Assembly (NCBI GenBank): GCA_015075175.1
Contig: JABTUV010000001.1
Location: 434,001-498,000, forward strand
Direction: 5' to 3'
Length of the DNA: 64,000 nt
Source of the DNA: a bacterium
GTDB taxonomy: Bacteria > Hinthialibacterota > Hinthialibacteria > H5-UNCL2
Position numbers and translations under genes: made by a program. Shown piece by piece: positions 1 through 64,000 of this stretch; positions within the stretch are counted from its first letter, which is position 1; every line of letters begins with the position of its first letter. The notes under the pieces were generated by a model. It had not been told where the DNA came from. It did not search any database and saw only the letters and a program-made list of their open reading frames with translations.

Positions 1-448
1 TCAGCATCGGTTGGTTTATCAAGTGCTCGACGAACTGTCATCGTCAAGGTGCTTCGCATGGGGCTGATGCGAGTAGGATCCCCAAGCCGGTCGCACATTG
101 CTCCCGCTCCTTGGGGGGTGGGCTGGGGATCGGGGGCGTGTCGAAGGATGATCCGGCGGAAACGATGCGCGCACAGGAGGCAATTCGTGGAACCGGGAAC
201 AGTCAGGAAAATTGGGGTCAGCGCCCAATTTTGCGGTAATGACCGCTTTGTGACTAATCTTGCGGCAAAATAAGGCGCTGACCCCAATTTCCCCAGTGGT
301 GCACGAGAACTACAGGCGGGGATTGGTGCGGCGTTTTCCAGTGCGGTCTTCTACGGGTCTTCTACGAGTACGAATAGGGAAGCGTAACCATTTACATTAC
401 ACGGTGTTTACGCCGCGCAGGATCCTCCCAATGGAGTTAGCGTCTTCG
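1..448. other. Gene-free left edge with one repeat copy
   Basis: No reading frame here resembles a protein I recognise. The stretch holds one complete copy of the roughly 90-bp inverted repeat (206-294) and otherwise unremarkable GC-rich DNA downstream of the stop codon of the ABC ATPase gene. Confidence 0.6.
206..294. repeat. Family A palindromic element (GGGGTCAGCGCC), copy 1
   Basis: Inverted repeat of about 90 bp. The arms read GGAAAATTGGGGTCAGCGCC and, inverted, GGCGCTGACCCCAATTTCC. Each arm carries an inner AATTTTGC/GCAAAAT half. Further copies lie at 2402-2494, 7104-7193 and 54548-54636. The design (two hairpin arms around a short centre) is that of a REP/BIME or small MITE. Confidence 0.9.
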
Positions 449-1168
449 TTAGACTGGAGAACCAGGCCGGCTCTTCCGGTGGGCTTCCGCGGCGAGATGC
501 GCGCCGTTGCTGGAGATTCGCCCCTCGGCCAACCGGAGCGACTTGTGGGCGTAAGCGGAGGCGCGCGGGTCGTGGGTCACCATCAGGATGGTCCGGCCCT
601 CCCGGTGCAACGACTGAAGGAACTCCAAGATCATGGTGGAGGTCTCCGGGTCGAGATTGCCCGTCGGCTCATCGGCCAGGATGATCTCCGGATCGTTGGC
701 CAGCATCCGCGCCAGCGCCACGCGCTGCTGCTGCCCGCCGCTGAGTTCGGACGGCTTGTGGTCCAGCCGGTCCGCCAAGCCCACGCGATCCAGGAGTTCC
801 CCGGCGCGCGCGCGCTGCTTCTCAGCAGGCATCCCCGCCAGCAAAAGCGGGACCTGCACGTTCTCCAGCGCCGTCAGGTACGGAACCAGGTTGTAACTCT
901 GAAAGAGGAAGCCGAGCCTCTTCCTTCGCAGCTCGGCGCGCTCGCTGAGCGGGAGGTCGTATACCGAGACACCTCCCAAGTGCACCTTGCCCCGACTGGG
1001 GGCGAGCATGCCCCCCAGCACGAGGAGAAACGTGCTCTTGCCGCTGCCGCTCGGCCCCATGATGGAAACGAACTCGCCCTTTTCAATCTCCAGGCTCACA
1101 TTGTCCAAGGCGTTGACCATGCGGCCGCGATGCTTGTAACTCTTGCTGACAGACTCTAATCGGAGCAC
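449..1168 (-). CDS. ABC transporter ATP-binding protein (MacB/LolD type)
   Basis: Cytoplasmic ATPase that would energise the adjacent MacB/FtsX-type permease. The 239-residue protein has all ABC motifs: Walker A GPSGSGKST (38-46), Q-loop FLFQS near 88-91, signature LSGGQ (142-146), Walker B IILADEPT (162-169) and the H-loop histidine near 199. Length and the LADEPTGNLD motif are typical of the MacB/LolD/FtsE group. It is the last gene of the minus-strand operon that begins with arsR. The permease stop codon lies 3 bases upstream of its ATG, so the two are cotranscribed. The substrate cannot be read from the sequence. The arsenic context and Cys-rich neighbours suggest metal- or thiol-related export, but that is inference. 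Confidence 0.92.
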   Translation of the reverse strand: MLRLESVSKSYKHRGRMVNALDNVSLEIEKGEFVSIMGPSGSGKSTFLLVLGGMLAPSRGKVHLGGVSVYDLPLSERAELRRKRLGFLFQSYNLVPYLTALENVQVPLLLAGMPAEKQRARAGELLDRVGLADRLDHKPSELSGGQQQRVALARMLANDPEIILADEPTGNLDPETSTMILEFLQSLHREGRTILMVTHDPRASAYAHKSLRLAEGRISSNGAHLAAEAHRKSRPGSPV

Positions 1169-1171
1169 CGA

Positions 1172-2387
1172 TCACACCTCCTGCAGGGCAATACTGGGAT
1201 CCAGCCGGGCGGCGCGCCGGGCGGGAAAGAAACTGGCGGCCAGCGCAATGGCGACGGCTACAACGAGCGCCCAGAATGCCAGTATAGGCATCGGCAGCAC
1301 GGGTACCCCGGCGATGCGCGGCCCCAACCACAACGCCGCGGTGGATCCCAAAAGGAAGCCCGCCACCCCGCCCGCGACTCCGAGCAGCAACGCCTTGAGC
1401 AGGAAAACCTGAAGCACATGCTTCGGACCCGCCCCGAGCGCCATCAGAGTGCCAATCTCACGCCGCCGCTCGTACACGTTGGCGTACATGTAATTGGCAA
1501 TGCTCGTGCCCCCGACAAGCACCATGATGACAAGGAAAAGCAGCGACAGCCGCGCCATCATGTGGTTGGTCTTGATCTGGGTGGCCACGATCTGCGAGAT
1601 GGTGACCACCTTGGCCTCGGGCAACAGCTGGTTGATCTTCTGCACCAGGCCCTTGGAGATCTGCTCGCAGCAGCCGACGATTTCGATGGCGTTGATGACG
1701 GCGCCGATGCCGGCGAGGGCCTGCACGTGTGCAGATGCGCGAACGCGCGCGCGTCGTCAACCGTTCCGTCATGGGCAGAATCGCCTTCACCTGGAACGCC
1801 TTGCCGAGGACGGTGAACGACTGGCCCTCGGTGATGCCGAGCTCGCCTGCCATGTCGTGGCCCACAAGCAGCTCGGATTCGCCGAGGTCCTCGACGATGC
1901 GCCGCTGCGCCGGTTCTCCGGCGCGGGCGCTACGCCTGCCAGCGGCAGATCCACGACCGTCCCTGGCCCCGGGCGGGCAAAGATGCCCGCCCCTGCCAGA
2001 AGCCATCTTCAGCTTTGGCCATTCTTCGGGAGGATGCCGGTCAAGATGAAGCCTTCCAGCCCGGCTCCAGGGGACCGACGAAGCTGGGCGAGAGAGGTTG
2101 TCCAGGCCCGACAGGTCGGAGGTGGACAGGGTGGTCACATATTCCTCCGGGATCTCCTCCTCCTGCATGTCGGCGCTGTAATAGTCCTGCATGGATGCCG
2201 ACTTGGGGAGAATCAGGATGTTGGTCCCCAGCGCGTCCAATTCCCGCGCGACCGCCATTTCGGAATAGTGCGTGATGTTCCTGATCGAAACAATCACGCT
2301 GATGCCCAGGAGAATCGCCAGAAAGCTCGTGGCGAGCTGGCTCTTCCGTTCGAAAATCTCCCGCCACACCAGGGTGCGAATACGCAT
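1172..2387 (-). pseudogene. MacB/FtsX-type ABC permease, broken by several frameshifts
   Basis: Membrane partner of the ATPase at 449-1168. The ATG at 2387 follows a GGAG site and starts MRIRTLVWREIFERKSQL, a typical MacB N-terminus with one TM helix. Coding then moves through three frames: near 2095 after LSGLDNLS, near 2065, near 2045 before EWPKLKMASG, and near 1740. It ends in frame with the normal C-terminal FtsX domain (three TM helices, YERRREIGTLMALGA motif, stop at 1172). A GC-rich palindrome (1967-1995) sits in the middle of the coding region. Either a pseudogene or a stretch of poor consensus; intact it would be about 400 residues. Confidence 0.85.
1967..1995. repeat. Palindrome GGGCGGGCAAAGATGCCCGCCC inside permease gene
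   Basis: Short perfect hairpin (arms GGGCGGGCA / TGCCCGCCC) in the ABC permease coding region, where its translation (GRGGHLCPPG) has no place in the family. It looks like another inserted palindromic element. Confidence 0.65.
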
Positions 2388-2401
2388 GTCCTTCTCCTTC
2401 A

Positions 2402-2494
2402 GGAAAATTGGGGTCAGCGCCCAATTTTGCGGGGTAGCTTGGCTACTTTTGACTAATCTTGCGGCAAAATTAGGCGCTGACCCCAATTTTCCCC
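2402..2494. repeat. Family A palindromic element, copy 2
   Basis: About 93 bp, nearly identical to the 206-294 and 7104-7193 copies. It fills the whole gap between the stop codon of the thioredoxin-like gene (TAG at 2494-2496) and the ribosome-binding site of the ABC permease. Confidence 0.93.
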
Positions 2495-3291
2495 TACTGC
2501 GGTCCGCAGCCGCTCGGTCCACAGCCGCTGGGCCCGCAGCCGCTCGAAGACAGCGCTTTGATCAGGGTGTTGACCAGCACGTCCTTGGTGGTCGCGCCGG
2601 TGAAGACGCCCAGCGCCGCGTTGGGCGGCGCCAGCAGCACCGTCGTGGCGACCTTGGTATCCGAGCCGATGTTGAGTTGAGCCAGGAACTTTCGCTCCGC
2701 CTGGCTGGCGGGGTCGGCCAGGACGATCTGGGTCGCCTGGGCGAAACGCGCGTCGGCCGCAAACTCATGCACGGCCTTCATCGCGGCCTCGTTCTGCTGG
2801 GTGCTCCCATTCTGGAGGCACAAGAGGACCAGCCTGCGCTCCTGCAGCGCCAGGAGACATACTTCTGCAACGCAGGATTCCGGCGATGGCGCCCTCCGCA
2901 GGCGCGTCGCCTGCTGCGCCAGGAACCCGCCGGTGACTGCACCGTTGGGGGCGATCACGAACACCAGAGGCATGGGGGCGCGATCCAGGCCGTACTTTTG
3001 CACGAACGCCTTGTTATCCGCCGCTTTGCGATCCACGCCCACCCACTGCGCCTGGGTACTCAGGTCCTGTACGGTCGTCTTGACCAGTTCCTGCAGCTTG
3101 ACGGTCGTCTCGTCCTGCTGCTCATACACCACGCAATACAGGTGGCGCTGGTTCTGCGCCGCGCTCTGCAGGGCGGCCGAGAGACCGACGGGCGCGGTAG
3201 CGCTCTGCGGCGCCGTGGCCGTGTCCGACGCCCAAGCGACGCCGACCATGCATAAGACCCACGTCCTCACGATGGCCATCGATGCTTTCAT
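2494..3291 (-). CDS. Exported thioredoxin-like protein with (SGCGP)n tail
   Basis: 265-residue protein with a hydrophobic N-terminal segment (about 5-22, probable signal peptide), then two thioredoxin-fold-like stretches (for example PMPLVFVIAPNGAVTGG near 106-122). No CxxC active site is visible in these. The end is the unusual tail SSGCGPSGCGPSGCGPQ (249-265), three Cys-Gly-Pro units. ATG chosen because AAGGAGAACAGG lies directly upstream. It lies between ACR3 and the ABC permease in the ars operon. The Cys-rich tail could bind As(III) or another soft metal (inference). The stretch near 127-150 reads oddly and may hide a compensated frameshift. Exact family not recognised. Confidence 0.75.
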   Translation of the reverse strand: MKASMAIVRTWVLCMVGVAWASDTATAPQSATAPVGLSAALQSAAQNQRHLYCVVYEQQDETTVKLQELVKTTVQDLSTQAQWVGVDRKAADNKAFVQKYGLDRAPMPLVFVIAPNGAVTGGFLAQQATRLRRAPSPESCVAEVCLLALQERRLVLLCLQNGSTQQNEAAMKAVHEFAADARFAQATQIVLADPASQAERKFLAQLNIGSDTKVATTVLLAPPNAALGVFTGATTKDVLVNTLIKALSSSGCGPSGCGPSGCGPQ

Positions 3292-3381
3292 CCTGTTCTC
3301 CTTTCGAACACCTGTTTCAAGGATCGGGAGCCGGCCGATGAAACGCCTCCCGATGCGAGAGATTGAACCTGGAGTTCCACC

Positions 3382-4509
3382 TCACGAAGCAGCCTCGATA
3401 CGCGCCTCTTCTGTCCGCGCAACGCCGATGCCGCCGACCCGCCGGTCGTACCAGGCGCGCGAGCGGTTGCAGACGTTGCATACCGACAACATCACCGGCA
3501 CCTCCACCAATACTCCGACCACGCACGCCAGCGCCGCCCCCGAGCCGGGTCCGAAGAGCGTGATGGCTACGGCGACCGCCAGCTCGAAGAAGTTGCTGGC
3601 CCCGATCAGGGCGCCCGGCGACGCCACGTTGTGCGGCACGCGGAACCGATACATCAACAGGTACGTCAGCGACGAATTGAAATACACTTGGATCAGAATG
3701 GGTATCGCAATCAGGACGACCGCGAACCATTGCCGCGTCAGGTTCTCCGCCTGAAACGCGAAGATCAGCACCAGCGTGGCCAGGAGCGCGACCACGGTCA
3801 CGGGATGGAACCTGGGTAGGAACTTCCGGTTGAACCACTCCTCGCCGTGCGAGCGCAGAAGCCCCGTGCGCGTCAGGTAACCTGCCGCCAGGGGAATCAC
3901 GATGAACACCACTACCGACGTGATCAACACCTTCGACGGCACGATCACGTCGGCCACCCCGCAGAGAAACATCACGATGGGCGCAAAGGCCACCAGCATG
4001 ATGAGGTCGTTGACGGCCACCTGCACCAGCGTGTAGACCGGATCGCCGTCGGTCAGATACGACCAGACGAACACCATCGCGGTGCACGGCGCGGCGGCCA
4101 GGATGATGAGTCCGGCGGTGTAGTTCCGCGCCATCTCCGCATCGATCAGGCTGGAAAAGACGTGCTGGAAGAAGACCCACGCCAGGAACGCCATCGAGAA
4201 AGGCTTGACCAGCCAGTTGACGAAGAGCGTGATGAAGAGTCCCTTGGGTCGCTTGGCGATGCCGCCGAGAGCGCCGAAGTCGATCTTGAGCATCATGGGG
4301 AAGATCATCAGCCAGATGAGCACGGCGATGGGCACGTTGACCTGCGAGCCTTCGCCGAACTCCATGCGCCCCAGGGCCGCGGTCGCGCCGGGCAAAAGCT
4401 TGCCCAGTCCCACGCCCACGACCATGCAGAGGAGGACCCAGAGGGAGAGCCAGCGCTCGAACACGTTGAGCCGCTTGGGAATGCGTAATTGTGCATTTTC
4501 GTTCATCAT
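3382..4509 (-). CDS. acr3: ACR3-family arsenite efflux permease
   Basis: Inner-membrane As(III) extruder of the ACR3 (bile acid/arsenite/riboflavin transporter) family. The 375 residues form about ten hydrophobic segments. The family-defining Cys lies in AAPCTAMVFVWS (Cys142), and the conserved GASNFFELAVAVAI motif is present near residue 300. The ATGATG start follows AAGGACCGAAG. It lies downstream of arsR and arsC, which supply regulation and arsenate reduction, so its role in arsenic resistance is well supported. The C-terminus carries a non-family tail with the Cys pair CNVCNRSRAW. Gap to the next gene downstream is about 90 bp. Confidence 0.96.
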   Translation of the reverse strand: MMNENAQLRIPKRLNVFERWLSLWVLLCMVVGVGLGKLLPGATAALGRMEFGEGSQVNVPIAVLIWLMIFPMMLKIDFGALGGIAKRPKGLFITLFVNWLVKPFSMAFLAWVFFQHVFSSLIDAEMARNYTAGLIILAAAPCTAMVFVWSYLTDGDPVYTLVQVAVNDLIMLVAFAPIVMFLCGVADVIVPSKVLITSVVVFIVIPLAAGYLTRTGLLRSHGEEWFNRKFLPRFHPVTVVALLATLVLIFAFQAENLTRQWFAVVLIAIPILIQVYFNSSLTYLLMYRFRVPHNVASPGALIGASNFFELAVAVAITLFGPGSGAALACVVGVLVEVPVMLSVCNVCNRSRAWYDRRVGGIGVARTEEARIEAAS

Positions 4510-4576
4510 CTTCGGTCCTTGTCAATCAAACGTCGCGGATCTAAGCCTCCACGCTGATGGAATGACCCGCCGTTTC

Positions 4577-4631
4577 GCGGCAGCAAGCTGCCGCAGTCCA
4601 TATTCATTTCGACCGAAGGGAGAAATCTTCT
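4577..4631. repeat. Family I and family B elements at the end of the ArsD-like gene
   Basis: The palindrome GCGGCAGCAAGCTGCCGC (4577-4600) is followed at once by one half of the GTCATTTCGACCGAAGGGAG element (4604-4631). The second element encodes the last residues (DFSLRSK) and the TGA stop of the upstream minus-strand gene. Confidence 0.8.
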
Positions 4632-4975
4632 CGCTTCGGCAGTTTTTCACCCAACAAGGCGGTCAGTTCCTCCAAGACGGGCGGGCCGATGGACACGACC
4701 TCGCCCCCTACGGCGATGATGGGACAAGCGGCGGGGCCGAAACTGTTCAGCAACTTGATGGCGGCCGCGTCCCGATTGAGATTGAGTCTGCCGCCGCTGG
4801 CCTTGTCCACGTTGATCAGTTCCACCTTGACGCTTGGAAACGCCTTCTCCAGCGCCGACTGGTATTGCGCCAGTTCCTCGGGGCTTTGCCCCGTCGGCCC
4901 GCAGCAACTGGAGTTTTCGCCGCAGGGAAACGACTGCGGCGCGTAATAGAGCAGGATGGTATTGGATTCGATCAT
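4604..4975 (-). CDS. ArsD-like / thioredoxin-fold arsenic operon protein
   Basis: 123-residue soluble protein starting MIESNTILLYYAPQSFPCG. It contains the Cys-rich motif CGENSSCCGPTG (about 18-29) and a thioredoxin-fold core ending in a CP motif (AACPIIAVGGEVVSIGPP). This combination resembles ArsD, the As(III) metallochaperone/repressor with vicinal cysteines, or small thioredoxin-like proteins of ars operons. Its start overlaps no neighbour; the ArsP-type permease ends 11 bases upstream. The last residues (EDFSLRSK and the stop) are encoded by a genome-wide palindromic repeat, so the native C-terminus was probably replaced. ArsD assignment is inference from motif and context. Confidence 0.72.
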   Translation of the reverse strand: MIESNTILLYYAPQSFPCGENSSCCGPTGQSPEELAQYQSALEKAFPSVKVELINVDKASGGRLNLNRDAAAIKLLNSFGPAACPIIAVGGEVVSIGPPVLEELTALLGEKLPKREDFSLRSK

Positions 4976-4986
4976 GCGATCACCCT

Positions 4987-6383
4987 TCACACCAAAAGAT
5001 TGTAAACCCAGCCGGCCGCAATGCAGCCGACGAACGACACGCCCGCATAAAGCGCCAGCACCCGGGGGCGGAACACGCCGCTCAGCATGGCCAGGGACGG
5101 CAGCGACAGGCCCGGCCCTCCCAGGAGGTACGCCAGCGTGGCGCCCGGTCCCATGCCCTTGCTCATCAAGGCCAGCGCCGTCGGCACCTCGACGTAGGTG
5201 CAGACGTACGCCAGCACGGCGATCACCGCGACGATCAGCACGCTGTTCAACGAACTGCCGCCGACCCATGCGGTAATCAGGGCGGTCGGCAACACCACCT
5301 TGATGGCCATTCGCGATCAGCACCGCCAGCAAGAGATAGCTGTTCAAATTGAACGAACAACCGCCATCCGGTGCGAAAGGTCGCGGCCAGTTTCTCCACC
5401 AGGGTCAGATGGGCGGCGTCGCCGGTCGGCAGGACGGCGCAGGCGCCGACGTTCTGGATGCCCACCTCATCGTCGGCTCCGCCGGCGTCGCACAATCTCC
5501 ACAAGCCGTCGGGCGTCTCTTCGGCGATGCCGGCCTAGTCCAACAAGGCCAGAGAGGCGTCGGCGGACGGCCCCAGCTCCTCGGCCCGCAACCCTTCCGG
5601 CTTGCGAGTCGCCAACAGGCCGAAGCGAAAGGCGAACTGCTGCTGCTGCGGCGAAAGCCTCGGGGTGACCACGATCTTGAGGAACTTCCGCGGGTTGCGG
5701 TGCCTGCGCTGCCAGCGCGCCAGGACTTCTCCCACGACCAGCGCGATGCCGAAGGTAGCCAGGATGCGCCCCACGGCCATCGGCCAGCCCAGCACCCCGG
5801 CGGTCATGAACACCGTGGGTATGTTCAGCATCGGCGCGGCGATCAGAAACGCCATGGTCGGCCCCAGCGGGATGCCGGCCTGCACCATCCCCGCCAACAC
5901 CGGCACGATTCCGCAGGAGCAAATGGGGATCACGGCGCCCGCGCAACTGGCCAGAAAGTTGGCCTTGAACCCGCCCGAGCCCATGCGGGCCTTGATCTTT
6001 TCCCACGAGACAAACACGATCAGCGCCCCGGCGATCAACATGCCGACGGCCCAATATTGAAACAGTTCCACCAGTACCGCCGCACTCTTCAGGTACACGA
6101 ACCACAGTACCTGCGGAATGTTCCAGGAGAGGGGCGTCGCAATCTCGGCCAGCCGCGCCTCCTCACCGGAGAGTCCCTTCGGCTGCAAGAGGCCGTAGAG
6201 ATATAGCGAGGAAATCGAAAGGCCGTGGCTCCAGGCGTACCCGAGCCCGCTGGCATACATGACCAGCACTAGAACGAAATAGATCCACATCTTGCGCGTC
6301 GGCCGGAAGCGCGTGCTTGCAACCGCTGTCGCGGACGATGCCGGCGCAGGAGGGGATTGCTGATCGGGTTCCGGTTCCAACAT
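4987..6383 (-). pseudogene. arsP: ArsP/DUF318-type permease, interrupted (amber plus frameshifts)
   Basis: Two-part permease of the ArsP (YraQ, DUF318) family, which exports organoarsenicals in characterised cases. The N-terminal half (from 6383) has about four TM helices and the hallmark PICSCGIVPVLAGMVQAG and GPTMAFLIAAPMLN motifs. A TAG codon at 5535-5537 stops it, yet the same frame continues in apparently meaningful sequence (AGIAEETPDGLWRLCDAGG). Two frameshifts near 5350 and 5305 lead into the C-terminal half (NSYLLLAVLIA, MAIKVVLPTALITAWVGG, stop 4987), with the second four-helix repeat. Gene order arsR-arsC-arsP-acr3 supports the function. Intact length would be about 460 residues. 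Confidence 0.82.
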
Positions 6384-6398
6384 GGTTCCCTCTCTTCT

Positions 6399-6803
6399 TC
6401 AACCGCAACAACCGCCGCGCGGAGCCGCGGTGGCGGCGAAATCAATCTCGAGGAGCTGCGAAATCGTGCGGTTGGCCTCCTGCAGCAATGCGACCAAGGC
6501 GCCCGCCGCCGCCTGCTCGCGCCTGAACAGCTCGTGTCCCCGGACGCTCTCCTGCAGGCTTGCCGACTCCAAGGCCTCCTTGCCAGGCAGCCCCCGTCCT
6601 TCCGCGCGCGCGCGATTCCATCGCTCCGACAGGCGCCGCAGCCGCTCCCTCTGCATCGCCAATTCGGGGTCGTTCTGGGCGGCCCGTTGCGCTGATTCGA
6701 ACTCGCGCCATTCAGGACTGGTTTGAATCGCGCGTCCCAGCGCCTGCGCCGCGAGCTGCACGGGGTCGACGCTGTCCCTCTGTTCTAATCTCATGGCCTG
6801 CAT
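6399..6803 (-). CDS. YlbF/YmcA-family (DUF964) protein with GGCCG tail
   Basis: 134 residues, largely helical, with charged heptad-like segments (for example QNDPELAMQRERLRRLSERW near 43-62). The length and layout match the Com_YlbF family, whose Bacillus members form a complex that carries iron-sulfur clusters and promotes mRNA processing. The C-terminus ends in GGCCG, an addition that resembles the Cys-Gly tails of its operon neighbours. Start ATG at 6803 lies 8 bases after the stop of the FmdB-type gene, so they are cotranscribed. A role in arsenic handling is inferred from position only. Confidence 0.72.
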   Translation of the reverse strand: MQAMRLEQRDSVDPVQLAAQALGRAIQTSPEWREFESAQRAAQNDPELAMQRERLRRLSERWNRARAEGRGLPGKEALESASLQESVRGHELFRREQAAAGALVALLQEANRTISQLLEIDFAATAAPRGGCCG

Positions 6804-6810
6804 CCTCCCT

Positions 6811-7035
6811 TCATCGACAGGGCCCGCCGCCGGAACAACACGGTCCGCCCGAGCGCGGCGGCCCGCCGCCGGCGCGTTGCCCGACCAGCACGTTGACCGC
6901 CGTAAACGTACGCAGCGCCTTGCTCGCCCCGCAATGCGGGCATGTCGGCTTCAATCCTTTTGAATATTCTCCCAGCGACGCCTGCACCTCGAAAGGCCGC
7001 TGGCATCGCCCACACACGTATTCATACGTCGGCAC
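6811..7035 (-). CDS. FmdB-type zinc-ribbon protein with Cys-Gly tail
   Basis: 74-residue protein with the FmdB/CxxC_CxxC_SSSS signature: PTYEYVCGRC at the N-terminus (Cys8, Cys11) and CPHC (Cys32, Cys35), forming one zinc ribbon. The tail is Gly/Cys-rich (GGPPRSGGPCCSGGGPCR), giving three further cysteines. I chose the GTG at 7035 because the family begins MPTYEY and a GAGGTG site lies upstream. Family members are thought to act as small regulators or metal-binding adaptors; the precise role is unknown. It sits between arsC and the YlbF-like gene, with a family A repeat on its upstream side. Confidence 0.82.
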   Translation of the reverse strand: MPTYEYVCGRCQRPFEVQASLGEYSKGLKPTCPHCGASKALRTFTAVNVLVGQRAGGGPPRSGGPCCSGGGPCR

Positions 7036-7077
7036 GCCTTTCACCTCTCTTCCAGCCACCGGCACTCGACGCACTCC

Positions 7078-7193
7078 CCCTCACCCCGACCCTCTCCCCC
7101 GGGGGAAAATTGGGGTCAGCGCCCAATTTTGCGGGTAGCTTGGCCACTTGTGAATAATCCCGCGGCAAAATTAGGCGCTGACCCCAATTTTCC
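7078..7193. repeat. Family C element joined to family A element, copy 3
   Basis: A copy of the CCCTCACCCCGACCCTCTCC element (7078-7103) is followed immediately by a full 90-bp family A inverted repeat (7104-7193). Together they occupy the gap between arsC and the FmdB-like gene. Confidence 0.9.
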
Positions 7194-7213
7194 TCCCGGA
7201 CATGTCATCTCGC

Positions 7214-7660
7214 CTAACTCGCGGGGATCCCGTTCAACCGCTCAGGCAAGGTTTCGACAAACGCGCGGATCTCGTCCCGCACGCGCCGATAGTGCCCGAG
7301 CGCCTCTTCTTCCGTCCGGGCGCCCGCCGCCAGGCGCGGCGGATCATCAAACCCGACGTGGACCACCTTCGTCTTACCGGGAAAGACGGGGCAGCTCTCG
7401 TGGGCGTGGTCGCAGACGGTCACGACATAGTCGAAAACGACGTCGCCGAGTTCATCCAACGTCTTGGAACGGTGCTGGGAGATGTCCACTCCCGCTTCAG
7501 CCATCACCTTGACGGCGAGGGGGTTGAGGCCGTGTTTCTCGATGCCCGCCGAATAAGGCTGAATGACGCCGTCCTTCAGATGACGCGCCCAGCCTTCCGC
7601 CATCTGGCTGCGACACGAATTGCCGGTACAGAGAAAGAGAACGCGCGGCGAATCAGGCAT
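7214..7660 (-). CDS. arsC: Arsenate reductase, thioredoxin-coupled (LMW-PTP type)
   Basis: Reduces As(V) to As(III) for export by ACR3. The 148-residue protein has the P-loop CTGNSCRS (Cys11, Arg17) and two further cysteines in VTVCDHAHESCP (Cys83, Cys90). This matches the three-cysteine relay of thioredoxin-coupled ArsC (Cys10/82/89 in the staphylococcal enzyme). The ATG at 7660 gives the family's normal N-terminus (PRVLFLCTGNSCRS) and overlaps the end of arsR by 8 bases, so translation is probably coupled. Confidence 0.95.
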   Translation of the reverse strand: MPDSPRVLFLCTGNSCRSQMAEGWARHLKDGVIQPYSAGIEKHGLNPLAVKVMAEAGVDISQHRSKTLDELGDVVFDYVVTVCDHAHESCPVFPGKTKVVHVGFDDPPRLAAGARTEEEALGHYRRVRDEIRAFVETLPERLNGIPAS

Positions 7661-8003
7661 GACATACCACCCGGGGTGCACATGTCGCCTGCGCGGCACG
7701 CGCCAGGTCTTCTTTCAACGTGGGATGGTCGGTCAGACCTTCCCGGAGAAGCACATGCAGCCGTCGCTCAAAGTCGGAGCGCGGGGCCGCCAGTTGATAA
7801 TGCATCCAGGTGCCTTCGCGCCGCGTCTCGACCATGCCGGCCGCGCGCATGATGGCCAGATGGCGGGAAATCTTGAAATCGGGCTCGTCCAGGGCCTGGG
7901 CCAGTTCGCACACGCAGGTCTCGCCGCGCAGCGCCAGGAGTGCGGCCAGCCGCAGGCGCGTGGGGTCGGAAAGAGTCTTGAACAGGGTCGCTTGACGATC
8001 CAA
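7653..8003 (-). CDS. arsR: ArsR-family metal-responsive repressor
   Basis: 116-residue winged-helix repressor that should bind the operon promoter and be released by As(III). The metal-site motif CVCEL lies at 30-34, followed by the recognition helix (DFKISRHLAIMRAAGMV). The likely start is TTG at 8003: it is preceded by a perfect GGAGGT site five bases away and gives the usual N-terminus (DRQATLFKTLSDPTRLRL). An ATG at 8039 would lie upstream of that site and extend into the promoter. First gene of the ars operon; overlaps arsC by 8 bases. Confidence 0.93.
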   Translation of the reverse strand: MDRQATLFKTLSDPTRLRLAALLALRGETCVCELAQALDEPDFKISRHLAIMRAAGMVETRREGTWMHYQLAAPRSDFERRLHVLLREGLTDHPTLKEDLARAAQATCAPRVVCHA

Positions 8004-8009
8004 GGGGGA

Positions 8010-8062
8010 CCTCCGGTAATTATCTGCGTATCTGCGCAAAAACGTATATACGTCGCAAGGCG
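8010..8062 (-). promoter_or_regulatory. Probable ars promoter/operator
   Basis: Upstream of the arsR start, the minus strand shows the palindrome CGTATATACG and a direct repeat of GCAGATA (GCGCAGATACGCAGATAA), just before the GGAGGT site. AT-rich symmetric sites of this type are bound by ArsR/SmtB repressors. Assignment rests on position and symmetry. Confidence 0.45.
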
Positions 8063-8250
8063 GCCCCTTGTCAAGCGGTAAGTTGGGGAACGGCGCAGGA
8101 CCCCTTGGTCACGCTCGCAACGCCCTCGTGGCGAGCGTGCCGCCCGGTGCTACAGCGGAAATAATACTCGACCCCGCATGACGGGAGAGACTATGCTCCG
8201 TCCGTGAGCAGCCGCTCTCGACTCCTACATACCATAACGGATGACACGAC

Positions 8251-9582
8251 ATGACAGAGATCCCTTCTTCCTCGACGTCGCCGGACCGCCGTGCCGCCAT
8301 GAGCCACTATCGCTGGGTCGTATGCATTCTTCTCTTCTTCTCCATCACGATCAATTACATGGACCGCCAAGTCCTCGGGATTCTGAAGCCGATGCTGAGC
8401 GACGAGCTGGATTGGTCGGAAGAGGACTACGGGGCCATCGTGATGTGTTTTTCCTTCAGCTACGCCACCGGCTACCTGTTCGTGGGACGGATCATGGACG
8501 CGGTCGGGGTGCGTGTCGGCTTGTCGTTGATGGTGGGCATCTGGAGCCTGTTCGGCATGGGCCATGCCCTGGCTCGCAGCGTGGTCGGGTTTTGCGTTGC
8601 GCGCACCGGACTGGGGCTGGCGGAGGGCGGCAACTTCCCGGCCGCCACCAAGAGCATCAGTGAGTGGTTCCCCAAGAAGGAACGGGCCTTGGCCTTCGGG
8701 ATTGCCAATGCCGGCAGCAACGTGGGCGCGGTCGTCACGCCGATCACCATCCCGTGGCTGGTGGAGCTGTGGGGCTGGCAGGGCGCGTTTATCGCCCTGG
8801 GATTGACCGGGTTCGCCTGGGTCGCCCTGTGGATGCTGTCCTATGGCCAGCCGCTGACCCACCAGCGCGTCAACCAGGCCGAGCGCGACCACATCCTGAC
8901 CGATCCGCCCGATCCTCCGGCCCGGGTGGGCTGGCTGCAGCTGGTGGGACACCGCCAGACTTGGGCCTTCGTCGTGGGGATGGTCCTGTGCGCGCCGATC
9001 TGGTGGTTCTACCTCTATTGGGTCCCCGATTTCTTCAGCAAGAATTACCATCTGAACTTGTTCAAGATGATGGGACCGCTGGTCGCCGTCTACGTTCTGG
9101 CCGACGTGGGCAGCATCGGCGGCGGATGGCTGTCGTCATGGCTGATCCATCGCGGCTGGCGGGTCGGCGCCGCGCGCAAGACGGCCATGCTGGCCTGCGC
9201 CCTGTGCGTCGTGCCGGTGGGATCGGTGGGGTGGTTGGATCCCACGCATACCGGCAATCTCTGGCTTGCGACGTTCCTGATCGGCCTGGCGGCAGCGGCC
9301 CACCAGGGCTTCGCCGCCAACCTGTTCACGCTGGTCTCCGACACCGTACCCCGCAAGGCCGTCAGTTCCGTGGTCGGCATCGGGGGCATGGCCGGATCCC
9401 TGGCGGCCATGCCCATGGCCTGGTTCGTCGGCAGGGTGTTGGGCGCTGCGCCGGTCCACGGTTACACGATTCTCTTCGCCATCGCCTCGACCGCGTACCT
9501 TTTCAATGTGGCGGTCATCCACGCCTTCAATCCCAGGCATACGCCCATGCAATTCCCGGATTCCGCCGTGTTGGAACGGTAA
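8251..9582 (+). CDS. MFS transporter, hexuronate/anion:cation symporter type
   Basis: 443-residue membrane protein with twelve predicted helices. The N-terminal INYMDRQVLGILKPML motif and the RTGLGLAEGGNFPAATKS motif in helix 4 are typical of the ACS family (ExuT, hexuronate and sialic-acid-like carboxylated sugar importers). Transcribed divergently from the ars operon, with about 250 bp between the starts. The neighbouring downstream gene is convergent, so it is monocistronic. The substrate cannot be told from the sequence; an imported sugar acid is the best guess. Confidence 0.88.
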   Translation: MTEIPSSSTSPDRRAAMSHYRWVVCILLFFSITINYMDRQVLGILKPMLSDELDWSEEDYGAIVMCFSFSYATGYLFVGRIMDAVGVRVGLSLMVGIWSLFGMGHALARSVVGFCVARTGLGLAEGGNFPAATKSISEWFPKKERALAFGIANAGSNVGAVVTPITIPWLVELWGWQGAFIALGLTGFAWVALWMLSYGQPLTHQRVNQAERDHILTDPPDPPARVGWLQLVGHRQTWAFVVGMVLCAPIWWFYLYWVPDFFSKNYHLNLFKMMGPLVAVYVLADVGSIGGGWLSSWLIHRGWRVGAARKTAMLACALCVVPVGSVGWLDPTHTGNLWLATFLIGLAAAAHQGFAANLFTLVSDTVPRKAVSSVVGIGGMAGSLAAMPMAWFVGRVLGAAPVHGYTILFAIASTAYLFNVAVIHAFNPRHTPMQFPDSAVLER

Positions 9583-9641
9583 TCTGCCGCTCCTCTCACT
9601 ATGGCGGCCAGGAAATACCCGGCCTGGGATGGCGGGCGCAG

Positions 9642-9663
9642 GCGCAGCACGCTGCGCGACTAC
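9642..9663. repeat. Family E palindrome at the fdhA stop codon
   Basis: GCGCAGCACGCTGCGC followed by GACTAC. On the minus strand it reads GTAGTCGCGCAGCGTGCTGCGC and contains the TAG stop of fdhA (9660-9662). Confidence 0.8.
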
Positions 9664-12512
9664 AGGCGTTCCACTCGTACCGCCGTGACTTTGTATTCCG
9701 GCGCTTTCACAAACCGGTCGCGGTAGGGACTGGTGAGGCGATTGACGAAGATCGACGGGTCATGGAAGGTTGAAAACAGCTCGCCTTCTTTCATGGCCTC
9801 GTCGATGCGCACCTGCGTTTCAATGGCGCCATAGCGGCTGGCGACGCGCACGCGCCCGCCGTCGGAGAGTCCCAGCCGCGCCGCGTCCGCGGGACAGATC
9901 GCCACGTGGTCGGCGAAATGAAGCTGGCCGCTCTCTGTGCGGCCCGTCATCGTGCCCGCGTTGAAGTGGTGCAATGTGCGGCCGGTCACCAGCAGGAACG
10001 GATAGTCGGCGTCCACCGTCTCCTTGGTGGGAATGTACTCGACGCGCCGCAGCCCCGCCTGTTTGCCCATGGGAAAGCTGTCGACGTGCAGGATGTCCGT
10101 GCCGAGATGATCCAGCGTCGGGCAGGGCCACTGCAAGCCCCCGGACTCCAGGCGCTCATAGGTGATGCCGTTGGCCTGCGGCCAGACGGTGCGGATTTCA
10201 TCCCAGATTTCTTCGGCGGATGAAAAGCTGAAGCTTTCACTCCGGCCCATCGCGCGCGCGACCGCACAAATAATGTCGGCGTCGGTGCGCGGTCCGCCGT
10301 CGGTGCGCGGTGCGCCGTCGGTGCGCGGTGCGCCGTCGGTGCGCGGTGCGCCGTCGGTGCGCGGTACGCCGTCGGTGCGTGGTGCGCCGTCGGTGCGCGG
10401 TACGCCGTCGGTGCGCGGTGCGCCGCCGGTGCGCGGTGCGCACCCTACGGGGCGGATGCGCTGCACCCGCCGCTCCGAGTTCATGAACGTGCCGTCCTAC
10501 TCAAACGGCGAGGCGGCGGGCAGGAACACGGTGCCGAACCGCCGGGCGGTCTCGTTCATGAACATGTCCTGCACGACCACCAGGTCGATCTTTTCCAGCG
10601 CGCGGCGCGTGCTCTCCTCGTTGGCCAGCGTGAAGTAGATGTCGTAACCGATCAACCACAGCGCCGAAAGCTTGCCCGCCGCCGCCGCGTCCATCATCTC
10701 CATCAGATTGAGACCGGACTCGGTCGGAACCGGCGCGCCCCAGACCGATTCGAACAGCGCCCGGCCCTCCTTCAGGGCGACGCCGCCGGTCAGGATGCCC
10801 GGATCGCAGCCCATGTGCGCGCAGCCCTGCACGTTGTTCTGCCCGCGCAAGGGATTGACGCCCGATCCCGGTTTGCCGATGTTGCCCGTGAGCAGCGCCA
10901 GGTTAACCAGGCACATCACGCCTTCCGTGCCTTGCAGATGCTCGGTGACCCCCAGGCCATGAAAGCACATCGAAGGCTTGCCGTTGGCATAGATGCGCGC
11001 CGCCTGCCGGATCAGCGACGCATCCACGCCCGTAATCCCCGCCACCTTCGCCGGCGCATAATCTGCGACGAACTTCCTGAAGGCGTCGAAGTCCTTGGTG
11101 CGCTCGGCGATGAACGCCTCGTCTGCCAAACCCTCGTCGATGATGGCGCAGGCGAGGGCGTTGAGCAGCGGCACGTTGGTCCCCGGCCGCAGCTGCAGAT
11201 GCACGTCGGCGTAGCGCGCCAATTCGATCTCGCGCGGATCGATCACGACCAGCTTCGCCCCCCCCTCATCCCCCCCCTCTCCCCCAGGGAGAGGGGGCCG
11301 CCCCAGTACCGCCTGCTTGATGCGCGCGCCCACGATGGGATGATTCTCCGTCGGATTGGCGCCGCAGATGAGAAAGGCGTGAGCGCGCTCGATGTCGTCA
11401 AACGAGTTGGTCGCCGCGCCCGTCCCCAGCGTCATCTTCATCCCCGCCGCCGTAGGGGTGTGGCACACGCGCGCGCACCCGTCCACGTTGTTGGTCCCCA
11501 GCACCACGCGCGTGAACTTCTGCGCCAGGTAGTTCTCCTCGTTGGTCGCGCGCGAGGAGGCCACCACGCCGATGCGCTCCGGCCCCTCTGTCTTCATGAT
11601 CTCGGTGAACCGCCGCGCGATGAAACCGACCGCCTCCTCCCAGCTGACCTTGCGCCAATCTCCTTCCGCGCGCAGCAGCGGAACCGTGATTCGATCTTCG
11701 CTCTCGATCCAGGCGTGTGCGTAACGCCCCTTTACGCACAAGTGGCCCTTGCTGACGGGCGCATCCAGCACCGGGCGGATGGTGGTAATCCGGCCGTCGC
11801 GCGTGCCCACGTTCATCTCGCAGCCCGTGCCGCAGTAGGGGCAGGTCGTGCGAGTCCAATGCTCGGGTTCTCCGCGCAAAAGCAGCGTCTGATCTTCCAG
11901 CGCGCCCGTCGGGCACGTATCCACGCACGCCCCGCAGGAGACGCAGGAACTCTCCAGCAGCGTGGTCCCCTGGTCGGGCAGAATGCGAATGGCGTCGCCG
12001 CGATACCACGGCTTCCAGACGAACTGGCCCTGCAGCTCCTCGCAGATGCGCACGCAACGTTGGCAGTAGATGCACTGGCGCATGTCCACGTGAATATAGG
12101 GGTGGGTGGCGTCGCAAAAAACGTCCGGCGGCAGCAAGCTGCCGCACTCCACACTGATCGGGGCGACCCCGTAGGCCGCCAGGTACTTGTGGAAAGCCTT
12201 GTCCGGATGGCGGGCGATGGCTTCGGGAGGATAACCATCGGCAAGAAGGGACAGCAGCGTGCGGCGATACTCCTCCAGCTCGGGGGTATGCGTCGTGACC
12301 TTCATGCCCTCGCTGCACGGGGTAGTGCAGGCTGCGACGGGACGGGACGAGCCTTCGACCTCGACCACGCAGAGTCGGCAGCCGCCGAAGGGCGCGATGC
12401 GCGGATCATGGCACAGCGTGGGGATGTCAATCCCCGCCGCGCGCGCCGCCTCCAGGATGCTCTGGCCCGGCCGGTAGCTCGCCGACTGGCCGTTGAGAGT
12501 TACGACAGGCAC
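9660..12512 (-). CDS. fdhA: NAD-dependent formate dehydrogenase catalytic subunit, amber-interrupted, repeat-invaded
   Basis: Oxidises formate to CO2 with a molybdo- or tungstopterin. Order of domains: 2Fe-2S ferredoxin domain (Cys34, 45, 48, 62), two 4Fe-4S sites (CIYCQRCVRIC, CVSCGACVDTC), the catalytic-domain cluster CPYCGTGC, then the molybdopterin domain with the Mo ligand as Cys (ARVCHTPTAAG, not Sec). The GTG start follows GGAG. Three foreign segments interrupt the family sequence: ECGSLLPP (12129-12152), GRPPLPGGEGG (11259-11299) and a run of APRTDG hexapeptides (10281-10442). An in-frame TAG at 10497-10499 separates ASPFE from DGTFMNSERRVQR, where the family normally reads straight through. 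The first 671 codons and the rest share one frame, so one base change breaks the gene. Confidence 0.9.
10281..10448. repeat. Nine-unit 18-bp tandem array inside fdhA (family D)
   Basis: Nine consecutive 18-bp units of consensus GTCGGTGCGCGGTGCGCC (10281-10442), varying at one to three positions, end in the family D sequence CACCCTAC. On the minus strand each unit adds the hexapeptide APRTDG in frame. Single family D copies at 19519-19540, 52622-52653 and 60702-60722 show this is an expanded palindromic element. Confidence 0.95.
11259..11299. repeat. Family C element inside fdhA
   Basis: CCCCTCATC...CCTCTCCCCCAGGGAGAGGGGG, an in-frame insertion encoding PLPGGEGGDEGG between IKQAVLG and AKLVVIDPRE, a junction that is contiguous in formate dehydrogenases. 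Confidence 0.88.
12129..12152. repeat. Family I palindrome inside fdhA
   Basis: GCGGCAGCAAGCTGCCGC followed by ACTCCAC, the same element as at 4577-4600 and 14036-14058. It is translated as ECGSLLPP between the 2Fe-2S and first 4Fe-4S domains. Confidence 0.8.
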
Positions 12513-14119
12513 GGGGAAAACTCCTTCTGAAAATAGCGATTCACGCTATTGGCCAGTTCCGAGAGGCCCACGCCGAGCCCGCACAAACTGGTTTGGGCCA
12601 GCGCTTCGACGATGGACTTCCACTGGCCGCGATCGACCGGATGCGTCCCGCCGTCGGTACTCGACGGGCTTCCCCTCACCCCCACCCTCTCCCCCGGGGA
12701 GAGGGAGCAATCGGCGAGCGCGCGCGCCAGCGCGTCCGCCAGGCGCCGGCTTCCCACTCGGCAGGGCGTGCACTTGCCGCACGATTCGTCCGCGGCGAAC
12801 TCGAAGATGTGGTGGACCAGTTGGGGGATGCTCGTGTGCTCGTCGATGGCGACGATGCCGCCATGTCCCAGGTTTCCGCCGACGGCCCGCAGCGCCTCGA
12901 AGTCCAGCGGCGTTGCGAGGAGCGACGCGGGCACGATCCCGCCCATCGGCCCCGCCGGCATCACGCCCACCAGCCGCCCGTCCGCCATGCCCCCGCCGAT
13001 TTCCTCGACGATGGTAGCCAGGGTGGTCCCGAATTCGACCTCGTAAATGCCCGGCTTTCTGAACAGCGAAGGCAGCGAGAGCGCCTTGGTCCCGCGGCTC
13101 TTGTTGTAACCCAGCGCGCAGTACGCCTCGCCGCCATGTTCGAGGATCCACGGCAGATTGCAGAGCGTCTCGATGTTGAGGAGCAGCGTGGGCTTGCCGA
13201 AGAGTCCCTTGTCGGTGGGAAAGGGAGGTCGCGGCATGACTTCGGGCCGCCTGCCCTCAATCGAGCGCAGAAGCGCCGTCTCCTCGCCGCACACGTAACT
13301 GCCGTGGCCGGAGACGAGCTGGATGTCGAAGCTGAAATCGCGCGACAGGACTCTCTCGCCCAGAAACCCCCGCGATCGAGCCTGCGACAGCGCTTCCAGG
13401 AGAATGGCGCGCGCCTCGGGATACTCGCATCGCAGGTAGATGTAACCCTGAGCCGCTCCCACGGCGTATCCCGCGATGCTCATCGCCTCGATCAGCCTGA
13501 AGGGATCGTCCTCCATGAGAAAGCGATCGGTGAACGAGCCGGGATCGCCCTCGTCGCCGTTGGCCACGACGTACTTGACGGGAGACGGGTTGGCGGCGAC
13601 GGCGCGCATCTTTACGCCCGAGGGGAAGCCCGCGCCGCCGCGCCCGCGCAACTGCGAATCGAGCACCTCCCCTACGACCTCTTGCCGCGATCGCAACAGC
13701 GCCCGCTCCAGCCCTCTATAACCGCCGCGCGCCAGGTAGATATCCAGTTGTCGCGCGCCGCCGTCGACCAGATTGGCGAGTAGTATCGCCTGCGGCGAGC
13801 GCACTTCCACGTGGGGCCGCGCGGTCTCGCCCGCCGTCGCCGGCGCAACGTAGCAGCGTCCCATGCAATACACGCGCGGCTTGTCCCGCTCCGCCTTCGC
13901 CCATCGCGCGGGATGGCGATGCCGCGCTGCAAAGCACGCCGTCCCCCGGCAGCCATGCTCCGGCGCCAACTGGACTGCGGCCGCCTGCTCCCTCTCCCTT
14001 GGGGAGAGGGCTGGGGTGAGGGGGACCTTGTGGCCTGCGGCAGCTTGCTGCCGCCGCGAAGTGGGCGCGACCAGATGATAACACGACTCGATGCTCTCGG
14101 GATGCTGGGGAGCCTTCAC
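12500..14119 (-). CDS. NuoF-like NADH-binding subunit of formate dehydrogenase, repeat-invaded
   Basis: Flavin/NAD subunit that passes electrons between FdhA and NAD. A thioredoxin-like 2Fe-2S segment (HGCRGTACF, RVYCMGRCYVAPA) precedes the NuoF core with the NADH/FMN motifs GRGGAGFPSGVKM and NGDEGDPGSFTDR. The 4Fe-4S site is ESCGKCTPCR plus TSLCGLG. The GTG start at 14119 follows AGGAG. The gene overlaps fdhA by 13 bases (ending KEFSPCLS), showing coupled translation. Three palindromic elements are inside: QQAAAGHK (14036-14058) and LTPALSPREREQ (13988-14024) near the N-terminus, and SLSPGERVGVRG (12672-12708) after the 4Fe-4S motif. All keep the frame. Confidence 0.9.
   Translation of the reverse strand: MKAPQHPESIESCYHLVAPTSRRQQAAAGHKVPLTPALSPREREQAAAVQLAPEHGCRGTACFAARHRHPARWAKAERDKPRVYCMGRCYVAPATAGETARPHVEVRSPQAILLANLVDGGARQLDIYLARGGYRGLERALLRSRQEVVGEVLDSQLRGRGGAGFPSGVKMRAVAANPSPVKYVVANGDEGDPGSFTDRFLMEDDPFRLIEAMSIAGYAVGAAQGYIYLRCEYPEARAILLEALSQARSRGFLGERVLSRDFSFDIQLVSGHGSYVCGEETALLRSIEGRRPEVMPRPPFPTDKGLFGKPTLLLNIETLCNLPWILEHGGEAYCALGYNKSRGTKALSLPSLFRKPGIYEVEFGTTLATIVEEIGGGMADGRLVGVMPAGPMGGIVPASLLATPLDFEALRAVGGNLGHGGIVAIDEHTSIPQLVHHIFEFAADESCGKCTPCRVGSRRLADALARALADCSLSPGERVGVRGSPSSTDGGTHPVDRGQWKSIVEALAQTSLCGLGVGLSELANSVNRYFQKEFSPCLS
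12672..12708. repeat. Family C element inside nuoF-like gene (C-terminal)
   Basis: CCCTCACCCCCACCCTCTCC with CCGGGGAGAGGG, encoding LSPGERVGVRG in frame within an otherwise conserved NuoF C-terminal domain. Confidence 0.9.
13988..14058. repeat. Family C and family I elements inside nuoF-like gene (N-terminal)
   Basis: CTCCCTCTCCCTTGGGGAGAGG with GGTGAGGGG (13988-14024) and GCGGCAGCTTGCTGCCGC (14036-14058), a dozen bases apart. Both are translated in frame ahead of the 2Fe-2S motif. Confidence 0.85.
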
Positions 14120-14439
14120 GTTCTTGCTCCTGGGTTCAGGCGGAGTGGACCACGCCAGTAGATTGCCGAAGCTATTCCATCATTGATTCTTTTTCAAGAA
14201 TTAATTCTACAACGGTAAGTTTGCAGCCGTCTCGAGGTTGCAGTTTTCCCGTCTCCACGTGTTTTCAAGCGACGTGAGCTGTCATTTCGACCGTAGGGAG
14301 AAACCTCCCCCAGCACCGCGGCGTCCAGACAAGGGGGCGAAGATTTCTCCCTGCGGTCGAAATGACAGTGGGGCGGTCGAAATGACAGCGGCGACGACGA
14401 GAGCGGCACGCGACTTAATCCGCCGCGTGTTTTCTTGTT
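14120..14439. other. Intergenic region with family B repeat cluster
   Basis: The region between the nuoF-like gene and the exported-protein gene carries a two-armed family B element plus one extra half (14279-14389) and no recognisable gene. Confidence 0.7.
14279..14389. repeat. Family B palindromic element, copy with extra half
   Basis: GTCATTTCGACCGTAGGGAG and its inverted partner CTCCCTGCGGTCGAAATGAC, separated by about 50 bp, followed by a further GGTCGAAATGACAG half-site. Confidence 0.9.
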
Positions 14440-16214
14440 TTACTTCTCATCCAGCGGCGTGTTTTCAGTTTCCCCCCCGCCGGCGGTGGATAGAAACATC
14501 GAGCGCACGAAGACGAGCTTGGCAAAGGTAACTTCTGATTCGGGAATGACGAGCCTGATGGCAACGTCCCCGTTGCGGGGCATGGCGAAGGCGAAGATGC
14601 TGGAATCGGGCGGCGGCTCGGGGAGACCGGCCAGGAGGCGCTCCACGTAGTCGGCGCGGTCCACTTGGGCCTCGCCGGAAGGCGAATCAGGCGCCGGCCA
14701 CCCAAAAGCGCGCATGACTGCCTCGATGCGCAGGCGCGCCATGGCCCACTTGGGACCCGGAAAGCGCGGCGCCTGAGGATGGAATACCGCCGCGTCGTCG
14801 GCGTCCAGGCATCTCTCCAGCGTCGCCAGCATGGGCCGGCGACCGGCCAGCATCAGGATGGTGTGATGCGACTTCGCATAAGTCGTAACCGAGCGAATGG
14901 CAGGCGCAGCACGGTGCGCAACTTCGGAGCGGGGCAGCGAAGTGGTATAGGGCCGTGACGCCGTCGGAAAGTGCGTGCGTAGGGTGGGAGGGACATCCGA
15001 GGCGTCGGCCACCCTGCGCCGTGGAGCAGGGGGAATAACACGTCCTTGTGGGCATCCAGGAAGCGCTGAGCCGCCGCGGCGTCGCGTGTACCCAGAAGGA
15101 GAACGTTGGTCGTGCGGGTCGCACTCTCCACCTCGCCCGCCGGTCGGTAGACCGCCTGCATCAGCTCGCCGGTAAACGCGGCGGCGAACTCGCGCAGGCG
15201 GGCCAGAAGGTCGCGCGTCTCTCGCTCGTCCGTGGCGTCTTCCACCAGGTGGGGAAAGATGCGCGCCTCCAGATAGCTCCACAGTCCTTCCAGCGAAGCC
15301 GCATCCAGATGGGCGAGCACTGCCATGACGGCGCCGTCGGGGACGGCCCGCGCGTAAGGCAAGGTCGCCGATCCGGGGTTGGCGGCAATCCAGCGGGCCA
15401 GCCCGGACTCGGGCGTGGGCGTGAGGCGAAGACCGACTCCAAGCTCGCGTCCGGTGAGCGACACGGCCAGTGTCAGGCTCCGCGGTTGCCGGAAGACATC
15501 GGCCAGGAGGCCCGTCAGCGCCTGCCGCGCCGCCGCTTGCTCACTGGCCGACCACGTCGTCCCCGCCGACTCGCGCTCGAAATCCGACAGACTCTCGGAA
15601 ACCGCCTTTTCGCTCAAGAGATCGAACATGCGCCGCGGCAGGTAGGCGAAGAGGTCCCCCGTGATGCGCGGGTTGGGCCGCTCCGTGAGCAGGTCGGCCA
15701 GCTTGGGGATGGCGGCCATCTCCGAGAGCGACTGCCGGTCGTCTCCCGCCAGCACGTAATCACCGACGAACGTGAGGTAGTAGCTGCTGGAGTCGGGCAT
15801 CTCATAGACCAGCAGTCTCCCATCCTCCTTCAAGAGGCTCTCGCCGCTGTAGGGCTGCGAGAAGTCCCGCACGAATTCCCGCGCACCGGCGATGGGAAAG
15901 TAGAAGACCTTACCGGGGTTCTCGATGTCCGTGCCCGTGGCGATGATGCCGAAGGGGCGCGTGAAATCGAGGCTGGACAGAGTGATTCCCGAAAGAAAGT
16001 CGTAGCGGACTCTATCCTCTAGGTCGGTGAGGAGGGGGAAGCCCAAAACGGAGTTCACGTAGTCCTGGACGGCGCGGAGGGCGCGATCGGGCGCGGGGAC
16101 CTCCAGAAACATGATAGCGTTTTTGGGCAGGATGGGTTCCGGCCAGAGGTCGTCCGTCCAACCCGGCGAAAAACACGCGAAGAACATCACGATCCAGCAC
16201 GTTACGCGTTTCAT
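14440..16214 (-). pseudogene. Exported protein of unknown function, broken by repeat insertion
   Basis: The ATG at 16214 starts a signal peptide (MKRVTCWIVMFFACFSPGW). About 380 residues of soluble sequence follow, with the feel of DUF3352-type exported proteins (AIMFLEVPAPDRALRAVQDY near the N-terminus, SYYLTFVGDYVLAGDDRQSL). Around 14900-15030 the frame changes. Sequence resembling family E (GCGCAGCACGGTGCGCAAC at 14911-14929) and a CCCTACGCACGCAC motif lies at the junction. The other frame then continues plausible coding (HHTILMLAGRRPMLATLERC and on) to the stop at 14440. One ancestral gene of about 560 residues interrupted by inserted repeats is the simplest reading. Function unknown. Confidence 0.7.
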
Positions 16215-16753
16215 GCCCAAGCTCCTCGCCTTCGGACCGGATACCTCAACGTAGCGGAATACGCGATGCCCCACAAGTGTCGCCCCGACCTTCGTGACAG
16301 GGGAGTCGGCCGGCCGGTGGGAGGGCTTGCGGCATGTGTGCGGGCAACGGCGTCTGCGAACCCAGCAACCGCATCATCGGCCCGAGCGACGCCATTGACG
16401 CCACGCCAGGGAAGCGGCACGGACGGGTTTACTTGGCTGGGAGGCGGCTATTGAAGAAGGGGCCGATTCCCGACTCCACTTGACTTTGGGCCGGGTGAGT
16501 GTTCATCAGAAGGTCTCTCCTGTCTTCCGCCTTTCGGCAGGTGTCGGCGTCGCCGAAGATCACGGTCCCCGCGCGAATGCCGCCCGATGAGCTCACCAAT
16601 CGGATCGCGAGCAGTGGAGCAATTGCGCCGTCTCTCCCGCCGGAGTGCATGGCGACGTACCGGCTTCAGCCTGCTCACTGCCGGCGTGTGCGCCCTCTTG
16701 AGTACAAAAGAGTGGCGCCCATCCGCCGCAGTGGGCCGCACTCCGGAGAGTGC
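16215..16753. other. 540-bp gap, no convincing gene
   Basis: No reading frame here resembles a known protein. Near its right end (16684-16723) a hairpin of the CTCTTGAGTACAAAAGAG type resembles the 51331-51404 repeat, and CGGCTTCAGCCTG resembles family H. Confidence 0.5.
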
Positions 16754-16972
16754 TCAGGCTGTTTCGTTCAGGCTGTTGAGCGTGCCCAGGAGTTCGTCGA
16801 CCGGGATGCCGTAGCCGTAGCAGATCTGCTCGATGGTCTCATGTTCGGAGATCGAGCAATGCGAGCACCCACCCAGGTGGTAGCTCATGAAGACGGCTCC
16901 GGCATCCGGATGGGCGCGCAACGCCTCGCCGACCGTCATGTCCTTGTGAAACGGCTGTGCGTGGGTACTCAT
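16754..16972 (-). CDS. DUF1858 domain protein
   Basis: 72-residue protein with the DUF1858 pattern: HKDMTVGEALRAHPDAGAVF, then GGCSHCSISEHETIEQ with the CxxC pair, and the helical end. The ATG at 16972 follows GGAGGCGGG. Such small proteins often accompany hybrid-cluster and other redox proteins and may carry a redox-active or metal-binding CxxC site. No neighbour suggests a partner here. Confidence 0.88.
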   Translation of the reverse strand: MSTHAQPFHKDMTVGEALRAHPDAGAVFMSYHLGGCSHCSISEHETIEQICYGYGIPVDELLGTLNSLNETA

Positions 16973-17160
16973 GAAAACCCGCCTCCGCGTGGGTGTATCT
17001 TTGATCTTCAGCATACCCCGTCTGGGCGGGCGATGCCAGAACAAAATGGCGCCCCAAACTGCGTTACTGACGTCCGCGGGCTGATGGGGCAGCACCGGTT
17101 GAGCGGTTCATGAACGTGCCTTGACAGTGAAGCGTGGGTTGACTAGATTAAGCGCTTGTT

Positions 17161-17250
17161 GGAGAGGTGGCCGAGTGGTTGAAGGCAGCAGCTTGCTAAG
17201 CTGTCGTGGGGGTAACTCCACCCAGGGTTCGAATCCCTGCCTCTCCGCCA
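17161..17250 (+). tRNA. tRNA-Ser(GCT)
   Basis: 90-nt class II tRNA with acceptor GGAGAGG pairing with CCTCTCC. The D arm is GGCCGAGTGGTTGAAGGC, the anticodon loop TTGCTAA (anticodon GCT), the variable arm is long, and the T arm contains GGTTCGAATCC. The 3' CCA is encoded. Confidence 0.97.
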
Positions 17251-17784
17251 GACCCTTCCGCATCGTCTTAACTCGTTGTGTTTCAGTAACTTACTACCTC
17301 GGCCACGAATCTTGCGGACGCCTGCCGCGCTCACGGGGCAGCACGCTGCGCAGTTACCTCCCCGGGTACCTTCGCAAGTCAATAGCCCGGTAGTAAATGA
17401 GCCGAGCTGGGTTCAAGCGCCGGCGACCTGCCTGCCTCAAGCGGACCTCGAGCGTCTCTCAGGGACGGATTCCGTCCGCGCTTGGTTGGGAAACTCTCTC
17501 CGGCAGGTACCCCCACGGCTGCCGTGATGTTCCACTCGAAATCCCACCTCCGGTCCACCGCCGAGGCCGACAAGCCCGACAGTGCGGGCACGTTGCGGGC
17601 ATGCCGCTCCATCCAAAATGATTATCGTCCACGGGCGTAGCGATGCGTGGTAAGCAGCTCCGCCTTTTCCGTTCCAGCCGGACGGCCGTTGCCGGCCGTA
17701 ACTCGGTTGCGGGGCGACTGTCCGTTCTCTATAGTACCGGCGCTTGCGCATGAAGTGAAGCTGAGCGCGGGGGGATGCGCCGTC
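17251..17784. other. 530-bp gap with a family E palindrome
   Basis: Between the tRNA and the glycosyltransferase I see no gene. GGGCAGCACGCTGCGCAGTTACC (family E) is at 17336-17357. The rest is featureless. Confidence 0.5.
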
Positions 17785-19008
17785 TTGAAAATCGCCGTCG
17801 TCGATCTGCTCTTCAACTGGCCGCCGGACGGCGGCGCGCGCACCGACGTGAAGGAGGTCGCCGAACGCCTCGCGCACCACCACCAGGTCCGGTTGTTCGT
17901 CCCCAGTTATCAACGCTTCTTTCCGCGCGGGCGCATCGACCGGCAGTTTGCCTTCGAGGTCGAGCTCCTGCCCTTTCGCACGCGCAACTGGAACGCCTGG
18001 ACCATCGGTCGCGCCTATCGCCGCGCGCTGGAGGCGTGGGGCGCGCAGCGCGTCTACATCACCGACGGATGGTATCTCAAGCCCCGCGTGTTCGCCGCGC
18101 TGGCGCATTATCGTCCCCTGGTGCGTTTTTACGCTTATGAAACCCTCTGCCTGCGCTTTCACGGCATCTTTTTCCGCCACGGGACCAACTGCCCGGTCCG
18201 TTATTTGGATGCGGGACTGACGACCTGGGCGACCTGCGCGCGCTGCGCCCTGCCGCCCCTGCGCCGCCCGCAGTACCGCCAGTTCATGCAGGAGGCGCTC
18301 ATCGCCGGCGCCTTCCTGCCCGGATATCGTCGTGCAGTGAAACGGATGCTCCGCGAGGCCTCCGCCCTCATCTGCTACAACGAGTTCATCGCCGCCATGC
18401 TGCGGTCCCATAACCCCAACGTGCGCGTGGTTCCCTCCGGCCTGCATCCCGGCGACTTTCCCTTGCAACCGCCGCGTCAGGGAGGGGAAACCTTTGAAGT
18501 CGGCATGGTGGGACGCGCCGGCGACCACACCAAGGGTTTCCCGGTCCTTCTGGAATCCTGCAGGCGACTCCATGGCAGGGGCGTTCCATTGCGCCTGCAT
18601 TGCACCTGGTCGGAGGACAACCTGCCGCCCGAGCCGTTCCTGGTGCGCCACGACTGGATGCCGCCGGCGGCGCTGCCCGACTTCTATCGCGAGTTGGACG
18701 TGTGCGTCGTGCCGTCAGTATGGCAGGAGCCGTTCGGCATCGTGGCCCTGGAGGCGATGGCCTCGGGCCGGCCGCTCATCTGCACGCGCGTGGGCGGACT
18801 GGGAAGCATCCCCATCCATGGCGAATCGGGCCTCGTGGTTCCGCCGGCGGACGCGGCGGCTCTGGAATCGGCGCTCTGGGCGCTCTATTCCGATCCGGCT
18901 CTGCGCCGAAGATTGGCGGAGGCGGGGCGGCGTCGCGTCGAGGAGCACTTCACCTGGGACCGCATCGTGGAGGAACATTATCTTCCGCTCTTTGAGGGCC
19001 GGACGTGA
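17785..19008 (+). CDS. GT4-family glycosyltransferase
   Basis: Cytoplasmic GT-B glycosyltransferase of about 407 residues. It starts KIAVVDLLFNWPPDGGARTD, the usual Rossmann start with a glycine-rich donor loop. The C-terminal domain has VGMVGRAGDHTKGFPVLL and the E(x7)E motif in EPFGIVALEAMASGRPLI, followed by GGLGSIPIHGESGLVVPP. I chose TTG at 17785, which follows GGGGGG and gives a natural N-terminus; the reading frame is open further upstream. Its TGA overlaps the GTG of the next gene (GTGA), so the pair is translationally coupled. Role in surface polysaccharide is inferred. Confidence 0.88.
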   Translation: MKIAVVDLLFNWPPDGGARTDVKEVAERLAHHHQVRLFVPSYQRFFPRGRIDRQFAFEVELLPFRTRNWNAWTIGRAYRRALEAWGAQRVYITDGWYLKPRVFAALAHYRPLVRFYAYETLCLRFHGIFFRHGTNCPVRYLDAGLTTWATCARCALPPLRRPQYRQFMQEALIAGAFLPGYRRAVKRMLREASALICYNEFIAAMLRSHNPNVRVVPSGLHPGDFPLQPPRQGGETFEVGMVGRAGDHTKGFPVLLESCRRLHGRGVPLRLHCTWSEDNLPPEPFLVRHDWMPPAALPDFYRELDVCVVPSVWQEPFGIVALEAMASGRPLICTRVGGLGSIPIHGESGLVVPPADAAALESALWALYSDPALRRRLAEAGRRRVEEHFTWDRIVEEHYLPLFEGRT

Positions 19009-19518
19009 AGCTTCCAGCCTGGTCGGCGCCGCTGGCGATCTTTCTTTTCTCCTCCGGGCTGCTGCTTTTCACGTTGCCCGATTACGGCGTCACCTGGGAC
19101 GAGGCCTATCCCAACCTGCCGGCGGCGCGCCGCCACGCCCAATGGTTCGCCGGATTCCTTACCCATCCCGCGCTCTTTTCGGAACAAACCATCCGGGACC
19201 ACTGGCAGAGCACCTCCGATCATCCGACGCTGGTGCGCACACTGGCGGCCTTCGGAATTCTCTTTCTGGGCAAGTTTTTTTCCGAGCCGACGGCCGCGCG
19301 GATACCGCTCGCGCTGGCCTTCTCCGCATTCCTTGTGGTCGTGTACGAGTGGCTGCGGCGGCAATGCGGGAGCGTCTGGCCGGCGGCCTGGGCGGCGCTG
19401 GCCCTGCTCTTTTTCCCCCGCATCTTCGCGCACGCCCACTTTGCCGCTCTCGATCTGCCCATGGCCATGATGTGGGTGGGAATGCTGTGGGTGTTTCTCT
19501 GGGCGCGTGCCGGCCGTG

Positions 19519-19582
19519 GCTGCGCACCGCGCACCGCCGCGCTGAGGCGCCCCGCACCCAACCCTCTCCCCAGGGAGAGGGC
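19519..19582. repeat. Family D plus family C elements at the frameshift of the glycosyltransferase
   Basis: TGCGCACCGCGCACC (19520-19534) and ACCCAACCCTCTCCCCAGGG AGAGGGC (19555-19582) stand about 20 bp apart. The coding frame differs on the two sides. Confidence 0.85.
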
Positions 19583-19981
19583 TTTTGGAACCACGCCGCC
19601 GCCGCCGGGCTTTTCTATGGGCTTGTGCTCGCAACCAAGCTGCACGCGCTGTTCCTTCCCCTGGTTTTGCTTATTCACAACCTCCGTTATCGCCGCTTCG
19701 ACTGGCGCATCTATCTCATGATGGCGCTCCTGGGACCGCCCGTGTATGTGCTCGTGCAACCGATTCTCTGGCATCATCCCATCGCGACCACGCTGGACCG
19801 GCTGGCGGGACTGGGCGGCATGGTCGAGTCCGGTCCCATCCCGCTCTACTACCTGGGCGAGGTGCATTACGGCGACACGCCCTGGCACTATCCGCTGGTC
19901 ATGACGCTGGTGACCTTCCCGCTTCCGATCCTGGCGCTCCTGGCTCTGGCGGCGGGAGCGGGCCTGCGGCGATGGTGGGGC

Positions 19982-20067
19982 CGCGCAGCGCGCTACGCAA
20001 CTACGACGGCGGCTGGCGGCGATGCCGAGGCGCGCCCCTCGATAAGCCCTCCGGCCTACTCGGGGGT
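19982..20067. repeat. Family E and family F elements inside the glycosyltransferase
   Basis: CGCGCAGCGCGCTACGCAAC (19982-20001) and CCCCTCGATAAGCCC with CGGCCTACTCGGGG (20036-20067) both lie in the loop before TM sequence resumes. Both preserve the frame. Confidence 0.8.
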
Positions 20068-20776
20068 CGCCATCGCCGCGGCCATCGAGGCGCGGCGCCG
20101 CCGGCTGTCGGAGACGCCGCGCTCCGAGTGGGTCTTCACTTTCCTCGTCAGCGCCGCCGTCTCGTTCGGCATCGTGCTTCTTCCCAAGGCACAGGCCTAC
20201 GACGGACTGAGATTGATCCTGCCGGGCGTGGTGAGCCTGGTGTTACTCTCGTCGCTGGGTTTCTCGCGCCTCGTTGCGTGGAGCGTCGTGCGCGTTGGAT
20301 GGCTGCCGTGGCGGTATCTCTCCAGGGTTCCGGCGGTCCTCCTGTTCGCGTTGCTCTTGCCCGGCGCCTTCAGCACGCTGGCCCGGCATCCCTGGCAGTT
20401 GTCGCACTACAACCTCCTGGGCGCGGCCGTCGGGTTGGACCAGTTCGAGACCGCATACTGGTGCGAGGGACTGTCGCGCGCCGCCGCCGCGGACCTGAAT
20501 CGACGCCTCAAGCAGGACGCAACGCTCTGGGTCGTGGCTGGCAGCTGGGACCAGATCAGGTACTATCAGGAGCAGGGGTGGTTGCGCCGGGACATCCTGC
20601 TGCCGCCGGAGGCGCAGCCGCCGTTCGACTATCATCTCCTGCAAGTGCGGCAGGGGATGTTTCAGCGGCTGGGTTGGGAGCTGTATCGGCACGGGAAGAG
20701 GGTGGCGGAATATGGCCCGCCGGGCCGGCCGGTGTATATCCTCTACGGATCGCTGGAGGAGGCGCTGCGAGGCTCG

Positions 20777-20799
20777 TAGTTGCGCAGCGTGCTGCGCCG
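20777..20799. repeat. Family E palindrome supplying a stop codon
   Basis: TAGTTGCGCAGCGTGCTGCGC. Its first three bases are the stop codon of the membrane glycosyltransferase. Confidence 0.85.
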
Positions 20800-20841
20800 A
20801 TATGGGAGGACGAATGGGACCGATGGGACCTGGGATCTGCG

Positions 20842-21036
20842 CTAACCGCGAAACCCCAGGTAGATCAGCCAATTACCCAAAAGGAACTCCACCAGCCCGA
20901 TGGCCAGCAGTACGCGGCGTTCCGCCAACCGGGGCGAAAGCTCTGCCAGTTTGCGACCCACCCAATGCAGGTTGAGCGCCACGAACGCGCCGTCCAGGAT
21001 GAACAGCGAACCCAGAACCAACCAGACGGTTTTCAC
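20842..21036 (-). CDS. Small two-helix membrane protein
   Basis: 64 residues with two hydrophobic helices (VWLVLGSLFILDGAFVAL and VLLAIGLVEFLLGNWLIYLG) joined by a basic loop (RKLAELSPRLAERR). I chose the GTG at 21036 because a GAGAGGG site precedes it. The longer ATG frame would take its first residues from a family E palindrome (21058-21081). I do not recognise the family; the convergent glycosyltransferase ends 62 bp away. Confidence 0.65.
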   Translation of the reverse strand: MKTVWLVLGSLFILDGAFVALNLHWVGRKLAELSPRLAERRVLLAIGLVEFLLGNWLIYLGFRG

Positions 21037-21057
21037 GATAAGGCCCTCTCTGGGTAT

Positions 21058-21081
21058 GCGCAGCACGCTGCGCAACTACGT
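21058..21081. repeat. Family E palindrome
   Basis: GCGCAGCACGCTGCGCAACTACG, the inverse orientation of the copy at 20777. Confidence 0.85.
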
Positions 21082-21138
21082 GTGCGTTGCGCTTGCCTGA
21101 GTGTTGGCGACGGCGCGTCGGGATGATAGACTCCCCTC

Positions 21139-21828
21139 ATGCGCGCGACAACACTGCTGTTGACGATGTGCCTGTTCTTCGGCCACGCCTGGTCGCATTC
21201 AGGCGGCGGGGCGGCCGGCTATGCGGGGCAGCCTCCCGAGAATCGCACCTGCGCCACCTGCCATCGGCTTTCTCCAAGCGATCCACCCGTGCCCAATCGC
21301 GGGCCGGGGACCCTGCAACTGCTCGGCCTGCCCGCCCGCTATGAACTGGGTGGACCCATCGTTGCCGCGACCGTGGTACTCTCTGACCCGGGACAAGTCC
21401 GCTGGGGCTTTCAACTGGTGGCGGTGGGACGTAATCGGCAACCGGGCGGGACCATCCTGGCGCCTCCCGACCCGGAGGCGCGGTTTGTGCGCTTCGTGAC
21501 CGAGGCGACCGGCACTCCGCCCCTGTCCTACCTGACTCAGACGCTGACGGGGACGCAATGGTCGGACTTTCCCGAGGACATCGGGGGGCCGGTCTATTGG
21601 AGCTTCCGCTGGCGCCCCCCGCAAGAGTACACGGTCGGCGAGATTACGTTTTACCTGACCGGAGTCTCCTGCGACGCCAACGGCCTTTCCACCGGCGACC
21701 AGACCTACGCGACCACGGTGCGCCTCGCGCCCCCCGCCGACCTGTCGGGCGACATCTCCGGCGACGGCCGCATCACCTTTCTGGATTATTTTCTCCTCTC
21801 GCTGCGCTGGCGCAATACCCCTCGATAG
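21139..21828 (+). CDS. Exported Reeler/choice-of-anchor-V-type protein with dockerin-like C-terminus
   Basis: 229 residues with a signal peptide (MRATTLLLTMCLFFGHAWS). A CATC motif (ENRTCATCHRL) comes next, like the haem-type CxxCH seen at the start of choice-of-anchor V proteins. A beta-rich domain of about 150 residues follows. The last 27 residues (GDISGDGRITFLDYFLLSLR) look like one half of a type I dockerin calcium loop. Such modules in this lineage are probably surface-attachment or export signals, not cellulosome parts. The final residues and the TAG stop fall in a family F palindrome (21822-21851). Confidence 0.72.
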   Translation: MRATTLLLTMCLFFGHAWSHSGGGAAGYAGQPPENRTCATCHRLSPSDPPVPNRGPGTLQLLGLPARYELGGPIVAATVVLSDPGQVRWGFQLVAVGRNRQPGGTILAPPDPEARFVRFVTEATGTPPLSYLTQTLTGTQWSDFPEDIGGPVYWSFRWRPPQEYTVGEITFYLTGVSCDANGLSTGDQTYATTVRLAPPADLSGDISGDGRITFLDYFLLSLRWRNTPR

Positions 21829-21851
21829 GGCCGTCGGCCTACTCGGGGCGG
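21822..21851. repeat. Family F palindrome at gene end
   Basis: CCCCTCGATAGGGCC and GGCCTACTCGGGG. The TAG inside CTCGATAGG is the stop codon of the exported protein gene. Confidence 0.82.
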
Positions 21852-21868
21852 TGAGAGCCTGCCGCCAT

Positions 21869-22104
21869 CGTCATCGTGCTCGTAATCGTACTTCCTTGTC
21901 ATTTCGACCGAAGGGAGAAATCCTGCCGTCTTGGCCGCCGCCGTCGACGCGGGAAAGATTTCTCCCTTCGGTCGAAATGACAGCTGCGTCATCGTGCTCG
22001 TAATCGCAATTCCTTGTCATTTCGACCGAAGGGAGAAATCCTGCCGTCTTGGTCGCCGCCGTCAATGCGGAAAAGATTTCTCCCTTCGGTCGAAATGACA
22101 GCTG
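21869..22104. repeat. Tandem duplication of a 118-bp unit carrying a complete family B element
   Basis: Two units of 118 bp, each starting CGTCATCGTGCTCGTAATCG and containing both arms of the TGTCATTTCGACCGAAGGGA element (21897-21982, 22015-22100). A third partial start of the unit follows at 22105. The units differ at a few positions in the loop between the arms. Confidence 0.95.
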
Positions 22105-22146
22105 CGTCATCGTGCTCGATTTAGATCACGACTAAGATCCCTTGTC

Positions 22147-23199
22147 TTAAAGGGGATGGTCCAGGAGCCACTTGCGGCCGCGATTCTTGATCCGGCTGTC
22201 CCATTCGCGCATCCAGCGGTCGGAGTTCTCCGACAACTGCCGCCAGTCCATGGGCATGGGGTTGATTTCCAGGTGGCGCATCCACTCCGGCAGGCTCTCG
22301 GGGGGGATGTCGTTGCGACAGGGGATGCGGTGGAATTTCTCCGCCTGCAGAATCAGGCTTTCGGGGCTGGTGACGAACTCGTAGAAGCTCCGAGCCAGGT
22401 CGAGGTTCTTGCCGCCTTTCACCAGGGCGATGCCGTCGGTAATCACGAGGGTCCCGCTCTTGGGAATGACGTAACCGAAGGGACGCTCGTAGGTCTTCTG
22501 CTGCAGGACCACGTCGGGCAGGTTCCAGATGGAGAGGACGGCGTCGCCGCGGGTCAGTTCCTCGAACATGAGAGCGGGCGACGTCGGATAGCTCTGGGTG
22601 TTGGCGTCCAGCCGGGCCAGCCAGCGCAGGCCGGCGTCGTCCCCCTTGACCCGCTCGCGCTCGATGAGGGCGCCGAACATGCCCCGCATGCCGCCCGAGG
22701 CCATGGGATACCGGATGGTGATGCGTCCCCGCCAACGCTCGTCCAACAGATCGTCCCAGTCGTCGGGGACCTCCTCGGACGCCAGTTTGACGCGGTTGTA
22801 GAGGATCACCTGGGGCGTCAGGAAGGTCCCGGTCCAACAGAACTGCGGATCGCGCTCGCTCTCGTCGATGGCGTCGGCCCAGGAGGGCCTATAGGGTTCC
22901 AGTAACCCCTCGCGAGCCGCGCTCATGAAGAGGTCCTGCGGAGCGCCCCACCACAGGTCCGCCTGCGGATTCATGCGCTCGCTGCGAATCCGGTCCAATA
23001 CCTGCTGCGACCCCATGTCCAGAAACACCACTTCCACGTCGGGATGCTGGGCCTCGAAGCGGTCTTTGAACTCGGTCAACAATTCCGTGCCGTGGGGGGA
23101 ATAGATGGTGAGTCTGCGCGTCGCCTCGTCCCCATCCTTGCGGCAACCCGTGACCAAGAGCAGGCCGAGGAGGGCGAGGAGCAGGCAGCAACGTCTCAT
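22147..23199 (-). CDS. Substrate-binding lipoprotein of an Fe(III)/spermidine-type ABC transporter
   Basis: 350-residue periplasmic-binding-protein family 1/6 member. The signal peptide ends in a lipobox (LLVTGCRKD), so it is membrane-anchored at Cys19. The core contains LTIYSPHGTELLTEFKDRFE and NPQADLWWGAPQDLF, typical of AfuA/FutA-like iron-binding proteins and related sugar-phosphate binders. Its ATG overlaps the stop of the upstream MFS gene (ATGA, 23196-23199). No permease or ATPase accompanies it, so a sensing role or a partner elsewhere is possible. Confidence 0.85.
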   Translation of the reverse strand: MRRCCLLLALLGLLLVTGCRKDGDEATRRLTIYSPHGTELLTEFKDRFEAQHPDVEVVFLDMGSQQVLDRIRSERMNPQADLWWGAPQDLFMSAAREGLLEPYRPSWADAIDESERDPQFCWTGTFLTPQVILYNRVKLASEEVPDDWDDLLDERWRGRITIRYPMASGGMRGMFGALIERERVKGDDAGLRWLARLDANTQSYPTSPALMFEELTRGDAVLSIWNLPDVVLQQKTYERPFGYVIPKSGTLVITDGIALVKGGKNLDLARSFYEFVTSPESLILQAEKFHRIPCRNDIPPESLPEWMRHLEINPMPMDWRQLSENSDRWMREWDSRIKNRGRKWLLDHPL

Positions 23200-24485
23200 G
23201 AGACGACCTCCGTTTCCGACGCCAGGGCCGGCAGGATTTCCGCGTCCTCGGCCGTGCGGGGCTCGGGCAGGCCGAAGTAGACCACCGCCAGCGACACGAG
23301 CATGATGACCGCGCCGCCATAACAGATGCCTGGGAATCCGAAGCGGCTGTCGAAGAGCGCGCCGCCGCCGATCGCCCCCAGCGCGACCCCCAGGTAGCTG
23401 GCCACGTTGCGCAAGGCGAACAGACTGGACCGGCGTTGCGGCGGCGCCAACTCGGAGAGGATGGCGTTGATCGGCCCCATGCGGGCCGCCCCCGCGCCGA
23501 AGCAGACTGCGCTGGCCAGATAGATGTAAAGCATTCTATCTGAAATCCTGGGAAATACCAGTAACATCAACAGCAGCGCCACCGACGAGGCCAGCACTAC
23601 CCCTCGCTTGGAAGTGGCATCCGCCAGGCGCCCCGCCCAGAGCGCAAACAGCAGCGCCGGCGGCCCCGAGACCAGGAAGATGGAGGCCGTCTCCGCCTCG
23701 TGCATCCCCATGCTGTGGTCCAGAAAAGCCGGAATGTAAGTAATGGCGCCGAACATGCCGGCTGTCGACAACGCCACCGTGCCCAGCGCCGCCAAGGCGG
23801 GGCGGTCCAGCAGCATCCGACCGTATTCCGAGAGGCTCTGGGCGATCAGCGAGCCCTGCCGGCCGCCCCCGCCGATGTAGTGCTGGCGCGACAAGAGCCA
23901 GGCTACAGACACGGTCGAAACCAGCGAGAGGACGCCGAAGAGGAGAAAAATCGCCCGCCAGGCCTGCGCCCACAGCGCCAGGTACGCCGCCGCCTGGATG
24001 CCGATGATCAAGCCCGCGAACGGCGCGCAAAAGAGGAACCCCATCGCCAGCCCCCGCCGTCGGTACGGGATCACGTCGGACAGATAGGCGACGGTACTGA
24101 TGGTCAATATGCCCGTCGTCAAACCGATGACCGCGCGGCAGACGACGAGCACGAAGAAGCTGCCCGACAACCACGTCAGCAGGCTGAAGAGCGTAAAGAG
24201 CACGCTCCCGTAAAGCAGAAAGTAATAGCGTCCCCACCGGTCCGAGAGCGGCCCGCACAGAAGCGAGCCGACGACCGCGCCGAAGGCGTGCGACGCCTTG
24301 GTCCAGCCGCCCACGTATCCCACCGACAGGTCGAACTCCCGGCACATGCCGGGCAGGAGGATGCCGATAATGTTGGCGTCGGCCATGGAGACGAAGGTAA
24401 TGAGCCAGAGCGGGGCGAGAACTTGAATCTCTTCACGGGTGAATCCTGCAAAAACCAGTTTCGTCAGGCGGTGTAAACGTCGCAT
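23196..24485 (-). CDS. MFS transporter
   Basis: 429-residue twelve-helix major facilitator protein. The motif between helices 2 and 3 reads GPLSDRWGRYYFL, and a second copy follows helix 8 (AGRLADATSKRG). Start ATG at 24485 lies 3 bases after the stop of the esterase gene, and its end overlaps the binding-protein gene by 4 bases. It therefore belongs to a four-gene operon (AhpD-like, esterase, MFS, lipoprotein). Substrate unknown. Confidence 0.88.
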   Translation of the reverse strand: MRRLHRLTKLVFAGFTREEIQVLAPLWLITFVSMADANIIGILLPGMCREFDLSVGYVGGWTKASHAFGAVVGSLLCGPLSDRWGRYYFLLYGSVLFTLFSLLTWLSGSFFVLVVCRAVIGLTTGILTISTVAYLSDVIPYRRRGLAMGFLFCAPFAGLIIGIQAAAYLALWAQAWRAIFLLFGVLSLVSTVSVAWLLSRQHYIGGGGRQGSLIAQSLSEYGRMLLDRPALAALGTVALSTAGMFGAITYIPAFLDHSMGMHEAETASIFLVSGPPALLFALWAGRLADATSKRGVVLASSVALLLMLLVFPRISDRMLYIYLASAVCFGAGAARMGPINAILSELAPPQRRSSLFALRNVASYLGVALGAIGGGALFDSRFGFPGICYGGAVIMLVSLAVVYFGLPEPRTAEDAEILPALASETEVVS

Positions 24486-24488
24486 GGG

Positions 24489-25391
24489 TCAACGCTCCCC
24501 CCTTAACAAGAGGGGCCGGGGGGGATTCTTCCGAAAGTACTCGTTATGAAACGCCAGCGACTTGTCCATTACGGTATTGAGATACTCCCAGCCGTGATTG
24601 CCGGGGTAGAGATGAAACTCGTGCGCGACGCCGGCGGCCTTCATCTTTTGCGAGAGTACCTTGGCGCCGTCGAAGAATCGATAGCGGTCCTCCGTGCCGC
24701 AGTCGAAGTAAATCGCCGGCAGCTCTCCGGCCTCGCGCGAGGCCAGAAGCACCCAGGGATCGTTGGCGCGCCACAGCTCCGGGTCGGGCGGGTTGCCGAA
24801 GGCCAGCGTGAAGCCGCGCCAGCCCCACGAGTTCTTGTAGGATTCGGGAATCTGCTCCAGGGGGACGGGAAGCAGCATGGCCGAGTGCGCCGATACCGAC
24901 CCGAAGAGCTCGGGATACTTGAGGCCGAGTTTGATCGCGCCGTAGCCGCCCATGGAGGTTCCCGAGAGAGCGCGACCGTCCCGGTCGGCGCGAATCGGGA
25001 AGCGCTGCTCCAGGGTCGGAATCACTTCTTTGATGAAGTAATCCTCGTAGTTGCCGCGCCCGCCGGCCATATTGACGTAAAAACTGTTGTCGGCGTCGGC
25101 CACTACCACGGCGAAAGGCACGGCGGTACTGCTCTCCAGGAGGCGCTCGGCGATCTCCATGCCGCCCCAGCGGAACCAGCGCTCAGGCCGCGAATGGAGA
25201 CCGTCCAGAAAGTAGACGACAGGATAGCCGTCGCCCATCTGCGGGGAGGCGCCGGGCAGGAACACATGATAGACCATGCTGCGGCCGAGAATGGCGCTTT
25301 CCAGCGTGCCCGAGACCACGTGACCGGACGCGCTCCACCCCGCCGGCGGGCACAGCAACGCGGCCAGCGCGGACACGAGCGCCCTACGCAT
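24489..25391 (-). CDS. Exported alpha/beta-hydrolase (esterase, antigen-85/EstA type)
   Basis: 300 residues with a signal peptide (MRRALVSALAALLCPPAGWSA). The fold is that of the putative esterase family (PF00756): nucleophile elbow SGTSMGGYGA with the catalytic Ser, YPVVYFLDGLHSRPERW as the oxyanion strand, and a C-terminal HGWEYL that supplies the His. The ATG at 25391 overlaps the upstream AhpD-like gene by 8 bases. The last residues (NPPRPLLLRGER) and the adjacent TGA come from a CCCCCCTTAACAAGAGGGG-type palindrome (24493-24516), so the C-terminus is probably not native. Confidence 0.87.
   Translation of the reverse strand: MRRALVSALAALLCPPAGWSASGHVVSGTLESAILGRSMVYHVFLPGASPQMGDGYPVVYFLDGLHSRPERWFRWGGMEIAERLLESSTAVPFAVVVADADNSFYVNMAGGRGNYEDYFIKEVIPTLEQRFPIRADRDGRALSGTSMGGYGAIKLGLKYPELFGSVSAHSAMLLPVPLEQIPESYKNSWGWRGFTLAFGNPPDPELWRANDPWVLLASREAGELPAIYFDCGTEDRYRFFDGAKVLSQKMKAAGVAHEFHLYPGNHGWEYLNTVMDKSLAFHNEYFRKNPPRPLLLRGER
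24493..24516. repeat. Family K palindrome (TTAAGGGGGG type) at esterase end
   Basis: TCCCCCCTTAACAAGAGGGG; a cleaner copy lies at 29829-29853. It encodes the last residues of the esterase. Confidence 0.7.
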
Positions 25392-25788
25392 CAGCGTTTC
25401 CGTCCTCCGTGTGGCGCCGATGCAAGGACTTGAAAAAATCCTCCAGCCCCAAGTTGGCGACCGCAATGTCCGTGCGATCCACGACGGAAGCGGCCGCCAC
25501 CCCTACGGTGACCGCCAGCGCGTCGGACAGCTCCGCCGGCGTGGCGCCGTCGGCGATGGCCTTCTTGATATGACCTTCCAGGCAGTTCTTGCAGCCCAGC
25601 GCCGCCGCCACCGCCACCGCGATCAGCTCTTTCATCTTGTGGTCGAGGCTGCTTGTACCCGGACGATAGGTCTCTTTGTAAAACCTGGCGTAAATGCGCT
25701 TGAGGCGGTCGTCCAGCATCGTGTAGGACTTCACGAAGCTGTCGATGGCGACCATGGCGTCGCTCAAGGATTCCTTTTCGGCGTTCAT
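25384..25788 (-). CDS. AhpD-like carboxymuconolactone decarboxylase-family protein
   Basis: 134-residue all-helical protein with the family motif LIAVAVAAALGCKNCLEGHIKKA. The CxxC plus His are the peroxidase-type redox site of AhpD. No decarboxylase role is implied by this subgroup. ATG at 25788 chosen; a GTG two codons upstream is possible. First gene of the operon with the esterase, MFS and lipoprotein. Confidence 0.88.
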   Translation of the reverse strand: MNAEKESLSDAMVAIDSFVKSYTMLDDRLKRIYARFYKETYRPGTSSLDHKMKELIAVAVAAALGCKNCLEGHIKKAIADGATPAELSDALAVTVGVAAASVVDRTDIAVANLGLEDFFKSLHRRHTEDGNADA

Positions 25789-25919
25789 GGGCACTCAGGG
25801 TAGTTTCACGATCCGGCGGCGTCAACCCAAAAGACGGGCCGTGGGTGGCACGTGCGGAGATGTGGAGTGCAGCTGCTTGCTGCTGCGAGGCGCATGGGCA
25901 GGATTCCCATGCCGCGAGG

Positions 25920-27007
25920 TCAATGGTCCCGCGTGGCCACGAAATCGATCAGGGCGGAGACGCGGCGCGCGGCGGTTTTGCTCCTGACAAACGGGCGCAG
26001 CGCCTCCCAGCACTCGTGCGCCAGGACGATCTCCCGCTGCGCCGCCTGCCGGCAGTAGTCCAGGCTTCCCGCTCGATGCAACCGTTCCACCAGCTCCGCC
26101 GCGTTCACCTCCCCACGCGGCAGGTCGAACAGCGCGCGGCTCTCCGGCGACACCCGGAAAAGATGGACCAACGGCAGCGTGATGGTCGAGTTGGAGAGAT
26201 CGCCAGGATGTCCTTGCCCAGGTGCGCGGCGTCCGAGCAGTAGTCCGCAAGGTCGTCCACGATCTGAAAGGCATGGCCCAGGTGCAAGCCGGTCTGCTGT
26301 CCCAGCCGGCGCGCCGACTCGGGCAGCCCGCCAGCACGCACATGGTCGCCGATGCAGGCCGACAACAGCGAGGCCGTCTTGTGGTGGATGGTCTCCATAT
26401 AGGCTTCTTCGGAGAGGTCCAGGTCGCCGATGCCCACCTGCTGGCGGATTCCCGCGGCAGAGGAGATTGGTCGCGCGCGCTACTACCCGCATCACACCTC
26501 GACGTTGTCCACTTCCGTGGTCAATTGGATGGCCCGCGAGTAAACGTAGTCCCGAGAGAGTACCGCCAGTCGGTTGCCCCACACGAGCGCGTGGGTCGCG
26601 TGGCCCCGCCGCATGTCTGACTGGTCGATGATGTCATCGTGAATCAGCGTGGAAACGTGGATCAATTCGACCACGGCGGCCACTTTATCCACCTGTGGGG
26701 AAGCCAGGCCCAGGGCGCGTCCGGCCAGCAGCACGAGCAGGGCGCGCAGCCACTTCCCCTCGGACGCCGTCAGATGCCCCGTCATCTGCGAGAGCGTCTC
26801 CAGCGGCAGACCGCGCTCGATCATGCGCGCCGTCACCTCCTGCATGGCCGCAGTCGCCGAAATATCCGACTCGCACTCCGTCAATACGAACCGGTACAAC
26901 GATTTGATGGCGTCCAGGTCGGACTGATAGGGTGGAATGAGGTCTTCCAGGGATTGGGGGCGGGGCAAGAGGTAAGGCGAGGACCCCAGGGCCGACGAAG
27001 TGCTCAT
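25920..27007 (-). pseudogene. Polyprenyl diphosphate synthase, frameshifted
   Basis: Trans-isoprenyl synthase making the C40-C50 side chain of quinones or a lipid carrier. N-terminal frame from 27007: first aspartate-rich motif in LIHDDIIDQSDMRRG. After TTEVDNVEV the reading frame moves near 26490 (MRVVARATNLLCRG) and back near 26450 (IRQQVGIGDLDLSEE). The second motif is in AFQIVDDLADY. It moves again near 26190, then ends with STITLPLVHLFRV and the C-terminal helices (stop 25920). Three frameshifts in a normally essential gene suggest consensus errors as much as decay. Intact length would be about 360 residues. Confidence 0.85.
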
Positions 27008-27360
27008 AAGTTGCGAACTTTCTTTAATTTAACCCGCAGGCGGTTTCATTTTGCACAGGACCCGCCGGCTGTCAAGCGAATTGGGCGCGCAGGCGCGGAA
27101 GGGACAGTCACCCATTTCCGCGGGCACGCGCGTTCCCGATAAGCTGCGACAACCCACGCGAACCGCAATAGCTTGGGGACGCGAGAGGACTCGGAAATGG
27201 GCGCTTTCCTTGAAAATGCGCCCTGGCAGAGTTGCCGGAAAAAGAAAATCCGAGTCCTCGAGTAGCCGGTACTCCGGCGTATCGAGAGGACGGCATGGGC
27301 GCGCCCCGCCCGCCATCGGAGCGGCCTCGCTTTTTCGCCTTCTACGGGTGAGACGAAGCC
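27008..27360. other. Intergenic region with family F/G mosaic repeats
   Basis: Between two minus-strand genes. It contains GAGAGGACTCGG near 27181, and at 27251-27291 the 41-bp palindrome shared exactly with 47391-47431. No gene was recognised. Confidence 0.6.
27251..27291. repeat. Family G 41-bp palindrome, copy 1
   Basis: CGAGTCCTCGAGTAGCCGGT...CCGGCGTATCGAGAGGAC, identical to 47391-47431. The ends CTCGATACG and CTACTCGAG are also those of family F, so the two are one superfamily. Confidence 0.92.
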
Positions 27361-29617
27361 TCACGAGGGAGTCTCCCGCCTCTCCCGCCGCCAAGGCGCC
27401 AGCTCGAGTATCTCCTGGCCGTAGACCGGCAAGGCCAACTTGAGTTTTCCTTCTTGCAGCTCCTTGCCCGTGAAGCCGCCGAGCTCGCGGTCGGCCAGGC
27501 ACGCGCGCACGCGATAGCGCGTCCCCTCCCGCGCCCACGGCACGTTGACGGCGCGCGCCTCCTCGCCCCCGCTGCCACGCACCACGACGACCGCGCCGTA
27601 TCCCGCCTCGTTCAGCTTGCCCCACCAATGCCAGTCGCTGTCGGTCGGCTCGGGTACGCCGCTGAATTGGAAATGCCGGTAGATTCCATACTCCTTCTGC
27701 AGTCTTGCCAGGAGTTCGAAGCGGTTCCGGTAGCGGGCGATGTTCTCTTCCGTAAGCGAGGCTAGATCGCCGGAAAAAACCAGCGGCTGGCCCATGAGCC
27801 AGCTGCATATCTGCCGATCCTGAACTTCCGGCGACAGGCTGCCGCCGATGTTGACGGTGGCCGCTCCGTAATACTCGATACCGTAAAGCGGCAGGCCGCG
27901 GTGGGCATAAAAACGCTGACGCGCGTTCCAGCAGCCGCGCAGAAGCAGTCGGCGCATCTCCGCCGGATCGTAGCTCCACTCCCTCGTGAATCGCTGCTTC
28001 CAATGGCCCACGCCGGAGTAATCGTTGGGCGGGACGTGGTAGAGGGCGGCGGCGGAAAGCGCGGCCAGGTCGCAGGGCACGCCCGGTGTACCCCAGTAGA
28101 TTTCGTGGGTCAGCTCCGTCACGACCTCCGGCGCCTGTTGGCGGATGCGCCGTTGCGCCGTCAGGAGTCCACGCAGTCCGCGCAAGGCCGACTCGCGTCG
28201 CGTCCGGCTCTCGTGCCCCTCGGCGATGTCCCCGAACTTGATGTTGCTGAAGTCCTGCTTGTAGTAGGCGACGCCGTAGCGCCGGCTGGTCCCAACCAGG
28301 TCGTCGGCGTAGTAATCACGCCAGCCGCTGGCCCAGCTCATGCCCGTCCCGCCCCAGCGCCGCAGCGTGGGGACGACAAGACCCACCCGCATCTCCCGCA
28401 GGTCGTGGTCGTGTTCGGTGCGAAAGTCCGACACCCAGAGACCCAGCTTGAGGCCGCGGGATCGCACGTACTCCGCGGTCGCGTCAAAGTCGGGGAATTT
28501 CTCCGGGTCGGGCGTCGTTCCGTGCCCGCCCAGTTGCCAGCCGTGGTCCAGTTCCAGCGTGACAAAGCCGCAACGCGCCGCCAGGTCCGCCATCTCGCGC
28601 ACGATGGCGTCATTGATGTTGGGACCGAAGTTAGTCCAGCTCTGCCACAGGGGCGCGACCGTGGGCGCCGTGCGCGCAGCGATGCCGACGACTTCCTCCA
28701 GAAAACGCTGATACGGCCCTCGACCGCGCGATCCCGCGGACGCGACACGCCCGCAATCGTCTTTTTCGACCGCGCCGCTGTAGGCGTAATGAAAGACCTT
28801 TTCCGAAACGAAGATCTCGCCGGGTCCCAGAATCCACTCGAAGAGCTCGGGACTATACCCCATGGCGCCGGAGTCGCAGGTGAGAGCGCGGAAGGACTTC
28901 GCTGACCGCCAGAAGACCGCGCGTCTCATCGGCGCTGCTGAACGCGACCACGCACGAGCCGGCCCCGTTCGGAGGGCGTCAGAGTTCGGCATGAAGGAAA
29001 TCCGGCCGCAGGCCAATGTCGTCGATGCGTAGCTCTTCGAGCTTGCGCCACTTCGGCCCCGCGTTGGTGATCTCGACCCACTTGCGCAGGGCGGGATGCC
29101 CGCGATAGGTGGTGTAGTGGAGCGTGACGGCAAGCCCGGCCAACGGACCCTCCGTCCGGCCCTGGGCCGCAACCACGAGCGTGCGCGAGCCGCGTTCCCG
29201 CCGCACCCGATGAACGGGTGGTTGAAAAAACTCCGACCACGCCGACGCTTGGACGCGCACGGGGCGCACCCACGCGACGTTGGTCGTGTCTGCGATCCCG
29301 ATTCCGCGTCGCACCGTCAGCGTATCCACGTTGGTTCCGCTGCCGGAATCCAGGTCCACTTCCGCGCCCTCGCCGGGAAGAAGACCGACGGGGCGCTCAT
29401 TGGGCGAGGCCTCATAGACCGTGAAGGCGAGTTCCGCGCTCGGCTCGGCCAGCGCGGGGACGCCGTCGATCGACAACTGCGTGGTCGAGAGGTTGCCGCC
29501 GGAAAAGTCCAGCGTGCGCGAGAGGATTCCCGCCGTAAGCGTCTCGCCCGCGCGGACGGCGGGGGCGATCACGAGTGCGGCCCACAGGACGACGCAGGCT
29601 AGGCTACGGCGCAACAT
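27361..29617 (-). pseudogene. Alpha-galactosidase-like GH36 glycosidase, interrupted
   Basis: Exported glycoside hydrolase with a signal peptide (MLRRSLACVVLWAALVIAP). An N-terminal beta-supersandwich domain follows (HYTTYRGHPALRKWVEITN). The frame meets an in-frame TGA at 28979-28981, yet it continues with sensible sequence (AGSCVVAFSSADETRGLL). After a frameshift near 28880 the (beta/alpha)8 domain follows in another frame: LELDHGWQLGG and the nucleophile motif YYKQDFSN. The end is a beta-sandwich tail (YGQEILELAPW). About 750 residues when intact, matching GH36 length. Substrate (alpha-galactosides or related) is inferred from family. Convergent to nothing; stands alone. Confidence 0.82.
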
Positions 29618-30037
29618 GGCTCCTCACCGCGTAGGTTGTCGGAACATCGACGTGCCTCGCTCAACCAACCCGACCGCCCTGAACCGGATGCGACAACCAC
29701 CCCGACAGCCCTGAGCCGCACGGCCTGAAGCGCGCGCCACACTTGCCTTCATGCTGTAGAGCTGCCCCGCTTCCGGCCGTCCGTGTCGAAGGGCGGGCTT
29801 GAATACGCACACCCGCCCGCAGGTGCAATCCCCCCCTTGTTAAGGGGGGAGCGGAGGCCGCTTCAAGTTGGTGCTCGGCATCCAAGCCGGCCCTTCGACT
29901 CCGGCCTTCGGCTTTCGCTCAGGGCCTTCGGTTTCTGTTTATGCCGCAGCGGCTCAGCCCTGTCGGTTCGGGTTATGGTCGGCGCTCAGCCCTCTTGGTT
30001 CGGGTGATCGCGGGGTTCGGACTGCCGCCGTCGGGGA
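29618..30037. other. 420-bp gap with a family K palindrome
   Basis: No gene recognised. AATCCCCCCTTGTTAAGGGG GGAGC (29829-29853) is a family K copy. The stretch also contains short direct repeats around GGTTCGGGT near 29965-30005. Confidence 0.55.
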
Positions 30038-30826
30038 CTACTCGTCCTCCGAGTTCCTGCGCCGTCCGCGACGGGGTTTCTCGGGCACGGCGCTCTTCTC
30101 CGCCAGCCGGTTGCGATAGTCCTCCTGCGCCTGCATGGCGTATACGATGCACATCTCGCGCAGGCGCGACGTGATCGCCCGGTTGAGATTAGCCGTGGCC
30201 GCCTCCAGCGTCTTGTTGCTGGTAATGATCAGCACGCGGTTGGATTCATAACGCGCATTGACGATCGCGTGCAGCCGCTCGACTACCCACGGCGAGGCCC
30301 GCTGCACCCCGAGATCGTCCAGGAGCAGCACCTCCCAGTCCATGTGGAAACCCAGCAGCTGTTGCGCGCCCGGACCGCTCTCCGCGCGCATACTGTCGCG
30401 CATCTGATCCAGCAGATCGACCACGTTGTAATAAACGCCCGATTTGCCCTGCTTCACCAGTTCCCGCAGGATGGCCACGGCCAAATGCGTCTTGCCCACG
30501 CCGTGCTCGCCGTGGATGTAAATCCCGCGCCCCGGTTTGCCCAGCATCTCCTTCAGCGCCCAGCGCATCGCCTTCAGGTCCCGCTCGCGCTCGTGGCTGT
30601 CCGTTGAGAAGTTGTCCAGGCTACAGTGGCGATAGCGCTCGGGGATGCGGGCGACCGTCAGGCGTTCGGTCAGCTCGCGCTCGATGCGGCAGTGGCAGGG
30701 ACGGGCGACGCCGTTCTCGATGATGTTGCCGTAGCCGTCGCAGTCCGGGCACAGCCCCTCCCGCTCGGCCGACAGCGTCGCCTCGGGAATGGACACGTCA
30801 CTCGGACTCGGTCTTCGGAAGTTCAT
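30038..30826 (-). CDS. DnaC/DnaI/IstB-type AAA+ ATPase (helicase loader)
   Basis: 262-residue protein. The N-terminal zinc-binding segment (CPDCDGYGNIIENGVARPC followed by HC) is like that of DnaI. The AAA+ domain follows: Walker A IHGEHGVGKTHLA, Walker B VLLLDDLGV and sensor 1 RVLIITSN. This layout is that of DnaC/DnaI replicative helicase loaders. The basic C-terminus ([11 protein letters not shown]) is an extension. ATG at 30826 chosen; it overlaps the DnaD-like gene by 29 bases. The direct link to a DnaD-like gene makes a replication role more likely than an IS21 IstB role, since no transposase is near. Confidence 0.88.
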   Translation of the reverse strand: MNFRRPSPSDVSIPEATLSAEREGLCPDCDGYGNIIENGVARPCHCRIERELTERLTVARIPERYRHCSLDNFSTDSHERERDLKAMRWALKEMLGKPGRGIYIHGEHGVGKTHLAVAILRELVKQGKSGVYYNVVDLLDQMRDSMRAESGPGAQQLLGFHMDWEVLLLDDLGVQRASPWVVERLHAIVNARYESNRVLIITSNKTLEAATANLNRAITSRLREMCIVYAMQAQEDYRNRLAEKSAVPEKPRRGRRRNSEDE

Positions 30827-31430
30827 GGTCCCCGCCACGGTAGAGCCGCGCCAGGATCCAGGCAAGGCTCTTTTTCTCCTCCGCCTTGGCGGCGGTAAAC
30901 GCCTCGGTCAACAACCCCGGCTCGAAATGCTCCGCCAGGTGCCGGAGGTCCTCGGCGATGCGGCTGTTCATGCGCGTGCCGAAGACGTTGTGGTACATGT
31001 CCAGCACCCGCTGCCAGTCGCTCTTGCGCGCCTCGTCTTCGAGATAGCGAAAACTGATCCCCTTGACCGAGAAGCCCAGCGCCTTCATGCGCCCGCGGAT
31101 CTCCTCCGCGGTGCGCGGGACGGGCAAGGGAGAGGCGATGCGCACCTCCAGGCTTCCCGATTCGCTCTCGGAGCCGAGTCGAATCCAGCCTTCCGCGGCC
31201 AAGGCGCCCAACCGGGCGCCCACCGTCTCCGGCGAAAGGCCCGTGATCTCGCCGAGCTGCGACGTTTCGACCACGAACCAGTCCGGAAAGAGGTTGCGCG
31301 CGGTCTCGCTTTCGGTCAGGCGACGAAACAGCTCCCAGGCGCCGGGCCCGATTTCGCGCTCCAGTTGCTCCGGCAGGCCGCTGTAGTCCAACCAGCGCGG
31401 ACTGGCCGCGTAGAGCGCGTCAATCCGCAT
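30798..31430 (-). CDS. DnaD/DnaB-like replication-initiation protein
   Basis: 210 residues. The N-terminal winged helix ([39 protein letters not shown]) is like DnaD. A C-terminal helical domain ends [15 protein letters not shown], resembling the DnaB_2/DnaD YxxxIxxxW motif. It precedes the DnaC-like gene with a 29-bp overlap, the same pairing as dnaB-dnaI or dnaD modules in Firmicutes, where these proteins load the replicative helicase. In this lineage the pair is probably the helicase loading system. Domain call is from motif recall and not certain. Confidence 0.68.
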
Positions 31431-32100
31431 CGTGGCGGGGATGGACCGGCGTGATGCCCATGTCGGCCAGGACGGCGCGCACCCGCTCTTCCACCAGCGT
31501 GTCGAGCCGCTGTTGGATTTGCGTGATGCAGTCCATGATCGGGTCGGGCAGGTCGATCTGGTTCATGTCGGCCTTGGGGGGCTTCTGCCCCTCGCGCCGC
31601 ACCACCTGGCCGGGCACGCCCACCACGGTGCAATTGGGCGGTACATCGTGCAGCACCAGCGACTGCGCGCCGATCTTGCAGTTGTCGCCGATGGTGATAT
31701 TGCCCAGAATCTTGGCTCCTGCGCCTACCAGCACGTTGTTGCCCAGGTTGGGATGCCGCTTGCCCGACTCCTTGCCCGTCCCGCCCAGCGTCACGCCCTG
31801 AAACAACGTGCAGTCGTCCCCGATCACCGTCGTCTCGCCGATCACCACTCCCATGCCGTGGTCGATGAAGAACCGGCGCCCGATCTGCGCGCCGGGATGG
31901 ATTTCAATCCCCGTGATGAAGCGGGAGAACTGGGAGATCAGCCGCGGCAGCAAGGGAACCTTCAACTTGTGCAGGAAGTGCGCCAGCCGGTGCATCTTGA
32001 TGGCGTGATAGCCCGAGTACGACAGGACGACCTCCAAGACGCCCGTCACCCCGCGGGCGGCCGGGTCCCGGTCCAGGAATGCGCGAATCTCGTCGAACAT
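31420..32100 (-). CDS. cysE: Serine O-acetyltransferase
   Basis: Makes O-acetylserine from serine and acetyl-CoA for cysteine synthesis. The 226-residue protein has the left-handed parallel beta-helix with hexapeptide repeats ([35 protein letters not shown]) and the conserved [15 protein letters not shown] loop. The helical N-terminus is short, as in the compact CysE forms. The C-terminus has an extra helical tail ([20 protein letters not shown]). ATG 32100 follows CGGAGGGGG. Its stop overlaps the start of the DnaD-like gene by 11 bases, so the three genes are one operon. Confidence 0.95.
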
Positions 32101-32418
32101 GTCGGATGCCCCCTCCGTTTCGTCTACCCGGCGTTTATTTTGATGTGGGGGAGGGGAAAAATCAAGCCGCAGCCGCGGCGCGGGCGCAGACGTAACGATT
32201 TAAGGCCGCAAACCGCGCGCAACTGTTCCGGTCGGTCTTCGTGGTTCCGGTGGAATTGAGCTGTCATTTCGATCGAAGCACCCTGTCATTTCGACCGAAG
32301 GGAGAAATCCTTCCCGCCGTTACCGCGGGTCGAGTGCGAGGCATAAGATTTCTCCCTTCGGTCGAAATGACAGCTGCGCCGCCAAGTGTAAAAGACCGCA
32401 TCTGCACCCGCGCGGCGC
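32101..32418. other. Intergenic region with family B repeats
   Basis: Contains a family B element with an additional half-site (32262-32372). No gene recognised between the cysE start and the end of the exported protein gene. Confidence 0.6.
32262..32372. repeat. Family B palindromic element with extra half
   Basis: TGTCATTTCGATCGAAG half, then TGTCATTTCGACCGAAGGGA and its inverted copy TCCCTTCGGTCGAAATGACA about 45 bp further on. Confidence 0.92.
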
Positions 32419-33384
32419 TCAAATCCTGCCCCAGTACGTCCCATTCAGCGTGATTCCATTCTGCGACCACTCCAAGAGATATGCTTCGACCGTGCCGTCG
32501 TGTTCCAACAGAAGAAACGGGAACCAGACGGCGTAAGCGCCCTCGTGCATCAGCATGTCGCCCGACAGGAACGACCAGTTCCAGTACTGGTAGTGACCCG
32601 CGCCGTTGAACAGATACCATTGCTGGAAACCGACCGTGCCGGTGTCTGTCTGGTACTTGCCGTCCACGAGCGCGACGGAGTTGGCGTAACTCGCGTTGGG
32701 CGGCGAGCCGGTCAGGACGATCTGATAGTCGGCGGGCGCATCCTTGGAGGCGAGCGCCAGGTAAAACGTGCCGTCGGAGAGCGTGCCGGCAAGCGTGATC
32801 GGCCGCGCGGCGCCCGTCTCCTCGACCAGCACGGCGTTGCGCGCGATGAGAACCATGTCCACGTCCGCCGTGCCTGTCCACTGGGTCGACAGCGACACGC
32901 CGGCCTGCGCCGGCAACGTGAAACGGAACACGTCGAAGTCGCCGGTGTAGTCTTCGCCCTGCATCCCGCCCGAGGAGAGGCGACCGGAGAGTTGCAGCGA
33001 CTGGCCGGGCGCCAGCGACCCCAGGTTCTGCGCCGTCGCCAGCGTGTCGTTGGGCTCCTGCTCCTGAATCGTTCCCATGGTCGGCGTGGGCGTCGGCATG
33101 CTCGTCCACGTGGGCGTGGGCGAAAGAGTCGGCGTGGGAGTACTTACCGCGACCTCTCTCCAGTGCAGCGAAAACTCCAATAGGTCGCGCCCGTCCACGC
33201 GCAGGTCGCCGTTGAGGTCGAAGGCCGAGGAATAGACTCCCTGGTCAAACGCCGACATCAGAAAAAAAAGATCACGCTCGTCCACCAACCCGCTCCGGTC
33301 CAGATCGCACTGCCAAGCGCCGCTCCACCCCCGCGACAAGCTCAAGCATAGAACCAGTGCGAACGGCCAGCGAGGGTTGAGCAT
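32419..33384 (-). CDS. Exported protein: dockerin-like domain, TP-rich linker, PPC-like domain
   Basis: 321 residues. A signal peptide (MLNPRWPFALVLCLSLSRG) precedes two EF-hand-like calcium loops (DLDRSGLVDERDLFFLMSAF and DLNGDLRVDGRDLLEFSLHW), together a type I dockerin-like module at the N-terminus. A Thr/Pro linker (STPTPTLSPTPTWTSMPTPT) follows. Next is a bacterial pre-peptidase-like beta domain (EQEPNDTLATAQNLG, DYTGDFDVFRFTLP), then an unknown C-terminal domain of about 90 residues rich in aromatic residues. Probably surface-bound. Dockerin modules normally lie at the C-terminus, so the N-terminal position is worth noting. Confidence 0.72.
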   Translation of the reverse strand: MLNPRWPFALVLCLSLSRGWSGAWQCDLDRSGLVDERDLFFLMSAFDQGVYSSAFDLNGDLRVDGRDLLEFSLHWREVAVSTPTPTLSPTPTWTSMPTPTPTMGTIQEQEPNDTLATAQNLGSLAPGQSLQLSGRLSSGGMQGEDYTGDFDVFRFTLPAQAGVSLSTQWTGTADVDMVLIARNAVLVEETGAARPITLAGTLSDGTFYLALASKDAPADYQIVLTGSPPNASYANSVALVDGKYQTDTGTVGFQQWYLFNGAGHYQYWNWSFLSGDMLMHEGAYAVWFPFLLLEHDGTVEAYLLEWSQNGITLNGTYWGRI

Positions 33385-33513
33385 GCGTCCTTGTCTCACG
33401 TTTCGGATGGAAGGCACGTCATGTTATGAGAATCAAGCAGGCGATGTCAATAGAAGCGCGACGTTCCGGCGTCGGTTGACATAATTGCCGTTTTAAGCTA
33501 GGCTGCCGTTGCC

Positions 33514-34002
33514 ATGAGCAAACCCTCCCTCATCACGCGCCGCGCCCGCCGCGAGGACTTCCCGCGCCTCGTGGAACTCTGGCGCGGCATGATCGACGAG
33601 CATTTCGCGATCGACGCCCGCTTTGAGCCGTCCGCCGGCGGCAACGAGGCCTACCTGAAGTATCTCCACGAAACCCTGGGGCAGATGGACACGCAGATTC
33701 TTGTCGCCGAATCGTCCGGACGGGTGGTGGGCTATACGATAGCGACGGTTTTCGCCAATCCGCCCGTGTTTGCGCTGCCGCAGTACGGCTACATCGGCGA
33801 GCTGGCGGTGGAAGAAGCCAGCCGGGGGGCGGGCGTGGGGCGGGCTTTGTGGGAGGCGGCGCGCGCCTGGCTGACCCGCCGAGGCATCACCGTGGTGCAA
33901 CTCAACGTCTCGCCCCTCAACCAGTCAGGCCAGAAGTTCTGGCGCAGCCTGGGCTTCTCGGATTTTCTCCACGTCCTCTGGTACGACATGCCGGGAAGTT
34001 AG
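33514..34002 (+). CDS. GNAT-family N-acetyltransferase
   Basis: 162-residue acetyl-CoA-dependent N-acetyltransferase. Motif A is visible as GELAVEEASRGAGVGRALWEAA (the RGxGVGxxL pyrophosphate loop), followed by VVQLNVSPLNQSGQKFWRSL typical of motif B. The substrate cannot be deduced. The UbiA-like gene starts 4 bases after its stop, so the two are probably cotranscribed. Confidence 0.9.
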   Translation: MSKPSLITRRARREDFPRLVELWRGMIDEHFAIDARFEPSAGGNEAYLKYLHETLGQMDTQILVAESSGRVVGYTIATVFANPPVFALPQYGYIGELAVEEASRGAGVGRALWEAARAWLTRRGITVVQLNVSPLNQSGQKFWRSLGFSDFLHVLWYDMPGS

Positions 34003-34006
34003 CGCC

Positions 34007-34879
34007 ATGACCGCCAAACTCCTGGACCTCCTCATCGCCGCCCGGCCCAGGCAATGGGTCAAGAACCTGTTCGTCTTCGCCGCGCCGGTGTTCGCCGTGC
34101 GATTCGTGGAGCCGGAGGTGATGCTGCGGAGTCTTCTGGCCTTCTTCGCCCTGTCCTGCGCCTCCAGCGGCGTCTATCTCGTCAACGACGTCGTGGACCG
34201 CGACGCCGACCGGCAGCATCCCGACAAGCGCAAGCGTCCCCTGGCCGCCGGTCGCCTGTCCGTGACCGATTGCGCGCTCTTGGCTCTCGGCTTCTGGATT
34301 GTCGCCGCCGCGCTGCTCCTCTTATTGCGCACGCCCGCCGCCATCGTGGTCGTCATCGCCTACATCGCGTTGAACCTGGCCTACAGCCTCTATTTCAAGC
34401 ACAAGGTCGTCATCGACGTGCTGCTCCTGGCCCTCGGCTTCGTCCTGCGCGTGCTTCTGGGCGGCGTCGCCAACCACATCGAGGTCTCTCCCTGGCTCAT
34501 CCTTTGCACCTTTCTTTTGGCCATGTTTCTCGGCTTCTCCAAGCGCCGCCACGAACTGCTGGTCCTGGAGAACAACGCCCACATGCACCGCCGCATTCTT
34601 TCCGAGTACGAGCCTTACTTTCTCGACCAGATGATCGCCGTTACCACGGCCTCGACATTCCTCTCCTACTGCCTCTACACCATCCTGACGCCCACGTTTC
34701 AGTACATGGAGGCGACCATTCCGTTCGTGGCCTACGGCATTCTGCGCTATCTTTACCTGGTGCACCGGCGGGAGAAGGGGGGCGATCCGACGGAAGTCGT
34801 GTTGTCGGACCGTGGATTGCTTTTGAATCTGCTCCTGTGGATCGTCCTGGTGTTCGCGCTGGCCGGATACTCGCGCTGA
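34007..34879 (+). CDS. UbiA-family polyprenyl-phosphate phosphoribosyltransferase-like protein
   Basis: 290-residue integral membrane prenyltransferase with about eight helices. The N-terminus RPRQWVKNLFVFAAPVF and the first Asp-rich motif NDVVDRDADRQHPDKRKRPL match the decaprenyl-phosphate phosphoribosyltransferase (DPPR synthase) branch of UbiA proteins. The second Asp/charged region is near GFSKRRHELLVLE. Such enzymes make the donor for arabinofuranose or ribose in surface glycans. No DprE1/E2-type neighbour is present, so the product is uncertain. The gene runs directly after the GNAT gene. Confidence 0.85.
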   Translation: MTAKLLDLLIAARPRQWVKNLFVFAAPVFAVRFVEPEVMLRSLLAFFALSCASSGVYLVNDVVDRDADRQHPDKRKRPLAAGRLSVTDCALLALGFWIVAAALLLLLRTPAAIVVVIAYIALNLAYSLYFKHKVVIDVLLLALGFVLRVLLGGVANHIEVSPWLILCTFLLAMFLGFSKRRHELLVLENNAHMHRRILSEYEPYFLDQMIAVTTASTFLSYCLYTILTPTFQYMEATIPFVAYGILRYLYLVHRREKGGDPTEVVLSDRGLLLNLLLWIVLVFALAGYSR

Positions 34880-34891
34880 CGAACGCTCGTA

Positions 34892-34972
34892 ACGGCGACC
34901 TCCAGGTCGCCGGTCTCGGGGACCTCCAGGTCCCCGACGGCGAGGCGCGGTGTCGGCAGGATGCCGACACGA
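34892..34972. repeat. Three short palindromes (GACCTCCAGGTC type)
   Basis: GGCGACCTCCAGGTCGCC (34895-34912), GGGGACCTCCAGGTCCCC (34919-34936) and GTGTCGGCAGGATGCCGACA in series after the UbiA gene stop. Each is a separate perfect or near-perfect hairpin and the first two are variants of one another. Confidence 0.75.
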
Positions 34973-35007
34973 TCCTTCGCCAGGCTCAGGACGACAGGAT
35001 GTCGCCC

Positions 35008-35829
35008 TTACGTCGCCGGGGCCGCGGGCGCGTCCGAGACCAGCCGCGTGGTAGTCGTCATGTTCAGGGTCAACTGCCGCGGCATGGTAATCGTCATCAT
35101 GCCTTCCTCGCGCACCTTCACGCCGCGCGAGTAATCATAGTAGGCCGTGGTGTTCCCCTCCATCTGGAAGCCGCCGGCTGCCGGCGCCTCGCCGGCCGCC
35201 GTTTCGGAACGGCTGGTGACCTTGGCGCAGCGGCGTCCCTCGACCGTCTCGAAATCGGCCAGTTGATTCTTGATCAAGATGTTGGCGATGCGCGTCTCCC
35301 ACGCCGAACCCTTGCCGACGGGCGTGGCGAGGAACAAGTCTCCGCCGCCGCTGCTCACAAATGCCTGCATGACGAAGTTGTTGGCGGAGTCCAGCGCCGA
35401 ACTGGTCATCTCCCGCCGGCCGGTGGGATGCTCGATGTAGGAGATTCTCTGTCCCTTCAGCTCGCCCAGCTGCGGTCCCAGCCCCAGGAAGGCGAAGCCC
35501 GCGCGCTGGTTGGCCGGCGCGTCGAATTGCAGCCCCTCGAACGTCACCGCCACCTCATGGCTGCCCGCTCCCAACTGCTTGCCGATCTCCTCGGTTGTCA
35601 CAAGCGTCAGCGTGCCGTCGTTGACGCGAGAGGTCCCCGCCGCCAGCGACCGAACGTTGACGTGCACCACCGTCTCGTAGCGCCGCACGTCCCCCGGCGC
35701 CCCGCGCAACTCCAACAGCACCTTCTCCGGCCACGGCGGTTCCATTACGACCAGCCGGCTCTCGTGCCAATAGGCGTAGCCCACGCTGCCGACCACGATC
35801 AATATTCCCAACGCCAACAGTTTCTTCAT
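35008..35829 (-). CDS. Exported or membrane-anchored protein of unknown function
   Basis: 273 residues. A hydrophobic N-terminal helix (MKKLLALGILIVVGSVGYAY) serves as signal or anchor. The rest is a beta-rich domain resembling DUF6263-type exported proteins (GTLTLVTTEEIGKQ, HEVAVTFEGLQFDAP, SYIEHPTGRREMTSS). A DYSRG KVREEG stretch follows near the end. ATG at 35829 is chosen because it starts the hydrophobic helix. Convergent with the UbiA gene and divergent from the DUF362 gene. Function unknown. Confidence 0.65.
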   Translation of the reverse strand: MKKLLALGILIVVGSVGYAYWHESRLVVMEPPWPEKVLLELRGAPGDVRRYETVVHVNVRSLAAGTSRVNDGTLTLVTTEEIGKQLGAGSHEVAVTFEGLQFDAPANQRAGFAFLGLGPQLGELKGQRISYIEHPTGRREMTSSALDSANNFVMQAFVSSGGGDLFLATPVGKGSAWETRIANILIKNQLADFETVEGRRCAKVTSRSETAAGEAPAAGGFQMEGNTTAYYDYSRGVKVREEGMMTITMPRQLTLNMTTTTRLVSDAPAAPAT

Positions 35830-35924
35830 GACGCCTGCTCCGGAGGATGGCTCGGGATCGCTTGACCCTCGCAAGGGTGGATGATAGCCTAAGCGGAAGG
35901 AAATTCAACCGAGGTTTGCGCCGC

Positions 35925-37060
35925 ATGGCCAAGGTCGCCGTCGTCAAGGTCTCCCCCAGCACCATTCTCTCCGACGTCGCCCGCGTCATGCGCCTGGCCG
36001 AGTACGACCGCTATCTTCCCCGGGACAAGGATACCGCCCTCAAGATCAACATCTCCTGGCATCGCTTCTATCCCGCCTGCAGTACCACCCCCTGGCAGTT
36101 GGACGGCGTGATCCGCACCCTGCTTTCCGACGGCTACAGCGCCGACCTGATCCACGGCTGCCATAACGACACGGTGGTGGTCGATTCCAAAAAGGGCGAA
36201 GTCAACAACCACCAGCGCCAGGTCGTGGTGGACAAGTACGGCCTGCGCAACGTGCATCTGTACGAAGACGAGGCCTGGGTTCGATACGAACCCAAGGGGA
36301 AGTTGCTGGTCCTCGACAAGGTCTATCCCGAGGGCATCCTCATACCCAAGCGTCTGATCGGGGAGAACATCATCCACCTGCCGACCATGAAGACGCACGT
36401 ATTTACCACCATGACGGGGCGATGAAGAACGCCTTCGGCGGCCTCTTGCACCGCAACCGGCACTGGACGCACGGCGTCATCCACGAGACGCTGGTCGATC
36501 TCCTCATGATCCAGAAGGAGATCCACACCGGCATCTTCGCGGTCATGGACGGGACGTGGGCGGGGGACGGACCGGGGCCTCGCTGCATGGAGACGCACGT
36601 CAAGAACTACTACTTGGCCTCCGCGGACCAGGTCGCCATCGACGCCGTCGCCGCCAAGATGATGGGCTTCGATCCGCTCTCCATCAAGTTCATCCGGCTG
36701 GCGCACGAGATGGGCCTTGGGTGCGGCGATCCCAGGAACATCGAAGTCGTGGGCGAGGACATCTCGCAGGTCAACTGGCATTTTCAGGCCCAACGCAACA
36801 CCTTCGCCAGCCGCGGCCAGAAACTCATTTACTGGGGACCGCTCAAGCCGCTGGAGAAGCTGCTTTTACAGAGTCCCATCGTCGGCTGGTCTTACGTCGC
36901 CAGCATCGCCTATCACGACGTTTATTGGTGGGCGTTCAAGGGGCGCAACCGGGTGAAAGAGGCTATGCGCACGGAGTGGGGGCCGGTGTTTCAGAGCTAT
37001 GCCCGCCAGGAGCGCGATCCCGCTCTTGCGCGTCGAGTGCAGCCGGCAGGGGCGGATTGA
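35925..37060 (+). CDS. DUF362 domain protein, split by a one-base deletion
   Basis: Cytoplasmic protein of the DUF362 family, found near ferredoxin-type and polysaccharide genes, function unknown. The first part (ATG 35925, MAKVAVVKVSPSTI) includes the conserved LIHGCHNDTVVVD and HLPTMKTHVFTTMTG. The frame then shifts by -1 near 36417. Family members read TTMTGAMKNAFGGLL without a break; here one base is missing before GATGAAGAAC. The second part runs from 36422 with GTWAGDGPGPRCMETHV and SADQVAIDAVAAKMMGFDP to 37060. Total about 378 residues. I read it as one gene with a sequencing or real single-base deletion. Confidence 0.85.
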
Positions 37061-37428
37061 GATGACTTCTGTCATTTCGACCGCAGTCCCCTGTCATTTC
37101 GACCACAGTCCTCTGTCATTTCGACCGAAGGGAGAAATCTCGGCGCCGCGCCGGATGAGCACTCGAACGGGGACAAGATTTCTCCCTTCGGTCGAAATGA
37201 CAGCCCGGGCGGTGAACCCGAACATCCAAGGCAATCTCTCGACCATGATTTCTCCCTTCGGTCGAAATGACAGCCCGGGTGGCCTCCGGCAATGCCCGGA
37301 TTTCCTTGACTCTGTTCTTTCCCCGCCGGATAATCGTGAATACTTGAGGTGCAGCCCCCGTCTTTATGAGTGGAGCGTGGGTTTTAAGATCAGGGTGCAA
37401 CACGTGCACCGGAAAGGGGGTACCGGCC
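37061..37428. other. Intergenic region after the DUF362 gene
   Basis: Dominated by the family B cluster. The remaining 150 bp contain the GGAAAGGGGG site of the downstream gene and no recognisable gene. Confidence 0.55.
37070..37278. repeat. Family B repeat cluster (five half-sites)
   Basis: Three half-sites in one orientation (GTCATTTCGACCGCAG, GTCATTTCGACCACAG, GTCATTTCGACCGAAGGGAG) are followed by two in the opposite orientation (CTCCCTTCGGTCGAAATGAC at 37191 and 37251). It fills most of the gap between the DUF362 gene and the next plus-strand gene. Confidence 0.92.
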
Positions 37429-39572
37429 ATGAGGACGCTCACGACGATTTTATCGTTTTTGGCCGGTTTTGTATTAATCAGCGGAGCTGGGGCGCTCCCC
37501 ACGACCACCTACACGTCCACGTCGGCTCCGCAAACCCAGGACCAGCCTGCGGCCACGCAAGAAGACACCGACATCGGCTTGCAGATCGTCGAGGATTACA
37601 TCTACCAGCCCTCGCTGGCGGACGGCAACCAAATCGGCGACAGCGTGACCGCCGCCGGTCGCAAGTATTTCTTATTGGTGCGCGACTCGCTTGAGACGGC
37701 CCAGTACCTGGACGACCGCATCCAGCCTTACGAGGTCCGCAACGAATTCAACTACAGGAAGTACTGGCACAGCCTGCATCTCCTGGACCAGAAGACGCTG
37801 GACACGCTGGCGGGCGCCTGGGCGGTCGGTGAGCCGCTGGACATCTTCTGGGCCTACGGCTTCCGCGTCGTGCGTTACAGCCAGGCCAGCTTGTTCCTGG
37901 ACAACAAGGGGCAGGTGCTGGCCGTCATGGTGCGTGTGCGCCATCCCGGCGCCCTGCAGCGCTATCCCATCTTCCTGTCCAAGCCGTACCTGACCTGGTA
38001 CCTGGAAGAGAAGCCGCCCGATGATTACATCATCTCCGACCTGATTTTCCTGGCGCTCGTGGAGGCCTCCACGGTCGAGCCTTACAACCTGCGCGAGGCC
38101 GTGGTCGCGGACACGGGACGCTACGAGCCGCGCTACACCCGCTTGGTCGTGGAGGAGCCGGACTACTATCCGGCCGTCTTTTACATCGAGTACGTGGACA
38201 CGCGCTACGTGTGCCATCCCATCTTCTACGACGTGTACTATCCGTACCATCATCCGTGGTGGGCGTATGACCACCATGCGTATTGGTTCTACTACCGCAA
38301 TTACGGCGTATGGCGCTACCATCCGCACTATCACGGCCATTACGGGCGGCCGAGGCCGATTCCGTGGATGGTGTCGGGCAAGGAGCCGCTCTACGACAAG
38401 CACTACCGGCGCCTGGACCGCGGGGACAGCATCTCGCCGGGTCGCAACCGCGAGGTTCAGTCGTGGACGCCTACAGCCGGGCGCGGCCCACGCTGATCGG
38501 CGCGGACAAGCGTACTCGGGGCACGGAGCCGGTCGTGCGCAACATCGCCGACATCAAGACGCGCAGCCGCGAGGGCGGCGTGGACAGCCTGGTTCCCGGC
38601 GGCCGGGGCGTGGGCGCGCCCAGCATCGGCGAGGGGCGCGGGATCGGCGCGCCATCCATCGTGGACAAGCGCGGCACTTCGCCCATCGACCTGGGCCGGG
38701 CCAATCGCAGCCGTGAGGCCGATTCCGGCGGGACCACGGTCAAGTGGCGGCCGGTCAGCGAGCGGATGCCGGCGGTGGATCGCGTGCCGGAGCGCAGCCG
38801 GGAGGAGACTCCGGACCTCGACGCGCGCAACCTGGGGCGCAGCCGGGAGGATGCCGGCGAGCCTGCGCACGGCGGCGGCATCAACGTCATCGGCGCCAAG
38901 CGCGGCGCGGAGACTCCCGCCGTGGATGTCATCGACAAACGCTCGGGCCGCGGCGTGCAGGTCGACCGCGTGCCGGCCCGCCCCGGTCGGTCCGAGGCCG
39001 GTCTGTCGCCGGGCGAGCGCGGCCAGAGCCGCAGCGTGGACGTGATCACGTCGCCCCCCGCGCGCGGCAGCGACACCCCGCGCAGCTATGAACCGCGTGC
39101 GCGTGAAACGGCCCCGCGCGTGGACATCGCGCCCAAAATCGACAGCGTGCCGCGCAACACCGCTCCCCCCGAGCGGCGCGTCAGTGAGCCGCCCGCCGAG
39201 CGCTCGCGCGACGGCGGAGTATCCGGCGATCGCGTCATCACGCCGCAGCCGGATCGCAATCGCGTCATCGATGTCGTGCCCAAGCGTGAGTCGGTTCCCG
39301 ACTCCGGCAACCGCGGGCGTTCCGTCGCACCGCCCAGCGGCAAGCGCACCGACAGTCTGGATTCCTCCAGCAGGTTCTCGGCCACGGGCGACACCGTTTA
39401 CATCCCGCGCTCGGAGCCGTCGTTTTCGACCCGGCCCACGCTGGTGGAACGCGCGCCCTCCACGCCCGCTTACATCTCGCCGCGGCCGACTCTGATGGAT
39501 CGTGGACCGTCGATAGTCCCGAGTGATCGCGGCGTCGGTCCCACCGTCCGTCCCGCCGGCCGCGGGCGGTAG
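37429..39572 (+). CDS. Exported protein with His/aromatic tract and long disordered Arg/Pro tail, frameshifted
   Basis: Signal peptide MRTLTTILSFLAGFVLISGA starting at ATG 37429 (GGAAAGGGGG upstream). A folded domain of about 230 residues follows. A dense aromatic/His stretch follows (YYPYHHPWWAYDHHAYWF and WRYHPHYHGHYGRP, about 38240-38350). Near 38461 the frame moves by -1 (REVQS to VDAYSRARP) and about 370 residues of disordered Arg/Pro/Ser-rich sequence follow. These recur to phrases such as VDVIDKRSGRG, VDVITSPPARG, VIDVVPKRES and THR-rich RPTLVERAPS. I do not recognise the family. The His/Tyr tract could bind metal ions or haem (inference). Confidence 0.7.
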
Positions 39573-39680
39573 GTAGTGGTGACGGGAATAGGACATATAG
39601 GACGAATAGGGCCTATAAGACGTAGAGGACACTTGCGTCAAACAAGCCGGGTGGTTCGGGCATTCCTGCCCGAGGGCGCA

Positions 39681-40310
39681 TTATTCCCCGCGCACGGCGG
39701 CTACAAAGCGGCGCATCTTCTCTTCGGACTTGACTCCCGGCGCCTCCTCGATTCCTCCCGCCACGTCCACCGCAAAAGGCCGTACCTGCCGCACGGCTTC
39801 GGCAACATTGTCCGGCGTCAGGCCGCCGGCAACGAAGATGGGTGCGCGGCTCCGTTGTACCGCTACGCGGGCCAATCGCCAATCGAACGTCTGTCCCGTC
39901 CCCCCCGCCAGGCTCTCATGGTAACTATCCAGCAGAAAGAACGCGGGACGTGAGACCTCCAACCCATCCAAACTCGCCTCGTCGCGCACGGCGAGCGCGC
40001 GGATGACGGGCAGCCCGTAATCGGCCAGGTTCCCGGACAAGTCCGGACCATGCAGCTGGACCAGGTCCAGTGACCACGCCTCCGCGATCGACCGTACTTC
40101 CTCCGGCGGGCGGGAGACGAAGATGCCCACCTTCAGGACCCGCGCGGGAACGGCGGAAGTCAGGCTCTCGGGGGCGAGATGGCCGACGAACCGCGGACTG
40201 AGCGGATGGAAGTTGAACCCGATGTAATCGACGCCCAGGCGCGCGGCGGCCTCCACGTCCTCCCGGCGCGTCAGGCCGCAGAACTTGATGCGGACGCCCG
40301 CCTGGCTCAC
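39681..40310 (-). CDS. trpF: Phosphoribosylanthranilate isomerase
   Basis: Third enzyme of tryptophan synthesis, converting phosphoribosylanthranilate to CdRP. 209-residue (beta/alpha)8 protein with the family motifs: KFCGLTRREDVEAA (catalytic Cys near 11), GFNFHPLSPRFV, VQLHGPDLSG, GTGQTFDWRL (catalytic Asp) and AGGLTPDNVAEA with DVAGGIEEAPGVK. The GTG start at 40310 follows AGGAGGG. No other trp gene is nearby, so it stands outside a trp operon here. Confidence 0.96.
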   Translation of the reverse strand: MSQAGVRIKFCGLTRREDVEAAARLGVDYIGFNFHPLSPRFVGHLAPESLTSAVPARVLKVGIFVSRPPEEVRSIAEAWSLDLVQLHGPDLSGNLADYGLPVIRALAVRDEASLDGLEVSRPAFFLLDSYHESLAGGTGQTFDWRLARVAVQRSRAPIFVAGGLTPDNVAEAVRQVRPFAVDVAGGIEEAPGVKSEEKMRRFVAAVRGE

Positions 40311-40335
40311 GAATTGCCCTCCTGCGAGGCCCTTT

Positions 40336-40383
40336 GGAGTCCAAGCTTGAGCCTGCCGGCCGGCAAACTGAAGTTTGTACTCC
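40336..40383. repeat. Family H palindrome
   Basis: GGAGTCCAAGCTTGAGCCTG, then CAAACTGAAGTTTGTACTCC; similar to 60748-60796 and, in part, 44518-44554. Confidence 0.8.
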
Positions 40384-40401
40384 GGAGTCCCAGGCGGAAA
40401 A

Positions 40402-40435
40402 AAAGCGGGGCGTCCAGCTGGACGCCCCGCTTGGT
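40402..40435 (-). terminator. Rho-independent terminator of the FlgM-like gene
   Basis: On the minus strand the hairpin GCGGGGCGTCC-AGCT-GGACGCCCCGC is followed by a run of seven or eight T. It lies about 25 bp after the stop codon of the FlgM-like gene. Confidence 0.9.
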
Positions 40436-40461
40436 TGCGCTTACTCGCTCCGAACGCGCGG

Positions 40462-40761
40462 TCAGGTCAAGAAGTCGATGATCTTCTCGGCGGCGCCGCG
40501 GATGGCCGACTCGCCGGCAAGATCGCCGGAGGCCAGATCGTTCCGCGCGGAATCCACGATGCCTGGGCGGATGTCCTCGCCGCCTTTGGCCGCCGAAAGC
40601 AGCCGTTCCAGCTCTTGGGCGAACCGCGCCTGGTTGGAGATCGATAGGCTGTCGCCGCTGGCCGCGGACGATGCGCCTTCCGCCCGCCGCCCCGCGGGCC
40701 GGCTCGGCCGCTCGACCGGGGGCGTTCCCCCCACGTTGCCAACGTTGCCGATCTCCACCAT
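40462..40761 (-). CDS. FlgM-like anti-sigma-28 factor (tentative)
   Basis: 99 residues. A disordered, Pro/Arg-rich first third is followed by a helical C-terminal half: DSLSISNQARFAQELERLL and IRPGIVDSARNDLASGD, ending AAEKIIDFLT. FlgM proteins show this layout (an S/T-rich start, then the sigma-binding helices with the phrase RxxxVxxARxxIxxGxL). Known FlgM binds flagellar sigma-28. No flagellar gene is in the window, so the call rests on this pattern only. A strong terminator follows. Confidence 0.5.
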   Translation of the reverse strand: MVEIGNVGNVGGTPPVERPSRPAGRRAEGASSAASGDSLSISNQARFAQELERLLSAAKGGEDIRPGIVDSARNDLASGDLAGESAIRGAAEKIIDFLT

Positions 40762-40796
40762 GATTCCCGTTCACCCTTCGCCTTTCGCCTTCCGGC

Positions 40797-41120
40797 TCAG
40801 TTATCGGCGGGGACGGGAGGAACTGTACTTTCTTTCTCACTGTTGGGAATATTTTTCCCGGAGACTTGCCGCAGCGCCTCGACGTCGAAGTTGGCCAAGT
40901 CTCGATTGAGGTCAAATTTGCCCTCGACGGGTGGAAATTGGTCAAAGTCCCCCAGCTGATAATAGCGCGGAACCGCATAGGGCCCCCGAACCCGCCCCTC
41001 GATGAAGTTCATATACGCCACGACCAAGTACGCGATAACCGCCGCCGCGACCAAGGCGCCCTCAAAAAGGACCTGCGCCTCTTTCGGCCATCTACTGCGT
41101 TTGGGAGATTCTTCCGACAC
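40797..41120 (-). CDS. Single-helix membrane protein of unknown function
   Basis: 107 residues with one central hydrophobic helix (VLFEGALVAAAVIAYLVVAY, about 17-36) and a soluble C-terminal part rich in Pro, Asn and acidic residues. The stop of this gene and the start of the FlgM-like gene are 35 bases apart, so the two are likely in one unit. Family not recognised. Confidence 0.55.
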   Translation of the reverse strand: MSEESPKRSRWPKEAQVLFEGALVAAAVIAYLVVAYMNFIEGRVRGPYAVPRYYQLGDFDQFPPVEGKFDLNRDLANFDVEALRQVSGKNIPNSEKESTVPPVPADN

Positions 41121-41312
41121 GGATCAATGCTCCTAACATCATTCTTTTCAGCGAGTTAGCATTATCAGGCGATTTCCTTCCACTTGTCAAGCGAAAACCA
41201 TCCGGATGGGCTTGACAAACCTCGTTGCCGCCCGCATAACTGCGACGCCAACGGTCGGTGTTGAAAGGACCTGCCGACACCTGTCCGCTACTGATTGGGA
41301 GAAAACTTCTCA

Positions 41313-41849
41313 ATGCCCTTCCGCGTGCACCTTGCGTGGTGCCTGACGGTTTTTCGCCTTGTCGCGGCGCCAGCCTGGGTAGGCATTTTTTTCCTCTGTC
41401 CTCCGCCGTCCCCGTGGCCGTTGACAGCAGCTCTCATTCTGGAGGCGACGGACGCCTTGGACGGCCTGCTGGCCCGCGGCAGCTCCACGACCTTGGGCGC
41501 CGTGCTCGATCCTCTCGCCGACAGTCTTTTCCATCTCCTAACCATGCTCTCGCTGGGAATGGCGGGCCATTTCTCCGTGTGGTGGATGCTGCCGCTCCTG
41601 TACCGTGAGAGTCTCGTGGCCGGGGTGGAGACCGTCGCCGGCATCCTCGGACGCCCCTGCTTCAATCCGCGGCGCGAGATCTGGAAGTCGCGCGTGTTGT
41701 CGGCGACGATTCTCCTGCTTCTGGGGCTTTGGACGTGGAAAGGGCCGCGAGCCTGGGTTGCAGCCCTCCTGGTCGTGCAGAGCGTGTACTGCCTATGCGA
41801 CGCGGCGGCGTTACTCTTGTCGCAATGGAAACGGCTTACGGCGCCGTAA
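41313..41849 (+). CDS. CDP-alcohol phosphatidyltransferase
   Basis: 178-residue membrane enzyme of phospholipid synthesis, transferring a phosphatidyl group from CDP-diacylglycerol to an alcohol. The family motif DG(x2)AR(x8)G(x3)D(x3)D is present as DALDGLLARGSSTTLGAV with LDPLAD. The rest is hydrophobic, with about five helices. I chose ATG 41313 after GGGAGA; a TTG six codons earlier is possible. The exact acceptor alcohol cannot be told. Its stop lies inside the palindrome TTACGGCGCCGTAA, which also contains the stop of the convergent gene. Confidence 0.85.
   Translation: MPFRVHLAWCLTVFRLVAAPAWVGIFFLCPPPSPWPLTAALILEATDALDGLLARGSSTTLGAVLDPLADSLFHLLTMLSLGMAGHFSVWWMLPLLYRESLVAGVETVAGILGRPCFNPRREIWKSRVLSATILLLLGLWTWKGPRAWVAALLVVQSVYCLCDAAALLLSQWKRLTAP
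41836..41849. other. Perfect palindrome shared by two convergent stop codons
   Basis: TTACGGCGCCGTAA: both convergent genes end inside it with the same codons ACG-GCG-CCG-TAA, so both proteins end in LTAP with a 14-bp overlap. Confidence 0.95.
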
Positions 41850-42522
41850 GCAGGTCGCCCTCGGGCGCGGGCACGGGCGCCCCGGGAGCGCCCGGCGGAA
41901 TCCCCATGGCTGCCACCGGCGGCTGCGGCGCCGTCGGCGGCGGCAACTGCATCGGTCCGCTCGTCACGTCCCGCACCTGGTGGAAGTCCACCGTCAGGCT
42001 CACCGTCAGGTTGGCGTTGTCGTCCGCCACGATGTCGTAGCTCTCCACATTCGCCAACCGTTTGTTGTTGCCGTATTCCACCGCGTAGAAGAAGTTGGCC
42101 AGGGCCGTGGCGTTACACTCGAAGTTGATTCGCACCGACCGCTTCTTGTAGGTGACGTTGCCCTCCTGCAATTTGGCCAGCCGCACCTCGTCGCGCACCT
42201 TGGGCGGGATCACCCGCTTGCGCCACGCCTCCAGGTACTTCTCCAACCACTCGACGTTCTCGCGGGTCCTTTGAACCCACTCGTTCATCTTGCGCTCCAT
42301 CTCCTGGTACTGGCGCTCCTGCTCGGCCGGATCGTTCATCATCAGGTAGGCCATCTCGCCTCCCGACGCCATGGCGGTCGCGTCCATCATGCTGGCTCCG
42401 TACAGGGCATTGGTGATCTCCGGTTGCTGCATGGCCAGCTCCGGCAGCATGTCGAACCACTCCTGCGGCGGCGGCAATTGATAGGCCGCCGTGCAGAACG
42501 GTTTGAGCACGGGATCGTTCAT
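41836..42522 (-). CDS. Protein of unknown function paired with the LamG-type membrane protein
   Basis: 228 residues without an obvious signal peptide. The middle is a charged helical segment (QEMERKMNEWVQRTRENVEW, LEKYLEAWRKRVIPP), the C-terminal domain has a beta-strand pattern (RSVRINFECNATALANFFYAV, NLTVSLTVDFHQV). The FECNATALANFFYAVE-type phrase recalls the C-terminal domain of PilO/GspM assembly proteins. The Pro/Gly-rich tail ends LLTAP. It begins 10 bases after the stop of the upstream gene. Assignment to a pilus-type complex is inference. Confidence 0.55.
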   Translation of the reverse strand: MNDPVLKPFCTAAYQLPPPQEWFDMLPELAMQQPEITNALYGASMMDATAMASGGEMAYLMMNDPAEQERQYQEMERKMNEWVQRTRENVEWLEKYLEAWRKRVIPPKVRDEVRLAKLQEGNVTYKKRSVRINFECNATALANFFYAVEYGNNKRLANVESYDIVADDNANLTVSLTVDFHQVRDVTSGPMQLPPPTAPQPPVAAMGIPPGAPGAPVPAPEGDLLTAP

Positions 42523-42532
42523 CACGCCTCGT

Positions 42533-44269
42533 TCAGGCGCTCCTTGAACTTGCCTCCAACTGGGCGTAATCAGGGAAGAGGTCCTCGCCCTCCAGCGAGA
42601 CGGCGGTGACGCGGTCGACGCGCACGTCCTCGCGCATCGCGTCCTGCAAGAGCTCCAGCGACAGTTGCAGGAACCCCACGTAGGTCTCCATGTCGTCGCG
42701 CGTCGGCTGCGGGATTTCGTAGTGGGGATTGCGCACTTCCTGCGGGGGGAGCCAGCAGAAGGTGCGAAACAACTCGTTCAGCGATCGACCCGTGATGCGG
42801 TTGAGTTCGCGGAAGATGTGGACGCGGCGCACGAAAGCGACGGAAGGATGCAGGGTCGCCAGGCGCGCGGTGGAGAGCCCGCAGCAGGCCCGCAGATTCT
42901 CCATCTTGTCGATGTAGGGCCGCTGCGCGCTGGGATCGCTGGTGGTCCGGATGAAACGCAGGTTGTCCCCGATGGAGTCGATGATGCTGTTGAGTTCCTC
43001 CCGGCTGACCAGTTCGCCCTCGAAGGTGTCCAGGAACATGGTCCCGGGAATGGGGGCTCCGCCGGCGGTGGGCGGCGGACTGGGCTGCCCCACTTTCTTG
43101 ATGCGCAGGTCGTCAAACACCCCGTCCGCCTGGTTCTGGAAGGGATCGGTGTAAGCGCCGCCCAGTCCCAGCGAAGCGAACTCCAGAAGCTCGGGTCCGC
43201 GGCCGCTGCTGGGCGGGGCGGCGGGTTGCGGCCCGCCGGGATACGTCCCCGGCGGCCCCATCTCCATGCCGTATCCCCCGCCCATCATGGCGCGAATCCG
43301 GTCGCGCGCCCCCCCGGCTCCGACACCTATCATGCCTTCCGTGCCGTAGCCCAACAAGCCCGGCGGCGTCATCGGCGCACCCTGCCCGGTGATGTCCCGT
43401 CCGTTCACGTACATGCGCAGCACGTTGCCGTTCCACACGCACGAAACGTAGGTGAAGCGCTGCGGTGAGAAGCCGTTCTGCGCGTCCAGGAATCCCGGCT
43501 GCGCGATCGCCCCGTTGCCGTCGATGTCCGTGATCTCGAAATGCAACATGCTGGCCGCGTCTTTGTAGATCGTGATCTCGGGGCGATACACGTTCTGCGC
43601 GCCCGGAATCAGGCTGGGCCGCACCCGATCCGGCCCGCGCGCGTAAAACAGCGACCTCGCCCGCCGATCGTCCGGCGTCGACCAGTCGTCCGGCTTGAAG
43701 AAGAACTCGATCGCACCCTGCTTGGGAAACGCCCCCGGATCTTTCTGATAGTACATGGGCAGGTAGTACACCGGGAAGCGCAGCAACCGCGTCGAAAATC
43801 CCATCCCGAAGCGCCCCGGCGCCATGCTGCTCTTCACGTCCAGATCGTCCAGCACCCGCACCCGGTCGTAGGGCACTCCCTGGTCCGGATTCGCCCGGTA
43901 GGAGTTCTCGAATTTTTCCAGGGCGTCCAGCCGCTTGATGGTCTCGTTAAAGAGGACCATGGTGTAATCGGCGCTCACGTCCGACTCGGGCAGGATCACC
44001 AGCGGATAATTGGTGCGAATCTGGTCGAAGCTCTCCTTGGTGGTGGCGATCTCCTTTTCCTTCTCGCGCAGCCAGTTGCGCAGGACGGTATCATTAAAGA
44101 GAGACAGCTTGGCATCGCCCACGATCTCCTTGTACTTGGCGACGTTCTGGAGAGCGGTCGCCTCCATTTGGTTCCAGGCGGCGATGCGGCTGGAGAAAAA
44201 GAGGACATGCAGCACGACGAGCGCACCGACCAGGCCGGCGGCTCCCACGATGGCGCGCCATTTCATCAT
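42533..44269 (-). CDS. Membrane-anchored protein with LamG-like domain
   Basis: 578 residues starting at ATG 44269 (GGGGAGTGG upstream). One N-terminal TM helix (AIVGAAGLVGALVVLHVLFF) is followed by coiled-coil-like sequence, a layout like PilN/PilO inner-membrane proteins. Residues about 180-330 form a concanavalin/LamG-type domain (GAIEFFFKPDDWSTP, TYVSCVWNGNVLRMYVNGRD). A Gly/Pro-rich linker and a helical C-terminal part (ELNRITGRSLNELFRT) follow. The downstream partner at 41836-42522 is cotranscribed. A sugar- or surface-binding role for the LamG part is inference. Confidence 0.62.
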   Translation of the reverse strand: MMKWRAIVGAAGLVGALVVLHVLFFSSRIAAWNQMEATALQNVAKYKEIVGDAKLSLFNDTVLRNWLREKEKEIATTKESFDQIRTNYPLVILPESDVSADYTMVLFNETIKRLDALEKFENSYRANPDQGVPYDRVRVLDDLDVKSSMAPGRFGMGFSTRLLRFPVYYLPMYYQKDPGAFPKQGAIEFFFKPDDWSTPDDRRARSLFYARGPDRVRPSLIPGAQNVYRPEITIYKDAASMLHFEITDIDGNGAIAQPGFLDAQNGFSPQRFTYVSCVWNGNVLRMYVNGRDITGQGAPMTPPGLLGYGTEGMIGVGAGGARDRIRAMMGGGYGMEMGPPGTYPGGPQPAAPPSSGRGPELLEFASLGLGGAYTDPFQNQADGVFDDLRIKKVGQPSPPPTAGGAPIPGTMFLDTFEGELVSREELNSIIDSIGDNLRFIRTTSDPSAQRPYIDKMENLRACCGLSTARLATLHPSVAFVRRVHIFRELNRITGRSLNELFRTFCWLPPQEVRNPHYEIPQPTRDDMETYVGFLQLSLELLQDAMREDVRVDRVTAVSLEGEDLFPDYAQLEASSRSA

Positions 44270-44568
44270 GATGGATCCACTCCCCGAAGTCCCGACTCTG
44301 GCCGCCGCACGGCCGACTCGGGAATATGTGTGGCGACCCGCCCGTCGCGCTCGTAATATAAGCCCAATAAAATGAGTGGGTAAACCCACGTTATTGAGCC
44401 TTGGCCGGAGATCTTGCGGGCCCCCGGTGAAGTATAGGCGAACGCCCCGTTCCTGTCTACTTTACGCCCGGGCTGGAGGGCCTGTCAAACCGTTATCGCG
44501 GGCGGCGGAACGAGGCAGGGAGTCGCAGTTCAGGCTTCAACCTGCGCGACTCCCGGGAGAGATGCCCG
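44270..44568. other. Gap with family H palindrome
   Basis: GGGAGTCGCAGTTCAGGCTT...GCGCGACTCCC (44518-44554) forms a hairpin related to family H. No gene is seen. Confidence 0.55.
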
Positions 44569-45558
44569 TCACTGCGGCGCGGCGTAGCGCAGATATTCCA
44601 TCGAGAATTCGTCGATCCCCTCCAGGCACCGCTGGGCGTAATAAAAATCGTTGGCCTCGCGCTTGCCGATCTGCTTGGGATCGACCATGATGCAGTCGCA
44701 ACCCGCCTGGATGCACAGGTAGGTGAATACCACGTTCAGGAGCTTGCGCTGCGGCATGCCGAAGGAGACGTGGGAAAACCCGCCGAAAAGGTGGAACTCA
44801 GGCCCGAAGCGCTCACGCAACTGTCGCACCGCGGAGAGGAAATAGCGCCCGTAAGGCTTGAACTCGCCCGTGGTCATGTCCGCGCCCGCGCCTACCGGAA
44901 AAACCAGCGGGTCCAGGAAGCGGTCCTCCATCGGAATGCCGTGCTTGTCCATCTCGGCCATGAGTTTGGTGAGATTGGCCACGCGGCCCGTGTCGTCGGG
45001 AGGGATGCCCTCAGACCCCGAGGCGTTGCCGGCGATCATCGTCTTGTGCGCTTTGACCACGGGCAGGAGCGTCAACCGCTCCGGCTCCAGGTTGGTGGAA
45101 TTCAGGAACGGCCGGCCCTTCGACCGGTCGTAGACCTCCAGGCCGGCGACGATGGCCTCGGGATCCGAGGAGTCGATGGCCATGGAGAGGCTGGAGTACT
45201 TCTGCGCCGTCCGCACCATCCAGACCATGTGGGCGCGCCGTTCGTCCTTGCGCGTCGAGACCTCGTCCACGCACAGGTCGATGATGTCGGCGCCCGCCTC
45301 TTCCTGTTCCTTGATGGCGGTGGCGATGTAGAGTTCGTCGCGGTTCTCGACCGCCGCGGCGATGTACGGGACCATCCCGGTCTTCTTGACCGTCTCGCGC
45401 TCCAGGACCTGCGACAGATCGACGAAGCGGGGATTGCCTTCCAGGTCCTTGTAGGGGTAGCCCGGCCTGCCGTCGGGCATCTTCTTGACCAGTTTGCCGT
45501 CGGCCTTGCACTTGCGCGAGGTGTTCAGGTTTTCGCCCAAGACAATGATGCCAGCCAT
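44569..45558 (-). CDS. Pterin-dependent methyltransferase (MtrH/AcsE/MetH-domain type)
   Basis: 329-residue TIM-barrel of the pterin-binding family (DHPS/MetH/AcsE superfamily), which moves methyl groups between tetrahydrofolate or tetrahydromethanopterin and a corrinoid protein. Features: IIVLGENLNTSRK at the start, EQEEAGADIIDLCVDEVS (conserved acidic strand-end residues), SSLSMAIDSSDPEAIVAGL, FLNSTNLEP and DPLVFPVGAGADM with HLFGGFSHVSFGMPQR. ATG 45558 follows GGAGCGCG. The substrate is probably a methyl-folate; a corrinoid partner is not visible nearby. In this window formate dehydrogenase and acetate kinase would fit the same C1/acetate metabolism. Confidence 0.85.
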   Translation of the reverse strand: MAGIIVLGENLNTSRKCKADGKLVKKMPDGRPGYPYKDLEGNPRFVDLSQVLERETVKKTGMVPYIAAAVENRDELYIATAIKEQEEAGADIIDLCVDEVSTRKDERRAHMVWMVRTAQKYSSLSMAIDSSDPEAIVAGLEVYDRSKGRPFLNSTNLEPERLTLLPVVKAHKTMIAGNASGSEGIPPDDTGRVANLTKLMAEMDKHGIPMEDRFLDPLVFPVGAGADMTTGEFKPYGRYFLSAVRQLRERFGPEFHLFGGFSHVSFGMPQRKLLNVVFTYLCIQAGCDCIMVDPKQIGKREANDFYYAQRCLEGIDEFSMEYLRYAAPQ

Positions 45559-45875
45559 GAAACGCGCTCCTTGGGGGATTGGGTTCGGATCGCCGGCCGA
45601 TCGGCGGCGAAACAAGAGGGTACCTTGCCAGAGCGCGCGGGGGCTGTAAAGGCGGTTTTGCCGGGGAATAGTGCGAGCGGTCCTACCGTGAGGGGGCGCC
45701 GGCAGCGGCGAACAGAGGTCGCCGCTTCGGTCTCTCCCGCCCTTCCATCCAATCCTTTAAATCCTGTAATTCCGTCAAGATCCCCATCTCGTCCATCCCG
45801 TCCCCGCACGTGCCGCTGGACGGAACCATCCCCTTTCACTATACGTTCTCGGCAAAGCTTGGCGGGAAGGGCGTC
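45559..45875. other. Divergent intergenic region
   Basis: Promoter space between the methyltransferase and the MFS gene. I see no repeat element or gene. The MFS frame is open upstream of 45876, so its start could lie earlier (to 45810). Confidence 0.5.
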
Positions 45876-47266
45876 ATGGCCAGCGCGCGCGTTCAGGTTC
45901 GCACCGAGATCGAGGCCATCCGGCAGGGGTTGCGTTGTTCCAACCTGGAGGCCGTCTTCGCTACCATCCACCTGGTCCTCTCCCAGGGCATCTTTCTGAC
46001 CAACTACATCCTCGATCTGGGCGGCAGCAACCTGGTGTGCGGCATCGTAGAGGCGCTGCCCTACACGGTGCAATTCACGTATTTCGCCTCGCCGCTCCTG
46101 GTGCGACGGATGCGGAAGCGCAAGCCGGTCGTGGTCTTTTTCGCCGTCGCGCACCGAGCCTCGTGGATTTCCCTGGTAGCGCTCTTGTTCGTCGATTGGC
46201 CCTCCACCGTCAAGCAGACTCTGATGGTCCTCAATCTTCTCCTGGCCAACGCTTGCGCGGTGATCGCGGGCAACGCCTGGTTTTCCTGGATGACCGACCT
46301 CGTTCCGCCCTCCATCCGGGGATCGTACTACGGCCGGCGCAACGTCTATCTGGGCATGACCTCGATGATCACCCTCTTCGTCGGCTCGCAGATTCTGACC
46401 GCCTTCCGTGAAGTCGGCTGGGGAAACTGGGGTTATACGCTGTGCTTCTCGATCGCGATTCTCTCGGCTTTTTATGCGGGCTATTTGCTCAACCGGCAGT
46501 ACGAACCGCCTATCTCCGAGGTTCCCGTGATGACGCCGCGCATGGCCCTGGGCGCCCTCCGGGAGACGCCGCTTCTGCGCGACTTCATCGGGTTTTTCAC
46601 CATCTGGCAGTTCGGCATGGAGTGTCGGCGGCGTTTTTCGGCGTGCAGATGGTGCGGGTGCTGGGCATGTCGCCGGCCATGATGGGCTACCAGTCGCTCC
46701 TGGGCAGTTTTATCGCGCTGTTCGGCAGCCGGATGTGGGGACGGGCCATGGACCGCGTCGGCGACCGCGCGGTGCTCCTGGCGACCGGCGCCATCATCTG
46801 CACCCACGTTTGGGTCTGGATGCTGGCCTGGCCCGGCTTTCTTTGGCCCATCTGGATCGCTACCGTGCTGTCGGGATTCTCCTGGTCGGGCTTCAACCTG
46901 GCCATCTTCGCCTGGCCCCAGCGCATGTGCTCGCGCGAAAACCGCCAGTACACCTATGGACTTCTGGGCTTCATCTCCGGTCCGGCCTTCGTGCTGGGAT
47001 CGCTGTTCGGAGGGTTCCTGACCACCTGGCTGCCGCTCAGCCTTTTTCACATCGGGAGCTTCGAGGTGACCCACTTTCATCTCGTGTTTGCGCTCTCGGC
47101 GCTGGTGCGAACGCTGGCGCTGCTTCTCATCGCCCGCTGGTCGGCGCGCTACGAACTGCGTCCCCGCACCATCCGGCGGTCGTTGGTGGAAGGCGTGCAG
47201 CGCATGGACGTCGGCTACCAGTGGGAGGAACTCAAGCGCGCGCTGGGGCGCATGGTGCGGCGCTAG
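45876..47266 (+). CDS. MFS transporter, split by a one-base deletion
   Basis: About 463-residue twelve-helix protein. The first part (from ATG 45876) ends after FFTIWQFGM. Near 46620 one G is missing, and the second frame continues with VSAAFFGVQMVRVLGMSPAMMG, as expected for an uninterrupted helix. Conserved motifs: SYYGRRNVYLGMTSMI and GRAMDRVGDRAVL (the loop after helix 8). Substrate unknown. The TAG stop is followed at once by tandem family B half-elements (47268-47346). Confidence 0.82.
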
Positions 47267-47267
47267 C

Positions 47268-47346
47268 CGTCATTTCGACCTAGCTGTCATTTCGACTTAG
47301 CTGTCATTTCGACTTAGCTGTCATTTCGACCGCAGGGAGAAATCCG
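47268..47346. repeat. Tandem family B half-elements, 17-bp period
   Basis: Four successive copies of TAGCTGTCATTTCGACT with period 17 bp, the last continuing into CGCAGGGAGAAATC. The first TAG is the stop of the MFS gene. Confidence 0.93.
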
Positions 47347-47390
47347 ACCCAGTGCCGTTTCTCAAAAAGTAGTTGCAGGAAGGCAAAAAC

Positions 47391-47431
47391 CGAGTCCTCG
47401 AGTAGCCGGTACTCCGGCGTATCGAGAGGAC
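47391..47431. repeat. Family G 41-bp palindrome, copy 2
   Basis: Exact copy of 27251-27291, 20 kb away. Confidence 0.95.
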
Positions 47432-47548
47432 GACCGGGTCGCTGCAACTTTGCTTGAAACGACCCTGAGGCCCCGTCGGCGCACTTGCTTCGCAAAGCCC
47501 CGGGACTGTGCTAGGCTGGAGGGCATCCTCGCAATTGGAGGCTGAACC

Positions 47549-48172
47549 ATGGCCAACGGCGGACAACTCAGTGTCAACGGAATCCTGTCGCGTGCCTGGG
47601 GACTCTTCCGCGCCGATTGGGCCGATTATCTCCAGGTCGGCGCGGTAGTCTGGGTCGCCGTGCTGCTGGGCGCGGCTCTGGGACAACTGCACGACTCCTT
47701 CGCGCTCCTGGGAGGGATCCTGATCGTCGGACCGGTGGGCGTGGGCGCCGTTTCCGCCCTCCTGACACACAAGCGCACCGGTCGGTTGGACCACGATCGC
47801 GTGTTCGACGGTTTCCGCATGTATCCCCAGGCCGTCGTCGCCTCCGTGCTGGCGGCCGCCGTCCACCTGCTGGGCCTGTTGGCTTGCGGGGTGGGAATCG
47901 TGCCTGCGCACGGGCTGCTTTTGGTGTTTTTCCCCATCCTCTGCGACCAAAAGGACCCTGCGCGCGCTCTGCGCGGCTCCTGGAACTTCTTCCTGCGCGA
48001 CCCTTGGGCGCTGGTTGTGCTCGCGCTTGTGCTCATGGTCCTTCACGTCGTCGGCGCGCTCGTCTTCACCGTCGGCCTTGTCGCGACCATGCCCTTTGCC
48101 TATCTCGTGTCCATCCTCCTTTACGAGGAGGCGCTGCGGAGCGAGCCGCAGCCCCCCGCGCCCATGCCATGA
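47549..48172 (+). CDS. Multi-helix membrane protein (DUF4013-like)
   Basis: 207 residues. About five or six hydrophobic segments form a pattern common in DUF975/DUF4013-type or glycerophosphodiesterase-membrane-domain proteins (GILSRAWGLFRADWADYLQVG, DPARALRGSWNFFLRDPW). Its stop overlaps the ATG of the phosphoesterase gene (ATGA, 48169-48172), so the two form one unit with mutS2. The function is unknown. Confidence 0.72.
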   Translation: MANGGQLSVNGILSRAWGLFRADWADYLQVGAVVWVAVLLGAALGQLHDSFALLGGILIVGPVGVGAVSALLTHKRTGRLDHDRVFDGFRMYPQAVVASVLAAAVHLLGLLACGVGIVPAHGLLLVFFPILCDQKDPARALRGSWNFFLRDPWALVVLALVLMVLHVVGALVFTVGLVATMPFAYLVSILLYEEALRSEPQPPAPMP

Positions 48173-48918
48173 AGATCGCACTCGTCTCCGACGTTCACGG
48201 CAACCTGGACGCGCTGCTGGCCGTGCTGGAGGACCTGGAGCGGCGCGGCTGCCGGCAGATTTACTGCTGCGGCGACGTGGTGGGCTACGGCGCGGAACCC
48301 AACGAGTGCTGCCGCGTCTTGCGCGCCTACTGGGCGGAGCGCCCGCTGCGTCCCTATCCTGTCGTCCTAGGCAATCACGACGAGGCGGTCGCCATTCTCA
48401 CCGCGACTCCCAACTTCAATCCGCACGCGGCCCGCGCCGCCGACTGGACGCGCCGCCAACTCTCGCCCGATAATTGCGCCTGGCTGGCCTCGCTCCCCTT
48501 TCAGATCTCGCTGGGACCGATGCTCCTGTCCCACGCCACCGCCGCCGAGCCGGGGGAGTGGCGCTACCTGATCGGGGAATACGAGACTGACCGCGATCTG
48601 GCCTGGTTCACGCAGCATCGTCCCGAGCGCTTCTACGCGGTCGGCCACTCGCATTATCCGTTCATCCAATCGCGGGAGGGGCGCCATCAGGATTACGAGA
48701 TGGTGCAGATGGAGGAGGACTTGCGCTACGCGGTGAACGTGGGCAGCGTGGGCCAGCCTCGGGACGGGGATGCGCGCGCCTGTTACGCCGTGTTTGACGA
48801 CGCGGCCATGACACTGCAGCTGGTGCGGGTGGGTTATGACGTGGCGATGGCGCAGCGGCGCATCCGCGCCGCCGGCCTGCCCGCGCTCCTGGCCGAGCGC
48901 CTGGCCGCTGGACGGTGA
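48169..48918 (+). CDS. Calcineurin-like metallophosphoesterase
   Basis: 249-residue cytoplasmic enzyme. Metal-binding motifs: DVHGNLDALLAVL (D-x-H-G-N), GDVVGYGAEP (G-D-x-x-G) and LGNHDEAV (G-N-H-D), then LSHATAAEPGEW and VGHSHYPFIQS (two more His sites). This is the YfcE/MPP-type fold for phosphodiesters. Its start overlaps the upstream membrane protein gene by 4 bases. The mutS2 gene begins 6 bases after its stop. Confidence 0.93.
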   Translation: MKIALVSDVHGNLDALLAVLEDLERRGCRQIYCCGDVVGYGAEPNECCRVLRAYWAERPLRPYPVVLGNHDEAVAILTATPNFNPHAARAADWTRRQLSPDNCAWLASLPFQISLGPMLLSHATAAEPGEWRYLIGEYETDRDLAWFTQHRPERFYAVGHSHYPFIQSREGRHQDYEMVQMEEDLRYAVNVGSVGQPRDGDARACYAVFDDAAMTLQLVRVGYDVAMAQRRIRAAGLPALLAERLAAGR

Positions 48919-48924
48919 GCCGCC

Positions 48925-51312
48925 ATGCAGGAACGCTTCTCCTTGCGCCTCCTGGAATACGACGCGGCGCGCGCACTCCTGGCGCGCTTTCTCGCCTCGC
49001 CGCTGGGCGCCGCCCGTCTGGCCGAAATGGCGCCCAGCCGCGATCCCGAGCGCATCAAAGCCGGCCTCGCCGAAATCCGCGAGTGCCGGCGCGCCCTGGA
49101 TGAACACGGCGCGCCCCCTTTGGACGGCCTTTGCGACCTTTCCGCCATTCTGCGCCACGCCCGCATCCCCCGCGCCATGCTCGCCCCCGAGGACCTCCTC
49201 AAAGTCCGGGCTACCCTGGCCGTCTGCCGCCGCGTCAACGCCTACCTTGCCGGCATTCGCTCGCCCGGAACCCATTTCGCCGATTATCTTCTGGCGATTG
49301 TCCCCTTTCCCGATCTGGAAAAACACCTGGAACGCTGCCTGGACGACGACGGCGCCCTCAAGGACAATGCCAGCCGCGAACTGGCCTCCATCCGCAAGGC
49401 CATCCGGCGCCTGCAGGACGAAATCAACCAGCGCCTCGTCCGCTTGTCCCGCGGAGCCTTGAAGGAGTACCTGCAGGAGGATTACATCACCCAGCGCAAC
49501 GGCCGCTACGTCCTGGCGGTCGCCAGCAAGTGGAAGAACCAGGTCAAGGGCATCGTCCATGACCGCAGCGAGACCGGCGCGACCACCTACATCGAACCCA
49601 TCGGGATCGTCGATCTGGGCAACCAGTTGCAGGACCAACAAGCGGAAGAGGCGCAGGAAACCCGCCGCATTCTCGTGCACCTTACCGCGCAGGTGGCCCG
49701 CGTGGTCGATCCGCTCAGCTGGGCGGTGGAGGCGCTGGCCGATCTGGACTTCGCCCTGGCCAAGGCGCGTTTCGCCGTCGCCTTTCATTGCCGCCCCCCC
49801 GAAATGTCCGAGGACGGACGCCTGCGCCTGGTGCAAGGCCGGCACCCGCTGCTCATGGACATCCTGGGTTGGGACAAGGTCGTGCCCACCAGCCTGGAAT
49901 TGGATCGTGAGCGGCGCGCCGTGGTCATCACCGGCCCCAACACCGGCGGCAAAACGGTCGTGCTGAAGACCGTGGGGCTTCTGTGCCTCCTGTTTCAGTC
50001 GGGCATGGAAATTCCCTGCGACGACGGGACCTTGCTGCCGGTGTTTGACGCCATCCGCGCCGACATCGGCGACGAGCAGAGCCTGGTGCAAAGCCTGTCC
50101 ACGTTTTCCTCTCACATGGGCAACATCCGGCGGATTCTGGAGGAGAGCGACGAGCGGACGCTGGTCCTGTTGGACGAGTTGGGGGCGGGGACGGACCCCA
50201 TCGAGGGCGGGGCGCTGGGCACGGCCATCGTCGAGCACCTGGTGAGTCGCGGCGCCTGCACGCTGGTCACCACGCATCTGCCCGACCTCAAGCTCCTGGC
50301 GCACGCTCATGCGCACGTGGTCAACGCGGCGATGCTCTTTGACGAGGAGACGCTGGCGCCGACCTTTCAACTGCAGATGGGGCGCGCGGGCCGGAGCAAC
50401 GCCTTGTCCATCGCGCAGCGGTTGGGCCTGCCGGAGGAGGTGATCGGAGCCGCGCGAGGCAAGCTGCGCGGGCAGGGCAACGAGGCGGCGCGGCTGCTCA
50501 TGCAGCTGGAGGAGGACGTCTCGTGCGCCGAGCGTGAGCGGCGCGACGCCGAACTGGCGCGCATGTCGGCGGAGCGGCTGCAGCGCGAGACGCTGGCGGA
50601 ACTGCGACGCGCGCAAAAAGAGCGCGCCGAGGCGGGACAGCGCGCCCGCGCGGCCGCCCAGGCCATGCTGGCGGAACTCCGCGACGAGACGAGGCAGCTC
50701 AAGCAGCGCCTCAAGCGCGCCCATGCCACCCTGGATGAGGCCGCCCGCGTGCAATTGGAGTCCCAAGTCGCCGAAACCTCGCACGTCATTGAGGCGGCGG
50801 CCCAACATCCCCAGCTGGCTCCGCTGGAAGAAGAAGAGACGCCCGTGCGCGTCGTGCCGCCGGAGGAGATCGCGCTGGGCGCCCACGTGCGCGTGGAGGG
50901 CTTCTCCGGCGTCGCCCAGGTCCTCGCCGTCGATCCCAAAAAGCAAGAGGTCGCCGTCTCCATCTGCGACATGCATTTGCGCGTGCCCTTCCAGCAGAGT
51001 CTGGGGCTGGTGGAGCCGCCCCAGGAACACGCGCCGCCCGTCGAGTATGAACCGGTCGAGATGGAGTCGCCGTCGCTGGATGTGATCGGCCTCACCGTCG
51101 AAGAGATGCGCCCGAAGGTCGAGCGGTTCCTGGATCACGCTTACCTGGCGCGGCTGCCGCAGGCGTGGATCATTCACGGCCACGGCACCGGCACGCTCAA
51201 GCGCGCCGTGCGCGACCTGTTGGCCGGCCATCCCCTCGTGCAACGCTTCCACAACGGCAGCGAAGTCGAGGGTGGCGCCGGCGTGACGGTGGTGACGTTC
51301 AAGGAGCGGTAG
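48925..51312 (+). CDS. mutS2: Endonuclease MutS2
   Basis: 795-residue DNA-binding ATPase and nuclease that acts on branched recombination intermediates; in some bacteria it rescues collided ribosomes. The N-terminal clamp/lever region is followed by the ATPase with Walker A GPNTGGKT (about 337-344), Walker B LVLLDELGAGTDPIEG and the STFSSHMGNI signature. A long coiled coil follows (about 530-650). The C-terminal Smr nuclease domain (715-795) has the HGHGTGTLKRAVRDLL motif. The usual LDLRG of Smr is LDVIG here, a small deviation. Stop is TAG. Length is normal. Confidence 0.97.
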   Translation: MQERFSLRLLEYDAARALLARFLASPLGAARLAEMAPSRDPERIKAGLAEIRECRRALDEHGAPPLDGLCDLSAILRHARIPRAMLAPEDLLKVRATLAVCRRVNAYLAGIRSPGTHFADYLLAIVPFPDLEKHLERCLDDDGALKDNASRELASIRKAIRRLQDEINQRLVRLSRGALKEYLQEDYITQRNGRYVLAVASKWKNQVKGIVHDRSETGATTYIEPIGIVDLGNQLQDQQAEEAQETRRILVHLTAQVARVVDPLSWAVEALADLDFALAKARFAVAFHCRPPEMSEDGRLRLVQGRHPLLMDILGWDKVVPTSLELDRERRAVVITGPNTGGKTVVLKTVGLLCLLFQSGMEIPCDDGTLLPVFDAIRADIGDEQSLVQSLSTFSSHMGNIRRILEESDERTLVLLDELGAGTDPIEGGALGTAIVEHLVSRGACTLVTTHLPDLKLLAHAHAHVVNAAMLFDEETLAPTFQLQMGRAGRSNALSIAQRLGLPEEVIGAARGKLRGQGNEAARLLMQLEEDVSCAERERRDAELARMSAERLQRETLAELRRAQKERAEAGQRARAAAQAMLAELRDETRQLKQRLKRAHATLDEAARVQLESQVAETSHVIEAAAQHPQLAPLEEEETPVRVVPPEEIALGAHVRVEGFSGVAQVLAVDPKKQEVAVSICDMHLRVPFQQSLGLVEPPQEHAPPVEYEPVEMESPSLDVIGLTVEEMRPKVERFLDHAYLARLPQAWIIHGHGTGTLKRAVRDLLAGHPLVQRFHNGSEVEGGAGVTVVTFKER

Positions 51313-51330
51313 CTCGTCCGGGGCGCCGCC

Positions 51331-51404
51331 CTTTTGTACTCGAAAGGGTGTGCGACGGAACGACGGATTGTGTTTCACTGTGCACCCTTTTGAGTACAAG
51401 AGGG
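51331..51404. repeat. Inverted repeat CTTTTGTACTCGAAAGGGTG
   Basis: Arms CTTTTGTACTCGAAAGGGTG and CACCCTTTTGAGTACAAGAG separated by about 35 bp, directly after mutS2. A related hairpin lies at 16684-16723. Confidence 0.85.
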
Positions 51405-51439
51405 GGCCGTCACATCAATGTCCATCGGAGGCGCTTTGC

Positions 51440-52618
51440 ATGAGAGTTCCGACGTTTGCATTCCTTTTGATCGCAATCCTCGTGTTGCGCGCGGCCGGCG
51501 CGGCCACGGCGCCGGAATCGTGGCGGCCGGCGCTGGCGGCCATCGAGCGGCGCGTGGACGCCGAGTGGAAGAAGTACGGCGTCGGCGGCGTCAGTATCGG
51601 CGTGGTCTCGGGCGACGCGCTCATTTATACGCATTGCATCGGGTATCTGGACGCGGAGAAGTCGAAACCCGCCGCACCGGACACCATCTACCGGCTGGCG
51701 TCGATCACCAAGCAGTTCACGGCGCTGGCGCTGACCATCACCGCCCGCGAGGGCAAGCTGCGCTACAGCGATCCGCTCCTGCGTTACGTGCCGGAGGCGC
51801 GCATGATCGAGGGCCTGCCGGACAACGGCGCGTCCATCACGCTCCTGCAGTTGGCCACGCACACCTCGGGCCTGCCGCGCACGGCGGCCGCTCGGAGCGA
51901 GCGCCGCGGACCGCTGGAGGACTGGATTCCCGCCATGTTGGCGGCGCTCCCCGGCACGCGCATGGCGCATGAACCCGGCGTCCGCTTCGCCTATTCCAAC
52001 ATCGGTTACGCGCTCCTGGGCGCCGCCATCACGCGCGCGGCCGGCGAACCCTTCATCGATATCGTCGAGCGCCGCATCCTGGCCCCGCTCCAAATGCATT
52101 CCTCGGGATTTCATCTGACCGCGCAACAGCGCCGCAGGCTGGCGACGGGTTTTCAACTGCGCGATGATGGACGCACCACCACCATCCCGGGTGTTCCCGA
52201 AACCGACGGGCGCTATCTGATACCCTCCGGCTCTCTGTACAGCACGGTCGAGGACCTGGCGCGGTTCCTTTCCTTTCAACTGGGTTACGGACCGGAGGCG
52301 CCGCTCACGCGCCGGGAGCGGGAGGACCACTACGGTCGCATCTACAGCGGGCGCGGCGATCTCAGTTACGGCTACGGACTAGGCGTGTCCTCGAGTGCGC
52401 GGGGCGGCCTCCTCATCCGCGGGCACACCGGCCTGATCGCCGGCTACACCAGCGCCGCTTTTTTTGCGCCGCGCCATGGCCTGGGGGTGGTCGTGCTGCA
52501 CAACGGCAGCGGCGGCCTGCGTCCGCCGCTTTTGGCCCGCGGCATTCTCGCCGACCTCGCCGCCCTGGTCGAGGCGCAGGAGGAGCGGGCGGCGTTTCGC
52601 GCCGAGGGGATCGATTGA
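51440..52618 (+). CDS. Exported serine hydrolase, beta-lactamase family (class C-like)
   Basis: 392 residues with a signal peptide (MRVPTFAFLLIAILVLRAAG). The active site is the serine-lysine pair SITKQF (S-x-x-K) and YSNIGY (Y-x-N). The HTGLIAGYTS stretch near the end replaces the third K-T-G motif with H-T-G, as in esterases and D-aminopeptidases of this superfamily. It could be an esterase, amidase or DD-peptidase; true beta-lactamase activity is unlikely from this motif. ATG 51440 chosen for the signal peptide, with GGAG upstream. Confidence 0.88.
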   Translation: MRVPTFAFLLIAILVLRAAGAATAPESWRPALAAIERRVDAEWKKYGVGGVSIGVVSGDALIYTHCIGYLDAEKSKPAAPDTIYRLASITKQFTALALTITAREGKLRYSDPLLRYVPEARMIEGLPDNGASITLLQLATHTSGLPRTAAARSERRGPLEDWIPAMLAALPGTRMAHEPGVRFAYSNIGYALLGAAITRAAGEPFIDIVERRILAPLQMHSSGFHLTAQQRRRLATGFQLRDDGRTTTIPGVPETDGRYLIPSGSLYSTVEDLARFLSFQLGYGPEAPLTRREREDHYGRIYSGRGDLSYGYGLGVSSSARGGLLIRGHTGLIAGYTSAAFFAPRHGLGVVVLHNGSGGLRPPLLARGILADLAALVEAQEERAAFRAEGID

Positions 52619-52621
52619 AGT

Positions 52622-52653
52622 CGCCGTCGGTGCGCGGTGCGCACTCTACTCGC
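52622..52653. repeat. Family D element supplying the ABC gene stop
   Basis: GCCGTCGGTGCGCGGTGCGC followed by ACTCTAC. On the minus strand it begins TAGAGTGCGCACCGCGCACC and the TAG is the stop of the ABC exporter at 52646. Confidence 0.88.
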
Positions 52654-54529
52654 CCCCGCCCGACCGGGTGGAGACGGCCTCCTGGTCCTTGTATTGCAGC
52701 TGATAGAGTCGATAGTAGAGTCCGCCCTGGGCCAGCAGCTCCTGGTGCGTTCCCTGCTCGCGCAATTGCCCATGGTGCATGACGAGAATCTTGTCCGCGC
52801 GCTCGATGGTGGAGAGGCGGTGGGCGATGACGATGGAGGTGCGGCCCGTCATCAGCTTGGCCAGGGCGTCCTGAATCAAGCGCTCGGTTTCGGTGTCCAC
52901 GCTGCTGGTCGCCTCGTCCAGCACCAGGATGTCGGGCTGGGTCACCAGCGCGCGGGCGAAGCTGAGGAGTTGCTTTTCGCCCACGGAGAAACCGGCGCCG
53001 CGCTCCCAGGCCTTGGCGAAGTAGCCGGGCGCGATGCGCGCGGCCGCGGCCCGCTCCGGATCGTCGGCCTTGCGCCGCTCAATGAAACGATGCGCGTTCA
53101 CCCGCCGCGCCGCCGCCTCCACTTCGGTTTCGCTGATGCGCTCATCGCCCAGCGTGATGTTGTCATAAACCGTTCCGGAAAAAAGAAACAGGTCCTGTTG
53201 CACCAGCGCGATGCGCCGCCGCAGCGACTCGACGTCCAGCTCGCGCACGTCCACGCCGTCCAGTAGTATCCGTCCCTTCTGCACGTCATAGAAGCGCAGG
53301 AGCAGCGCGATGATGGTGGTCTTACCCGCGCCGGTCGCGCCTACCAGCGCCACCGTCTGCCCCGGCTCGACGGTGAAACTCACGTCCCGAAGCACCCACT
53401 CCGTTTCTCCCTCTCCCTCGGGGAGAGGGTTGGGGTGAGGGGCCTTGTACGCAAACCAGACGTTCTCAAACTCGATCCTCCCTGCCGAGGAAATCCGGAC
53501 GCGCGGCGCCTCCGAGTCCTTAACCTCCGGCTCGGTGTCGAGACGGTGAAACACCCGCTCGCTGCTGGCCATCGCCGCCTGCATGGTGTTGTAACGTTGC
53601 GACAGCATGCGGATGGGCCGGAAAAAGCGTTCGACGAGGGCCACGAAGGCCCCCAGATCTCCCAGCGTCACGTCCCCCGTCCGGCCCGCGATCAGCCAGC
53701 CGCCGTAACATACCGCGATCGCCGTCCCCAAATGCCCGAGAAAATCCACCAGCGGGAAATACGTCGCGTAGCACAGGATGGTCTTCACGTGCGTGCGATA
53801 AAGATCATAGTTCAGCTCGTCATACTTCTTCAGGTTGCGCGCCTGCCGGCAGAAGGCCTGCACGGTCTTGATGCCCGAGATGTTCTCCTGCAGGTAGGCG
53901 GAGATGCGGGCGATCTTGATGCGCGCGTCGCGATACAGTTCGCGCACGAAACGGCGAAAGACGAACGAAACCACGACGAGCAGGGGAACAATCGCCAGCG
54001 TGGCCAGCGCCAGCCGCGGCGAGAGGGCGAACATGCACACCACCGCTCCCACCACGATCACCAGGTCCCGGATACTCGTCACCACTACGGTGGCGAACAT
54101 GTCGGTCAGAATGTCCACGTCGCTGACCACGCGCGTGATCAGCCGCCCCACCGGGTTGCGGTCGAAAAAGCTCATCGAGAGCGACTGCACGTGGTCGAAC
54201 ACCTGCCGCCGCAGGACGTACATGATCTCCTGGCCGATGGCGAACATCTTGACGAAAAGAAAGTAGTTGAGCACGAAGAGCAGCGCCAGCGTGGCCAGGT
54301 AGAGGCAGACCACGCGCACCAGTGCGGGAAGGTCGCCGGGCAGAATGCCGTCGTCGATGATGAGCTTGTTGTACACCGGCAGGAGAATTTCGCCGCCGGC
54401 CGCCAAAAGGCTGAGCACCACGCAGCCGGAGATCACGCGGCGATGCGGAGCGGTGTAGGTCCACAACCGGCGCATCAGCCGCGCGTCGTAGGCTTTGCCC
54501 AGAATTTCGTCCTCGTGGAATTCGCTCAC
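52646..54529 (-). CDS. ABC exporter, fused permease-ATPase (second subunit), repeat-containing
   Basis: 627-residue half transporter with six TM helices (about 25-310) and a C-terminal ATPase. Walker A LVGATGAGKTTI, a Q-loop in LVQQDLFLFS, C-loop FSVGEKQLLSFARAL (not LSGGQ, as in one half of heterodimeric exporters), and LVLDEATSSVD. A family C element (53406-53443) adds PHPNPLPEGEGE in frame between the WFAYKA and WVLRDVSF segments, before Walker A. The GTG at 54529 is the probable start. With the upstream ABC gene it likely makes a heterodimer. Stop is supplied by a family D element. Confidence 0.9.
   Translation of the reverse strand: MSEFHEDEILGKAYDARLMRRLWTYTAPHRRVISGCVVLSLLAAGGEILLPVYNKLIIDDGILPGDLPALVRVVCLYLATLALLFVLNYFLFVKMFAIGQEIMYVLRRQVFDHVQSLSMSFFDRNPVGRLITRVVSDVDILTDMFATVVVTSIRDLVIVVGAVVCMFALSPRLALATLAIVPLLVVVSFVFRRFVRELYRDARIKIARISAYLQENISGIKTVQAFCRQARNLKKYDELNYDLYRTHVKTILCYATYFPLVDFLGHLGTAIAVCYGGWLIAGRTGDVTLGDLGAFVALVERFFRPIRMLSQRYNTMQAAMASSERVFHRLDTEPEVKDSEAPRVRISSAGRIEFENVWFAYKAPHPNPLPEGEGETEWVLRDVSFTVEPGQTVALVGATGAGKTTIIALLLRFYDVQKGRILLDGVDVRELDVESLRRRIALVQQDLFLFSGTVYDNITLGDERISETEVEAAARRVNAHRFIERRKADDPERAAAARIAPGYFAKAWERGAGFSVGEKQLLSFARALVTQPDILVLDEATSSVDTETERLIQDALAKLMTGRTSIVIAHRLSTIERADKILVMHHGQLREQGTHQELLAQGGLYYRLYQLQYKDQEAVSTRSGGGE
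53406..53443. repeat. Family C element inside the ABC exporter gene
   Basis: TCCCTCTCCCTCGGGGAGAG and GTTGGGGTGAGGGG, encoding APHPNPLPEGEGE on the minus strand in frame. Confidence 0.9.
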
Positions 54530-54656
54530 GACTACTCCGCCTCGAACGGAAAAACAGGGTCAGCGCCCATTTTTGCCGGGTGTTCTCTGATCTCCGATAA
54601 TTCGACCTGCAAAAACAGGCGCTGACCCCGTTTTTCGTCCACGATTACTCCGCCTC
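54527..54656. mobile_element. Family A element (copy 4) with flanking direct repeat
   Basis: An 89-bp family A inverted repeat (54548-54636, the most diverged copy; arms GGAAAAACAGGGTCAGCGCC and GGCGCTGACCCCGTTTTTC) lies between two direct repeats: CACGACTACTCCGCCTC (54527-54543) and CACGATTACTCCGCCTC (54640-54656). They match at 16 of 17 positions. The pair has the look of a target-site duplication, so the element probably moved in here, duplicating the junction between the two ABC genes. Confidence 0.8.
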
Positions 54657-56441
54657 AATCGCTTCCGACAGAAGTTGCTTGTGGTGGATTTCGGCATAGA
54701 TGCCGCCGGCCGCCACCAGTTGCGCGTGGGTGCCGGCTTCGACGATGCGCCCGTTCTCCAGCACGATAATCTGGTCGGCCGTCTGCACGGTACTGATGCG
54801 ATGCGAGATGATGATGCTGGTGCGACCGGCCATGGCGTCGGCGAGATGGCCGAGGATGACCTCCTCGGTCTGGGTGTCCACGGCGGAAAGCACGTCGTCC
54901 AGGATCAGGATGGCGGGGGCGAGGATCAGCGCGCGCGCCAGCGCGGCGCGCTGCCGCTGCCCGCCCGAAAGAGTCACGCCGCGCTCGCCGATGCGCGTCC
55001 GGTAGCCGTCGGGAAACTCCTCCACGTCGTCGTGCAGATGCGCCATCACCGCCGCCCGCCGGACCTCGTCTTCCGTATAGCTCTCGCGTCCGAAGGCGAT
55101 GTTCTCCGCAATGGTGTCGGAAAAAAGAAACGCCTCCTGCGAGACGTACCCGATGTTTCTGCGCAGGAACTCCAGCGGGTAGCGGTTCACGTCCACTCCG
55201 TCGATGAAGACCGTTCCCTCGGGCGGGCGATACAGGCGCATGAGCAGACTGACCAGCGTGGTCTTGCCGCTGCCGGTGTGGCCGACGATGGCCAACGTGC
55301 TGCCGGCGGGAATCCTCAGGTTGATGTCCGAAAGCACCGGCTCATCGCCGTAGGCGAAAGAGAGATGGCGGAACTCGATCTCGCCCGCCAGCCGCTCGGG
55401 CGCGACCGCGTCGGGCGCGTCGACGATCTCCGGTCGCGCCGCCATGATTTCGTTGAAACGCGCCATGCTGGCGTCGCCGCGCTGATAAACGTTGAGAATC
55501 CAGCCCAGCGCCAGCATCGGCCCCGACAAGAGCGCCATCAGCAGTTGGAATTCGATCAGCTCGCCCAGCGTCAGATGGCCCCAAACCACCATGGCGCCGC
55601 CGATGCCCAACAGCACCAGCACTCCCAGCGAGGCGGTGAAGGTGAAGCCGGGGAAGATGATCCCCTGCAGGCGCGCCATCGCCAGGTTGCGGCGCAGGAG
55701 TTCCCGGTTGATCTCGGCGAAGCGCTCCGATTGGTAGCGCTCGCGCGTGTACGCCTTGATCACGCGGACCCCCGAGATGCCCTCCTGCACGAACGCCGAC
55801 AGCGTTCCCAGCTGCTCTTGCACCGCGGTAAAACGCTCGTGCAGCCGGCCCCCCATGCTCTTGCCGATCACCCCGATCAGCGACAGCGGCACCAGTCCGA
55901 TGAGCGTGAGGGTGACGTTGCTGTGAAGCATCAGCGCCAGTGCCAGCGGCAAAAGCGCCGCCGTCTCCAACAGGTACATGATCCCCGGTCCCAGCACCTC
56001 ACGGATGTTGTTGAGATCGTTGGTGGAGCGCGAGATCAGGTCGCCGGTGCTCTGCTTGTCGTAAAAGGAGGGCGACAGGCGCAGGAGCTGCTGAAAGTAG
56101 TCGTGGCGCATGTCGTACTCGATCTTGCGGGAGGCCCGGATCATGTACCAGCGCATGAGGAAGAGCGCCACGCCGTAAAGAACCGAGTATTCCAGCATCC
56201 AGCGCAGGAAGGTCCAGAGTTCGGCGCGCGCGGCGGCCGGCTCCAGCAGCGGCACGGCCTCCAGGCGCGCCTTCGGACTGGGCGCCAAGACGTCCACCGC
56301 CCGCTGCACCACCCCGGGGATCTGCACCGCCGCCCAGGTCTGGATGAGCAGAAAAACCGACCCGATGGAATACTGAACCCAGTATTTGCGCAGGTATCGA
56401 AAAACGGGATGAAGATTACGGAAGACCACCCTGGCGACCAC
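54645..56441 (-). CDS. ABC exporter, fused permease-ATPase (first subunit)
   Basis: 598-residue half transporter with six TM helices and an ABC ATPase. Walker A IVGHTGSGKTTLVSL, Q-loop YVSQEAFLFS, canonical C-loop LSGGQRQRAALARAL, Walker B ILILDDVLSAVDT (D-D in place of D-E, i.e. the catalytic Glu is Asp), and the H-loop His in SHRIS. Canonical C-loop with non-canonical Walker B is the mark of one half of a heterodimeric exporter; the partner is the next gene, which has the complementary sites. Substrate probably lipid or drug; unknown. Confidence 0.92.
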   Translation of the reverse strand: MVARVVFRNLHPVFRYLRKYWVQYSIGSVFLLIQTWAAVQIPGVVQRAVDVLAPSPKARLEAVPLLEPAAARAELWTFLRWMLEYSVLYGVALFLMRWYMIRASRKIEYDMRHDYFQQLLRLSPSFYDKQSTGDLISRSTNDLNNIREVLGPGIMYLLETAALLPLALALMLHSNVTLTLIGLVPLSLIGVIGKSMGGRLHERFTAVQEQLGTLSAFVQEGISGVRVIKAYTRERYQSERFAEINRELLRRNLAMARLQGIIFPGFTFTASLGVLVLLGIGGAMVVWGHLTLGELIEFQLLMALLSGPMLALGWILNVYQRGDASMARFNEIMAARPEIVDAPDAVAPERLAGEIEFRHLSFAYGDEPVLSDINLRIPAGSTLAIVGHTGSGKTTLVSLLMRLYRPPEGTVFIDGVDVNRYPLEFLRRNIGYVSQEAFLFSDTIAENIAFGRESYTEDEVRRAAVMAHLHDDVEEFPDGYRTRIGERGVTLSGGQRQRAALARALILAPAILILDDVLSAVDTQTEEVILGHLADAMAGRTSIIISHRISTVQTADQIIVLENGRIVEAGTHAQLVAAGGIYAEIHHKQLLSEAIEAE

Positions 56442-56730
56442 CTGAGTTGTGCGGTCTCAGCCTATCACGGGATGGCAGTCGGAGCAAGTGGGCCGCAAGC
56501 GCAGCCGAAACTGCCACTTCGACCCTGGCCGTCAATTCGCCTCCAGCTGTCATTTCGCCTCCAGCTGTCATTTCGACCGCAGGGGGTTTTAAGCCATGCG
56601 CATAAGTCAAAATGGGATAGCAGGCCGTGAGCAAGACAGAAGATTTCTCCTGCGGTCGAAATGACAGTGGTCTTGCGGTCGAAATGACAGTGACGCTGCG
56701 GTCGAAATGACAGGGCGGTTGCCGTGGTCG
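56442..56730. other. Intergenic region filled by family B repeats
   Basis: Several family B half-sites (56529-56713): GCTGTCATTTCGACC twice or more on one side and CTGCGGTCGAAATGACAG three times on the other. No gene. Confidence 0.75.
56529..56713. repeat. Family B repeat cluster
   Basis: Two or three plus-oriented half-sites (GCTGTCATTTCGCCTCCA, GCTGTCATTTCGACCGCAGG) and three inverted half-sites GCGGTCGAAATGACAGT. It resembles a hairpin whose arms have been amplified. Confidence 0.9.
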
Positions 56731-57939
56731 TCAGGGGGCGATCACGGCGCGGACGGGAATCTCCAGCGAGGGCAGGCCGCGCGCGGGCGGGGCGACCCGC
56801 AAACGCGCGCGCAGCTCGCGCGGCCCGCCCGACGGAAACAGCGTCACCCGAAAGCGCGCCGTGTCACTGCCGGCCGACACCTGTTGGATGGACAGGCGTG
56901 GCTCGCTCGTGGTGATGACAATCCCTTCTCCTTCATCCAGCCGATGGGGCGGCTCGCAATGGAGCGCGAACTCGCGCGCGGCCGGCGAGCCGTCGGCGAT
57001 CACCCCGAAGTTGAGCCGCTCCGGCTCGGCCGAGAACGCTCCCGCCACATAGCCGGAGAGTGACAGCGGGACGACCGGCCGGTCCGGACAGTCGGTCGAG
57101 AACTCCAATACGCGCTGAATCATCTCCCTGGCCGCGGCCGTGGCCGGCACGAGGTAATAAACGGTTCCGGCGACGATGTGGGGCATGGCCGCATCGCGCG
57201 GCGCCCAGTCGACGCGCACGCCGGCCGGCCTGCCGGAAACCGACGCTGCCAGCGGGCGCTTGTCCGAGCGAATGAGGGTGAAGGGTTGAGCATAGCTCTG
57301 TCCGCGCCGCGCGGCGCGCAAGTGAAACACTTCCGGTTCGATCATGACCGGCAAGTAGACCGAGGCGGCCGCCCGCAGTCGCACCTGCCGCGCCAGCGGA
57401 TCATCCGTGCGAATCAGAATCTCGCCCTCTTCCGTGCCCGGATGCACGCGCGCGCGATAAGCCAGGGTGAGCGTCGCCGTCGCGCCCGGCGCCAGGGTGG
57501 CATCGGAGATCTCCACAGAAAGACACCGGCACAGCGAACGCAGCGACAGAATGGTCAGCGAGGCGTCGCCCCGGTTCCCGAGCACGAGCTCGCGCGTCGC
57601 CGAACCGCCGGCCTCGACCGCGCCCAGCGACACGCTCGGTTCCGACAAAAAAAACTTCGGAGCGGCAGCGAGGGGGCCGCTGCTCCAAAGCAAAAGCAGG
57701 CTACAGACGAGTAATATCCTATGCGAGCGCGAAAAGCCCGTGCTGTTTGCAAGAGAGTCGTTGCGAGCAGAGAAAACCCGAGTCCTCGAGGCGTCCCCCG
57801 AGTAGGCCAAAGGCCGTATCGAGGGGTAGCGGCCCGCCGAGTCACAACATGCGAGTCTCGCAGGCGGCTCCGGGCCGCGTATCGGAGAAGACGCCATTTC
57901 GCCGCAACGCCACTCGCAGCACGAGGCTACGGCGCCCAT
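56731..57939 (-). CDS. Exported DUF1573-like protein with repeat-derived N-terminus
   Basis: DUF1573 proteins are exported proteins built from Ig-like (ASPM-SPD-2-Hydin type) domains. Typical phrases are present: FFLSEPSVSLGAVEAGGSAT, LVLGNRGDASLTILSLRSLC and CLSVEISDATLAPGATATLT. A hydrophobic stretch (RILLVCSLLLLWSSGPLAAA) looks like its signal peptide, but there is no start codon close before it. The upstream codons are made of family F and G palindrome sequence (57778-57834), and the first ATG in frame is at 57939. The native start was apparently replaced by a repeat; the true start is unclear. Family B repeats follow the stop. Confidence 0.65.
   Translation of the reverse strand: MGAVASCCEWRCGEMASSPIRGPEPPARLACCDSAGRYPSIRPLAYSGDASRTRVFSARNDSLANSTGFSRSHRILLVCSLLLLWSSGPLAAAPKFFLSEPSVSLGAVEAGGSATRELVLGNRGDASLTILSLRSLCRCLSVEISDATLAPGATATLTLAYRARVHPGTEEGEILIRTDDPLARQVRLRAAASVYLPVMIEPEVFHLRAARRGQSYAQPFTLIRSDKRPLAASVSGRPAGVRVDWAPRDAAMPHIVAGTVYYLVPATAAAREMIQRVLEFSTDCPDRPVVPLSLSGYVAGAFSAEPERLNFGVIADGSPAAREFALHCEPPHRLDEGEGIVITTSEPRLSIQQVSAGSDTARFRVTLFPSGGPRELRARLRVAPPARGLPSLEIPVRAVIAP
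57778..57834. repeat. Family F/G mosaic palindrome
   Basis: GAGTCCTCGAG (family G end) directly joined to CCCCCGAGTAGGCC...GGCCGTATCGAGGGG (family F). Both belong to one superfamily with ends CTCGATACG and CTACTCGRGG. Confidence 0.82.
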
Positions 57940-59090
57940 TCCTCCCGCAAGATGAGCAGATCATCCTTGTCCACGCGTCCATCGCGATTGAGATCCGAGA
58001 GTTTTCCGCCTGCCGACCGCCAACCCAGCTCGACGTGCTCTTCGGAGGCGGCGGTCTCCAGCTGCACGCGGAGATGGTAGACGCGGCCCGCCTCCGGCGG
58101 CGACGCGCGACTACCCACGCGGCGGCCATGTCGCGGCGTTCACGCTTTCCAGCGTCGCCGGATCGCCCGCCGGCAGGAGCGCCAGTCCGGCGGCGGGATC
58201 AGCCGCAACCGGGCTGGGTGCAAGTCGCATCGCCCAGAAGATAGGGTGATTTGGCCGCCGCGACTACCGCAAATGTCAGCCCGTCCAGGACATGCAGGTT
58301 GGCGGAAAGCTCCGCGTCGTGGCCGCAGGTCTGGCTGAAGCTCTCGCTGGGAGGATTCTGGCCGAGCTCGGCGTAATGAAGACGACGCCGTCGCCGGGCA
58401 GAACCGTGGTCTGGTCGGCGCCGTAGTTGGGCGATGGGGTGCCGTCGCCTCCGCGCAGGAATAGCCCCCAGAAGCGGCCCTGCGCGTCGCAGCCGAAACA
58501 GTCGTCTTCAGGGCAGCCTTCGCCGTCGATGGCGCAGATGGCGCGCCAAAGGGAAGGTAGCGATTACGGCGGCACGCCCGACAGGTCCAGCAGTCGGCCC
58601 GCGGTCGTCGACAGGCCAGGGAAGGTGACGCAGCGCCGCACGATCTCGCCGCTGCTGTGCACGATCACAAGCGCCGCCCGGCTGCGCGCGTCGCATACGC
58701 CCATAAGTAAGTCGCGGGCACCTCGGTTCGCGGCATCTCCGGCGTATTGCAGATAGGCCAGATCGCCGGCGCCGAAACGCTCGGACGCCAGGTCCGTGGC
58801 GCGGGGAATGCTCTGGCCGGCGGCCGAGACGCGCGTGAAATACCACTGTCGCCCGGGCGCGCCGCCCTCGGAAGTCTACGCTGGAAGAACGTTGCCCGAC
58901 GCGGTCGTGGCAAAGACGACGCCCGCCCGCTCCAACACGCGCGACAGCGTGCTGCGCGCGCTGTCCGCCGGGCGCAACGCGACAGGAGCGCCCCGTCGCC
59001 GTGCTCGATCACCAGTCCCACCGAGGGCGTTGGCTGCGCACGCGCGCCCGCGACCCCACGACACACACGCACTGGGAAAGAACAGGACGC
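57927..59090 (-). pseudogene. Degraded exported protein: DUF4430-like repeats and dockerin-like end, B12-riboswitch-controlled
   Basis: From about 59090 to 57927 the minus strand holds pieces of one secreted protein in several frames. They are a repeat-type segment PSVGLVIEHGDGALLSRC, then LSRVLERAGVVFATTASGNV, then RAALVIVHSSGEIVRRCVTF followed by PGLSTTAGRLLDLSGV, then AICAIDGEGCPEDDCFGCDA with GRFWGLF. The end is a dockerin-like loop DLNRDGRVDKDDLLILREEW with its stop at 57927. From memory the (C)..IDGxGCp..CFxC..W phrase is typical of DUF4430-type transcobalamin-like exported proteins, a link that fits the cobalamin riboswitch upstream. At least four frame changes make it a pseudogene or a very poor consensus stretch. 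I could not reconstruct a full product. Confidence 0.55.
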
Positions 59091-59195
59091 ATGGCCTCGA
59101 CTCCTTTTCTTTCCTCGCAACGGACTCTGGAGCGGCTTCGGATCGGGGCAGACCCGACCAGCACCGCCTTCTCACGTCGCGAAGAAGTTGGTAAT

Positions 59196-59362
59196 TGCGG
59201 AGTCGGCGTCAGGTCTTCTGGCTTTCGGATCGTTCGCCGCGCCCACCTTCCCAGCCCTTGGCCAGTGGTCGATTGGGCGCGTTGTCCCCGATTACAGCGG
59301 CGCGTCCGCACCGGAGTCTCACCGGTTTCCCATCCGCCGTGGCGGATGATTGACGCCGATTC
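59196..59362 (-). promoter_or_regulatory. Cobalamin (B12) riboswitch
   Basis: On the minus strand the consensus elements appear in order: GGGAAACCGGTGAGACTCCG, GCGGACGCGCCGCTGTAATC, GGGGAC, CCACTGG, GGGAAGGTGGGCGCGGCGA and the B12 box AAGCCAGAAGACCTGAC. It lies about 105 bp upstream of the start of the degraded exported protein at 59090, with nothing else between. This arrangement would switch off that gene when adenosylcobalamin is abundant. Confidence 0.93.
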
Positions 59363-59456
59363 CTGGAAATTGTGGAGGGACCCTAGGCGCGAGACGGCGG
59401 ACCTGTCAAGTGAAATGTTGGGACGAGCGCCGTGGCACGGGCATCCTGCCCCTGCT

Positions 59457-60644
59457 TCACCCCACGCTGCTCCGCGGGAGCGGAGCGGCCATGCGCGCCT
59501 CCGTCTCCGCCAGCGCGGCGGAAAGCACGGCGCGCTCCTCGTCGCTGGACAGCTGGGACAGCAGCGCGCGCGCCTCCGCCAGGTTGCGCTCCGCTTCGGC
59601 GGGGTCGCGCCGGATCAGATAACCGCAATCGACGCAGGCCGCCGGCAGTTTCCCCTCCCAGATGCGCCGCCGGAAGTCGGTCGCCTTCTCCCCGAAGTGA
59701 ATCGCTTCCAGGCTCTGCTGCCGCAGGTTGCCGAAGGTCTCTTCGGTAAAGCAGCAGGGATGCACGTCGCCGTTGTCGTACACGAGAAACTGCGTCCAGG
59801 CCTCGCGGCAGGCGCGGCCCGGCTTCTCCGGCGCGGACATTTTCGTTTCCGGGGCAAACTCCGGTGTGTACGGATCGCGCGGCACGTAATAGAGTCCGAT
59901 CCCCAGGTCCGCCGCCAGCTTGCGCGCCCGCGACACCATCCAGTCCATCCGCCACGTGCCCAAGACGGACATGGCGGCGTCTTCTTTTCGATACAGCACC
60001 ACGTTTTGCAAATGCAGGTCCACCGCCCCCAGTTCCGCCGCCAGTCGCACCATGTTGGGGATGTGCCAGACGTTGTCGCGCGACACGGTCATGCACAGTC
60101 CGATTCTGGGGCGATCCACGCCCAGCTCGCGCTTCAGGTCGCGCAACGCGCGGATGTACTCCATGATGCGCTCGTACTTGGCGCCCGCGCGCATGAGTTC
60201 AAACGTCGCCGGGTCCGGGCTGTCCACCGAAACGCCGAGATAGTCCAGCCCGATCTCGACCAGCATCCGCCGGTACCTGTCGTTGAGCATGGTGGCGTTG
60301 GTGGTGGTGATGCACTCGGCGCCGGCGGCCTTGGCCATGCGCACCATGCGCTCGAAGTCCTTGTGCATGAAAGGCTCGCCCAGCCCCAGGAGCGTTACCC
60401 GCTGCGCGGCGTGGAAATGCGGCTCCATCTGCTCGTATAGGTCGGTGGGAAAATAATAGTCCCGGACGTTGTGGCCTCTCTGCCGTTCGCAGTAGATGCA
60501 CTTGATGTTGCAGTCGCCGGTGATGGTCACACCCAGGTAGCGGGGATAGGCGCGGACTTCGGGCGAAGCGAAAGTCTCGTCCAGGAGGCGCAGGGCCTGG
60601 TTGAGGGTGCGCGAGACCGGCACGGGCTGGACGGTGATCTGCAT
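59457..60644 (-). CDS. Radical SAM protein with SPASM-type C-terminus
   Basis: 395-residue radical SAM enzyme. The cluster motif CNIKCIYC (about 46-53) is the CxxxCxxC that binds the catalytic 4Fe-4S cluster and S-adenosylmethionine, followed by the GLGEPFMH substrate-side motif. A SPASM-type C-terminal domain carries extra cysteines: CREAW, VHPCCFTEETFGNL and CVDCGYL. Substrate is unknown; SPASM proteins often modify peptides or carry out epimerisations, but no precursor peptide is visible nearby. The ATG lies 70 bp from the next repeat block. Confidence 0.92.
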   Translation of the reverse strand: MQITVQPVPVSRTLNQALRLLDETFASPEVRAYPRYLGVTITGDCNIKCIYCERQRGHNVRDYYFPTDLYEQMEPHFHAAQRVTLLGLGEPFMHKDFERMVRMAKAAGAECITTTNATMLNDRYRRMLVEIGLDYLGVSVDSPDPATFELMRAGAKYERIMEYIRALRDLKRELGVDRPRIGLCMTVSRDNVWHIPNMVRLAAELGAVDLHLQNVVLYRKEDAAMSVLGTWRMDWMVSRARKLAADLGIGLYYVPRDPYTPEFAPETKMSAPEKPGRACREAWTQFLVYDNGDVHPCCFTEETFGNLRQQSLEAIHFGEKATDFRRRIWEGKLPAACVDCGYLIRRDPAEAERNLAEARALLSQLSSDEERAVLSAALAETEARMAAPLPRSSVG

Positions 60645-60915
60645 GGCGGCTTAGGTTAGCCGACCAGGGAGCGCCTGTCGAGTGCTTACGCTGAGTCAGG
60701 TAGGGTGCGCACGGCGCACCAACGCCCCACCTGCGGAAGCTGCGCGTGGAGTACAGGCTTCAACCTGCCTGCCGAGCAAACTGAAGTTTGTACTCCATCA
60801 AGCCATAACCCTCTGATACAATTGATCTTATTCGAGTCGCAAGGCTCACCGAAAAGTCCAAGCACTTGCTGACCCACGTCACCCGACCACCGAGGGCGCC
60901 GGGCGGGCGCGCGCG
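60645..60915. other. Intergenic region with family D and H elements
   Basis: TAGGGTGCGCACGGCGCACC (60702-60722) and a family H palindrome (60748-60796) occupy the gap. No gene recognised. Confidence 0.65.
60702..60796. repeat. Family D element and family H palindrome
   Basis: TAGGGTGCGCACGGCGCACC, then GGAGTACAGGCTTCAACCTG and CAAACTGAAGTTTGTACTCC. Confidence 0.88.
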
Positions 60916-61176
60916 TCAACGCAGCCCTACGTCGACCTGCGGGTCCGGAGATCGCGCCGCGTACCGGAGAATCTCCACTTCCGCCCCACGCTGCACGGCC
61001 GCTTCGGCCGTTTCCGTGAGCTTGCGAGTCACCGCCTCCGCCAGGTAGAACTCGCCGCAATTGTCACAGACGTCGGCGGGCACGTTTCGGATGATAACGG
61101 TAGAGGCGCCGCGTTCCAGCGTCACCGTTACCTCTCCAGGCGCCGTCTCGCCACGCTTGCACACCAAGCATTTCAT
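60916..61176 (-). CDS. MqsA/YgiT-type zinc-finger antitoxin-like protein
   Basis: 86-residue protein: MKCLVCKRG (first CxxC), then VTVTLERGASTVIIRNVPAD and CDNCGEFYL (second CxxC), and a helical C-terminal part. This is the YgiT/MqsA N-terminal zinc-ribbon module; the HTH half of MqsA is absent. In MqsRA systems it is the antitoxin. No toxin gene adjoins it on the same strand. The ATG at 61176 follows GAGGAG and lies 70 bp after the stop of the sugar kinase. Solitary or regulatory use is likely. Confidence 0.78.
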   Translation of the reverse strand: MKCLVCKRGETAPGEVTVTLERGASTVIIRNVPADVCDNCGEFYLAEAVTRKLTETAEAAVQRGAEVEILRYAARSPDPQVDVGLR

Positions 61177-61246
61177 GGACTTCGTCTCCTCTGCCAACTC
61201 CGTCACGAGAATGTCATACACCACCGCAAGGTGGCAACATGGACCA

Positions 61247-62254
61247 TTACGGCAGCGTCTCGCCCCTCCATCCGGCTTCAAATCGCTCCACCGCCGTCCC
61301 CAGGTGCTCGTGCAGGATGGCATCGAAGCGGCTTACGTCGCCGGCGTCGAAGAGGCCGGTCTGGGTCGCGTTCCAGCCCGAGACCGCGCTGGCAAAGAGC
61401 GCCGCGCGCACGGGATGCTCTCCGGCCAGCCGTCGCGACTGGTAGGCGGCGGAGAACGAGTCGCCGCAGCCGGTCGTGTCGACGGCCGGATGGCGGGTCG
61501 GCGGGATGCGCGCCCAGCGGCGTTCCTCCCCTTCGCGCCACGCCAGAAACGAGCCGCGCGGTCCCCAGGTGATGACGGCCTCGCGCGGGCCGCAGTCGAT
61601 GAGCGTCGCCAGCGCGGCGCAAAAGTCCTCCTCGCGTTCCGGCTGCCGCTCCAGGATGGAAGCGCATTCGTGCTCGTTCATCTGCACCACGTCCACCGAA
61701 CCGATCCACTCCCGCCAGTCGGTAAACGGGCCGGAGGAGAGACGCCCGGCCTCGTCGAAGCGCGCCGCGCGATTGTGCAGGTCCATCGACAAGACGCCGC
61801 GAACCCGCCCCCGCAGCCAGGCAAGGTCCTGCGCCGACAGCTCCCTCTGCGTGATGCAGTTGAAATGCACCCAGTCAAACGCCGCCAGCTCCGCCAGGCG
61901 CTCGCGGGGAAGGGCCGGACAGCGCCGCGTCATGGTCTCCTCGCGCTCGGTCGGCGACGTGAACCGCAGCACGTTCTCATCGCTGCCGTCGTCGTGCACC
62001 AGCAGTCTCCCCGCGTCCACGTTGGGCCATTGTGCAAGTATCCGCACCACCTCGGGATGGTGCGCCGCCCCGATCCAGGCGACCGGCGCGACCTGCCCCC
62101 ACGGCGACACCAGCGGCGCCAGCCGCAGCGTGTTGTAGAGAATCCCGCCGTAAGACGTGGTCCATTCCGCGTGTCCGTAGGGCAAGAGATGATCCACCAT
62201 GATGGCGCCGATCACGGCGATGCGCCCCATGGGCTGGTGGGCTGGGGCCGTCAC
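61247..62254 (-). CDS. PfkB-family carbohydrate kinase
   Basis: 335 residues with the ribokinase fold. N-terminal strand RIAVIGAIMVDHLLPYG; C-terminal PfkB signature DTTGCGDSFSAAYQSRRLA (catalytic Asp in GCGDSF). Between them, WGPRGSFLAWREGEERRW is the usual ATP-side region. It phosphorylates a sugar or related alcohol. GTG at 62254 overlaps the TGA of the upstream nucleotidyltransferase gene, and an ATG at 62230 is an alternative. The neighbour suggests a role in making an activated sugar (for example a heptose), since the pair resembles the two halves of HldE. Confidence 0.88.
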   Translation of the reverse strand: MTAPAHQPMGRIAVIGAIMVDHLLPYGHAEWTTSYGGILYNTLRLAPLVSPWGQVAPVAWIGAAHHPEVVRILAQWPNVDAGRLLVHDDGSDENVLRFTSPTEREETMTRRCPALPRERLAELAAFDWVHFNCITQRELSAQDLAWLRGRVRGVLSMDLHNRAARFDEAGRLSSGPFTDWREWIGSVDVVQMNEHECASILERQPEREEDFCAALATLIDCGPREAVITWGPRGSFLAWREGEERRWARIPPTRHPAVDTTGCGDSFSAAYQSRRLAGEHPVRAALFASAVSGWNATQTGLFDAGDVSRFDAILHEHLGTAVERFEAGWRGETLP

Positions 62255-62823
62255 GCGGGCAGGTCCTTGATGCGCCTGAGAATATCGGTGGTGGAGGCGG
62301 TGGGAAGTTTGTCCACCAGGTGGAGCCTGCCGCCGCAGGCCCGCACCGCCGGCGCCTCGATGCAGTTCTCGCCGTAGGAGGCGTCGTTGACGTGCACGTC
62401 GGGCCGCACGCGCAAGACGAAGGCGGCGCACTCCGGCTCGTCGAACAGCACCACGTAATCCACCATCTCCAACGCCAGCAGTATCTCGGCGCGCTCCGAC
62501 TCGGGCATGATGGGACGGCCCGGCCCCTTGTAGGCGCGCACGGAAACATCCGAGTTCAACCCCACTACCAAAACGTCGCCCTGCCGGGCCGCCTCGGCCA
62601 GAATATGCAGATGGCCGGCGTGCAGCAGATCGAAGCTGCCGTTGACGGAGACGATGCTCCGGCCGGCGCGGCGATGGGGGTCGAGCGCGGGCGATGGATC
62701 GTCGCGTGGACCGAAAAGGCGCGGCTCGCGGCGCATGAACGCACCATTCCCAATCGTGGTAATGAATTCCCTGAGCGAACGCAAGAGACGCGGTCTCAAA
62801 TGCGTGCCCGCTTTCCGCAACAT
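62251..62823 (-). CDS. Nucleotidyltransferase (HldE C-terminal/RfaE domain type)
   Basis: Sugar-1-phosphate adenylyl- or cytidylyltransferase of the nucleotidyltransferase alpha/beta phosphodiesterase superfamily. 190 residues with VSVNGSFDLLHAGHLHIL (T/HxGH nucleotide-binding motif), DVLVVGLNSDVSVRAYKGPG and STTDILRRI near the end. This is the pattern of the HldE (RfaE) C-terminal domain, which makes ADP-glycero-manno-heptose. Its stop overlaps the kinase start by 4 bases, so kinase and adenylyltransferase are separate but coupled proteins. The first 50 residues are non-homologous and may be an extended start. Confidence 0.85.
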   Translation of the reverse strand: MLRKAGTHLRPRLLRSLREFITTIGNGAFMRREPRLFGPRDDPSPALDPHRRAGRSIVSVNGSFDLLHAGHLHILAEAARQGDVLVVGLNSDVSVRAYKGPGRPIMPESERAEILLALEMVDYVVLFDEPECAAFVLRVRPDVHVNDASYGENCIEAPAVRACGGRLHLVDKLPTASTTDILRRIKDLPA

Positions 62824-62935
62824 AGGGGCTGGTCCGCCCTCTGTAAAGCTCCCTCTGGCAAACTTTTGCGCCGCGTATTGACAGCTGCATGGATTGGCCT
62901 AGGATGGGCGGTAATCTGGCCCTGGAGACCTGCCC

Positions 62936-63825
62936 ATGAGAGAAAACACCCTCGGGATCATCGGAGCGGGCACGATGGGTTGCGGCCTGGCCCGCACCGT
63001 CGCCGCACGCGGCATCACCGCCCTCATCAAGGAAAAAGACGACGCCTGCCTGGCGCGATCCCTGGCCGCCATCGAAGCCGGCCTCGACCTGGAGATCGCC
63101 CGCTGGAGCCTGACGGAAAGCGAGAAACGCGCCATCCTCTCCCGCATTCACGGCGTCCGCACGCTGGAGGAGCTGGCCGACGCGCCCTTCATCATCCTGG
63201 CTCTGCCGGAAGGCCAGATGGAGTTGAGGGTCAGCATCTGGCGCGAGCTGCACACGCTGTGCGACCCCCAGACCATCTTCATCAGCAACGCCAGCACGCT
63301 CTCGATTACCGAGCTGGCCAACGCCAGCGGCCGGCCCGACCGCTTCATCAGCGGCCATTTCATCAACCCGTTCCCAAGCGCCCGCTGGTGGAGCTGGTGC
63401 GCGGCCTGCATACCTCCGACGAGACCTACAACAAGGTCAAGGCCTTCATCGACTCGCTCAAGAAGACCCCCATCGAGGTCTTTGAGTCGCCCGGCTACGT
63501 CACCACGCGCGTCATCCTCCCGCTGCTCAACGAGGCCATGCACGTGGTCTTGGAAGGCGTGGCCTCTGCGGAAGACGTGGATGCGGCCATGAAGCTGGGC
63601 TACGACTTCGACCAGGGTCCGCTGGAGATGGCCGACCGCATGGGCCTGGACGAAGTGCTCGCCTGGATGCAGCATCTCTTCGTCGAATTGGGCGAACTCA
63701 AGTATCGGCCCTGTCCCATCCTGCGCAAGCTGGTGCGCGCCGGCCACCTCGGGACCAAGACCGGCCAGGGCTTTTTCCGCTATGATTCCGAAGGGAGGCG
63801 CGTGCGTGAAAATCCTCGTGCTTAA
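62936..63825 (+). CDS. 3-hydroxyacyl-CoA dehydrogenase, split by a one-base deletion
   Basis: NAD-dependent 3-hydroxybutyryl/acyl-CoA dehydrogenase. N-terminal Rossmann domain (TLGIIGAGTMGCGLARTVA, GxGxxG) runs to SGHFINPF at about 63370. There one G is missing from the expected CCGGTTCCC, and the frame moves by -1 to PVPKRPLVELVRGLHTSDET. The C-terminal domain follows (GYVTTRVILPLLNEAMHVVLEG, FDQGPLEMADRMGLD, KTGQGFFRYDSEG) with stop at 63825. Intact length about 296 residues, normal for the family. The catalytic His is in GHFINP. The acetate kinase gene begins 17 bases before the stop, so fatty or crotonyl-CoA metabolism may be linked to acetate. Confidence 0.88.
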
Positions 63826-64000
63826 TTGCGGCAGCTCGTCCGTCAAGTCGCAGCTGATCGAAACCGACCTTGAGAGCATCGAGACCAACAGCGACCGCAC
63901 CCTGGCCTGCGGCTCGGTGGAGAAGATCGGCATGACCTCGTCCGTGGTCAGGTACGAGCCGGTGGGCGGCGAGGTTTTCAAGGACACCCCCGAAATCCTG
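63806..64000 (+). CDS. ackA: Acetate kinase, N-terminal part (runs off the window)
   Basis: Makes acetyl-phosphate from acetate and ATP or the reverse, giving ATP by substrate-level phosphorylation. The 65 visible residues begin KILVLNCGSSSVKSQLIET, the canonical AckA start with the Asn and Ser of the phosphate-binding loop. The GTG at 63806 follows GGGAGG and overlaps the end of the dehydrogenase gene by 20 bases. The rest of the gene is outside the window. Confidence 0.95.
   Translation, partial: MKILVLNCGSSSVKSQLIETDLESIETNSDRTLACGSVEKIGMTSSVVRYEPVGGEVFKDTPEIL

Follow-up and report, generated by a model that had tools for sequence, protein, structure and literature searches.

Short palindromic repeats of a bacterial genome as probable REP-type families and the association of CGTC-type elements with a single-domain GIY-YIG nuclease gene

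Introduction

Bacterial genomes that hold multiple REP families and a separate transposase for each have already been published, as have REPs that lie inside genes (PMC3733652, PMC6006769). The CGTC REP superfamily takes in dRS3 of Neisseria and the rickettsial palindromes RPE-4 and RPE-6 (PMC3733652); the survey that defined these elements could identify no corresponding enzyme and suggested loss as the reason (PMC3733652). For GTAG REPs, the RAYT gene is absent from some published genomes and can be lost.

Here, we analyze a 64,000-nt stretch of a bacterial contig, hereafter the window, and find that most of its repeats belong to known kinds of REP-type mobile repeat. The palindromes are probably several unrelated, non-autonomous REP-type families, each spread with its own DNA nuclease, with selection holding most copies in intergenic DNA. 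What is new is the proposed GIY-YIG nuclease partner of one of them, family B, which was invisible to an earlier note made from the window alone; REP multiplicity and intragenic REPs were known before.

Results and discussion

Nine repeat families are dispersed through the genome

Every repeat seed proposed in the earlier note recurs at multiple sites within the window, which carries at least nine families. Nine of them (A–F, H, I, and K) are genuine and scattered, at counts well beyond those expected by chance. In a 1.24 Mb sample of the same contig, we counted 33 matches at 19 sites for A, 138 at 56 for B, 20 at 20 for C, 29 at 20 for D, 75 at 64 for E, 62 at 46 for F, 52 at 25 for H, 87 at 55 for I, and 33 at 30 for K, against 0 to 4 matches in a second-order Markov control sequence. 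A genome-wide count, made on an assembly that is 84% complete, shows that the repeats spread beyond the window and are not peculiar to this contig, with family B found at 378 sites at ≤1 mismatch (reversed-pattern control, 0). Literature searches with the family B and C repeat sequences returned nothing relevant. The gene model places the three single hairpins (1967, 34892, and 51331) between genes.

Families A, D, E, and I are frequently found ≤20 nt from gene 3′ ends, as would be expected of hairpins that are mainly terminators or RNA-stability elements under selection rather than mobile DNA. We consider this very unlikely, given that copies are near-exact across the entire element, loop included, that amplification is family specific (202 genome-wide copies of E here and 0 in 13 other genomes of the phylum), and that repeats flank nuclease genes.

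Families A and H flank Y1 transposase genes

The genome has only two Y1 (RAYT-like) transposase genes. One (locus L023) has family A repeats on both sides, in an architecture that is also that of the window copy at 206..293, and the other (L024) has family H repeats on both sides. This arrangement, in which a dispersed repeat lies on either side of its own Y1 (HUH) gene, is that of REPtrons and TIRtrons (PMC3733652), from which A and H differ in lacking a GTAG or CGTC tag and in encoding proteins just under the RAYT cut-off: both pass the PF01797 cut-off, but score 70.1 and 74.3 bits against the curated REP transposase (RAYT) model, for which the cut-off is 80. The parallel to REP/RAYT repeats drawn in the earlier note thus holds for A and H, whose Y1 genes are flanked by their own repeat, and by tag only for D, E, and F. 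Family H occupies two window sites, where three had been claimed. The A and H copies in the window are as follows:

206..293, family A, two inverted 25-nt hairpins (AAAATTGGGGTCAGCGCCCAATTTT); the hairpin folds
2402..2495, family A, intergenic, its end reaching the stop codon of gene 2494-3249
7104..7196, family A, intergenic
54545..54640, family A, filling the space that separates two ABC transporter genes
40336..40383, family H pair, of the family that flanks the Y1 gene in L024
60748..60796, family H pair

Families D, E, and F carry a GTAG tag

The tag lies at the foot of the hairpin and is an exact GTAG in 57 of 75 matches to E and 26 of 29 to D; in F it is assigned by consensus. It provides the TAG stop codon of a gene in 16 of the 57 E and 11 of the 26 D cases, as compared with 7 for E at all 120 other offsets combined. 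A GTAG under a short GC hairpin, a position at gene 3′ ends, and a tag that serves as TAG stop are all features of GTAG REPs associated with RAYT/TnpA-REP (PMC6006769, PMC2817692); D, E, and F differ from these in that no RAYT flanked by any of the three was found in the assembled 84% of the genome. GTAG-tagged D is present in the window mostly as one 18-nt tandem array (10277-10444), where four copies had been noted. Window copies are as follows:

20776..20797, plus strand, family E; GTAG provides the TAG codon that terminates a gene at 20779
9642..9663, minus strand, family E; GTAG terminates the fdhA frame (9660-10484)
21058..21079, minus strand, family E, intergenic
19983..20004, minus strand, degenerate family E, within predicted gene 19487-20779 (no Pfam match)
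10277..10448, minus strand, family D, GTAGGGTGCGC-ACC-GCGCACC plus the 18-nt tandem array, in frame within the C-terminal portion of fdhA
52629..52649, minus strand, family D, in the intergenic gap between two genes
60700..60720, plus strand, family D, intergenic
27245..27302, plus strand, family F, GTAG within a longer palindrome
47385..47442, plus strand, family F
57790..57826, minus strand, family F variant

Family B is a CGTC-type REP

Family B, which recurs across numerous phyla of bacteria, is tagged with TGTC and belongs to the CGTC REP superfamily. The consensus of its 138 matches carries a TGTC tag, and the stem pairs ATTTC/GAAAT and CC/GG, split by GA/GA; 39 of 47 adjacent pairs are +/- (tag-outward dimers) with a spacer of 26-39 nt, and no tyrosine (Y1) transposase flanks the family. 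Described CGTC REPs likewise accept TGTC as a variant, are mostly head-to-head dimers, occur in several phyla, and have no flanking Y1 gene (PMC3733652); their hairpin is one of 8-9 bp that starts with AT, which the interrupted stem of B, also opening with AT, matches in part. Relative to these, family B is distinguished by the internal GA/GA mismatch and by the lack of a clear CCA tail, its post-stem consensus being Ctt; a short CCA tail is said of most, not all, CGTC elements (PMC3733652). The suggested kinship with Rickettsia palindromic elements is borne out for B in shared superfamily with RPE-4 and RPE-6, but not in location, as 0 of 56 B sites lie in genes. The window copies are as follows:

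14279..14368, family B +/- dimer, intergenic
21896..22101, two family B +/- dimers within a 118-nt direct repeat, intergenic
32283..32373, family B +/- dimer, intergenic
37113..37273, one plus and two minus family B copies, with partial copies upstream from 37069, intergenic
47264..47344, plus strand, one family B copy accompanied by partial ones in 17-nt tandem, intergenic
56544..56731, family B partial copies, intergenic
4601..4627, plus strand, single family B copy adjoining the family I copy at 4577-4594

CGTC elements surround single-domain GIY-YIG nuclease genes

Here and in numerous other genomes, CGTC elements are associated with genes for one subfamily of single-domain GIY-YIG nucleases. 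Our genome has one such gene, which lies among B elements and carries two frameshifts. CGTC elements are present on both sides of the nuclease gene at 15 of 29 loci in Pseudomonadota, 15 of 29 in Bacteroidota, 6 of 20 in lower-ranked Bacteroidota, and 5 of 10 on plasmids, against a baseline of 1 of 865 genes of our own genome. Counted in successive 300-nt distance bins, CGTC hairpins number 57, 8, 3, 2, and 10 in Pseudomonadota (control tags: 0, 1, 5, 2, and 1) and 65, 10, 3, 1, and 2 in Bacteroidota. With a strict B-type motif required on both sides, the small GIY-YIG genes score 8 of 47, UvrC-size loci 0 of 19, and Y1 loci 0 of 44. Apart from GIY-YIG, the only common genes beside B are ABC transporter look-alikes.

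The Y1 comparison bears on the proposal, following PMC3733652, that CGTC-type elements (family B among them) depend for movement in trans on Y1/RAYT or another ordinary transposase. Two Y1 genes are indeed available in this genome, but they are the ones flanked by A and H, and across 44 Y1 loci of 18 B-carrying genomes B-type elements were both-sided at none and one-sided at 1; mobilization of this kind is very improbable.

The nuclease passes PF01541 at 54.8-59.9 bits and conserves Y, G, R, E, and N, residues invariant in A1. It shares the GIY-YIG domain and conserved residues with GIY-YIG homing endonucleases and UPF0213 proteins (PMC1564403; PDB 1zg2), from which it differs in its length of ~100 residues with no extra DNA-binding domains and in its setting, REP elements instead of introns. 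The partner proposed here is also what separates our account from the CGTC REP survey, which found none (PMC3733652), and no report of a CGTC REP/GIY-YIG association was found in the open-access literature searched.

It is possible, although unlikely, that the GIY-YIG gene is a passenger of the free-standing homing type, for which CGTC elements of other origin are safe landing sites. For insertion sequences, REPs are established targets (PMC1525189), and CGTC elements occur without the nuclease: 68 of 296 nuclease-negative Pseudomonadota genomes nonetheless carry them. The nearest flanking elements are tag-outward on both sides at 18 of 42 loci only, and tag-inward at 4 of 42, so that a strict transposon-like unit with outward tags is not universal. 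A passenger is, however, harder to reconcile with element copy number, which averages 29 in 102 nuclease-positive and 3.3 in the 296 negative Pseudomonadota genomes (about ninefold; p about 1e-12, relatedness uncorrected), and with clusters of up to 19 elements round one nuclease gene. Element type also follows nuclease subfamily: on the nuclease tree, element class changes 13 and 11 times as compared with 28 and 25 times when shuffled (0 of 500 as low), a clustering that partly tracks phylum, and one genome (G019) has two nuclease subtypes, each amid its own element type.

The preferred reading, in which each family spreads with its own nuclease, would have the GIY-YIG enzyme recognize the tagged hairpin, or the cruciform formed by a dimer, and nick or cleave it, whereupon repair or copying at the cut site would spread the dimer. 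The dimer would then relate to the nuclease-bearing unit as a MITE does to its transposon. Since the nuclease gene of this genome is frameshifted, family B here may be a relic population. Against the preferred reading stand this broken gene, the many subfamily genes that lack a CGTC neighbor, the elements carried by nuclease-negative genomes, the limited share of tag-outward loci, the sub-cut-off scores of the two Y1 proteins, and the lack of a RAYT flanked by D, E, or F in the assembled 84% of the genome. The GIY-YIG link points to the long-missing enzyme that spreads CGTC-type repeats, and we give an even chance to the broader proposal that CGTC REPs across bacteria, dRS3 and the rickettsial palindromes included, are spread by a dedicated single-domain GIY-YIG subfamily that recognizes the tagged hairpin, as a second, independent REP system beside RAYT/GTAG. 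CGTC-type palindromes are widespread short bacterial repeats, and a co-varying partner makes the question of their enzyme directly testable; it also suggests how in-gene palindromes, those of Rickettsia for example, may have arisen, and gives a likely role to a large set of small nucleases labeled merely "GIY-YIG nuclease family protein."

Family C is inserted in frame in three window genes

In a trained gene model of the 1.24 Mb sample (78% coding), sites inside genes number 0/19 for A, 0/56 for B, 1/25 for H, 4/46 for F, 5/55 for I, 7/64 for E, 6/20 for C, 4/20 for D, and 6/30 for K, and no copy of A or B lies well inside any gene. The estimate of at least a dozen window copies in recognizable reading frames was too high; about six are clear: three of family C (11263, 12673, and 53422), one of I (12128), one of K (at the 3′ end of 24489-25391), and the D array within fdhA. 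In-frame insertion is genuine for the three C copies, and comparison with class-level and PDB homologues shows that the family C inserts are missing from homologues and are thus not ordinary domain sequence. Family I in fdhA is unsupported as an insert, the homologous loop being at least equally long. No partner enzyme was identified for C, I, or K. The copies in question are as follows:

12646..12715, family C, adding 20 in-frame residues to the fdhB-like gene 12500-14119; insert lacking in 17 homologues
11263..11282, family C, in frame in fdhA; ~13-residue insert, lacking in 9wxb_B
53422..53441, minus strand, family C, in frame in ABC transporter gene 52646-54529; ~10-residue insert
14003..14054, families C (14003) and I (14037), in an N-terminal extension of the fdhB-like gene that is itself doubtful
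12128..12145, family I, in a loop of fdhA that is variable, and not evidently an insert
24497..24515, minus strand, family K, 3′ end of esterase gene 24489-25391, encoding the final residues
29831..29849, plus strand, family K, intergenic

Family C inserts in frame as Rickettsia palindromic elements do, but without a CGTC tag, and can be tolerated within protein loops. These three genes are what favors the proposal of the earlier note, that of one exceptional genome whose genes have taken in many Rickettsia-like palindromes in frame. Given that no A or B copy lies well within a gene and that most of the other families are strongly depleted there, this is very unlikely; to call the phenomenon undescribed was also too strong, as multi-family genomes and REPs in genes are on record (PMC3733652, PMC6006769).

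Finally, in a relative, family K lies beside one Y1 gene (L146), on a single side only.

Dispersed repeat families and their tags

The source genome (4.98 Mb in 49 contigs, 84% complete) was analyzed within a phylum set of 14 genomes, in which no other member of its family is represented, and family counts were made on 1.24 Mb of contig C1, which holds the window at 434001-498000 and on which the gene model was also trained (865 genes, 78% coding). Every repeat seed proposed in the earlier note was found in the window, and all families are dispersed and multicopy on C1, with counts well above a second-order Markov control. The tags that these elements carry had been missed in that reading and emerged only on consensus building. 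Consensuses built from the copies are GTAG-TTGCGCAGCGTGCTGCGC for family E and GTAG-GGTGCGCACCGCGCACC for family D, while that of family F is a longer palindrome with GTAG inside; three families thus harbor the GTAG tag of classical REPs. The family B consensus, TGTC-ATTTCgaCCGAAGGgaGAAAT-C, fits the CGTC superfamily (PMC3733652) as a TGTC variant with a stem starting AT that occurs mostly as head-to-head dimers; 39 of 47 adjacent B pairs on C1 are +/- dimers, with spacers of 26 to 39 nt.

In the C1 gene model, families A and B are never found well inside genes, families F, H, I, and E rarely so, and between roughly one-fifth and one-third of C, D, and K sites are genic. Of 57 tagged E copies on C1, 16 lend the TAG of their tag to the preceding gene as its stop codon (120 other offsets together give 7), as do 11 of 26 D copies; GTAG REPs have been reported before to do this often (PMC3733652). 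In the window, the E tag acts as a gene stop at two positions:

20776-20779, family E tag as gene stop
9660-9663, family E tag as gene stop

Family C copies within reading frames

The earlier note placed many palindromes inside conserved genes, and this holds for family C in three window genes, each of which carries a true in-frame insert: 20 residues in the fdhB-like gene, absent in all 17 class homologues, about 13 in fdhA, and about 10 in an ABC transporter gene. The case for an insert is unconvincing for family I in fdhA and for both families, C and I, in the fdhB N-terminal extension. No partner enzyme was found for family C. The features concerned are as follows:

9660-12512, minus strand, formate dehydrogenase alpha (fdhA) frame
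10277-10444, 18-nt tandem array in fdhA encoding a PRTDGA-type hexapeptide repeat
10497-10499, minus strand, in-frame TAG in fdhA
12500-14119, fdhB-like gene
11263, 12673, and 53422, in-frame family C copies

These C copies and others in further C1 genes lie in unrelated proteins and encode peptides such as LSPGERVGVRG and PHPNPLPEGEG. The fdhA tandem array, likewise in frame, appears to have grown out of a family D element. The fdhA frame is otherwise open apart from the TAG, which falls in the conserved motif E-[stop]-D-G-T-F, and so the TAG may reflect a nonsense mutation in a decaying gene or a wrong base in the assembly.

RAYT-like transposases and families A and H

The genome has two Y1_Tnp genes, one on contig C46 with one complete A-type element on each side, and one on contig C5 with about ten H copies around it; both proteins score slightly under the curated cut-off of the RAYT model. 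Class relatives show the same arrangement, each with its own hairpin family. This is consistent with published RAYT systems, where each RAYT has a repeat of its own and one genome can hold a number of families (PMC6006769). Across the phylum, most RAYT-like Y1 genes have a distinct flanking hairpin family (loci L132, L133, L139, L141, L144, L145, and L150).

GIY-YIG nucleases are associated with CGTC-type elements

The exact family B 27-mer (loci L025-L120) is common to many phyla, candidate phyla included, among them Bacteroidota, Proteobacteria, Riflebacteria, Omnitrophota, Nitrospirota, and Chloroflexota. CGTC REPs have been described as lacking a dedicated transposase (PMC3733652), and no Y1 gene with B-type elements on both sides was found in 18 genomes carrying the 27-mer. 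A search of genes lying between B sites yielded two GIY-YIG nucleases from different Gammaproteobacteria. In a systematic search, CGTC-type elements bracketed 8 of 47 small GIY-YIG genes vs 0 of 63 control loci, and as many as 19 copies surrounded a single gene; the baseline among C1 genes is only 1 in 865. One of the eight is this genome's own (C14:8956, locus L305), which is surrounded by B elements and runs into one at its 3' end; it shares 62 to 72% identity with intact relatives, its coding spread over three frames.

In independent tests, a profile of a second nuclease subtype was searched against 398 Pseudomonadota genomes. CGTC hairpins lie next to 21 of 29 loci, at 15 of them on both sides, with 57, 8, 3, 2, and 10 hairpins in successive 300-nt distance bins; control-tag hairpins show no peak within 300 nt. 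In 395 Bacteroidota genomes, 15 of 29 loci are flanked on both sides (bins of 65, 10, 3, 1, and 2), as are 6 of 20 lower-ranked matches. On plasmids, 5 of 10 nuclease genes are so flanked:

Azospirillum lipoferum 4B, NC_016623.1, between sufB and sufC
Rhizobium sp. CIAT894
Shinella sp. WSC3-e
Neorhizobium sp. EC2-8
Planktothrix agardhii

The A. lipoferum gene (L405, 1501-1794) interrupts the suf operon.

Specificity and a proposed mechanism

Mapped onto a tree of 97 nucleases, the GA-bulged and CC-stem element classes need 13 and 11 changes, compared with 28 and 25 on label-shuffled trees, where values as low as observed occurred in 0 of 500. This clustering is due in part to phylum; exceptions to the phylum pattern go in the direction of type matching, as in genome G019, which harbors one nuclease of each subtype, each within its own element type. 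Among the 398 Pseudomonadota genomes, CGTC-1-type copies average 29 in the 102 nuclease-positive genomes vs 3.3 in the other 296, and at least two copies are found in 58 and 56 of these, respectively. The nuclease and CGTC-type elements are associated, matched by type, and co-occur; related genomes do not contribute independent rows, and the p-values ignore kinship. The main rival explanation, that the GIY-YIG gene is a passenger within CGTC elements, is possible but less likely: both the copy-number effect and the type matching speak against it. In the mechanism that we propose, the nuclease would recognize the tagged hairpin or the dimer cruciform and cut it, and repair would then copy the dimer into new sites.

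A link between GIY-YIG nucleases and REPs was not found in the open-access literature; preprints and most subscription papers lay outside the search, and priority is therefore not certain. A survey of the GIY-YIG superfamily does raise the question of further members as molecular parasites (PMC1564403).

Separately from the repeats, the window contains a cobalamin riboswitch (RF00174, 104 bits):

59191-59372, minus strand, cobalamin riboswitch
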